NCBI GenBank assembly: GCA_018818105.1 | Contig: JAHISK010000056.1 | Span: 1 to 35,756, forward strand | Length of the DNA stretch: 35,756 bases | From: Candidatus Omnitrophota bacterium | Lineage (GTDB): Bacteria; Omnitrophota; Gorgyraeia; Duberdicusellales; 4484-171 | Reading direction: 5' to 3' | Part shown: one piece after another, positions 1-35,756 of the stretch | How positions within the stretch are numbered: position 1 is the first letter of the stretch | How the letters are laid out: each line of letters starts with the position of its first letter | The notes under the pieces: model-generated | Database searches by the model: none | What the model was told of the DNA's origin: nothing | The model's input: only the letters and a program-made list of their open reading frames with translations | Position numbers and translations under genes: made by a program

Positions 1-1212
1 AGAAAGCCGGTAATATTTGTGAAAAATATTAATAAGGAGTTTTACAAGGCGGTGGATAATTTTTACCGGTTGAAAAATGATAAGTTGAGGTTTGTTGGTG
101 TTACGGGGACAAATGGTAAAACTACAACGTCTCACTTTATTGGGGATTTTCTCCGATATTCGGGGAAACAGGCCTCTTTAATAGGTACATTAACGTACAA
201 AGTTGGGGCTAAGGTTTATAATTCAACTCATACAACTCCGGAGTATCTTTCTTTGAAGAAAATGATTAAACACCTTGATGGTAGGGGTGACCAATTTATA
301 GTAATGGAGGTTTCCTCGCACGCTATAGATCAGAAGCGGATAGAAGGCATTGGTTTTGAAGTTTGCGTGTTTACTAATTTGACGCGGGATCATTTAGATT
401 ATCACAAGACAATAAAAAATTATTTTGATGTGAAGAGGCTTTTTTTTATAAATAATAAAAGGTGTATGGCTGTTATAAATGTCGACGATTCCTACGGGCG
501 GCGGTTAAGAAAAGATGTTTTGGGCCAAATATCTTATGGAATAGACCGTAGGGCGGATTTAGGCGCGGCTAATATTAAGTTAGCGAAAGAATTTACGGTT
601 TTTGATTTAATCTATAAAGGAAAGAGGCAGGTGGTTAAAACATCTTTTTTAGGCAGGCATAATGTTTCAAATATCTTAGCGGCGGCGGGGGCGGTTCTTT
701 CGTTAGGAATATCTTTTGAGATGATTGTTGGGGCTATTCCATTTTTAAAGGCGGTACCGGGGCGGTTGGAGAAGGTGGCTAATGATATTTTTGTTGATTA
801 CGCGCATACTCCTGACGCGATAGAGAAAGTTCTTATTGTTTTAAAACAAATAGGTTATGGTCGTATTGTTTTAGTTTTTGGCTGTGGAGGAGATAGAGAT
901 AAAGGAAAAAGGGTTGTTATGGGGCGGCTTGCCTCTAGTTTTTCTACATTTTCAATAATTACTTCGGATAATCCGCGCGGCGAGTGTCCAAATAAGATTT
1001 GTTCTCAGATTGCAGGCGGGTTTAGGAATAACAATTATCAAATAATAGTTGATAGAGAAGAAGCTATTAAAAAAGCAATCAGCGTTAAAAGTAAGTATAA
1101 AAATTGTTGCGTGCTCATTGCCGGTAAGGGGCATGAGGAATATCAGATTATTGGGGATAAGACAATTCAATTTAGCGATTCGGAAGTTGTTAAGTCCCAT
1201 GTGGCGGGGTGA
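1..1212 (+). CDS. murE: UDP-N-acetylmuramoyl-L-alanyl-D-glutamate--2,6-diaminopimelate ligase (MurE), 5' truncated by window edge
   Basis: GVTGTNGKTTTS P-loop; DNPRGECP (DNPR meso-DAP type motif); frame open to base 1 upstream of the GTG at 19; N-terminal domain missing. Confidence 0.93.
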   Translation, partial: RKPVIFVKNINKEFYKAVDNFYRLKNDKLRFVGVTGTNGKTTTSHFIGDFLRYSGKQASLIGTLTYKVGAKVYNSTHTTPEYLSLKKMIKHLDGRGDQFIVMEVSSHAIDQKRIEGIGFEVCVFTNLTRDHLDYHKTIKNYFDVKRLFFINNKRCMAVINVDDSYGRRLRKDVLGQISYGIDRRADLGAANIKLAKEFTVFDLIYKGKRQVVKTSFLGRHNVSNILAAAGAVLSLGISFEMIVGAIPFLKAVPGRLEKVANDIFVDYAHTPDAIEKVLIVLKQIGYGRIVLVFGCGGDRDKGKRVVMGRLASSFSTFSIITSDNPRGECPNKICSQIAGGFRNNNYQIIVDREEAIKKAISVKSKYKNCCVLIAGKGHEEYQIIGDKTIQFSDSEVVKSHVAG

Positions 1213-1396
1213 TATATAAAAAACTAAATATATTCGCTCAGGTTCAAATGTGTGCTTCGCATCATATCAGATTCATCTAAAAACGCTTGACTCGCCCATT
1301 TGTAAATGGGCTCAAACAAGAAGCGTTTTTGCGCTGCGCGCCGATAAACCCGATATTCACATTTGAAGAATCGCTCATATATTTAGTTTTTTATAG
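1213..1396. repeat. Nested palindromic intergenic element (murE-murF)
   Basis: 19-bp perfect outer arms tataaaaaactaaatatat (1215-1233) / atatatttagttttttata (1377-1395); second stem ttcaaatgtg 1243-1252 / cacatttgaa 1358-1367; aaaaacgctt 1279-1288 / aagcgttttt 1321-1330; inner gcccatttgtaaatgggc 1294-1311. Confidence 0.85.
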
Positions 1397-1424
1397 TATT
1401 CTGCTAAAGGTTGTTTAAAGAAAG

Positions 1425-2762
1425 ATGTTATTTAACGATTTTAAATTATTAGAACGTTTATTGAAGCCGGTTAATATATCAAATATTTATCATTTTAAAC
1501 CGTTTGATAAGTTTTCTATTGACTCCCGAACTATAAAAAAAGGAGAGGGGTTTATTGCTATTGCTGGTAAACATCATGATGGGCATAAATTTATCTCTGA
1601 GGCTCAAAGGAAAGGCGCCTCTTTCATTGTTGCTTCAAAAGAGTTGGTGGCTAAACCTAAAGTTCCTTTTTTTGTTGTTGATGACTCGCTTCATGCGTTA
1701 GGTGAAGTTGTTCGGTATATAAGGAAGAAGAGAAATCCCTATGTTTACGGTATTACAGGGTCCGTTGGAAAAACAACGACTAAAGAGATGTTAAGTTTTC
1801 TTCTTAGTGGCAGGTATCGAGTGTTAAAGAGCAGGGATACGGAAAATAATTTTTTGGGCGTAAGTAAAACATTTTTATCTTTGACTAATGAGAATGTAGC
1901 GGTTTTAGAGTTGGGGACGAATTCGCCAGGAGAGATAGAATCTTTATCGCGGTTATGTGTGCCGGATATAGGAATAATTACATTTATAAAACCGGTACAT
2001 TTAGAAGGGTTGGGAAGTTTATCGGGGGTGTTTAAAGAAAAAACGGCGTTGTTACGTTTGAATCCTAAGATTAAAGCGGTGTTAAATGCTGATGACCCCT
2101 ATTTAAAAAAAGTTAATTTTAAAGGTAAAATATACTGGTTTGGACAAAGCAGAAGAAATGATTTATATTTTCGTCTTCATAAACAAGATTCAAAAAACTC
2201 TGTGTTTCTTGTCCAAAATAAGTTTGAGTTAGTTTTGCCGACTCAATTTTGCGGGTTTATTGCTAACGCTATGGCGGCGTTAGCCGGCAGCCATATTTTA
2301 AGGGGGGAGTTAAAAGATGATGTGAACAAACTGAATGAATTTAAGGGGTTTGCCCCTTTACGTATGCAAGCGCAAGATATCGGGCGATTTTTTGTCATAA
2401 ATGATTCTTATAATGCTAACCCTTATTCTTTTGAAGGGGCTTTAAAAGTGATAGAAAAATATTCTTTACCGAAAATTGCCGTGGTAGGCGATATGTTAGA
2501 GTTAGGTAAACGCAGCGTTTATTATCATCAAAATCTTGCTTTGATGATAATAAAGGCTAAATTTGATTGTTGTTTAGCTGTTGGTTCTTTTAGCCGGAGT
2601 TTAGTCCAACGGTTGAGGCAGTTAGGGTATAAGGGCGCGTATCATTTTTCTTCTCATAAAGATGTTGCTCAATTTATTAAAAAGAGAACAAAAAAAAGAT
2701 ATTTGATTTTTATTAAGGGTTCACGTAAGATGGAGTTGGAAAAAGTCTTAAATTATCTTTAG
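1425..2762 (+). CDS. murF: UDP-N-acetylmuramoyl-tripeptide--D-alanyl-D-alanine ligase (MurF)
   Basis: DSRTIKKGEGFIAIAGKHHDGHKF, GITGSVGKTTTKEML, NDSYNANPYSFEGAL motifs; dcw order. Confidence 0.95.
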   Translation: MLFNDFKLLERLLKPVNISNIYHFKPFDKFSIDSRTIKKGEGFIAIAGKHHDGHKFISEAQRKGASFIVASKELVAKPKVPFFVVDDSLHALGEVVRYIRKKRNPYVYGITGSVGKTTTKEMLSFLLSGRYRVLKSRDTENNFLGVSKTFLSLTNENVAVLELGTNSPGEIESLSRLCVPDIGIITFIKPVHLEGLGSLSGVFKEKTALLRLNPKIKAVLNADDPYLKKVNFKGKIYWFGQSRRNDLYFRLHKQDSKNSVFLVQNKFELVLPTQFCGFIANAMAALAGSHILRGELKDDVNKLNEFKGFAPLRMQAQDIGRFFVINDSYNANPYSFEGALKVIEKYSLPKIAVVGDMLELGKRSVYYHQNLALMIIKAKFDCCLAVGSFSRSLVQRLRQLGYKGAYHFSSHKDVAQFIKKRTKKRYLIFIKGSRKMELEKVLNYL

Positions 2763-2782
2763 CGAACAGAAGGAGTTTTTTT

Positions 2783-3865
2783 ATGCTTTATCATATTCTT
2801 TATCCGTTAAAACAGTATTTTTCAGTATTAAACGTTACTCAGTATATTACTTTTAGAGGGGGGTGTGCCTTTATTACTTCGTTTCTTCTTGTTATGTTTT
2901 TATGGGATTTTACTATAAAACGGCTAAAGAGGTTAAAGATTGTGGAAAAAATAGATATGTATGGCCACGTTCATTTAGAATCGTTGCATGAGGGGAAAAA
3001 AGGAACGCCTACGATGGGGGGAATTTTAATCATTTTTTCCGTACTTATGTCGACATTGTTATGGGCAAAATGGGATAACTATTTTATTTGGTTGAGTTTA
3101 TTTGTTATGGTCGCGTTAGCATTGATTGGGTTGCGTGACGATATTTTAAAGATAAAAAGAGGTAAAGGTCTTTCTCGTTGGCAAAAGTTAATCAGTCAGA
3201 GCGTTGTAGGTGTAATTTTAGGTATTTTGGTTGTTGTTAGTAAAGAATCAACAACAACGTTAGATTTCCCTTTTTTAAAGAACGTAGTATTGAATTTAGG
3301 GTATTTTTATATATTTTGGGCTGCTTTTGTTATTGTTGCTACTTCTAACGCGGTTAATTTTACCGATGGATTAGATGGTTTAGCTATAGGCGCTTTAGTT
3401 ATTAATTGTTTGCTTTTTGCCGTGTTAAGTTATGTTGTTGGGCATTTAAAGTTTGCTGGGTATCTTTTAATTCCTTATGTGTCGGGAAGCGGAGAGTTAG
3501 CTGTTTTGTGCTTGGCGTTGGTAGGCGCGGGGTTAGGATTTTTATGGTTTAACGCGTATCCCGCTCAAGTTTTTATGGGTGACGTAGGTGCTTTAGCGTT
3601 GGGCGGAGTTATTGGCGTTATCGCTTTGTTTATTAAGAAAGAGTTTTTGCTTGTTATTAGCGGCGGTTTATTTGTTTCCGAAGCCCTAACTGTTATATTA
3701 CAAATACTTTCTGTGAAATTAAGAGGAAAAAAACTTTTTCTTGCTGCTCCATTACATCATCATTTACAGCTTCTAGGATGGAAAGAGCCTAAGATAATTG
3801 TGCGGCTTTGGATTGTTACTATTATGTGTGTGGTTGCTTCGTTGCTTACTTTGAAGATGAGATAA
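2783..3865 (+). CDS. mraY: Phospho-N-acetylmuramoyl-pentapeptide-transferase (MraY)
   Basis: GTPTMGGILI, NFTDGLDGLA, FNAYPAQVFMGDVGALALGG, APLHHHLQLLGWKEPKIIVRLWI motifs. Confidence 0.96.
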   Translation: MLYHILYPLKQYFSVLNVTQYITFRGGCAFITSFLLVMFLWDFTIKRLKRLKIVEKIDMYGHVHLESLHEGKKGTPTMGGILIIFSVLMSTLLWAKWDNYFIWLSLFVMVALALIGLRDDILKIKRGKGLSRWQKLISQSVVGVILGILVVVSKESTTTLDFPFLKNVVLNLGYFYIFWAAFVIVATSNAVNFTDGLDGLAIGALVINCLLFAVLSYVVGHLKFAGYLLIPYVSGSGELAVLCLALVGAGLGFLWFNAYPAQVFMGDVGALALGGVIGVIALFIKKEFLLVISGGLFVSEALTVILQILSVKLRGKKLFLAAPLHHHLQLLGWKEPKIIVRLWIVTIMCVVASLLTLKMR

Positions 3866-3873
3866 GATAAGAG

Positions 3874-3905
3874 AAGGGTCAAGGGTCAAGGGGCAAGGGT
3901 CAAGG
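3874..3905. repeat. Heptanucleotide tandem repeat (aagggtc)n
   Basis: aagggtc|aagggtc|aaggggc|aagggtc|aagg read directly. Confidence 0.9.
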
Positions 3906-3972
3906 AAGAGAAGAAGAAAAAGATGTGGGGCGAGGGAGCAGGGAAGGCAAGGATAGATTATTTTTCATTAAT

Positions 3973-5214
3973 ATGGATATAAATGATGTTAATAGAGTAT
4001 GTGTCGTTGGGTGGGGTAAGAGTGGTCGTTCTTTATGTAAGTTGCTTCTAGAATTAGGTAAAAAGGTTAAAATTAGTGAGATAAAGGAAAGAAGCGCGTT
4101 TAGCACCGCGGTAATAGATGAATTTATAGATAAAGGAGTAGAATTTGAGTTCGGTGGCAACAGCGATAAGTTTATAAAAGAATCGCAGTTAGTAGTTTTA
4201 AGTCCCGGTGTAGATACCGCTAATTCGGACGCTTGCAAAATAGCTAAAACTTATGATATAGATGTTGTTGGAGAAATTGAGCTTTCTTTTTGGTTGACAC
4301 AGGCGCAAGTAATTGCTATCACTGGAACTAATGGAAAAACTACTACGTCCCAGCTTACGCGGCAGGTGCTTAAGAAAAAAAGGAAAAGAGTTTTTTTAGG
4401 AGGAAATATTGGGATTCCATTTTCCTCTTTTGTGTTAGAAACTAAAAAAGATGATTTGGTTGTTTTAGAGATTAGTTCTTTTCAGCTAGAAACTATTAGG
4501 GAGTTTAAGCCTCATGTTTCAGCGTTACTTAATATTGCTTCTGATCATCTTGACCGGTATGTGAATTTTTCGGATTATTTCGACGCGAAGATGAATATAT
4601 TTATGAATCAGGATAAAAATGACTGGGCGTTAATTAATAATAAGCTGGATTTAAATGGGATTAAGGATAGGGTTAATTCTAAAGTTCTCCGGTTTTCCAA
4701 TGAGTTTTCTAATGAAAACTTTTCGTGCGCGTACAAAATCGGCAGTATCTTTGGTGTAAGTAGAGAAGAATGTGATGATGTTTTTAGGTCGTTTAAGGGG
4801 TTAGCTCACCGGATGCAGTTTGTAAGGCGCCTGCGGCAGATAGATTTCATCAATGATTCTAAAGCTACAAATCCTACTTCAACTGTTTGGGCTCTTAGTA
4901 ATGTGACGTCTTCTGTGTTGCTCATTGCCGGAGGTAAAGATAAAGGATTGGATTTTTCAGAGATTATTCCTCATTTAGATAAGGTGAAAAAAGTGTTTCT
5001 TTTTGGAGAAGCCTCGGTAAAAATTAAAAATGAAATCAGCCCGTATGTTAAAACCGAAGTTTTTACTTCGTTAAGAGATAGTGTGAATAAGTCTTTTCAG
5101 GAGGCTACGGCTTCTGATGTCATTCTTTTATCTCCGATGTGTTCAAGTTATGATATGTTCACTGATTATGTTGATAGAGGGAATAGATTCATTGAAATAG
5201 TAAATAATCTTTAG
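3973..5214 (+). CDS. murD: UDP-N-acetylmuramoylalanine--D-glutamate ligase (MurD)
   Basis: VVGWGKSGRSL, ITGTNGKTTTSQL, NDSKATNPTSTVWAL, LLIAGGKDKGLDF motifs; start set at MDINDVN instead of the ORF-track 3925 start, which lies downstream of the heptad repeat. Confidence 0.94.
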   Translation: MDINDVNRVCVVGWGKSGRSLCKLLLELGKKVKISEIKERSAFSTAVIDEFIDKGVEFEFGGNSDKFIKESQLVVLSPGVDTANSDACKIAKTYDIDVVGEIELSFWLTQAQVIAITGTNGKTTTSQLTRQVLKKKRKRVFLGGNIGIPFSSFVLETKKDDLVVLEISSFQLETIREFKPHVSALLNIASDHLDRYVNFSDYFDAKMNIFMNQDKNDWALINNKLDLNGIKDRVNSKVLRFSNEFSNENFSCAYKIGSIFGVSREECDDVFRSFKGLAHRMQFVRRLRQIDFINDSKATNPTSTVWALSNVTSSVLLIAGGKDKGLDFSEIIPHLDKVKKVFLFGEASVKIKNEISPYVKTEVFTSLRDSVNKSFQEATASDVILLSPMCSSYDMFTDYVDRGNRFIEIVNNL

Positions 5215-5240
5215 CGCATAGCGTATAGCGGATAGAGTAA
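5213..5240. repeat. Heptanucleotide tandem repeat (agcgNat)n overlapping the murD stop codon
   Basis: agcgcat|agcgtat|agcggat|agagtaa. Confidence 0.8.
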
Positions 5241-5260
5241 ATAGATAATAAAATTATTGA

Positions 5261-6364
5261 ATGAAAGTAATAAAAAAAGAACGAAAACTTATTTTTATGG
5301 CTATAGTGGCATTAACGTTGTTTGGAACATTAATGGTGTATGAGTCTTCTAGTTTATATGCCTATAAAAATTTAGCCGATGCGTCCTATTTTTTTAAAAA
5401 ACAGTTTATTTTTTTTCTTGTTGGGTTAAGTGTTTTTTTTTCAATGTTATTTTTGGATTTAGAGTTATTAAGAAAGCATAATAAAGAGTTTTTAATTTCT
5501 ATTATTTTTTTTCTTATCCTAATTATTTTTATTGGTAAAAAAGTGGGTGGTTCAAAAAGATGGTTTTATTTTCTCGGTTTTAATTTTCAGCCTTCGGAAT
5601 TGCTTAAAGTTGCTTTTCTGTTATACTGCGCTGATTATTTCAGTCGTAAAGATGGCCTAATTAAAAATTTTAAGGCGGGCTTGGTGCCTTTGGGCATTGT
5701 CTTGGGAGGAATTTGTATATTGTTGTTGTTGCAGCCCGATTTGGGAACGGCGCTTTTTTTAGTGATGTGGACATTTATTTATTTGTTTCTTTATGGCGCG
5801 AAACGTAAACATTTGGTTTTAATTATTGTTTTTGGGGTAATCGCGTCGTTTTTTCTTATAAAGTTTTATCCTTATCGATTTAAAAGAATACTTGCTTATT
5901 GTGATCCTTTCGCTGACCCTCAAGGGGCAGGGTTTCAGTCGATCCAGTCTCAAATTGCTTATGGTGAAGGAGGTATTTTCGGTGTAGGATTTGGGTCAAG
6001 TTGTCAAAAACTGTTTTTTCTTCCCGCGGCGCATACCGATTTTATTTTCTCTATTATTGCTGAGGAGTTTGGTTTATGGGGAGCATTATTAGTTCTTTAT
6101 GTTTTTTTTGTTATCCTATATAAGATGGGAAGTATTGCTGTTGGTATGGAGAATCGTTTTAAGCGAGGAATTTTGTGGGGAGTAGTTTTTATTTTTTCGT
6201 TGGAAGTGGTAATAAATGTTGGAGTCAGTTGTGGTTTATTGCCGATAACAGGTTTGCCTTTACCCTTTATAAGTTATGGTGGAAGTAATTTGATATCACA
6301 TTATATCCTTTTAGGATTGTTTTTTAACGCGTCACGTGGAGAAGAAGTAAGATGCAAGAAGTAA
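5261..6364 (+). CDS. ftsW: Peptidoglycan glycosyltransferase FtsW (SEDS family)
   Basis: LLQPDLGTALFL, FGVGFGSSCQKLFFLPAAHTDFIFSIIAEEFG, TGLPLPFISYGGSNLI SEDS motifs. Confidence 0.94.
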   Translation: MKVIKKERKLIFMAIVALTLFGTLMVYESSSLYAYKNLADASYFFKKQFIFFLVGLSVFFSMLFLDLELLRKHNKEFLISIIFFLILIIFIGKKVGGSKRWFYFLGFNFQPSELLKVAFLLYCADYFSRKDGLIKNFKAGLVPLGIVLGGICILLLLQPDLGTALFLVMWTFIYLFLYGAKRKHLVLIIVFGVIASFFLIKFYPYRFKRILAYCDPFADPQGAGFQSIQSQIAYGEGGIFGVGFGSSCQKLFFLPAAHTDFIFSIIAEEFGLWGALLVLYVFFVILYKMGSIAVGMENRFKRGILWGVVFIFSLEVVINVGVSCGLLPITGLPLPFISYGGSNLISHYILLGLFFNASRGEEVRCKK

Positions 6365-6390
6365 GATGTAAGAAACATAATGTAAGAAGC
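6342..6390. repeat. Heptad repeat with 14-bp superperiod spanning the ftsW 3' end and murG 5' end
   Basis: aagaagt|aagatgc|aagaagt|aagatgt|aagaaac|ataatgt|aagaagc; encodes EVRCKK in both overlapping proteins. Confidence 0.88.
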
Positions 6391-7443
6391 GGGAACAAGA
6401 CATTATTAGTATGTGAAAGAAGTGGTGGGCATGTGTTTCCCGCGGTTGCTTTAGGAGAGCAGTTGCGTAAACATCAAAAAGATGTTTATTTCTTTGTTAC
6501 CGCGGCGTCTTTAAAATCTTACCTGCAAGAAAAGGAGTTTAAAGTTTATGGTAGGAGCTTTTCTTATCGTAATATAGTGTTTGAAAGTATTTGGCGCGCG
6601 GTAGAAGCGGTATGGATTCTTTTGGCTATAAGACCGAAACAAGTTATTGGTTTTGGCGGGAGAGACAGCTTTTTTTTGGTTTTGTTTAGCGCGATAGTAA
6701 GGTTGGATACGGCTATCTATGAGCCTAATATTATTTTTGGCAGAGCAAATAAAGTTCTTTCTTTTTTTGTCCGTAAAGTTTTATGCGGATTTTCTTCGAT
6801 AGAGGTTTCTCGATACAAAGGAAGTAGGGGGGGGGAAAATAAGGTTAAGGTTGTTGGGATACCGTTGAGGGATAATATTAAGATAATTAATAAAGATGAG
6901 GCCCGTAAAGCTTTAGGGTTTGACGCTAAACCGGTTATTTTATGTTTCGGAGGTAGTCAGGGAGCTTCTTTTATAAATAAGAGTTTTATTGCGTTTATTG
7001 AGGCTTCTAAATTAGATTATAATATAATCCATCTTACGGGTAAAAGAGATTACTTTCAAATTAGCCAATTATATAATAAAATAGATAAGAAAGCTTTTGT
7101 AAAGGATTTTTATTATTCAATGGAGACCCTTTACAGTGTTGCTGATTTAGTAATTTGTAGATCGGGAGCGTCTACTTTAGGTGAAATCGCGTATTATAAG
7201 TTACCATCGATTTTAATTCCTTATCCTAGCGGTGGCCGGCATCAGAGGAAAAATGCTTATTATTTTAGCCAAAGGCAGGCGGCGTATGTTTTTCTTCAAG
7301 AAAATTTTTCGTTTGATGAGTTTAAGCAAACGGTTGAAAGATTAATTCAGGATAGGCAATTAAGAAAGACGGTAAAGGATAATTTAGGGAAGATACGTTT
7401 AGGTGTTAAAGCGCGGGATTTTTATAACGATATTTGGTCCTAA
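6352..7443 (+). CDS. murG: UDP-N-acetylglucosamine--N-acetylmuramyl-(pentapeptide) pyrophosphoryl-undecaprenol GlcNAc transferase (MurG), divergent N-terminus
   Basis: SGGHVFPAVALGEQL, FGGSQGASFINKSF, GASTLGEIAYYKLPSILIPYP..HQRKNA; dcw position; true start may lie downstream of 6352. Confidence 0.88.
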   Translation: MQEVRCKKHNVRSGNKTLLVCERSGGHVFPAVALGEQLRKHQKDVYFFVTAASLKSYLQEKEFKVYGRSFSYRNIVFESIWRAVEAVWILLAIRPKQVIGFGGRDSFFLVLFSAIVRLDTAIYEPNIIFGRANKVLSFFVRKVLCGFSSIEVSRYKGSRGGENKVKVVGIPLRDNIKIINKDEARKALGFDAKPVILCFGGSQGASFINKSFIAFIEASKLDYNIIHLTGKRDYFQISQLYNKIDKKAFVKDFYYSMETLYSVADLVICRSGASTLGEIAYYKLPSILIPYPSGGRHQRKNAYYFSQRQAAYVFLQENFSFDEFKQTVERLIQDRQLRKTVKDNLGKIRLGVKARDFYNDIWS

Positions 7444-7536
7444 TCGAAAGGTTTTTTATTTGACCTTCTAAATATTAGGAGAGGCAATTAGTAACTGTTA
7501 AGGAATAAACTTTCGCTCGTTATTAGGTGTTTAAGT

Positions 7537-8334
7537 ATGGTAAGATTATCTTTTTTAGTAGGAGTGTTTAGCTTTATAGTTTTAGGTGTAAGCTTTGCCG
7601 AGCCTAAGACGGATAGGCTTTTAAAATCCGATCATTTTGTTATTAACTATCATGAAAATGTAGAATATAGCTATGTTAGTGAAGTAAAAGACATATGCGA
7701 GAAATATTACAGGGTTATTACTCAGGAGTTTAGGTTAGTAAGAGATGAGGCGTGGCTTTGGGCTAATCGGGCTAAGATTTTTATTGCTAAAGATAAAGAG
7801 GAGTATTCGAGTAAGTTTAGGTGTCCGATTTGGGCGACGGCCTGTGTGAATTATCAAGATAAGGTAATTTATACCTATCCTGATCAGGAAAATTTTGCCG
7901 CTATTCTTATTCATGAGTTAACCCATATAATTTTTAGAGAGTATGTTGGTTTAGGAAAATTTCCTCTTTGGTTGGATGAAGCAGTTTCGTTATATATGGA
8001 AGATAAGTATTCTGATGATTCTCGTCCCAGAAGAGACTTTACGTTAATAGAAAGAGCAATAGCAGAAAATAGTTACATAAAACTAACCGATTTAAATAAG
8101 GTAACAGCTTTGACGTTGGGAAGTCAACCGAAAGATTATGTCAACTTGTTTTATTCTGAGGCGTTTTCCATAGTTTATTTTATAATCAAAAAATACAGCC
8201 AGGATAATCTTTATCGCCTTATGTATTTCTTGAGAAGAGGCTATGATTGTGAGGATGCGGTATCTAAAGCTGTCTATTCGATAAGAGGTTGGGAGGACTT
8301 TGAAACCAAATGGAAAAGATTTTATCAGGAGTAA
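7537..8334 (+). CDS. Secreted peptidase MA-like zinc metallopeptidase
   Basis: N-terminal signal-like hydrophobic segment; ILIHELTHIIF HEXXH plus PLWLDEAVSLYMED gluzincin Glu. Confidence 0.78.
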   Translation: MVRLSFLVGVFSFIVLGVSFAEPKTDRLLKSDHFVINYHENVEYSYVSEVKDICEKYYRVITQEFRLVRDEAWLWANRAKIFIAKDKEEYSSKFRCPIWATACVNYQDKVIYTYPDQENFAAILIHELTHIIFREYVGLGKFPLWLDEAVSLYMEDKYSDDSRPRRDFTLIERAIAENSYIKLTDLNKVTALTLGSQPKDYVNLFYSEAFSIVYFIIKKYSQDNLYRLMYFLRRGYDCEDAVSKAVYSIRGWEDFETKWKRFYQE

Positions 8335-9713
8335 AAAATATATATCTTATAGGTATTGGCGGTGTAGGGATGAGCGGGTTAGCTCATCTTCTTAAAGATA
8401 AAGGGTTTAATGTCAGCGGATCTGATATTGGTGTTTCACCGTATCTAGAAATGATTCAGGAAAAAGGAATTAAAGTATCTATCGGTCATAGAACAGAGAA
8501 CATAACTGACGATATAAATCTTATAGGGTATTCTTCGGCAATAAAAGAAGATAATCCTGAAATTATAGAAGCTAGGAGACGCGATATCACAGTATTAAAG
8601 CGAGCTGAATTATTGGGGCTTCTTTCTTGGGACAAAAAAATAATTGCTGTGGCCGGCAGCCATGGTAAAACCACAACAACGTCTTTAATCGGATACTTAT
8701 TAACATCTTTGGGCTATCAGCCTGCTATGTTTGTTGGTGGGCTTCCTTTAAACTTTTTACAAAATGCTTGGTGGGGCAAAGACTATTTTGTTATAGAAAC
8801 CGATGAAAGCGATGGTAGTTTTTTATATTATAGTCCATGGGTTTCAATAATCACTAATATTGATTATGAACATTTAGATTACTATAAAACAATTGGCAGT
8901 TTACGGGATAGCTTTTTGAAATTTGCGTATCAGACAAAGGAGAAAGTGTTTGGGTGGGAAGGAGATCCTTTTGTTCGGGAAATTCTTTCGCAGGTGGGGG
9001 GCGAGAGTTTTGGGTTGGGTGAAAATAGTAAAGTTAGAGCTGAGAATTTTAGAGTCGGGGCAGCTAGGAGTGAGTTTGATTTATATATAGATGATGAATT
9101 TATTACACCAGTAAGTACTCATTTGTTGGGAGAAAACAACGTTGCTAATGTTTTAGCTGCTTTCAGCCTTTTTCATTATATTGGTGAAGATTTAGAAAGG
9201 GTTAGCAGTATGCTTGAAAATTTTAAGGGAACTAAACGGCGGTTTCAGATAAAAGCGCGTCTAGGCGGTGTAGTATTTGTGGATGATTATGCTCATCATC
9301 CTACGGAAATTAAGTCTGTAGTGAGGGCCGCAAGATATTTGAATCCTAAACGACTAGTTGTTATTTGCCAGCCGCATCGGTTTTCTCGTTTAAAGTTGCT
9401 TTATGAAGAGTTTTCCCGTTGTTTTGATTCAGTAGATGAACTTATAATAACGGATATTTATTCTGCTTCTGAAAAAGAAAATTATAATATGAGCATAGAT
9501 GCGCTTAAGGATAAGATATCGAAAAATTTTGACGGGAGAGTGAGATATATTCCTTCATCGATGTTAGCGCGCCAAGTTCCGTATTTTTTAAAAGAAGGAG
9601 ATCTATGTTTAGGGATAGGGGCAGGTGACATCAATGTGTTAATGGAGGGTGTTATTGAGGAGTTTAAAAGGATAAGAGAGGCAGATGGAATTAAAATAAA
9701 CAATATACAATAA
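8310..9713 (+). CDS. murC: UDP-N-acetylmuramate--L-alanine ligase (MurC)
   Basis: GIGGVGMSGLAHLLKDKGFNVSGSD, VAGSHGKTTTTSLIG, DDYAHHPTEIKSVVRAAR motifs. Confidence 0.95.
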   Translation: MEKILSGVKNIYLIGIGGVGMSGLAHLLKDKGFNVSGSDIGVSPYLEMIQEKGIKVSIGHRTENITDDINLIGYSSAIKEDNPEIIEARRRDITVLKRAELLGLLSWDKKIIAVAGSHGKTTTTSLIGYLLTSLGYQPAMFVGGLPLNFLQNAWWGKDYFVIETDESDGSFLYYSPWVSIITNIDYEHLDYYKTIGSLRDSFLKFAYQTKEKVFGWEGDPFVREILSQVGGESFGLGENSKVRAENFRVGAARSEFDLYIDDEFITPVSTHLLGENNVANVLAAFSLFHYIGEDLERVSSMLENFKGTKRRFQIKARLGGVVFVDDYAHHPTEIKSVVRAARYLNPKRLVVICQPHRFSRLKLLYEEFSRCFDSVDELIITDIYSASEKENYNMSIDALKDKISKNFDGRVRYIPSSMLARQVPYFLKEGDLCLGIGAGDINVLMEGVIEEFKRIREADGIKINNIQ

Positions 9714-9855
9714 ATAAATTACAAACAAATAACAATAAACAAATGAAGAAAAAAGATAAAAAGATTTATAAATTCATAATATTCTCGTTAGTGTATTGTA
9801 TATTCGGTATTGTGTATTGTTTGTAATTTGGGTTTTGTCTATTGTTTATTTTTGA
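9693..9855. repeat. Long AC/GT-rich inverted repeat with 7-bp periodicity (murC-murB)
   Basis: Left arm aataaac|aatatac|aataaat|aaattac|aaacaaa|taacaat|aaacaaa; right arm gtgtatt|gtatatt|cggtatt|gtgtatt|gtttgta...; arms imperfectly complementary. Confidence 0.8.
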
Positions 9856-9884
9856 CAGAAGTAAAAGCTAGTAAGGAGGTGAGT

Positions 9885-10754
9885 ATGGTTGTTGTTGAAG
9901 ATACTCAGCGTTTAATTGTTAAGAGAGTCGTTAAATTAAAAGATTATACCTCTATCAAAATAGGTGGCAGAGTTAGCCGATTTTTTATTGTCAACACAGA
10001 ACAGGATTTGTCTAAACTGGTTAAGGAAACCGGCGGATTGTTTTATCTTTTAGGAAAGGGATCAAATATTTTAGCTTCGGATGAGCGGCTAAGTAAGCCG
10101 GTAATAAAATTGGGAGAAGAATTTGATTATATAAAAAGAGATTTTTCCTTAGTTGAGGTTGGCGCGGCTACTTCATTTTTGAAGTTGGTTAAATACGCGG
10201 TTGAAAATGAGTTAGAAGGGGTGGAAAATTTAGTAGGCATTCCGGCTAGTGTAGGTGGTATGGTGTGTATGAATGCTTCTTCCTTTGGACGAGAAATTTC
10301 TTCTGTGGTAGAAAGGGTTAGATGTATGGACAAGGAAGGAAGCATTAGTATTGTGGAAAAAGATGAGATGAAGTTTGCTTATAGGAAGTCATCATTCGCG
10401 AATCGTATTATTTTAAGTGTTTGGTTTAAGTTTGAAAATGGCTTCAATTTAAAGGAGAAAGCTAAAAATTTTTTAAAGGAAAGGCGTATTAGGGGAGATT
10501 ACGATTATCCTAGTTGTGGGTGCGTTTTTAAGAATCTTCCTGGCGGCGTTTTTAGCGGAGCGTTAATTGAAGGATGTGGGTTAAAGGGCGTTAGAAAAAA
10601 CAACGCGGCAGTTTCCGAAAGACATGCTAATTTTATTGTTAATTTGGGCGGCGCGGGATTTAAGGATGTAGAGTGTTTGATTAAAATGATTAAAGAAAAG
10701 GTTCATGAAAAATACAACGTTGTTTTAGAAGAAGAAATTCATAGATGGACGTAA
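9885..10754 (+). CDS. murB: UDP-N-acetylenolpyruvoylglucosamine reductase (MurB)
   Basis: FYLLGKGSNIL, LVGIPASVGGMVCMNASSFGREI, SCGCVFKN, ALIEGCGLKG, SERHANFIVNLG; start at 9885 after aaggaggtgag SD rather than 9810. Confidence 0.94.
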   Translation: MVVVEDTQRLIVKRVVKLKDYTSIKIGGRVSRFFIVNTEQDLSKLVKETGGLFYLLGKGSNILASDERLSKPVIKLGEEFDYIKRDFSLVEVGAATSFLKLVKYAVENELEGVENLVGIPASVGGMVCMNASSFGREISSVVERVRCMDKEGSISIVEKDEMKFAYRKSSFANRIILSVWFKFENGFNLKEKAKNFLKERRIRGDYDYPSCGCVFKNLPGGVFSGALIEGCGLKGVRKNNAAVSERHANFIVNLGGAGFKDVECLIKMIKEKVHEKYNVVLEEEIHRWT

Positions 10755-10756
10755 GA

Positions 10757-10920
10757 AAATTTAAAATGAAAATTACAAATTCCAAGCACCAAATAACAAA
10801 TAATTTCCAAATTCAAATTACCAAATGACCAAAACATCAATGTTTTTATATCGTTTGTAATTTTGGTTATTGAATATTGGGATTTATTTGTAATTTGGAA
10901 ATTGTTATTTGGAATTTAAG
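10757..10920. repeat. Long AC/GT-rich inverted repeat with approximate 7-bp periodicity (murB-ddl)
   Basis: Left arm ...ccaaataacaaataatttccaaattcaaattaccaaatgacc; right arm tggttat|tgaatat|tgggatt|tatttgt|aatttgg|aaattgt|tatttgg|aattta. Confidence 0.8.
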
Positions 10921-10965
10921 TAAACTTTTCACAATGCCTGAGTAAAGCGTGAGTAATATAAATAT

Positions 10966-11904
10966 ATGGATAATTCGGATTTGGGAGATATTAAGGTTGG
11001 GGTGTTGGCTGGAGGTGTTTCGCCAGAGAGGCAGGTATCGAAAGCGTCCGCGGAAGAAGTTTTTAAATCATTAGAAAGAAGCGGAGTAAGGGCAGTTTAT
11101 ATAGATATTTTTACCTCTGACGTAAAGGAGGTTAACAAGCTTATTAATGTTAGCGATATAGATTTTGCTTTTATTGCTTTACATGGAGAGTTTGGGGAGG
11201 ATGGTCAGATACAGAAGATTTTAGAGGATCTAGAAATTCCCTATACAGGCTCAGGCCCGCGGGCAAGTTCCTTAGCACTGGATAAAATTGCGTCTAAGGA
11301 GATATTTTCGCGAAACGGTATATTCACAGCGCCTTATTATTTGTGGGAAGATTTGCCTCAAGGTGTTGAGTATCCTCTCCTAATAAAACCTGTTTATGGC
11401 GGGTCGAGTTTAGGAATTTCGGTTGTGAGAAATCGGAGTCAATTGAAAGAGAATATTAACTTATCAGGCTTTTTACACAATGAGATATTTTTGGAGAAGT
11501 ATATTGAAGGAAGAGAATTTACTGTTGGTATTTTAGAAAATAGAGCTTTAGGGGTGGTTGAAATTATTCCTATAAAAGAATATTTTGATTTCGGCGCTAA
11601 ATATAGTGATGGATTAGTTAAGATAGAAACAGATTTTCATTTAGAAAAAAGCGTTTCTAAAAAGATTCAGGAAATAGGGTTGGCAGCGCACGTAGCTTTA
11701 GGATGTCGTCATTTTTCCAGGGTCGATTTTATATTAGATAAAAAAAACAATCCGGTTGTTTTGGAAGTTAATTCGATTCCAGGGTTAACTTCACATAGTC
11801 TTTTACCTGTTTGCGCGAGGTGTCGCGGCATGGAGTTTGATGATCTAATTCTAAAAATAGTGAGGTTAGGATTACATGAGAAAATACAAGCGAAGAAAAT
11901 ATAA
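10966..11904 (+). CDS. ddl: D-alanine--D-alanine ligase
   Basis: GVLAGGVSPERQVS, ALHGEFGEDGQIQ, PVYGGSSLGI, FSRVDFILD, VLEVNSIPGLTSHSLLP ATP-grasp motifs. Confidence 0.95.
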   Translation: MDNSDLGDIKVGVLAGGVSPERQVSKASAEEVFKSLERSGVRAVYIDIFTSDVKEVNKLINVSDIDFAFIALHGEFGEDGQIQKILEDLEIPYTGSGPRASSLALDKIASKEIFSRNGIFTAPYYLWEDLPQGVEYPLLIKPVYGGSSLGISVVRNRSQLKENINLSGFLHNEIFLEKYIEGREFTVGILENRALGVVEIIPIKEYFDFGAKYSDGLVKIETDFHLEKSVSKKIQEIGLAAHVALGCRHFSRVDFILDKKNNPVVLEVNSIPGLTSHSLLPVCARCRGMEFDDLILKIVRLGLHEKIQAKKI

Positions 11905-12688
11905 AAAAAGACGTAAGTATTTTAAGTTTAAATGGAATAAAGATGATTTTAATGTGAACAGTAAGTATGTTTGGATATCATTTTTGTTGATTTTGTTTTT
12001 AACAGGAATTATTTATTTAGGAAAAACTATATATGATTCTGATCTTTTTCGCGTGAAAAAAATAAAGGCTCAGGAGTATTTAACTAATAGCATTAATAAT
12101 AAAATTATGGGGCAATCGTTGTTTACTTTAGATATCAGAAAGATTTACGCTGAGCTTGTTAAGGTTTACCCTGAATGTAAGAATATTCATGTTCGTAAAG
12201 AATTTCCTGATTCCTTGAATGTAGAGATGGAAAAAAGAGTGCCCTTTATTCAGATACGAAAAGAAAAGTTTTATCCAGTAGATGACGGAGCTATTATTCT
12301 TAGCGAGGGAGATGATGAACCAATAGAAGGTGTTGTTTCTGCTGATTTAGGCGGTTATGATAAGCCGTTGAAAAAAGGAGATAGGTATATAGATAAAAGG
12401 ATAGATTATGTTTTTAGCTTAATGAAAGTATTGAAATCAGAACAGTTTTTTGATGGTTTTTCTGTGGAATTAATTAACGCAGCACATCCGGAGGCGATGT
12501 ATTTTGTTGTTAGCGATAATAATGATAACACGTCAAATCAGGTGGAAGTGATTGTCGGTAAGGATAACTTTAAACGTAAACTATATCTTTTTGACAATGT
12601 TTTAAAGGAGAGGTTACAGGGAACTCTTTCCGAGGTTAAATATATAGATTTACGATATAATAAGGTTTATTTGGGATACAAAAGATAA
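11876..12688 (+). CDS. ftsQ: Cell division protein FtsQ/DivIB-like (POTRA domain)
   Basis: Basic N-terminus, single TM, POTRA-like region ending PECKNIHVRKEFPDSLNVEMEKRVPFI; position between ddl and ftsA-like. Confidence 0.8.
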   Translation: MRKYKRRKYKKRRKYFKFKWNKDDFNVNSKYVWISFLLILFLTGIIYLGKTIYDSDLFRVKKIKAQEYLTNSINNKIMGQSLFTLDIRKIYAELVKVYPECKNIHVRKEFPDSLNVEMEKRVPFIQIRKEKFYPVDDGAIILSEGDDEPIEGVVSADLGGYDKPLKKGDRYIDKRIDYVFSLMKVLKSEQFFDGFSVELINAAHPEAMYFVVSDNNDNTSNQVEVIVGKDNFKRKLYLFDNVLKERLQGTLSEVKYIDLRYNKVYLGYKR

Positions 12689-12705
12689 AATATTATATGC
12701 ACTCC

Positions 12706-12726
12706 CAACTATGAACTACGAACTAT
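12706..12726. repeat. Heptad tandem repeat immediately 5' of the ftsA-like ATG
   Basis: caactat|gaactac|gaactat. Confidence 0.75.
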
Positions 12727-12727
12727 T

Positions 12728-13900
12728 ATGAAAGGGATTTGTGGGATAGATATAGATAGGGATAATGTTTTTATTTCTTTCGCGGCGGTAAACCGGGGAC
12801 GAATTAATTTTTTAAAGGAGATAGAAGTTGGGGCTATTTGTGATGATGGGTTTTTGGATTATTTTAAAAAAAACTCTGAAAGATTAAATAAGTCAATAAT
12901 GGTTGAGGAAAAAAGATTATCGATTAAGGTAGATGATGTTTTCCTCAATTTACCGAGACAGTTAGAAAAAAAACGGGTAGTTGAGGATGTCGTGCCTTTT
13001 AAAAAAAGGAAAAAAATTAATCCTCCCGATTTGATTATGGCTAAGAAACATATTGCCGATATATTTTTAGATTGGGATGATTTTTGTATCCACAATTTTG
13101 TTTTAGGTTGTGAGATAGAAGGCAAACTCTATCCAACTTTGCCGATAGGAGTTCCCGCGAAAAAAATAAAACTAAAATCTTTGTTAGTATGGGTTAAAGA
13201 TAAATTGCATAGGGAGGTAGAAGATATTTTTGATAATGTAGATAGAAGGTTTGGCGGATTTGTTTCTTCTGATGCCAGTAGTTTTACCGCTTCTTTTCCT
13301 GAAGGATATATAAGGAAAAATGACAAAGATATTTTCTGTGTGATTAACATTGGCTATGATAATAGTCATTTTGTTGTTTGTAGGGCTGGCGCGCTTGAGT
13401 TTGGAAAGGAATTTGATTTTGGCTCGAAGAAAATCATTGCGGCGATAGAGAAAAGGTTTCTGCTTTCTCCGGTATTAGCAAACGAGGTTTTCGCGAGGTA
13501 TATTTCTTTTAAAAATGTACCTTATTATAAGGAAATAAGCATTAAAAAATCAAACACCTATACAAATTTAAGTACGCAAGCGGTAAATTCATTTGTTAGG
13601 GAATATATAAAAGGAGAAGTTAATTTTATGCTGGAAAAGATAAAACAGAAAGTGGGAATAGAGAGCTTTATCCTTTCTTTTGTGGGTAGGTTGAATGCTA
13701 AGGAAGGTTTTTATAGTTTTCTTAAAGATTTTATTCCTTATCAGGTAAAAGTTTTTTCTCCCACAGGGCATAATAAAAGTGTATCTTCTTCTTTTGGTTG
13801 TTTGAAATATGGGATGCATCGTTTTTTAGAGTTGGAATATTGTAGAAAACAAGAGTCTTTTTGGGAAAGGTTTTTAAAGGTTTATAAAGAGTATTTCTAG
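12728..13900 (+). CDS. Divergent FtsA-like actin-fold protein
   Basis: N-terminal KGICGIDIDRDNVFISFAAV strand and VINIGYDNSHFVVCRAGAL phosphate-2-like strand; follows ftsQ; ATP-binding signature residues not canonical. Confidence 0.6.
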   Translation: MKGICGIDIDRDNVFISFAAVNRGRINFLKEIEVGAICDDGFLDYFKKNSERLNKSIMVEEKRLSIKVDDVFLNLPRQLEKKRVVEDVVPFKKRKKINPPDLIMAKKHIADIFLDWDDFCIHNFVLGCEIEGKLYPTLPIGVPAKKIKLKSLLVWVKDKLHREVEDIFDNVDRRFGGFVSSDASSFTASFPEGYIRKNDKDIFCVINIGYDNSHFVVCRAGALEFGKEFDFGSKKIIAAIEKRFLLSPVLANEVFARYISFKNVPYYKEISIKKSNTYTNLSTQAVNSFVREYIKGEVNFMLEKIKQKVGIESFILSFVGRLNAKEGFYSFLKDFIPYQVKVFSPTGHNKSVSSSFGCLKYGMHRFLELEYCRKQESFWERFLKVYKEYF

Positions 13901-13956
13901 GGGGGGTGCTAAATTATATTTACCCCGTAGAGTAATTGTGATATATTCAATTAATT

Positions 13957-14008
13957 GGCGCTGTCGTATAATATCATCAGAGCCTGATTTCACTGATTAA
14001 AGACTAAT
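13957..14008. repeat. Dispersed intergenic motif copy 1 (ggcgctgtcgNatNataNcatcag ... attaaagac)
   Basis: Resembles 25353-25396. Confidence 0.45.
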
Positions 14009-14105
14009 ATTATCAATCAATGTTATCAAGATTTAATCTGAGTAGGACAGTTTTAGGCGGCATCGTTAGTTTTATCACCTAGACAACTTAGGAAAGGAGG
14101 CAGGG

Positions 14106-14468
14106 ATGATGAAGAAAAGAGTTTTAGTTGTTGATGATGAAAAGGAGATTACGGATTTTTTAGAGCGGTTTTTAAATAGATTTGATATCACGGTTGTAAA
14201 AGCCAGTGAGGGTATGCAGGCTTTTGATTTTTACAATAAGCATAATCCTGATTGCGTGTTTTTAGATATTCAAATGCCGGGTAAAGATGGAATGACCGTA
14301 TTGAAAGAGTTAAGAGCAATAGATTCTGCTTCAAAAATTATTATGATTACGGGGCGAGATGATAAGGAATTCCAAGAAAAAGCTAAACAGTTAGGAGCGA
14401 TTGATTATATAACGAAACCTTTAGATTTGGGTGAGTTGAGTAGTAAAATAGAAAAGTATATTCTTTAG
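14106..14468 (+). CDS. Stand-alone CheY-like response regulator receiver protein
   Basis: VLVVDDEKEI, DCVFLDIQMPGKDGM, IMITG, DYITKPLD. Confidence 0.92.
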   Translation: MMKKRVLVVDDEKEITDFLERFLNRFDITVVKASEGMQAFDFYNKHNPDCVFLDIQMPGKDGMTVLKELRAIDSASKIIMITGRDDKEFQEKAKQLGAIDYITKPLDLGELSSKIEKYIL

Positions 14469-14652
14469 CACTAATCATATATAGTTTGGTCTGGTTTATC
14501 TCTAAATCTTTATGAGTCGCGAAAGGCGCTTATTAATGTAAGTAAATAGTGTTAATTGCAAGAGGTATAAGGTCATAAAAGTATCAATTATTCATTCAAT
14601 TAGGTGTAGCTTTTTTTTTCTGAGTTTGGAGTTTTGCGGAGGATGTTGAGGC

Positions 14653-15810
14653 ATGAAATCATCCTATAGAAAAAGCTTAGAAAACGCGGCGAGACAAACG
14701 ACGCTTGTTCAAAGCGCGGATACACTTATTAAGTTGATTTTACGCATTATTGTAAGTAATAGTAAAGTAAAACACGCGGGAATTTTTCTTTATGATAAGG
14801 AGCGTGATGAATATGTGTTGAAAGTTTCGCATGGGAATTCCGATTTTAAAATTCCTTCCGGATTTGTAAAGATAAGTAGAAATAATGTTTTAATAAGGTA
14901 TTTCTTAGATAAGAAGGGAGAGTTTTCTTCTGACATTATTCTTTTAAGGGAAATAGATAAGTTATTTGAATTACCGAAAGTGAAAAATGATCTAGCGTTT
15001 AGAGAGTTTATTGTTGAGCTTAAAAATAACCTTTCGTTATATCAGGCCCAAATTTGTATTCCTGGATTTTTTCGGAAGGATTTAATTTTCGTTTTATTTT
15101 TAGGTAATAAGGTTAATCTTGAGGGATTTGGAGAGGAAGAAATCGGGTTTCTAACTGTGCTTGTTTCCAACATTGTCATGGCTATAAAAAATGCTTGGTT
15201 GGTCGAGGACCTTAATAAGCAACTGCAGATTAATAAACGTCTGTTTCTTCAGACTGTATCAGCTTTAACTTCCAGCATTGAAGCTAAAGATAAATATACT
15301 GTTGGTCATACGGAAAGAGTTATGAAACATTGCCTTGTTATCGTTGAACATTTGAAAGAAGACAAAAGAATATTCAATGAGGAGAAGTTTAAAGAAGATT
15401 TAAGAGTTTCGGCATTATTACATGATATCGGTAAAATTGGTATTTCAGAGAAAATTCTTAATAAGAAAGGACCATTAACGCAAAGGGAGCGTAAAATTAT
15501 AGAGAAGCATCCTTTGACAGGAGTAGGTATTTTAAATCATATTGAAGAATTTAGTGAGGTTTTGTTAGGCGTTAAACATCATCACGAAAGGCCTGACGGT
15601 CAAGGTTATCCTTGTCGGTTAAAAGGTAAACAAATACCTCTTATCGCGGCCATCATAGCTATTGCTGATACTTTTGACGCGATGACAGTGGGACGGTCAT
15701 ATAGAGACGCTGTTGCGCCTATGGACGCGGTTAGAGAAATCAAGAAGAATAAAGGGAAACAATTTCTTCCTGCGGTAGTAAATGCTTTTCTTAAAGCTTA
15801 TAAATATTAA
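14653..15810 (+). CDS. GAF-like plus HD-GYP domain protein (putative c-di-GMP phosphodiesterase)
   Basis: LLHDIGKIGI, HPLTGVGIL, KHHHERPDGQGYP, IADTFDAMT. Confidence 0.9.
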   Translation: MKSSYRKSLENAARQTTLVQSADTLIKLILRIIVSNSKVKHAGIFLYDKERDEYVLKVSHGNSDFKIPSGFVKISRNNVLIRYFLDKKGEFSSDIILLREIDKLFELPKVKNDLAFREFIVELKNNLSLYQAQICIPGFFRKDLIFVLFLGNKVNLEGFGEEEIGFLTVLVSNIVMAIKNAWLVEDLNKQLQINKRLFLQTVSALTSSIEAKDKYTVGHTERVMKHCLVIVEHLKEDKRIFNEEKFKEDLRVSALLHDIGKIGISEKILNKKGPLTQRERKIIEKHPLTGVGILNHIEEFSEVLLGVKHHHERPDGQGYPCRLKGKQIPLIAAIIAIADTFDAMTVGRSYRDAVAPMDAVREIKKNKGKQFLPAVVNAFLKAYKY

Positions 15811-15812
15811 CA

Positions 15813-16937
15813 GTGAAACGAATACTTATTTTTTATATTTCTGATTTTGGCGGTCACAGTAAGGCGGCAGAGAACATCAAAGAAGCTTTTCGATATAAAA
15901 ATTCTGACGCGAAAGTTCTCAGTATAAATGGATTCGGTTATTTTTATCCTTATTGGGAGAAATTCGTTGATTTTTTATATACTATAGTAATAAAACATAT
16001 CCCTAACTTATGGGGAGGCATTTATGATCGTAAACGAGTAATAAAATCACTTACGCCTTGCCGGACATTAGTCAATAGAATGACTTTTGGTAAATTATCA
16101 CGCCTTATCGATAGTTTTAATCCAACTTGTTTTGTCGCTACACAAGCTTTTCCTTGTGGTTTAGTAGCTGATTTTAAGCAAAAATTTGGGTTGAAAATTC
16201 CGCTTATAGCTGTAGTTACGGATTATTATCCTCATCGGTTTTGGATTCATTCCTGTATAGATAAATATGTTGTCGCGTGTCAAGAGGCGAAAAATATTTT
16301 AGTTAAAGAAGGGGTTGATGAAGAAAAAATAAAAGTTTTAGGAATTCCTATATCAGTAAAGTTCCTAAATGCTTATTCCCGAGAAGATGTTGCTAACCGG
16401 CTAAATTGCAATAAAGATTTAGATTCAGTATTGATTATGGGGGGAGGCTTAGGTATCGGCCCTATAAAAAAGATAGCCCAGCAGCTTGATTCTTTGGATA
16501 GTAAATTTCAAATCATTGTGGTGTGCGGCAGGAACAAGATGCTTTATAATTGGTTTGAGAAGAACAAAAAAGATTTTAAAAAACCAATTTTTTGTTTTGG
16601 CTATATTGATTTTGTTCATAAAATCATGAATTTTGCCGATATAATTATTACTAAAGCAGGCGGCATAACGGTGTCGGAAGCTTTGGCTAAAAGTTTAGGG
16701 ATAATTATTATTAATCCTATTCCTGGTCAGGAAGAAAGAAATGTAAATTATCTTCTTCGTCGGGGAGCGGTTGTGAAAGTAGAGAATACGGCTTTGATAG
16801 CAGCTGTTGTCAAAGAAATGCTACGGGATAAAAGCAAGATTTATTCGCTTAAGGAAAAAGCGCGAGAAAATTCATTTATTGATTCTTCTTTACGGATAGT
16901 AGACTTAATTTTAGGGGAAATAACTGAACAATCTTGA
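15813..16937 (+). CDS. MGDG synthase / processive diacylglycerol glycosyltransferase family (GT28-like)
   Basis: SDFGGHSKAAENIKEAF, VVTDYYPHRFWIHSCIDKYVV, IMGGGLGIGPIKKI, ADIIITKAGGITVSEALAKSLGIIIINPIPGQEERN. Confidence 0.88.
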   Translation: MKRILIFYISDFGGHSKAAENIKEAFRYKNSDAKVLSINGFGYFYPYWEKFVDFLYTIVIKHIPNLWGGIYDRKRVIKSLTPCRTLVNRMTFGKLSRLIDSFNPTCFVATQAFPCGLVADFKQKFGLKIPLIAVVTDYYPHRFWIHSCIDKYVVACQEAKNILVKEGVDEEKIKVLGIPISVKFLNAYSREDVANRLNCNKDLDSVLIMGGGLGIGPIKKIAQQLDSLDSKFQIIVVCGRNKMLYNWFEKNKKDFKKPIFCFGYIDFVHKIMNFADIIITKAGGITVSEALAKSLGIIIINPIPGQEERNVNYLLRRGAVVKVENTALIAAVVKEMLRDKSKIYSLKEKARENSFIDSSLRIVDLILGEITEQS

Positions 16938-17082
16938 AGAGATATTAATTGAAATTAGCTCGCTTACGCTTGCGAGATTGATAGAAATTTATTGAGTATG
17001 AATCTTTAAACAGATAGTTTTTTAGTTGCAACTAATTTCTATGAATTTCAATCAATTTCGCGAACGTAGTGAGCAAATCTCT
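16938..17082. repeat. Nested imperfect palindromic element
   Basis: agagat...attgatagaaatt / aatttctatgaatttcaatcaattt...atctct, with ttagttgcaactaa perfect palindrome at 17022-17035. Confidence 0.7.
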
Positions 17083-17101
17083 ATCAACGTCTATTATATA
17101 T

Positions 17102-17968
17102 ATGTATTATCTTTTTGTTTTGGGTAAAATAGTTTGTGTTACTTGCCCTCGATGCTTATGCTATTTTTTCGCGAAAGTTGTTGCCACGGTTTATTTTTAT
17201 CTTTCTAAAAAGGACAGAGAATCAGTTAAGTATAATATAGCTCCCCTTGTAAAGGCAGAAGAACTAAACTTTTACGCGCGGAAGGTGTTTATTAATTTCG
17301 CATATTATCTAGTGGATTTTTTTAGGTATTCAAAGCTAGATCAAAATTTTATTAGAAAATATGTAAAAGTAGAAGGTGCCCATTTTCTTGAGGAAAGTTT
17401 GGCTAAGAAAAAAGGTGTTATTTCTCTTAGCGCTCATTTAGGTAATTATGAGTTAGGCGGCGCGGTAGGCGCTCTCCTAGGATATCCCATATATGCTGTT
17501 ACCTTACCGCATAAAGATAAACGGACAAATGATTTTTTTAATCAGCAACGGCGCAGAGTCGGTATGGGGGTTATTTCTACAGGGGTTAGAGTGAAACAGT
17601 GTTTTTCTATTTTGAGACAGGGTAATATGATTGCTTTTCTTGGTGATAAAGATTTTAGCGGTAACGCCGGAGTAAAAACTGAGATGTGTTCTAAAATAGC
17701 AAATATACCTAGAGGCGCGTTCTATTTTGCGATGAAAACAGGTGCGACCATCGTGCCCACTTTCTTTGTTCGGGAAAACAAGAAGTTTTACCGTTTTATT
17801 TTTGAGAAACCCATTTGGGAAAGTTCTGATAGAAAGAAATCTGTACCTGAGGATGTTCAACTAGCGGCAATAATAAAAAATTATGTTACTGTAGTAGAGA
17901 GGTATTTAAGCAATTACCCTGATCAGTGGTATATGTTTGAAAAATATTGGGTCAAAGCTGATAGCTGA
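17102..17968 (+). CDS. Lysophospholipid/lipid A acyltransferase (LpxL/HtrB family)
   Basis: ISLSAHLGNYELGG, NMIAFLGDKDF, PRGAFYFAMKTGATIVPTFFVRE, YPDQWYMFEKYW; start moved from 17069, where ORF-track residues fall in the palindromic repeat. Confidence 0.87.
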   Translation: MYYLFVLGKIVCVTCPRCLCYFFAKVVATVYFYLSKKDRESVKYNIAPLVKAEELNFYARKVFINFAYYLVDFFRYSKLDQNFIRKYVKVEGAHFLEESLAKKKGVISLSAHLGNYELGGAVGALLGYPIYAVTLPHKDKRTNDFFNQQRRRVGMGVISTGVRVKQCFSILRQGNMIAFLGDKDFSGNAGVKTEMCSKIANIPRGAFYFAMKTGATIVPTFFVRENKKFYRFIFEKPIWESSDRKKSVPEDVQLAAIIKNYVTVVERYLSNYPDQWYMFEKYWVKADS

Positions 17969-17983
17969 TAGCAGAAAGTTGAA
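17956..17983. repeat. Heptad tandem repeat overlapping the acyltransferase stop
   Basis: agctgat|agctgat|agcagaa|agttgaa. Confidence 0.72.
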
Positions 17984-17994
17984 GGCATATTATT

Positions 17995-18699
17995 ATGAAG
18001 ATTTGGGTAGTGATTCCCGCGTATAATGAAGGGTATGATATGAAAGGGCAAAGGGTTACTCCTATAATGCCCTTAAGTCAATTGTTGGGAAATATCAAAA
18101 AGAAGGAGTTATCAGCGATTGTTATTGATGATGGGTCTAAAGATAACACTTTTGATATTGTCAACGGAGAGGCCGATATAGTGATTAGAAATAAAGATAA
18201 TCTTGGTAAAGGAAGAGCTTTAAAGAAAGCAATAGATTATCTTTTGGTAAACGAAAAATTTGATTACATTATTACTATGGATGCTGATGGTCAGCATTGT
18301 TCTTCAGATTTAGACGGTTTTTTAAGTAAGGCTAAAGAAGGACTTTCTTTTGTTGTGGGGGATAGAATGGGTAATCCTTGCGATATGCCTAAGCTAAGAG
18401 TTTTTACTAATCAAGTTATGTCTTGGTTCATTTCTAAGATAGCACAACAGAAGATTCCTGATACTCAATGCGGGTTTCGCTTGATCAAAAGAGATGTATT
18501 AGAAGAGATAAGAATAAAGACAGACAAATTTGAAATAGAATCAGAGATTCTTATAAAAGCCGCCAGATGCGGCTTTATCATAGATAGTATTCCTATAAAG
18601 AGCATTTATTTTAAGAACCAAAGAAGTAAGATAAGCCCTTTGCTAGATACAATACGGTTTGTAAAGTTTATTTTAGCGTTATATAAGGGAAACGAATAG
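17995..18699 (+). CDS. Family 2 glycosyltransferase (dolichol-phosphate mannosyltransferase-like)
   Basis: VVIPAYNEG, VIDDGSKDNT, NLGKGRALKKAI, MDADGQH, DTQCGFRLIKRDV. Confidence 0.92.
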   Translation: MKIWVVIPAYNEGYDMKGQRVTPIMPLSQLLGNIKKKELSAIVIDDGSKDNTFDIVNGEADIVIRNKDNLGKGRALKKAIDYLLVNEKFDYIITMDADGQHCSSDLDGFLSKAKEGLSFVVGDRMGNPCDMPKLRVFTNQVMSWFISKIAQQKIPDTQCGFRLIKRDVLEEIRIKTDKFEIESEILIKAARCGFIIDSIPIKSIYFKNQRSKISPLLDTIRFVKFILALYKGNE

Positions 18700-18788
18700 T
18701 AAAAATTAGCAATTAGCATTTTAAAATGGTCGGTTAGTAACGGTTAATTGATCAATGCCCATGGATTTCAAATTACTGTTAGGAGAAT

Positions 18789-19256
18789 ATGGATATAAGT
18801 AATGAGTTATTGGTTTTTTTGGTTTCGGCGTCGCCGGTAGTCGAATTAAGAGGAGCTATTCCTATTGGTGTTGCTAAAGGAATGGCAATCGGTAAAATTT
18901 TTGTGTTCGCTTTGTTGGGCAACCTTTTACCGATTTGTCCGTTACTGCTATTTTTTAGATGGGGGTTAGCTAGATTGGAACGGATAAAAATAATAGATAA
19001 GATTTTTAAATGGTGGTTTAAGAGAGTAGAAAAAAAATCCAAAATAGTAGAAAAGTACGGGTTTTGGGGGTTAGTTTTTTTTGTGTCAATTCCTTGTCCT
19101 GGAACAGGCGCTTGGACGGGAAGTGTAGCGGCGACGCTATTTAACTTTAGAATACGAAAAGCAATTTTAGCTATTTCTTTAGGTGTTTTATTAGCGGGGA
19201 TTTTTGTGACATTCGTGACTGCGGGGTTAGTAAAATTAGCTCAAGTTATCTTATAA
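18789..19256 (+). CDS. COG2426-type small multidrug export / membrane protein
   Basis: ASPVVELRGAIPIGVAKGM ... SIPCPGTGAWTGSVAATLF signature, hydrophobic. Confidence 0.82.
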   Translation: MDISNELLVFLVSASPVVELRGAIPIGVAKGMAIGKIFVFALLGNLLPICPLLLFFRWGLARLERIKIIDKIFKWWFKRVEKKSKIVEKYGFWGLVFFVSIPCPGTGAWTGSVAATLFNFRIRKAILAISLGVLLAGIFVTFVTAGLVKLAQVIL

Positions 19257-19279
19257 TCTTATAAATGAAATTTTTATCT

Positions 19280-19314
19280 CTAACTTATAACTTAAAACAT
19301 ATAACCTAAAACTA
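19280..19314. repeat. Heptad repeat with 14-bp superperiod
   Basis: ctaactt|ataactt|aaaacat|ataacct|aaaacta. Confidence 0.72.
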
Positions 19315-19321
19315 TTTAATC

Positions 19322-19849
19322 ATGGTGCATTTTTATATAGGCGACGGTAAAGGTAAAACTACGGCGGCTTTTGGTTTGGCTCTACGAGCGGCAGGGTTTA
19401 AGAAGAACGTGTATATTAGCCAGTTTTTAAAAGGTAAAGATGCTGTTAGTGGAGAGGTTGAGTTTATTAGAGGGGTGAAGTCATCTATTTCGGTTGAACG
19501 GTTTAGCGGACAGGTTCACCCAATGTTTTTGAAAAAAGGCAAGAAGTTTGACTTGAAAAAAATGAAAGCATCAACGTTTCAAGCTTTATTAAAAATAGAA
19601 AAATATATTGATGAAGGAAAGTTTGATGTAATAGTTTTAGATGAAATTCTTAATTCAGTTAGAGGTAAAGTTTGTTCAAAGGCTATTTTAAAACGGCTGA
19701 TAAAAAAAAGTAAGGGCATAGAGTTTATTTTAACAGGCAGAACTGCGTCGGATGATTTAATTAAGTTAGCTGATTACGTGAGTTGTATTAATAAAGTAAA
19801 ACATCCTTTTGATAAAGGAATTTTAGCCCGCCAAGGGATAGAATATTAG
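19322..19849 (+). CDS. cobO: Cob(I)yrinic acid a,c-diamide adenosyltransferase-like (CobO/BtuR)
   Basis: GDGKGKTTAAFGLALRAAGF, FLKGK, VIVLDEILNSV, LTGR. Confidence 0.88.
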   Translation: MVHFYIGDGKGKTTAAFGLALRAAGFKKNVYISQFLKGKDAVSGEVEFIRGVKSSISVERFSGQVHPMFLKKGKKFDLKKMKASTFQALLKIEKYIDEGKFDVIVLDEILNSVRGKVCSKAILKRLIKKSKGIEFILTGRTASDDLIKLADYVSCINKVKHPFDKGILARQGIEY

Positions 19850-19908
19850 TAATGTATGGGAATTTATGGTTTTTTTCTTGCAAAGGGGTGAATAAAGAGA
19901 TAATAATT

Positions 19909-20040
19909 GTAGGGGCGTCGCTTGTCTGCGCCCGATTATTAATTATGATTAGACCATAAATATGATTTAGCATAATGATATGGTCATCCAATTGTTGATG
20001 ATTTTATATTATTACGGGCGTAGACAAGCGACGCCCCTAC
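19909..20040. repeat. GTAGGG-type REP/MITE-like inverted-repeat element
   Basis: GTAGGGGCGTCGCTTGTCTGCGCCCG (19909-19934) / CGGGCGTAGACAAGCGACGCCCCTAC (20015-20040), 25/26 complementary. Confidence 0.92.
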
Positions 20041-20094
20041 GTAATTCTTTAAAACCAAATTTATTTTTTTCTAAACACTATACTCTTATAATTT

Positions 20095-20925
20095 ATGAAG
20101 ATCATCGATAAACAAATCATTGGTAAAGATAAGAATGCGAGGATTGTACAGATAAAAGTTTATTCTCCATTGATCGCAGGGCAATTTCGCGCCGGGCAGT
20201 TTGTTATTATTATGGTATCGCGGGAGTCAGAGAGGATTCCTTTAACTATCGCTGATAGTGATATAAAGACAGGCGCGGTTACTATAATATTTCAGGAGTT
20301 AGGATATTCCACGAAACTTTTAGGTTCTTTGCGTAAGGGCCGTTCTCTTTATGCTTTAAGTGGCCCCTTAGGTAATCCAGCAGACATTAGTAATTACGGT
20401 AAGGTGTTAGTTGTGGGTGGTGGCGTAGGTATTGCTGAAGTTTATCCTGTTGTAAAAGCCTTAGCAGAAAACGGATGTCGGATTACGGCTGTTTTAGGAG
20501 CTAGGACTAAATCGCTGTTAATATTGAAAGATCAAATTCGGGGTTATTGCGAAAAAACCTTTATTACTACAGATGATGGCACAATTGGAAAGAGAGGGTT
20601 TATTACAGATGTTTTGAAGGAAACCTTAAAAAAAAATAGCGATTTTAACTTAGTATATTGTGTCGGTCCTGTTGTGATGATGCGTAAAGTCGCCGAAATG
20701 ACTAAAGTCTATAGCATAAAAACAAAAGTTTCATTAAACGCTATTATGCTGGATGGAACAGGAATGTGTGGTAGTTGTCGGGTTAAACTAGGAAATAAGA
20801 CTAAACTGTGTTGTGTTGATGGTCCGGATTTTAATGCTCATTGTGTTGATTTTGATCAACTTTTGCTACGGCAGGATAGATTTTTAGAGAAAGAAAAATT
20901 AATCAAGAAGATTTTTAAACAATAG
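20095..20925 (+). CDS. nfnA: NfnA / SudB-like FAD/NAD-binding ferredoxin:NADP oxidoreductase subunit
   Basis: GQFVIIM, RIPLTIAD, GPLGNPA, VVGGGVGIAEVYP, C-terminal MLDGTGMCGSCRVK...KLCCVDGPDFNAH [2Fe-2S] ligands; followed by gltA-like partner. Confidence 0.87.
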   Translation: MKIIDKQIIGKDKNARIVQIKVYSPLIAGQFRAGQFVIIMVSRESERIPLTIADSDIKTGAVTIIFQELGYSTKLLGSLRKGRSLYALSGPLGNPADISNYGKVLVVGGGVGIAEVYPVVKALAENGCRITAVLGARTKSLLILKDQIRGYCEKTFITTDDGTIGKRGFITDVLKETLKKNSDFNLVYCVGPVVMMRKVAEMTKVYSIKTKVSLNAIMLDGTGMCGSCRVKLGNKTKLCCVDGPDFNAHCVDFDQLLLRQDRFLEKEKLIKKIFKQ

Positions 20926-21006
20926 TAGGGTTCAGGCCTGCCTGAACCGTTTAAAAAATTATAATATAATAATTAAATTAGAGGTACGGGCGGGCCCGTA
21001 CCCTAC
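20925..21006. repeat. GTAGGG-type element with two different palindromic end modules
   Basis: GTAGGGTTCAGGCCTGCCTGAACC + AT spacer + GGTACGGGCGGGCCCGTACCCTAC. Confidence 0.88.
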
Positions 21007-21011
21007 AGACT

Positions 21012-22481
21012 ATGTCAGAGAATAAAATAAAAAAAATATCTTTAGTTCAGAGAAAGACTACTTTTAAAGAGGTTTCCTTAGGATTTAGTAAAAGCCAAGC
21101 TTTAGTTGAAGCAAAAAGATGTCTTCAGTGTAAGAATTCGCCTTGTGTAAGAGCGTGTCCAGTTAACATTGATATCAAAGAATTTATACGGCGGATAGTT
21201 AATAAAGAGTATAGTGGGGCGTTAAATAAAATAAGAGAGAAAAACAATCTGGGCGCGGTTTGCGGGAGAGTTTGTCCTCAGGAAGAGCTTTGTCAGCGTG
21301 GTTGCGTATTAAATAAAACTAAGAACCCTATAAAAATAGGGTATTTAGAACGCTTCGCCGCCGACTATGGCGGTAGAAACGAAGGACGAAGAACGAAGGA
21401 CGAAGAACGAAGGATGAAAGACGATAAAGAAAATATCTTTTGTCGCTCGTCTTTCGTCCGAGCGAGTGAAACGAGCAGTCGTCCTTCATGCTTCGGTTTA
21501 AAGTATAAACAGAAGGTGGCTGTGGTAGGAAGCGGTCCCGCAGGGTTAGTATGCGCCGGTGAATTGGTAAAGAAAGGATTTTCAGTTGAGATATTTGAGG
21601 CTTTGCATAAACCGGGAGGCGTATTAGTGTATGGGATACCGCAGTTTCGGTTGCCGAAAAATATTATCGATAACGAAGTAAGCTATATAAAAAGTTTAGG
21701 CGTAAAAGTTCATGCTAATTTTTTTGTTGGGAAAACAAAAACTATAACTCAGTTAAGAGGAGATGGATTTAGCGCTTTTTTTATTGGGGTTGGTGCTGGC
21801 GCGCCGTTATTTTTAAATATTGAGGGAGAGAATTTAAATGGTGTTTATTCTGCTAACGAGTTTCTCACTCGTATAAATCTTATGAAAGCGTATCTTTTTC
21901 CGAAGTATCATACGCCGGTTAATGTGGGTAAGCGGGTAGGTGTTATTGGTGCCGGCAATGTGGCGTTTGATTGCGCGCGCAGCGCGTTACGGTTGGGGGC
22001 GAAGGAAGTTTTTATTATATACAGGCGTACGCGTAAAGAAGTTCCCGCTAGAGAAGAAGTAGTAGAGAATGCTAAAGAAGAAGGCATTGAATTTAAATTT
22101 CTTACCGCGCCGGTTCAAATTATATCTGATGGCAAGGGCAATGTAGTAGGGGCGGTATGTATTAAAAATAAGCTTGGTTTTGTAGATTCTTCGGGAAGAA
22201 AGTCGCCTGTTCCTATAGAAGGGTCTGAATTCAGAATTAATTTAGATACAATAGTTTTTGCTATAGGGACAAGTGCTAACCCGCTTTTTATACAGACTGT
22301 TAAGGGATTAGTTCTGACTAAACGGGGATATATAGAGGTTGATGATAATTTTCAGACGTCTATCCCGGAAATCTTTGCCGGAGGTGATATTGTTAGCGGA
22401 TCAGCAACTGTTATTAGCGCTATACAACAAGGGAAAGTCGCTGCAGTCAGCATAGAAAAATATCTGAAAAAGGAGAGTTGA
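21012..22481 (+). CDS. nfnB: NfnB / NADPH-dependent glutamate synthase small-subunit-like FAD/FeS oxidoreductase
   Basis: CLQCKNSPCVRACPVNIDI, VCGRVCPQEELCQRGC, VVGSGPAGL, GIPQFRLPK, GAGNVAFDCARSALRLGA, IFAGGDIV. Confidence 0.92.
   Translation: MSENKIKKISLVQRKTTFKEVSLGFSKSQALVEAKRCLQCKNSPCVRACPVNIDIKEFIRRIVNKEYSGALNKIREKNNLGAVCGRVCPQEELCQRGCVLNKTKNPIKIGYLERFAADYGGRNEGRRTKDEERRMKDDKENIFCRSSFVRASETSSRPSCFGLKYKQKVAVVGSGPAGLVCAGELVKKGFSVEIFEALHKPGGVLVYGIPQFRLPKNIIDNEVSYIKSLGVKVHANFFVGKTKTITQLRGDGFSAFFIGVGAGAPLFLNIEGENLNGVYSANEFLTRINLMKAYLFPKYHTPVNVGKRVGVIGAGNVAFDCARSALRLGAKEVFIIYRRTRKEVPAREEVVENAKEEGIEFKFLTAPVQIISDGKGNVVGAVCIKNKLGFVDSSGRKSPVPIEGSEFRINLDTIVFAIGTSANPLFIQTVKGLVLTKRGYIEVDDNFQTSIPEIFAGGDIVSGSATVISAIQQGKVAAVSIEKYLKKES
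21376..21424. repeat. In-frame coding heptad repeat inside nfnB, start of a longer inverted repeat (to about 21496)
   Basis: gaaacga|aggacga|agaacga|aggacga|agaacga|aggatga|aagacga. Confidence 0.9.
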
Positions 22482-22519
22482 CGTAAGGATAATTGAGTAA
22501 TACAATATTAGATTATGTT

Positions 22520-22580
22520 GTAGTGGCGATTCATGAATCGCTCGATTATAAATATAAGGGGTCAAGCTTGTCTGAACCTT
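22520..22580. repeat. GTAGTGG/GGTTCA-type REP-like element upstream of glnA
   Basis: GTAGTGGCGATTCATGAATCGCTC with perfect GCGATTCATGAATCGC palindrome, AT spacer, then GGGGTCAAGCTTGTCTGAACC resembling 20928-20948. Confidence 0.75.
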
Positions 22581-22592
22581 GAAGGAGATGAT

Positions 22593-23927
22593 ATGAATGA
22601 TAAAAATTTGACGAAAAATGAAGTTTTAAAGGTTGCTAAAGAGAAAGACGTGAAGTTTATTCGGTTGTGGTTTGCTGATATTACCGGGCAGATGAAAGGG
22701 TTTGCTATTACTCGGAATGAGTTGGAAAATGCCTTAGAAGACGGTATGGGGTTTGACGGGTCTTCTATTAAAGGGTTTGCTCGTATAGATGAGTCGGATA
22801 TGATTGCTATGCCGGATCCTACTACATTTATTATTTTACCGTATCGCGAGAAAGAAAATGCTGTCGCAGGAATGCTTTGCGATATTCTTAATACAGATGG
22901 AACACCTTATCAGGGAGATTCGAGGTATATATTACGAAAAATTTTAAATAAAGCGAAAGAAAAAGGGTTTACGTTTTATATCGGACCGGAACTGGAATTT
23001 TTTATTTTTAAAGATGAAAAGTCCACGCAGATTTTAGATGAAGGGGGGTATTTTGATATTACTACCCTTGATGCGGGAAATCAGGTTCGCCGTGAAGTTA
23101 TTTTGATGCTGGAAAAAATGGGGATTCAGGTAGAGTATTCGCATCATGAAGTAGCTCCTTCTCAGCATGAGATTGATTTACGTTATGCCGATGCCACGAC
23201 AATGGCAGACATTGTTATGGTATATAGAATGGTTGTAAAAGAGATAGCTCAGAAATACGGGTTTTATGCTACGTTTATGCCTAAACCGATGTATGGAGTT
23301 AATGGATCAGGGATGCATACGCATCAATCTTTGTTTAGAGGAAAAAATAACGCTTTTTTTGATCCCGAGGATAAGAATCATTTATCTGATGACGCAAAAG
23401 CTTATATGGCTGGTATTTTGAAGCATTCAAAAGAGTTAACTTTCGTGTGTAATCAGTGGGTGAATTCTTATAAACGGCTTGTTCCTGGGTATGAAGCGCC
23501 TGTTTATATTTGTTGGGCGAGCCGTAATAGAAGTGCGTTAGTTAGAGTTCCTATGTATAAACCTGGGAAAGAAAAAGCTACGCGTATTGAGTTTCGGTCT
23601 CCTGATCCGGCATGTAACCCTTATTTAGCGTTCGCCTGTATGTTGGCAGCGGGACTTAAAGGGATGGAGGAAGGGTATGCCTTAGCAGATCCTATGGAGA
23701 GAGATGTGTATCGTCTTACGCCGGAAGAAATGGATGAGCATGGGATTAGCTGTTTACCGGGAAGTTTGATTGAAGCGATTGAGATTGCTGAAAGTAGTGA
23801 GTTTTTAAGAGAGATTTTAGGCGATCATATTTTTAATAATCTTATTATGAGTAAGAAAATTGAGTGGGATGAATATAGAAAACGCATACATGAGTATGAA
23901 CTTGTAACGTATTTGCCAATATTATAG
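22593..23927 (+). CDS. glnA: Glutamine synthetase, type I
   Basis: GFDGSSIKGFARIDESDM, GPELEFFIF, NGSGMHTHQSL, VPGYEAPVYICWASRNRSALVRVP, RIEFRSPDPACNPYLAF; start at MNDKNLTKNE with gaaggaga SD. Confidence 0.97.
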   Translation: MNDKNLTKNEVLKVAKEKDVKFIRLWFADITGQMKGFAITRNELENALEDGMGFDGSSIKGFARIDESDMIAMPDPTTFIILPYREKENAVAGMLCDILNTDGTPYQGDSRYILRKILNKAKEKGFTFYIGPELEFFIFKDEKSTQILDEGGYFDITTLDAGNQVRREVILMLEKMGIQVEYSHHEVAPSQHEIDLRYADATTMADIVMVYRMVVKEIAQKYGFYATFMPKPMYGVNGSGMHTHQSLFRGKNNAFFDPEDKNHLSDDAKAYMAGILKHSKELTFVCNQWVNSYKRLVPGYEAPVYICWASRNRSALVRVPMYKPGKEKATRIEFRSPDPACNPYLAFACMLAAGLKGMEEGYALADPMERDVYRLTPEEMDEHGISCLPGSLIEAIEIAESSEFLREILGDHIFNNLIMSKKIEWDEYRKRIHEYELVTYLPIL

Positions 23928-23959
23928 ATAACGCACAGGATTCAGCGAAGAGGAGAGTT

Positions 23960-24664
23960 ATGAAAAAGACGTCATATAAAGATCAGATTGCGGCGTTAAG
24001 TAAAATAAGTAAAGCGATAACTTCTGATCTTTACTTAGAAGACGTGCTTAAGTTAATTGTTACGTTAACGGCAAATGTTATGAAAGCAAAAATTTGCGCG
24101 TTGTGGCTCCTGGATTCTAAAACTAAAGAATTAAGAATAAGGGCGACTCAGGCAATGAGTAAAGATTATCTGCGAGAGAGAAAGATAAAGTTAGGTGAAG
24201 GAATCGTAGGGTTGGTAGCGAAAGATAAGAAACCCATAGTTATTAGCGATGTAACTAAGGACCAACGATATAAAGAAAAAGAGTTAGCTAAAAAAGAAAA
24301 ATTAGTATCAATGCTTAGCGTGCCGATGATGATAAAAAAGAAAGTATCAGGAGTAATTAACTGTTATACTGTCGCGCCGTATGAGTTTACTAAAAGCGAT
24401 ATAGATTTGTTGAGCGCAGTAGCTAATCAAGCCGCGGTAGCTATAGAAAATACCGAATTAATGGTTAAAACTAGGGTTATTCAGGAAGAATTACAGGCTC
24501 GAAAAGCGGTTGAGAAAGCAAAGGGAATACTAATGCGGGATCAAAATATAGATGAAGAACAAGCGTATAATTTACTTAGAAAATCAAGTATGGATAGGCG
24601 TGTTTCTATGAAAGATATTGCCGAAGCAATAGTTCTTGCGTACGAGGTTAAAAAGATTAAGTAA
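23960..24664 (+). CDS. GAF domain plus ANTAR domain regulator
   Basis: GAF-like IKLGEGIVGLVAKDKKPIVISDV...LSVPMMIKKKVSGVINCYT; ANTAR-like RKAVEKAKGILMRDQNIDEEQAYNLLRKSSMDRRVSMKDIAEAIV. Confidence 0.88.
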   Translation: MKKTSYKDQIAALSKISKAITSDLYLEDVLKLIVTLTANVMKAKICALWLLDSKTKELRIRATQAMSKDYLRERKIKLGEGIVGLVAKDKKPIVISDVTKDQRYKEKELAKKEKLVSMLSVPMMIKKKVSGVINCYTVAPYEFTKSDIDLLSAVANQAAVAIENTELMVKTRVIQEELQARKAVEKAKGILMRDQNIDEEQAYNLLRKSSMDRRVSMKDIAEAIVLAYEVKKIK

Positions 24665-24700
24665 TAAACCGCGATAAAATAACCAAGTTTTAGGCGTTAA

Positions 24701-24842
24701 AGATACAATAATCAAGAAAAAAGATACAAATAAATTCCAATGACCAAGAAACAATAACAAATGAATTTTTGTTTTTAATCATCTTTTTGATTATTGATAT
24801 TGGTGATTGGTTATTATTTGGTTAAAGTCTTTTGTATCTTGG
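24701..24842. repeat. Long AC/GT-rich inverted repeat with 7-bp periodicity
   Basis: tccaatg|accaaga|aacaata|acaaatg ... tgattat|tgatatt|ggtgatt|ggttatt|atttggt; ends aagatacaaa / tttgtatctt. Confidence 0.72.
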
Positions 24843-24907
24843 AGATTATTAGAATTGGTAATTAAACTTTTGATAATGTTTTTTAAGGATTATAAAGGAG
24901 TTAAGTA

Positions 24908-25345
24908 ATGAATTATATAAAAGGTCATATTGGAAGGATGTTTGTATTGCATTTTAATGATAACGATATCCTTCTTAAAGAGTTTGATAAGTTTGCTAAG
25001 AAAGAGAGAATTAATGCGGCGGTTATTCATTTGTTAGGCGCGCTTAAGGATGGGGATTTGGTAATAGGACCGAAAAAGGCTGTTGTTCCGTCTAAGCCTA
25101 ACTGGGTTAAGTTTAAAGACGGATGGGAAGTTTTAGGGTTTGGAACGATATTTAGCGGGGATAAAGGGCCTCAGGTTCATATCCATACAACAATGGGTAA
25201 GAAAACAAAAACTTTATGCGGATGTGTGCGACGTGATTCGAAAGTATTTTTAAGGGTGGAAGCTGTTGTCTTTGAATTAAAAGGTGTCCGTACAAAAAAA
25301 GAAATAGACCCAAAAACAGGTCTTAATTTTCTTAATATTATTTAA
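24908..25345 (+). CDS. DUF296 / PPC domain protein
   Basis: LHFNDNDILLKEFDKFAKKERINAAVI, GFGTIFSGDKGPQVHIHTTMGK. Confidence 0.85.
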   Translation: MNYIKGHIGRMFVLHFNDNDILLKEFDKFAKKERINAAVIHLLGALKDGDLVIGPKKAVVPSKPNWVKFKDGWEVLGFGTIFSGDKGPQVHIHTTMGKKTKTLCGCVRRDSKVFLRVEAVVFELKGVRTKKEIDPKTGLNFLNII

Positions 25346-25352
25346 AGATTAT

Positions 25353-25396
25353 GGCGCTGTCGAATGATAACATCAGCATCTAATTAAAGACTGTCG
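25353..25396. repeat. Dispersed intergenic motif copy 2 (cf. 13957-14008)
   Basis: ggcgctgtcgaatgataacatcag...attaaagactgtcg. Confidence 0.45.
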
Positions 25397-25416
25397 TATC
25401 TTGCGACAGTTTTTTT
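25390..25416 (+). terminator. Rho-independent terminator
   Basis: actgtcg-tatcttg-cgacagt followed by T-tract. Confidence 0.88.
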
Positions 25417-25463
25417 ATCCATATGTTAGGATATCTAATCTTATTATTTATGGTAGTTCCGCT

Positions 25464-27635
25464 ATGAAAAAACTTACAATTTTAATATTATTTCTTTTTT
25501 TACTAATTCCTTTTGTTAACCTTTACGCTGGCGGCGCGGATACGAATGTGAATTTAGTTGATAAAATGGCGATGTTAGTTTTTCAATTGAGCGTGATTAT
25601 TTTTGCTTCGCATTTAGGCGGAAAAGTTTTTGAGAAGTTTCATTTTCCCGCGGTTTTAGGGGAGTTAGTTTCGGGAATGATTATTGGTCCGTATTTACTA
25701 GGAGGTATTGGATTTCTAGGATTTCTAGGATTTTCAAATGGCCTTTTTCCGATTAACGGAGGGTTTCCTGTTTCGTTTGAATTATATAGTTTTGCTACAA
25801 TAGCTTCTATTGTTCTTCTTTTTCTTGTTGGATTAGAAACTAACATTGAAACTTTTTTAAGCTTCTCATTAGCTGGATCGGTGGTAGGTGTTGGCGGTGT
25901 ATTTGTTAGTTTTATTTTAGGCGATTTAGCGGCAGTTATTTTTTCGAAATATGTTTTTGGAGCGCATTACGGATTTACTCATCCCATACCTTTGTTTCTA
26001 GGGGTTATATCAACGGCAACTTCTGTGGGGATTAGCGCTAGGATTCTTTCCGAAAAGAAGAAGATGGATTCCCCTGAAGGAGTAACGATTTTATCGGGGG
26101 CGGTAATTGATGATGTTCTTGGCATTATTCTTTTAGCTATAGTTATTGGTATTATTAAAAGCGGTCATGTCGCTTGGAAAGAAGTAGGATTGATATCTCT
26201 TAAAGCGATTGGCATATGGTTGGGATTAACTGCTGTGGGGTTATACTTTTCTAGTCAGATAAGCGATTTTTTAAAAAAGTTTAAAGATAAGAGCACCATC
26301 GCTGTTATGAGTTTTGCCTTAGCTCTTGCTTTAGCGGGAGTATTTGAGAAGTCAGGGCTTGCTTTAATTGTTGGGGCCTACGTTATGGGGTTGTCTTTAT
26401 CAAAAACTGATCTTTCTTTTGTTATTCAGGAAAATTTATCTAGTCTATACAAATTTTTTGTTCCTATCTTTTTTTGTGTTATGGGCATGCTTGTTAATTT
26501 TCATGAGATGGTATCTTCTAAAATTATTATTTTTGGGCTGATTTATGTGGTGTTTGCTGTATTAGGGAAAATTTTAGGATGTAGTGTTCCCGCGCTTTTT
26601 TTGAATTTTAATTTAAGAGGAGCTATAAGGGTGGGGTTAGGAATGATTCCCCGGGGAGAAGTGGCTTTAATTATCGCTGGAATTGGTCTTTCAGCGGGAT
26701 TTTTACAGCATGAAGCGTTTAGTGTCGCTATTGTTATGACGTTTATAACTACGCTTTTTACGCCGCCTCTTTTAGCGAAGATGTTTGATTCGGATAAGTC
26801 AGGGTTAAGGAGAGAAAAACCTGTGGGCAAAGAATATAAGCAGATTGTGTATAGTATGCCTAATCCTGAAACAGCGAAACTTATTTTAGGTAACGTAATT
26901 ATGGATTTTGAGGGTGAAGGATTTTTTGTTCACTTGCTGGGTATGGAACAAAATCTTTACCAAATTCGTAAGAAACATACTTTTATAACAATGAAAGCTT
27001 CTACGGAAAAAATAGAGTTTGATTGTTTAGCTAAAGATGAAATTTTTATTCATACTCTTTTTTATGAAGTTTTAGCTGATCTTGAACACACGATGAAACA
27101 GTTAAAGGCACTTACTGATAGAGAAAAAATCGGTCGTAAAATTTTTGGCGTTAAAAATGGGGTAGCAGCCCAGAAATTAGAAATATCTCAGGTTGTTTCA
27201 CCGTTGGCAGTTGAAGTGGCTCTTAAAGGAGTAACAAAACAGGCAATTATTGAAGAACTTCTGGATATTTTAATAAAAGCGGGGCAGTTGTCTTCGGTAA
27301 AGCGGAAACAGGCGTTGAGTGATTTGCTTGATAGGGAGGAAACGATGTCTACTGGTATGCAGGATGGCATCGCGTTGCCGCACGCGAAATCTTTGGCGGT
27401 GAAAAGCCCTATTTGCGCTATTGGATTGAAGAAAGAAGGGTTGGATTTTGATGCTCTCGATAAAAAATTATCCAAAATATTTATTCTCACATTATCGCCG
27501 GTGAAGTCGTTGAAACCATATTTACAGTTTATGGCGGAAATTTCAAAGTTCTTTGTCGATAAAGAAAACAGAGATAAGGTGTTATCTTGTAACAGAAATG
27601 ATAAGTTCTATGAGATATTGACTTCGAGGATATAA
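25464..27635 (+). CDS. CPA2-type cation:proton antiporter with C-terminal PTS EIIA (Ntr-like) domain
   Basis: Antiporter TM core (FHFPAVLGELVSGMIIGPYLLGG, ATSVGISARIL, GAVIDDVLGII); C-terminal TGMQDGIALPHAKSLAV EIIA active-site His; start moved out of the terminator (ORF-track 25401). Confidence 0.87.
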   Translation: MKKLTILILFLFLLIPFVNLYAGGADTNVNLVDKMAMLVFQLSVIIFASHLGGKVFEKFHFPAVLGELVSGMIIGPYLLGGIGFLGFLGFSNGLFPINGGFPVSFELYSFATIASIVLLFLVGLETNIETFLSFSLAGSVVGVGGVFVSFILGDLAAVIFSKYVFGAHYGFTHPIPLFLGVISTATSVGISARILSEKKKMDSPEGVTILSGAVIDDVLGIILLAIVIGIIKSGHVAWKEVGLISLKAIGIWLGLTAVGLYFSSQISDFLKKFKDKSTIAVMSFALALALAGVFEKSGLALIVGAYVMGLSLSKTDLSFVIQENLSSLYKFFVPIFFCVMGMLVNFHEMVSSKIIIFGLIYVVFAVLGKILGCSVPALFLNFNLRGAIRVGLGMIPRGEVALIIAGIGLSAGFLQHEAFSVAIVMTFITTLFTPPLLAKMFDSDKSGLRREKPVGKEYKQIVYSMPNPETAKLILGNVIMDFEGEGFFVHLLGMEQNLYQIRKKHTFITMKASTEKIEFDCLAKDEIFIHTLFYEVLADLEHTMKQLKALTDREKIGRKIFGVKNGVAAQKLEISQVVSPLAVEVALKGVTKQAIIEELLDILIKAGQLSSVKRKQALSDLLDREETMSTGMQDGIALPHAKSLAVKSPICAIGLKKEGLDFDALDKKLSKIFILTLSPVKSLKPYLQFMAEISKFFVDKENRDKVLSCNRNDKFYEILTSRI

Positions 27636-27720
27636 AGGGACTTTGTATTAAAATTCAACAGATTTATAGTGAGTTAACAGATTGAGTCGAATGTTGATTT
27701 CGGTACTGGTAGAATAAAAT

Positions 27721-28917
27721 ATGGATAAAGTAAAAAAGATTTTAATCATATCTTCGGATAAATCTTTAAAAGACGTCTTGAATTTTTGCTTTGACGGGTG
27801 GGGGTATGAAGTGTTCTTATGTGATTCTCCCGTGCATGATATAACTCCTATCAAAAAAATTGCTCCTGATGTTATTGTCGCCGACGTTTACTCAGCCGAC
27901 CGAAATCAGCTTCATATATGTCAGCTACTCAAAGATGATTTTACTACATCGTTTATACCGGTGATTACGCTAATAAATAAAAGACAGTTACGTTCTCATT
28001 TGCTGAACCTTAAACAGGGGGTTGATGATTATTTAATAAAACCTCCCGATCCGCTTGATTTAAGGGTTAGAGTAGAGATGGCGATAAAAAGGTCTCAGTA
28101 TAGTTTTTATGCTACGCCGTTAACAGGGTTACCGGGAGCAAGGTTAATTGAAGATGTGGTTAATGAAAAAGTTAAAAAGAACATACCATTTGCTTTTGGG
28201 TACATTGATATCGATAGTTTTAAGTATTTTAACGATGTTTACGGGTATTTAAAAGGTGATCGCGTGATTATGCAGGCGGCTTATATTCTTTATAAGACCA
28301 TAAAAAAATTGAGTAATACGGATGATTTTATTGGGCACATTGGCGGCGATGATTTTGTGTTTGTGACTACGCCCCAGAAAGCGCAAGAAATATGCCAGAA
28401 ATTTATACTTATGTTTGATAGAATAATTCCCTTTCATTATAACAGTCAAGATAGAAAACAGGGTTTTATAATAGCTAGGGATAGGACGCATAAGTTAAAA
28501 AAACTTGATTTAATGAGTGTATCTGTAGCTGTTGTAATCAGGAATGACCCTACAGAGTTTAAAAATTTCATAGAAATAAATGAGCGTATTGTCGAGATTA
28601 AGCAGTACCTAAAAAATATAAGGGGTAGTAAATTTATGGCAGACCGCAGAAATGACGTAAAGCTTAAAGGTGTAGGTCCTCATATTTATAAAAAAGACGA
28701 AGAGTTTATAAACACGTATCGGCCGATAGGACAGCTTTTAGTTGATAGGAAGATTCTTTCTTCAGGACAGCTTGATGATATTTTGAAAGTGCATTGGCGC
28801 CGAGGCGTGATGCTGGGAGAGATATTAAAAGATCTTGGTTTTGTGAAGGAAGATCAGTTGGCTGAAGTATTAAATATTCAAAAAGGGTATTCAGATGATA
28901 AAGGTATTTTCGCGTAA
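27721..28917 (+). CDS. REC-GGDEF (GGDDF variant) protein with C-terminal MshEN-like module
   Basis: [14 protein letters not shown]...[47 protein letters not shown]-term [53 protein letters not shown]. Confidence 0.82.
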
Positions 28918-28961
28918 TAGTTAATTTACGGAAAAACGTTGATGTAGAAAGGAGCGTAGCA

Positions 28962-29513
28962 ATGAGAAAAAAATTTATATTAATAGTAAGTATACTGATA
29001 ATGTTAGGATGTGTCTGGCAAATGGGATTTTCTAAAGATAAAGATCAGATAGTGGTGTTAGAAACTAATCAAGGAGTAATAGAAATAAAGCTGAAACCGG
29101 AAATAGCGCCAAAAACATGTGAAAACTTTTTGGGGTTAATAAATAAAGAGTATTACAACGGGATTATATTTCATAGAGTAATAAAAAGCTTTATGGTTCA
29201 GGGCGGCGACCCTACAGGTACAGGTAGTGGGGGGGCTTCGCTTTGGGGGCAACCTTTTGAAGATGAAGTCGATAGTGCTATAACATTTGATAAACCGGGA
29301 ATTTTAGCTATGGCAAACGCCGGACCTAATACTAACGGTAGTCAGTTTTTTATTACAACTGTTCCAACTCCGTGGCTTAACGGTAAACACACTATTTTTG
29401 GTGAGGTTGTGGTAGGTTATGATGTTGTAACAAAGATTGAAAATGTGAAAACTGACCGTATGGCTAATAAACCAGTGATTGAACAGAAGATAATTAAGGC
29501 ATACGTTAAGTAG
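28962..29513 (+). CDS. Exported cyclophilin-type peptidyl-prolyl cis-trans isomerase
   Basis: Signal/lipobox-like [60 protein letters not shown]. Confidence 0.94.
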
Positions 29514-29552
29514 TATTTAGTGAAGAGAATATAGGGACTGGTATTTAGATTA
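29511..29552. repeat. Heptad repeat starting at the PPIase stop codon
   Basis: tagtatt|tagtgaa|gagaata|tagggac|tggtatt|tagatta. Confidence 0.75.
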
Positions 29553-29609
29553 GAGAGATATAAAAGACTGGGAAAATAATTAATAGTTATAACTATAATT
29601 GATATTTGT

Positions 29610-29707
29610 AGAGATTTATTGAAATTCATAGAAATTAATTGTTTGAAGATTAAAATACAATAAATTTCTATAAATTTCGCAAAGCGAATTTCTACTAATT
29701 TCTATAT
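29610..29707. repeat. Imperfect palindromic element related to 16938-17082
   Basis: agagatttattgaaattcatagaaatt / aataaatttctataaatttcgcaaagcgaatttct. Confidence 0.65.
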
Positions 29708-29711
29708 TTTT

Positions 29712-30074
29712 ATGTATATAAAAAAGTTCCAAGATTGTCAGCAATTTATCGCTGGAGATGATTCTATTCTTCGTGAGTATTTACATCCTGATAAAGAGGA
29801 TTTAAAAATTAATTATAGTTTAGCCCACGCCATTGTAAAGAGGGGGCAGGTAACAAAACCGCATAAACTAAAAACGAGTGAAGTTTATTATATTCTAGAA
29901 GGAAAGGGTCTCATGCATATTGATGGAGAGGCTTGGCAGGTTGGTCCGATGGATGTAGTTTATATTCCTCCTTTCGCTGTGCAGTATATTGAGAATATAG
30001 GAGACCGCGATTTAAAGTTTCTTTGTATTGTTGATCCCGCCTGGAAATTAGAGGATGAACAGATAATATTGTAG
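29712..30074 (+). CDS. Small single-domain cupin protein
   Basis: KRGQVTKPHKLKTSEVYYILEGKGLMHIDGE...VYIPPFAVQYIENIGDRDLKFLCIVDPAW. Confidence 0.86.
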   Translation: MYIKKFQDCQQFIAGDDSILREYLHPDKEDLKINYSLAHAIVKRGQVTKPHKLKTSEVYYILEGKGLMHIDGEAWQVGPMDVVYIPPFAVQYIENIGDRDLKFLCIVDPAWKLEDEQIIL

Positions 30075-30164
30075 GGGCGTCGCTTGCCTACGCCCGTAAT
30101 AATATACAATTATCAATAATCGGATACAGACATTGTTCCAGGCGCAGGCAAGCGGCGCCTCTAC
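30071..30164. repeat. GTAGGG-type REP/MITE-like element; supplies the cupin stop codon
   Basis: GTAGGGGCGTCGCTTGCCTACGCCCG / ccaggcgcaggcaagcggcgcctctac, near-identical arm to 19909-19934. Confidence 0.9.
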
Positions 30165-30191
30165 GATATTTCAATATTTATAACGTCAATA

Positions 30192-31946
30192 ATGTACGGT
30201 TGGACAGGCAAAATACTTCACATAAATCTTACCGAAAAAAAATACACGGTCGAAAATCCTTCCATAGATGTATACAAAAAATATATTGGTGGTAGAGGTT
30301 TAGCGGGGTACTATCTAGGAGATTTTATTAAAGAAGCATACGATGCTGCTGTTATGCCGCTATTATTTTTTACCGGCCCTTTAGTTGGCACTTCCTCGCC
30401 TACTTCAGGTAGAATGACTATAATGAGTAAGTCGCCGTTAACGGGAACAATTTGCGACAGTTCAGTTGGCGGCAGTTTAGGTGTACAGATAAAAAGGGCA
30501 GGCTTCGACGGTATTGTTATTACTGGAAGAGCAATGAGTCTTTGTGGGATACATATTTCTGATTCTCAAATAGAAATTGTTGACGCCCAATCGCTAAAGG
30601 GCAAAGAAGTTAGTTTCGCGATAAGTAGAGTTGGAGAGGAAGGTTCTGCGATTGCTGTAATCGGGCCGGCAGCGGAGAACGGGGTGTTGTTTTCCTGTAT
30701 AAGTGTTGACGGTCATTTTTTTTCAGGGCGCGGCGGATTAGGCTTAGGTTTCGCGTCAAAAAATTTAAAGTACGTTAAAGTTAAAGGTAGTACGAAAACG
30801 TTAGTCTATGATAAGAATGAGTTAGATTTAGCAAGAGAAGAAATTTTTCGTCTTACATCGGCATCACCGATTTTAATGGGGGAGTTCGGCATTTCAAATT
30901 ATGGGACGTCGGCGTTATACGACCTTATGCATACTCGTAGGATGATGCCGACAAATAATTTTAAATCTACCTATTTTGAGGCGGCTCCTACCATGAACGC
31001 CTGGCAGTACGCTTTAAAGTATAAACCTAAGAAAAAAGGATGTTTTGGCTGTCACATATTATGTAAAAAGGAAGGTAAAGATAACACAATAATTCCTGAA
31101 TTTGAAACAATGTCTCATTTTAGCGCTCTATTAAATAACACCGAGATAGCGGCGGTAGTTAAATCGAATAACATATGTAATGAAACGGGAATGGACACAA
31201 TTTCTGCTGCGGGGACGCTTTCCTGTTACGCGGAAATCAATGAAATTACTCTTTTGCCGAAACAAATTAGTAAGTTACTCCTAGATATAGCCTATAACCG
31301 CCAGCAAGGTAGGCAGTTAAAGGTTGGGTCGCGGCGCTATGCCGAAAGTAAAGGTGTGCCGGACGTTTCAATAACAGTAAAAGGGCAAGAACTTCCCGCT
31401 TACGATCCAAGGGGTGCTTATGGTATGGCGTTGGCTTATGCTACATCAACCAGGGGAGGGTGTCATTTACGCGCGTATCCTATATCTCATGAAATTTTAC
31501 GAAAACCCGTGGCGACAGACCGCTTTACCTTTAGTGGGAAAGCGCGAATCATAAAAATAAGCGAAGATTTAAACGCGATAGTTGATTCCTTAACTGCCTG
31601 TAAATTTTTGTTTTTCGCGGTAAGTTTAGAAGAGTACTCTCGCGCTTTTTACGGCGTAACAGGAATAAAAGTGAGCGCGCAGGATTTACTTAAAACGGGA
31701 GAACGAATTTTTTATAATGAACGTATTTTTAACGCTGCTTGTGGGTTTAGCAGTAAAGATGATGATTTGCCTCGGCGGTTTTTCGAAGAGTCAGGGAGCA
31801 GTGGCCAGAGTATAACGGTAAATCCTATTAACCGGCAGGAATTCTTAACTGCCCGATCAGCGTACTATAAAATTCGGGGGTTGGATGAGGATGGCATGCC
31901 GAGAGAGGATAAGTGTAGAGAGTTGGGGATAGTGAATAGTATATAG
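30192..31946 (+). CDS. Aldehyde:ferredoxin oxidoreductase family (tungsten pterin enzyme)
   Basis: MYGWTGKILHINLTEKKY, GGRGLAGYYLG, GPLVGTSSPTSGRMTIMSKSPLTGTICDSSVGG, CFGCHILCKK, PEFETMSHF, GGCHLRAYPISHEI, DSLTACKF. Confidence 0.94.
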   Translation: MYGWTGKILHINLTEKKYTVENPSIDVYKKYIGGRGLAGYYLGDFIKEAYDAAVMPLLFFTGPLVGTSSPTSGRMTIMSKSPLTGTICDSSVGGSLGVQIKRAGFDGIVITGRAMSLCGIHISDSQIEIVDAQSLKGKEVSFAISRVGEEGSAIAVIGPAAENGVLFSCISVDGHFFSGRGGLGLGFASKNLKYVKVKGSTKTLVYDKNELDLAREEIFRLTSASPILMGEFGISNYGTSALYDLMHTRRMMPTNNFKSTYFEAAPTMNAWQYALKYKPKKKGCFGCHILCKKEGKDNTIIPEFETMSHFSALLNNTEIAAVVKSNNICNETGMDTISAAGTLSCYAEINEITLLPKQISKLLLDIAYNRQQGRQLKVGSRRYAESKGVPDVSITVKGQELPAYDPRGAYGMALAYATSTRGGCHLRAYPISHEILRKPVATDRFTFSGKARIIKISEDLNAIVDSLTACKFLFFAVSLEEYSRAFYGVTGIKVSAQDLLKTGERIFYNERIFNAACGFSSKDDDLPRRFFEESGSSGQSITVNPINRQEFLTARSAYYKIRGLDEDGMPREDKCRELGIVNSI

Positions 31947-31971
31947 TATTTAGTGAAGAGGATATATATAA
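31930..31971. repeat. Heptad repeat covering the AOR C-terminal codons and stop
   Basis: tagtgaa|tagtata|tagtatt|tagtgaa|gaggata|tatataa. Confidence 0.75.
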
Positions 31972-31999
31972 TTTGGGAGATGTGTTGTCAAATTGAATA

Positions 32000-32147
32000 A
32001 AGAATCAAAAATAATTTTATTCGGGAGGCCCTGATCCCTTAAAAGCATGGTATCCTTCCCGAAGGGAAGGATTTTTAAGGGTGAAGCGCCAGTAAAAATC
32101 CGCGCAGGGGATTTTTATGTTCCCGAGAAAATTTGTTTTTGATTCTT
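32000..32147. repeat. Nested palindromic intergenic element, multi-stem
   Basis: aagaatcaaaaataattttattcggga / tcccgagaaaatttgtttttgattctt outer arms; cccttaaaa 32036-32044 / ttttaaggg 32073-32081; tccttcccgaagggaagga 32053-32071; taaaaatcc 32093-32101 / ggattttta 32109-32117. Confidence 0.87.
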
Positions 32148-32181
32148 GTTCTGTGTAATGTTAGTGAGATATAGTTAAAAT

Positions 32182-33363
32182 ATGAAACAATTATTAACGA
32201 AGTATAATGATAAATTAGTTAGCCAGGGGTTATGCGATACCGGCGTTCCGCTTATTTGCGGGTTAGATGATAAATTAATATGGAATCGTAATTCTCCGTT
32301 ATGCGGTGTTTTAGAAGAGGTTATCGCGGACTTAACTATAAATAGTCTTCTTTTCGCTAAGTCGGCAGAACCGTACTTTTCTATAATAAATTACTTTATA
32401 AAGGATAACATAGCAACGATTTACCCTCAAGATTGTGAGACTAGGACATTTTTACATGATATTCCGGTTACATCAGAGTTAGCTGTTCCTACAATTATCG
32501 AGGCGTTAAAAAGGAGAAAAAGCATAGTTATTAAAGATCAAGGTATTGTGACCTTTGGCATAGTAAGCGTGGAACAGGCGTTTATTGTGTATAGTTCAGT
32601 ATGTTTTGCCTTTTTTGTTAAGTTTTTTACGGATTACTTAGAAGATGTTCGTCAAAACAAAGTTAGCCGCCGGCAGGAGGAAATTTTTCGCGGCGCTGTT
32701 AAAATTTATGAATATTTTTTAGGGAAAGTTAATTTTGTCCCGTCATTTAGCGGACCGTTTCATGATAAAGAAGAAGTAATCAAAGCGATGGTAGAAGCGG
32801 CTAAGTTTACCGTTGACAGCAGGATGGTTGATTCTTTTTTTGGAAACATATCTTACCGTTTAGGTGATACAATATACATTAGTCAGACAGCCAGTTCATT
32901 AGATGAGTTAGCAGGATGTATTGATCCCTGTCCTATAGACGGATCTTCTTGCGCGGGAGTGACGGCATCGAGTGAGTACGTTGCTCACCGTGATATTCTT
33001 TTAGACACAGATGTTAAGGCGATTTTGCATGGGCACCCTAAGTTTTCTGTTATAATGTCAATGGTTTGTGATGATAGGGAGTGTGGTGCCAGAGGCGACT
33101 GTCATATAAAATGTCCTAAGAAACGGTTTATATCGGATATTGCCGTTGTTTCTGGAGAGGTGGGTACGGGATTTTACGGGCTTTGTAAAACATTGCCGCC
33201 GGCAGTTAAGGATAAGCGAGGAGCCATTGTTTACGGACACGGACTTTTTACTGTTGGTCAAAGTGATTTTAAAGACGCTTTTAGAAATTTAGTAGATATT
33301 GAACGGATGTGTTTTAAGATTTATTTAGATAGGGTTAAAAATGGAGGGAACTATGATACATAA
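32182..33363 (+). CDS. Class II aldolase/adducin-like protein, apparently two-domain
   Basis: C-terminal half GNISYR, HRDILLDTDVKAILHGHPKFS, IVYGHGLFTVGQSDFKDAFRNL; N-terminal half resembles a degenerate copy (VTSELAVPTIIEALKRRKSIVIKDQGIVTFGIVSVEQAFIV). Confidence 0.75.
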   Translation: MKQLLTKYNDKLVSQGLCDTGVPLICGLDDKLIWNRNSPLCGVLEEVIADLTINSLLFAKSAEPYFSIINYFIKDNIATIYPQDCETRTFLHDIPVTSELAVPTIIEALKRRKSIVIKDQGIVTFGIVSVEQAFIVYSSVCFAFFVKFFTDYLEDVRQNKVSRRQEEIFRGAVKIYEYFLGKVNFVPSFSGPFHDKEEVIKAMVEAAKFTVDSRMVDSFFGNISYRLGDTIYISQTASSLDELAGCIDPCPIDGSSCAGVTASSEYVAHRDILLDTDVKAILHGHPKFSVIMSMVCDDRECGARGDCHIKCPKKRFISDIAVVSGEVGTGFYGLCKTLPPAVKDKRGAIVYGHGLFTVGQSDFKDAFRNLVDIERMCFKIYLDRVKNGGNYDT

Positions 33364-33613
33364 GATAGCTTTAGTCGCGGCAATTGTGTTACCGTTATGG
33401 AACATTCCGCTTATTATGCGGATGGTAAAGAGGAAATCATCAAAAGACATAAGTCTTTACTGGGTGTTTGGCGTATGGGGATGTTTGCTTCTGATGTTTC
33501 CTTCAGGGATAGTGTCTGAGGATATTGTGTGGCGGGCGTTTAATATTAGCAATATTTTATTGTTTACCTGCGTTGTTATTTGTGCACTGGTATATTATCG
33601 GGGGGGAGAGTGA
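33353..33613 (+). CDS. PQ-loop / SemiSWEET-like small membrane protein
   Basis: PLWNIPLIMRMVKRKSSKDISLYWVFGVWGCLLLM; overlaps aldolase stop; start set at MIHKI after ggaggg. Confidence 0.68.
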   Translation: MIHKIALVAAIVLPLWNIPLIMRMVKRKSSKDISLYWVFGVWGCLLLMFPSGIVSEDIVWRAFNISNILLFTCVVICALVYYRGGE

Positions 33614-33750
33614 AAAATGTGGATATAGAAGAAAGATTTAGTTAAAAATTTAAAATGCTTCAGCCACATTAATTAAAGGCTGATCCGCCTTTGGCGGAAA
33701 TTGGTAAATGATAAATTTAAAATGATATTAGAAAGGAAAAGAGGAGAAAG

Positions 33751-34971
33751 ATGCGAGAGGTAAACAAAAAACCGGAGTTGGTGTCCGCGGCGGGAAATTG
33801 GTGTTCTCTTCATAGTGTGGTTGAATCTGGCGCTGATGGGGTGTATTTTGGCGTTAAAGATATTAACATGCGCCACTTAGCTACTAACTTTGATGTTTTA
33901 GAGATAAAAAAAGTAATGCGTTTTTTGCGTGAGCATAAACGAAAAGGGTATTTAGCGTTAAACGTTATTGTTTTTGATAAAGAACTAGAAAAAGTAAAGA
34001 ACATTTTAACCCAGGCAAAAAAAGCTGGCGTTGACGGTGTGATTCTTTGGGACGCGGCAGTTTTATCTTTAGCCAAAGAGTTAGGATTAAAAATACATCT
34101 TTCAACGCAGTCCAGCGTATCAAATTTTGAGGCTTTAAAGTTTTACGCGTCAATTGGTGTAAGCAGAATTGTTTTAGCAAGAGAATGTGGTCTGGACGAT
34201 ATAAAAAGTATCGTAAAAAAGATAAAGAAAGAAAAGATTAAATGTGAAATTGAAACCTTTGTTCATGGCGCGATGTGTGTAAGCATTTCGGGGAGATGTT
34301 TTTTATCGGAACTAACCTTTTCAAAATCCGCCAATAGAGGAAAGTGTCTTCAGCCTTGCCGCAGAGAATATCTTATAACGGATAATCGGGACGATTGTCA
34401 GTATGTTGTAGGTAAAGATTATCTATTAAGCCCAAAAGATTTGTGTGCGATAGATTTTGTTGATGAGTTGATAAAAGCGGGAATTAGCGCTTTTAAAATT
34501 GAAGGTAGAATTCGCTCGCCGGAGTATTTAAAAGTAGTAACCTCAAGTTACAGAAAAGCGATTGACGCCTATTTTGACGGTAAGTTAGACGGCAACTTAA
34601 AGCGGCAGCTAAAAGATGAAATTAAGAAAGTTTATAATAGAGGATTATCAGATGGTTTTTATTTTGGGCAGCCTAAAGACGCGATAAGCAGAGAGTTAGA
34701 GAATAAGTATGAAAAGGCTTTTGTGGGGGATATTGGAAAGGTTTATAAGAAAATTAAGGTAGCAGAGGTTTTGATAAAAGATGAGAGTTTAAAGGTAGGA
34801 GATGAAGTGTTAATTATAGGTCAACACGGCCCGGCCCAGTTTGCTAAAGTAGAGGAGATGCAAATACACCATCAATCAATAAAGAGAGCGGTGAAAGGAG
34901 ATAAAGTAGGCATAAAATTCCCTTTTGTTGTGAAACCTAAAGATAAGTTGTTTGTTTGGAGGAGAAGATAA
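33751..34971 (+). CDS. Peptidase U32 family protein
   Basis: PELVSAAGNWCSLHSVVESGADGVYFG, HLSTQSSVSNFEALKFYASIGVSRIVLARE, EIETFVHGAMCVSISGRCFLSE, NRGKCLQPCRREY, FKIEGRIRSPEY. Confidence 0.94.
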   Translation: MREVNKKPELVSAAGNWCSLHSVVESGADGVYFGVKDINMRHLATNFDVLEIKKVMRFLREHKRKGYLALNVIVFDKELEKVKNILTQAKKAGVDGVILWDAAVLSLAKELGLKIHLSTQSSVSNFEALKFYASIGVSRIVLARECGLDDIKSIVKKIKKEKIKCEIETFVHGAMCVSISGRCFLSELTFSKSANRGKCLQPCRREYLITDNRDDCQYVVGKDYLLSPKDLCAIDFVDELIKAGISAFKIEGRIRSPEYLKVVTSSYRKAIDAYFDGKLDGNLKRQLKDEIKKVYNRGLSDGFYFGQPKDAISRELENKYEKAFVGDIGKVYKKIKVAEVLIKDESLKVGDEVLIIGQHGPAQFAKVEEMQIHHQSIKRAVKGDKVGIKFPFVVKPKDKLFVWRRR

Positions 34972-35053
34972 TAATTTCTATTTAAAAGAATCGCGCTACT
35001 CCCCGGTATACAAAAATAAATAAAATAATAAAAATTAATAAATTATAAAATAT

Positions 35054-35080
35054 GTAGGGACAGGTCCTTGTGCCTGGCCG
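35054..35080. repeat. Half GTAGGG-type REP-like element
   Basis: GTAGGGACAGGTCCTTGTGCCTGGCCG. Confidence 0.7.
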
Positions 35081-35095
35081 ATTGTAAAATAGACA

Positions 35096-35195
35096 ATGTC
35101 AAAAAGAATAAACAGAAAATCAAATATTCGATTAAAAGAATATGATTATTCCCAATCAAATTATTATTTCATTACCGTGTGTTGTGAAAACAAAT
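35096..35195 (+). pseudogene. Truncated 5' remnant of an IS200-like / REP-associated tyrosine transposase (RAYT)
   Basis: Manual translation MSKRINRKSNIRLKEYDYSQSNYYFITVCCENKLN resembles RAYT N-terminus (RKSIRLKGYDYSQ.GYYFVTIC..N); frame then runs out of family similarity. Confidence 0.72.
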
Positions 35196-35213
35196 TGAAT
35201 AGGAGGGTTAATT

Positions 35214-35591
35214 ATAAAAGTATGTTTTCCTGTAGAATCTGATGAGGGGGTAGAAAGTCGAGTGTATTCGCATTTTGGGTCCGCTTCGGCGTTTATAATT
35301 TTTGATACACAAACAGGCGCGATCAATACGGTTAATAATCAGGATTTAGGGCATGCTCATGGCATGTGCAGCCCGTTGAAGGCTTTAGATGGGGAGTCTG
35401 TTGATGCCATAGTCGTTGGCGGTATTGGCGTCGGCGTTATTAATAAGTTGAATATGATGGGTATAAAAGTGTATCGTGCAAGCCTAGATACTGTTCAAAA
35501 GAATATTGAGTTATTGAATAGTGGGGCATTGTCTGAGATATCAGTAGATGATGCTTGTGGTCATCATGGCGGCGGCGGGTGCGGGCATTAA
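35214..35591 (+). CDS. NifX/NifB-type dinitrogenase cofactor-biosynthesis (MTH1175-like) protein, probable non-canonical or mutated start
   Basis: Frame upstream of the ORF-track GTG reads (I)KVCFPVESDEGVESRVYSHFGSASAFIIFD; GGIGVGVINKLNMMGIKVYRA; Gly/His/Cys tail; AGGAGG SD at 35201-35206. Confidence 0.78.
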   Translation: MKVCFPVESDEGVESRVYSHFGSASAFIIFDTQTGAINTVNNQDLGHAHGMCSPLKALDGESVDAIVVGGIGVGVINKLNMMGIKVYRASLDTVQKNIELLNSGALSEISVDDACGHHGGGGCGH

Positions 35592-35756
35592 TAATTAGTT
35601 AATATTTAACGGCGCAGGAATCCGTAATGGGTGAGTAAACGAGGGATTGCCTCCTAATCCTTTATCAATAAAAAAATAAAAAAGTACTGGCGCCCCCTCT
35701 TGTTTTATGATATACCATAATTGATGGGAATTACATGGAAAATAAGAGGCCGCGAA

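What the first reader, a model, noticed from the sequence alone, without database searches (positions are those of the whole stretch)
3874..31971. Genome-wide style heptanucleotide (7-bp period) repeats, different sequence at each junction
At about 12 loci the DNA reads as back-to-back 7-mers: aagggtc (3874), agcgNat (5213), aagaagt/aagatgt (6342), aataaac-type (9695), CAAAT-type (10757), gaactac (12706), agctgat (17956), ataactt/aaaacat (19280), aggacga/agaacga (21376), caataac-type (24701), tagtatt/tagtgaa (29511, 31930). The period is conserved but the unit is not, and several loci show a 14-bp superperiod. A conserved spacing without conserved sequence points to a generating mechanism or a spacing-reading factor instead of a single transposed sequence. 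Heptameric STRR repeats are known from cyanobacteria, so the class has a precedent; the per-locus diversity and association with gene ends here look unusual.
Basis: partly seen in the sequence, partly recalled or inferred. Interest (0 to 1): 0.82.

Follow-up and report, generated by a model that had tools for sequence, protein, structure and literature searches.

The report
Heptamer arrays forming palindromic intergenic elements
This bacterial genome is sprinkled with short stretches in which a four-base word recurs every seven bases about five times, often as two mirror-image halves that could fold into a hairpin between neighbouring genes; it is an unusually dense and orderly case of the known but unexplained 7-base repeats of bacteria.

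Summary
In 284 kb of the genome, period-7 segments in intergenic DNA number 57, against 0.5 in shuffles; no other period from 2 to 13 comes near. "A different unit at each junction" is only partly right: 151 arrays use 80 words where about 130 are expected.

Three rules emerged. (1) Lengths cluster at 7n+4 bp, with n=4 the mode (32 bp): five near-invariant tetramers separated by freer trimers. (2) Neighbouring arrays are inverted partners, 17 inverted against 1 direct, and the pairs tested fold as hairpins. (3) Arrays are chiral: AG-type just after stop codons (41:2), CT-type just before starts (19:4). One complete element appears to lie in frame inside a gltD-like gene and is missing from 23 homologues.

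Best reading: dispersed palindromic elements with heptamer-built arms, plus single arms, copied between loci. The mechanism is inferred. Intergenic heptamer repeats are already known as the commonest intergenic tandem repeats in prokaryotes (PMC6344855). The new parts are the architecture, pairing and chirality. All three rules were found post hoc; replication in other genomes is small.

The parts
3874..3905 (+). AG-type single array, 32 bp: AAGGgtcAAGGgtcAAGGggcAAGGgtcAAGG, 8 bp after the stop of the mraY-like ORF 2783-3865
   Evidence: copies elsewhere in the genome, some sharing the non-periodic tail AAGAGAAGAA
5212..5235 (+). AG-type array TAGCGNA; its first TAG is the stop codon of the murD-like ORF 3925-5214
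   Evidence: TAGCGNA x3 found in 22 of 193 genomes of the phylum
6342..6374 (+). AG-type array AAGAagtAAGAtgc...AAGA, overlapping the stop of the ftsW-like ORF 5261-6364 and the called start of the murG-like ORF
9692..9853 (.). Palindromic element, arms ACAATAN-type and TTGTNTA-type, between the murC-like and murB-like ORFs
   Evidence: fold z -3.9
10756..10917 (.). Palindromic element, arms CAAATAA-type and ATTTGGA-type
   Evidence: fold z -4.3; homologous copies elsewhere
12696..12726 (+). CT-type array AACTATG/AACTACG ending 1 bp before the ATG at 12728
17956..17978 (+). AG-type array AGCTGAT overlapping the stop of the lipid A acyltransferase-like ORF 17069-17968
19281..19312 (+). CT-type array, 32 bp, TAACTTA words, 9 bp before the ATG at 19322
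21378..21424 (+). AG arm (ACGAAGG/ACGAAGA) of an element inside the gltD-like ORF 21012-22481
   Evidence: lies within a segment missing from 23 homologues
21436..21495 (+). CT-rich complementary arm(s) of the same intragenic element (TCTTTCGTCC, TCGTCCTTCATGCTTCG)
   Evidence: inverted repeats I1, I4, I5; fold z -3.2; similar element at L019:2526-2606
24690..24860 (.). Imperfect palindrome, CAATAAC-type and TTGGTTA-type arms
   Evidence: fold z -2.3
29511..29530 (+). Short TAGTATTTAGTGAAGAG stretch sharing its non-periodic tail with 31943-31960; AG-type, at the stop of ORF 28962-29513
   Evidence: intergenic sequences; not called by TRF
31929..31954 (+). AG-type array ATAGtgaATAGtatATAGtatTTAGT overlapping the stop of the aldehyde ferredoxin oxidoreductase-like ORF 30192-31946

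Best explanation
The arrays are arms of short dispersed palindromic elements, either complete (AG-type arm, loop, CT-type arm) or as a single remaining or unpaired arm. An arm is typically five copies of a tetramer at 7-nt steps (32 bp, 7n+4). Complete elements form hairpins in DNA or mRNA in which runs of paired bases alternate with mismatches at the variable positions. They multiply within the genome by copying to new places, by insertion and/or recombination between arms, and slipped-strand replication lengthens some of them. They persist where they do little harm, mainly just after a stop codon and between co-directional genes, and occasionally in frame inside a gene. Shown here: period, lengths, tetramer conservation, reuse of words, inverted pairing, chirality, gene-end placement, one intragenic case missing from homologues. 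Inferred: that they move as units, that single arms derive from complete elements, and that the hairpin is what is kept. The agent that makes or moves them is unknown.
For: Inverted-related neighbours 17 vs 1 direct, 0.13 expected per random pair; 55 of 136 arrays have an inverted partner of at least 70% identity within 300 bp, 12 a direct one, 12 reach that level in shuffles. Folds: L199 z -6.7, L010 -7.0, L011 -5.3, window elements -3.9, -4.3, -2.3, -3.2. Homology between loci extends beyond the array in 61 of 114 noncoding arrays and is confined to the array in 41. Chirality: AG..CT 18, CT..AG 4; AG after stops 41:2 (p 3e-6 against the local base-composition control), CT before starts 19:4. 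In-frame segment of about 29 aa in the gltD-like protein missing from 23 homologues and resembling L019:2526-2606 (78% over 81 bp, E 9e-13). The same syntax, lengths and placement for TAGCGNA in other genera.
Against: No target-site duplication, empty site or mobilising enzyme was shown; no same-genus genome was found among the relatives searched, so recent movement cannot be seen. About 73 of 120 arrays between co-directional genes have no detectable partner, so 'single arm of a former pair' is inference. One family has the opposite chirality (CTAAA...TTTAG, L011 and L018). Slippage clearly acts at some loci (L019:11366-11505 is a run of about 20 copies). The length, tetramer and orientation rules were noticed in the same data in which they were counted. 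The linker that holds the intragenic element is length-variable among homologues.
Confidence: 0.5

Rival explanations
1. Plain microsatellites: slipped-strand replication with a preferred 7-nt step (perhaps the length of duplex held by the polymerase) expands chance heptamers in DNA that is free to vary; all else is drift.
For: Identity between units falls with distance (0.84 at lag 7 to 0.72 at lag 35), as stepwise duplication predicts; long perfect runs exist; period 7 dominates in unrelated phyla. This is the mechanism proposed in the literature as reported in PMC4679880 and PMC4692102.
Against: Length mode at n=4 rather than falling with n; contiguous tetramer conserved and trimer free, unlike simulated uniformly mutated arrays (.84 .96 .96 .86 | .54 .71 .72 against a flat profile near 0.83); in GACYATN the free base is only weakly shared by adjacent units (108/224, 91.8+-5.9 expected); inverted pairing and chirality are not predicted.
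Confidence: 0.25
2. Binding array for a protein (DNA or mRNA) that reads a short word every 7 nt, five times; placement after stops or before starts reflects control of translation or mRNA ends, as suggested for TAACTGA in Beggiatoaceae.
For: Fixed size of about five words, conserved tetramer, fixed sense orientation near gene ends. In published data the TAACTGA repeat (CT-type) faces the start codon, and sets lying near the upstream ORF or after a stop in Cyanothece and F. litoralis are in reverse, i.e. AG-type (PMC4679880).
Against: Dozens of different words in one genome would need many readers or a reader of AG alone; arrays occur at genes of many kinds; paired arms that fold on themselves are not predicted.
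Confidence: 0.13
3. REP-like repeats moved by the RAYT (Y1) transposases that the genome encodes.
For: Seven Y1_Tnp matches in the genome; REP-like palindromes are present in the window (noticed in passing).
Against: Arms are heptamer arrays of many words rather than one conserved hairpin; the Planctomycetota genome G022, also heptamer-rich, has a single weak match; linkage of arrays to these genes was not tested.
Confidence: 0.07
4. The arrays supply stop codons in all three frames after genes (7 is coprime to 3), and are kept for that.
For: Single arrays carry more stop trinucleotides in sense than antisense (212 vs 129).
Against: Array-free sequence just after stops shows nearly the same ratio (1180 vs 800); closing several frames follows from the period itself.
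Confidence: 0.03

Closest known systems
Intergenic heptanucleotide SSR/LSSR of prokaryotes (Mrazek 2007 as cited in PMC4679880 and PMC4692102; SPADE survey PMC6344855)
   Same: Period 7 dominates, intergenic, many words, many phyla; function unknown.
   Different: The 7n+4 length with n=4, tetramer/trimer split and AG/CT chirality were not described in the passages read here.
GGGAATC repeats of Xanthomonas and GGGGA(C/T)T of Nostoc (PMC4692102)
   Same: Mostly intergenic, closer to the upstream ORF, preference for four units, 70-75 convergent (inverted) pairs per Xanthomonas genome, positions 1-4 and 6 of the unit conserved.
   Different: One G-rich word per genome, explained there by G-quadruplexes; here many words, most not G-rich, show a similar build, so quadruplexes cannot be the general reason.
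TAACTGA direct repeats of Beggiatoaceae, cyanobacteria and Bacteroidetes (PMC4679880)
   Same: Heptamer direct repeats at gene ends, with fixed orientation to the start codon and reversed when near the upstream ORF.
   Different: A single word, 2-6 copies, one inverted repeat only in the Maribeggiatoa genome; here inverted pairs are common.
Geobacter metallireducens elements with four or five tandem heptanucleotides (PMC2700814)
   Same: Dispersed families (49 copies of a four-heptamer element; 15 sites with five heptamers).
   Different: Few families, annotated there as putative regulatory elements.
Nostoc trnL intron P6b stem (PMC4476775)
   Same: Heptamer words build the two arms of a stem; different words serve the same stem; changes come in 7- or 14-nt steps.
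   Different: One locus inside a group I intron.
Rickettsia palindromic elements (from memory); REP and MITE elements (PMC3733652, PMC10969869, seen by title and abstract only)
   Same: Short palindromes dispersed in a genome; the rickettsial ones are known to sit in frame in genes.
   Different: No heptamer arrays are part of their definition; membership not met or not tested here.

Membership tests
Prokaryotic heptanucleotide tandem repeats (STRR/LSSR) | Tandem repeats of a 7-nt unit in excess of chance | tested here: met
   57 vs 0.5 expected in intergenic DNA
Prokaryotic heptanucleotide tandem repeats (STRR/LSSR) | Mainly intergenic | tested here: met
   57 in 45 kb of intergenic DNA, 14 in 239 kb called coding
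Prokaryotic heptanucleotide tandem repeats (STRR/LSSR) | Copy number varies in 7-nt steps between strains | not testable with these tools
   No genome of the same genus among the relatives given
REP elements | Conserved hairpin of 20-40 bp with a GTAG or CGTC tag at one end | not tested
   No tag was searched for; arms are heptamer arrays of many words
REP elements | RAYT (Y1) gene in the genome | tested here: met
   7 matches to PF01797; linkage to arrays not tested
MITE | Terminal inverted repeats flanking an internal part | tested here: met
   Arm-loop-arm units with homology ending near the outer array ends; holds for the paired arrays only
MITE | Target-site duplication and a matching transposase | not tested
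   No empty sites in close relatives available
G-quadruplex repeats of Xanthomonas/Nostoc | G-tracts in every unit | tested here: not met
   Most words have no G-tract, e.g. ACTANNN, AGTTNTA, TTGTNTA

The most novel reading that the evidence does not exclude
Intergenic heptamer repeats of bacteria in general are not microsatellites but arms of one class of chiral palindromic element with a fixed build (a 4-nt word every 7 nt, about five times; AG arm upstream, CT arm downstream), laid down by a dedicated templated or copying process that keeps the step and count but not the word.
Probability: 0.2. Interest if true: 0.85.

Novelty: new variant of a known kind. Interest (0 to 1): 0.56.

Why it matters
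Why prokaryotic genomes favour a 7-bp tandem period has stayed open; a survey of 7,006 genomes says there is no clear clue (PMC6344855). The rules found here (length 7n+4 with n=4, fixed tetramer with free trimer, inverted pairing, AG/CT chirality at gene ends) are simple, countable and separate slippage from element copying. If they hold in Xanthomonas, Nostoc, Geobacter and Beggiatoaceae, separate single-word stories would merge into one class of element. They also bear on gene calling, since arrays overlap stops and called starts and sometimes add in-frame linkers.

Tried and rejected
Stop-codon supply: rejected by the array-free control. Rho loading by YC dinucleotides: considered; the enriched sense dinucleotide near stops is AG, while GA is not enriched, so the complement is not YC-rich; not pursued. 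A shared word list across phyla: no excess for unrelated loci (5 vs 3.3); a modest excess with one Planctomycetota genome (9 vs 4.9, p 0.02), and TAGCGNA in 1 of 59 genomes of that phylum, so words are mostly lineage-bound while the period is not. Rfam: no family in the window. A GGGGATT-type query against plasmids found nothing and two cyanobacterial plasmid accessions were not held, so the rules could not be tested in cyanobacteria. A long ORF on contig 37 with several arrays was only looked at; a Pfam scan failed on frame. The gltD-like protein was a poor choice for fetching named relatives: hits came from many phyla.
Full report
WHAT WAS CHECKED. The window is contig 139 of a 2.03-Mb draft genome in 157 contigs. 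TRF finds 7- or 14-bp arrays at ten of the named places but not at 24701 or 29511. In the window's intergenic DNA lag 7 has the highest autocorrelation (z 6.4) and 7 long runs against 0.8 expected; coding DNA shows none. To avoid selection I took the first 20 kb of contigs 1-20 plus the window (284 kb): intergenic lag-7 segments were 57 against 0.5 in dinucleotide shuffles, 14 and 21 followed, and no other period from 2 to 13 exceeded 5. With contigs 21-60 added (668 kb) there were 151 arrays against 3 in a shuffle.

HOW WIDESPREAD. Seventeen relatives from other genera have fewer per base (0-19 per 100 kb; own 26), so density is patchy. Eighty loci from many phyla, fetched for an unrelated gene, also show period 7 as the commonest short period (45; the next, 9 and 12, are multiples of three), with mixed words. 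A Planctomycetota genome (G022) has 38 in 216 kb. Intergenic heptamer repeats are reported as the most abundant intergenic tandem DNA repeats in a survey of 7,006 prokaryotic genomes, with no clue to function (PMC6344855). The class is therefore known.

WORDS. 151 arrays fall into 80 word classes, against 130 (minimum 117) when letters are shuffled: words are reused. GACYATN three times over plus GAC occurs in 20 of 193 genomes of the phylum, in many copies in some (own 44, G204 64, G164 46, G016 32), while the reversed pattern is absent from most of these. TAGCGNA occurs in 22 of 193. Adjacent GACYATN units share the free base N only slightly more than chance (108/224, 91.8+-5.9 expected) and share Y slightly less (115, 126+-6.6 expected), which recent unit-by-unit slippage does not predict.

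BUILD. Array lengths in noncoding DNA peak at 32 bp (23 of 114; 31-33 bp 39), with 25 bp and 39 bp as minor modes: 7n+4 with n=4 the commonest. The peak stays when each word family is weighted equally. In 31-33-bp arrays the seven columns, counted from the array start, have mean identity .84 .96 .96 .86 | .54 .71 .72; simulated arrays with uniform mutation give a flat profile, and the neighbour correlation of column conservation is -0.002+-0.037 against about -0.17 in simulation. So an arm is best written as five tetramers with four freer trimers, e.g. AAGGgtcAAGGgtcAAGGggcAAGGgtcAAGG at 3874-3905. Loci of other genera with TAGCGNA show mostly 24-26 and 31-34 bp.

PAIRS. Of 25 pairs of arrays within 350 bp, 17 are inverted relatives and 1 direct; about 13% each is expected. 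By direct alignment 55 of 136 arrays have an inverted partner of at least 70% within 300 bp, 12 a direct one. L199:17600-17705, L010:15640-15750 and L011:14355-14435 fold with z -6.7, -7.0 and -5.3, with mismatches recurring about every seven bases; the single window arrays do not fold better than shuffles. Window elements at 9688-9860, 10750-10925 and 24690-24860 fold with z -3.9, -4.3 and -2.3. Homology between loci reaches at least 20 bp beyond the array in 61 of 114 arrays, typically across the loop to the other arm, and stays within the array in 41.

PLACE AND CHIRALITY. 44 of 96 arrays between co-directional genes start no more than 10 bp after the stop, 23 expected. Of arrays so placed (51 by the later count), 41 carry AG but not CT in the sense strand and 2 the reverse; array-free sequence after stops gives 65:35, against which p is 3e-6 (p 0.0007 leaving out arrays that overlap the stop). 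Arrays within 30 bp before a start are CT-type, 19 to 4. Pairs read AG..CT 18 times, CT..AG 4 times. Because a palindrome looks the same on both strands, an element of AG-loop-CT form between co-directional genes gives this placement by itself. Other genomes: after stops 10 AG to 3 CT in the relatives, G022 and other loci together, and AG 5 to CT 1 by my count among the TAGCGNA loci of other genera: same direction, small numbers. The published TAACTGA repeats (CT-type) face the start codon, and the sets near an upstream ORF or after a stop in Cyanothece and F. litoralis are reversed (PMC4679880).

AN INTRAGENIC CASE. The array at 21378-21424 lies in the gltD-like ORF 21012-22481, which has its expected domains. 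Aligned with 23 homologues the protein carries about 29 extra residues there. The DNA holds an AG arm and CT-rich complementary arms, folds with z -3.2, and resembles L019:2526-2606 (78% over 81 bp, E 9e-13). This is the best evidence that an arm-loop-arm unit can arrive in a new place; the linker is variable in length in other homologues, so it is not proof.

MECHANISM. Most likely (0.5): dispersed palindromic elements with heptamer arms, copied between loci and trimmed or lengthened by slippage. Slippage alone (0.25) explains the decay of identity with distance and the long perfect runs, but not the fixed length, tetramers, pairing and chirality. A word-reading protein (0.13) fits the fixed size and orientation but not the number of words. 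The agent and the reason for 7 remain unknown.

LIMITS. Genes were called mechanically (ORFs of 90-100 codons or more), so starts are uncertain. The 32-bp, tetramer and AG/CT rules were found while exploring this genome; only the small samples above are independent. The taxon was not named by the tools; gene content made me think of Omnitrophota, which is a guess. No strain pair was available.

Noticed in passing
window 19850-20094, 20926-21011, 30075-30191: Other intergenic palindromes of REP type, e.g. TGTAGGGGCGTCGCTTGTCTGCGCCCG...CGGGCGTAGACAAGCGACGCCCCTACG, without heptamers; three variants in this window.
   Followed up: no
window 35095-35260: Open stretch after a REP-like TGTAGGGACAGG... 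that reads like the start of a RAYT (Y1, REP-associated) transposase, probably a remnant; judged by eye. The genome has seven PF01797 matches.
   Followed up: partly
L205 (G000:C37):1-4975, minus strand: An open frame of over 1600 codons holding six heptamer arrays of different words in frame; possibly a giant surface protein.
   Followed up: partly
L017:7000-7250: Inverted AGTTNTA arrays lie on both sides of what looks by eye like a tRNA gene (GCGCCCGTAGCTCAG...), with a third array after it.
   Followed up: no
window 1213-1424, 16938-17068, 29514-29711, 31947-32181: Further long intergenic inverted repeats that are not period-7, including TAGAAATTCATAGAAATT-type ones at two places.
   Followed up: no
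window 13901-14105 and 25346-25400: Related GGCGCTGTCG(T/A)AT...ATCATCAGAGCC-like sequences before a response-regulator gene and a Na/H antiporter-EIIA gene.
   Followed up: no
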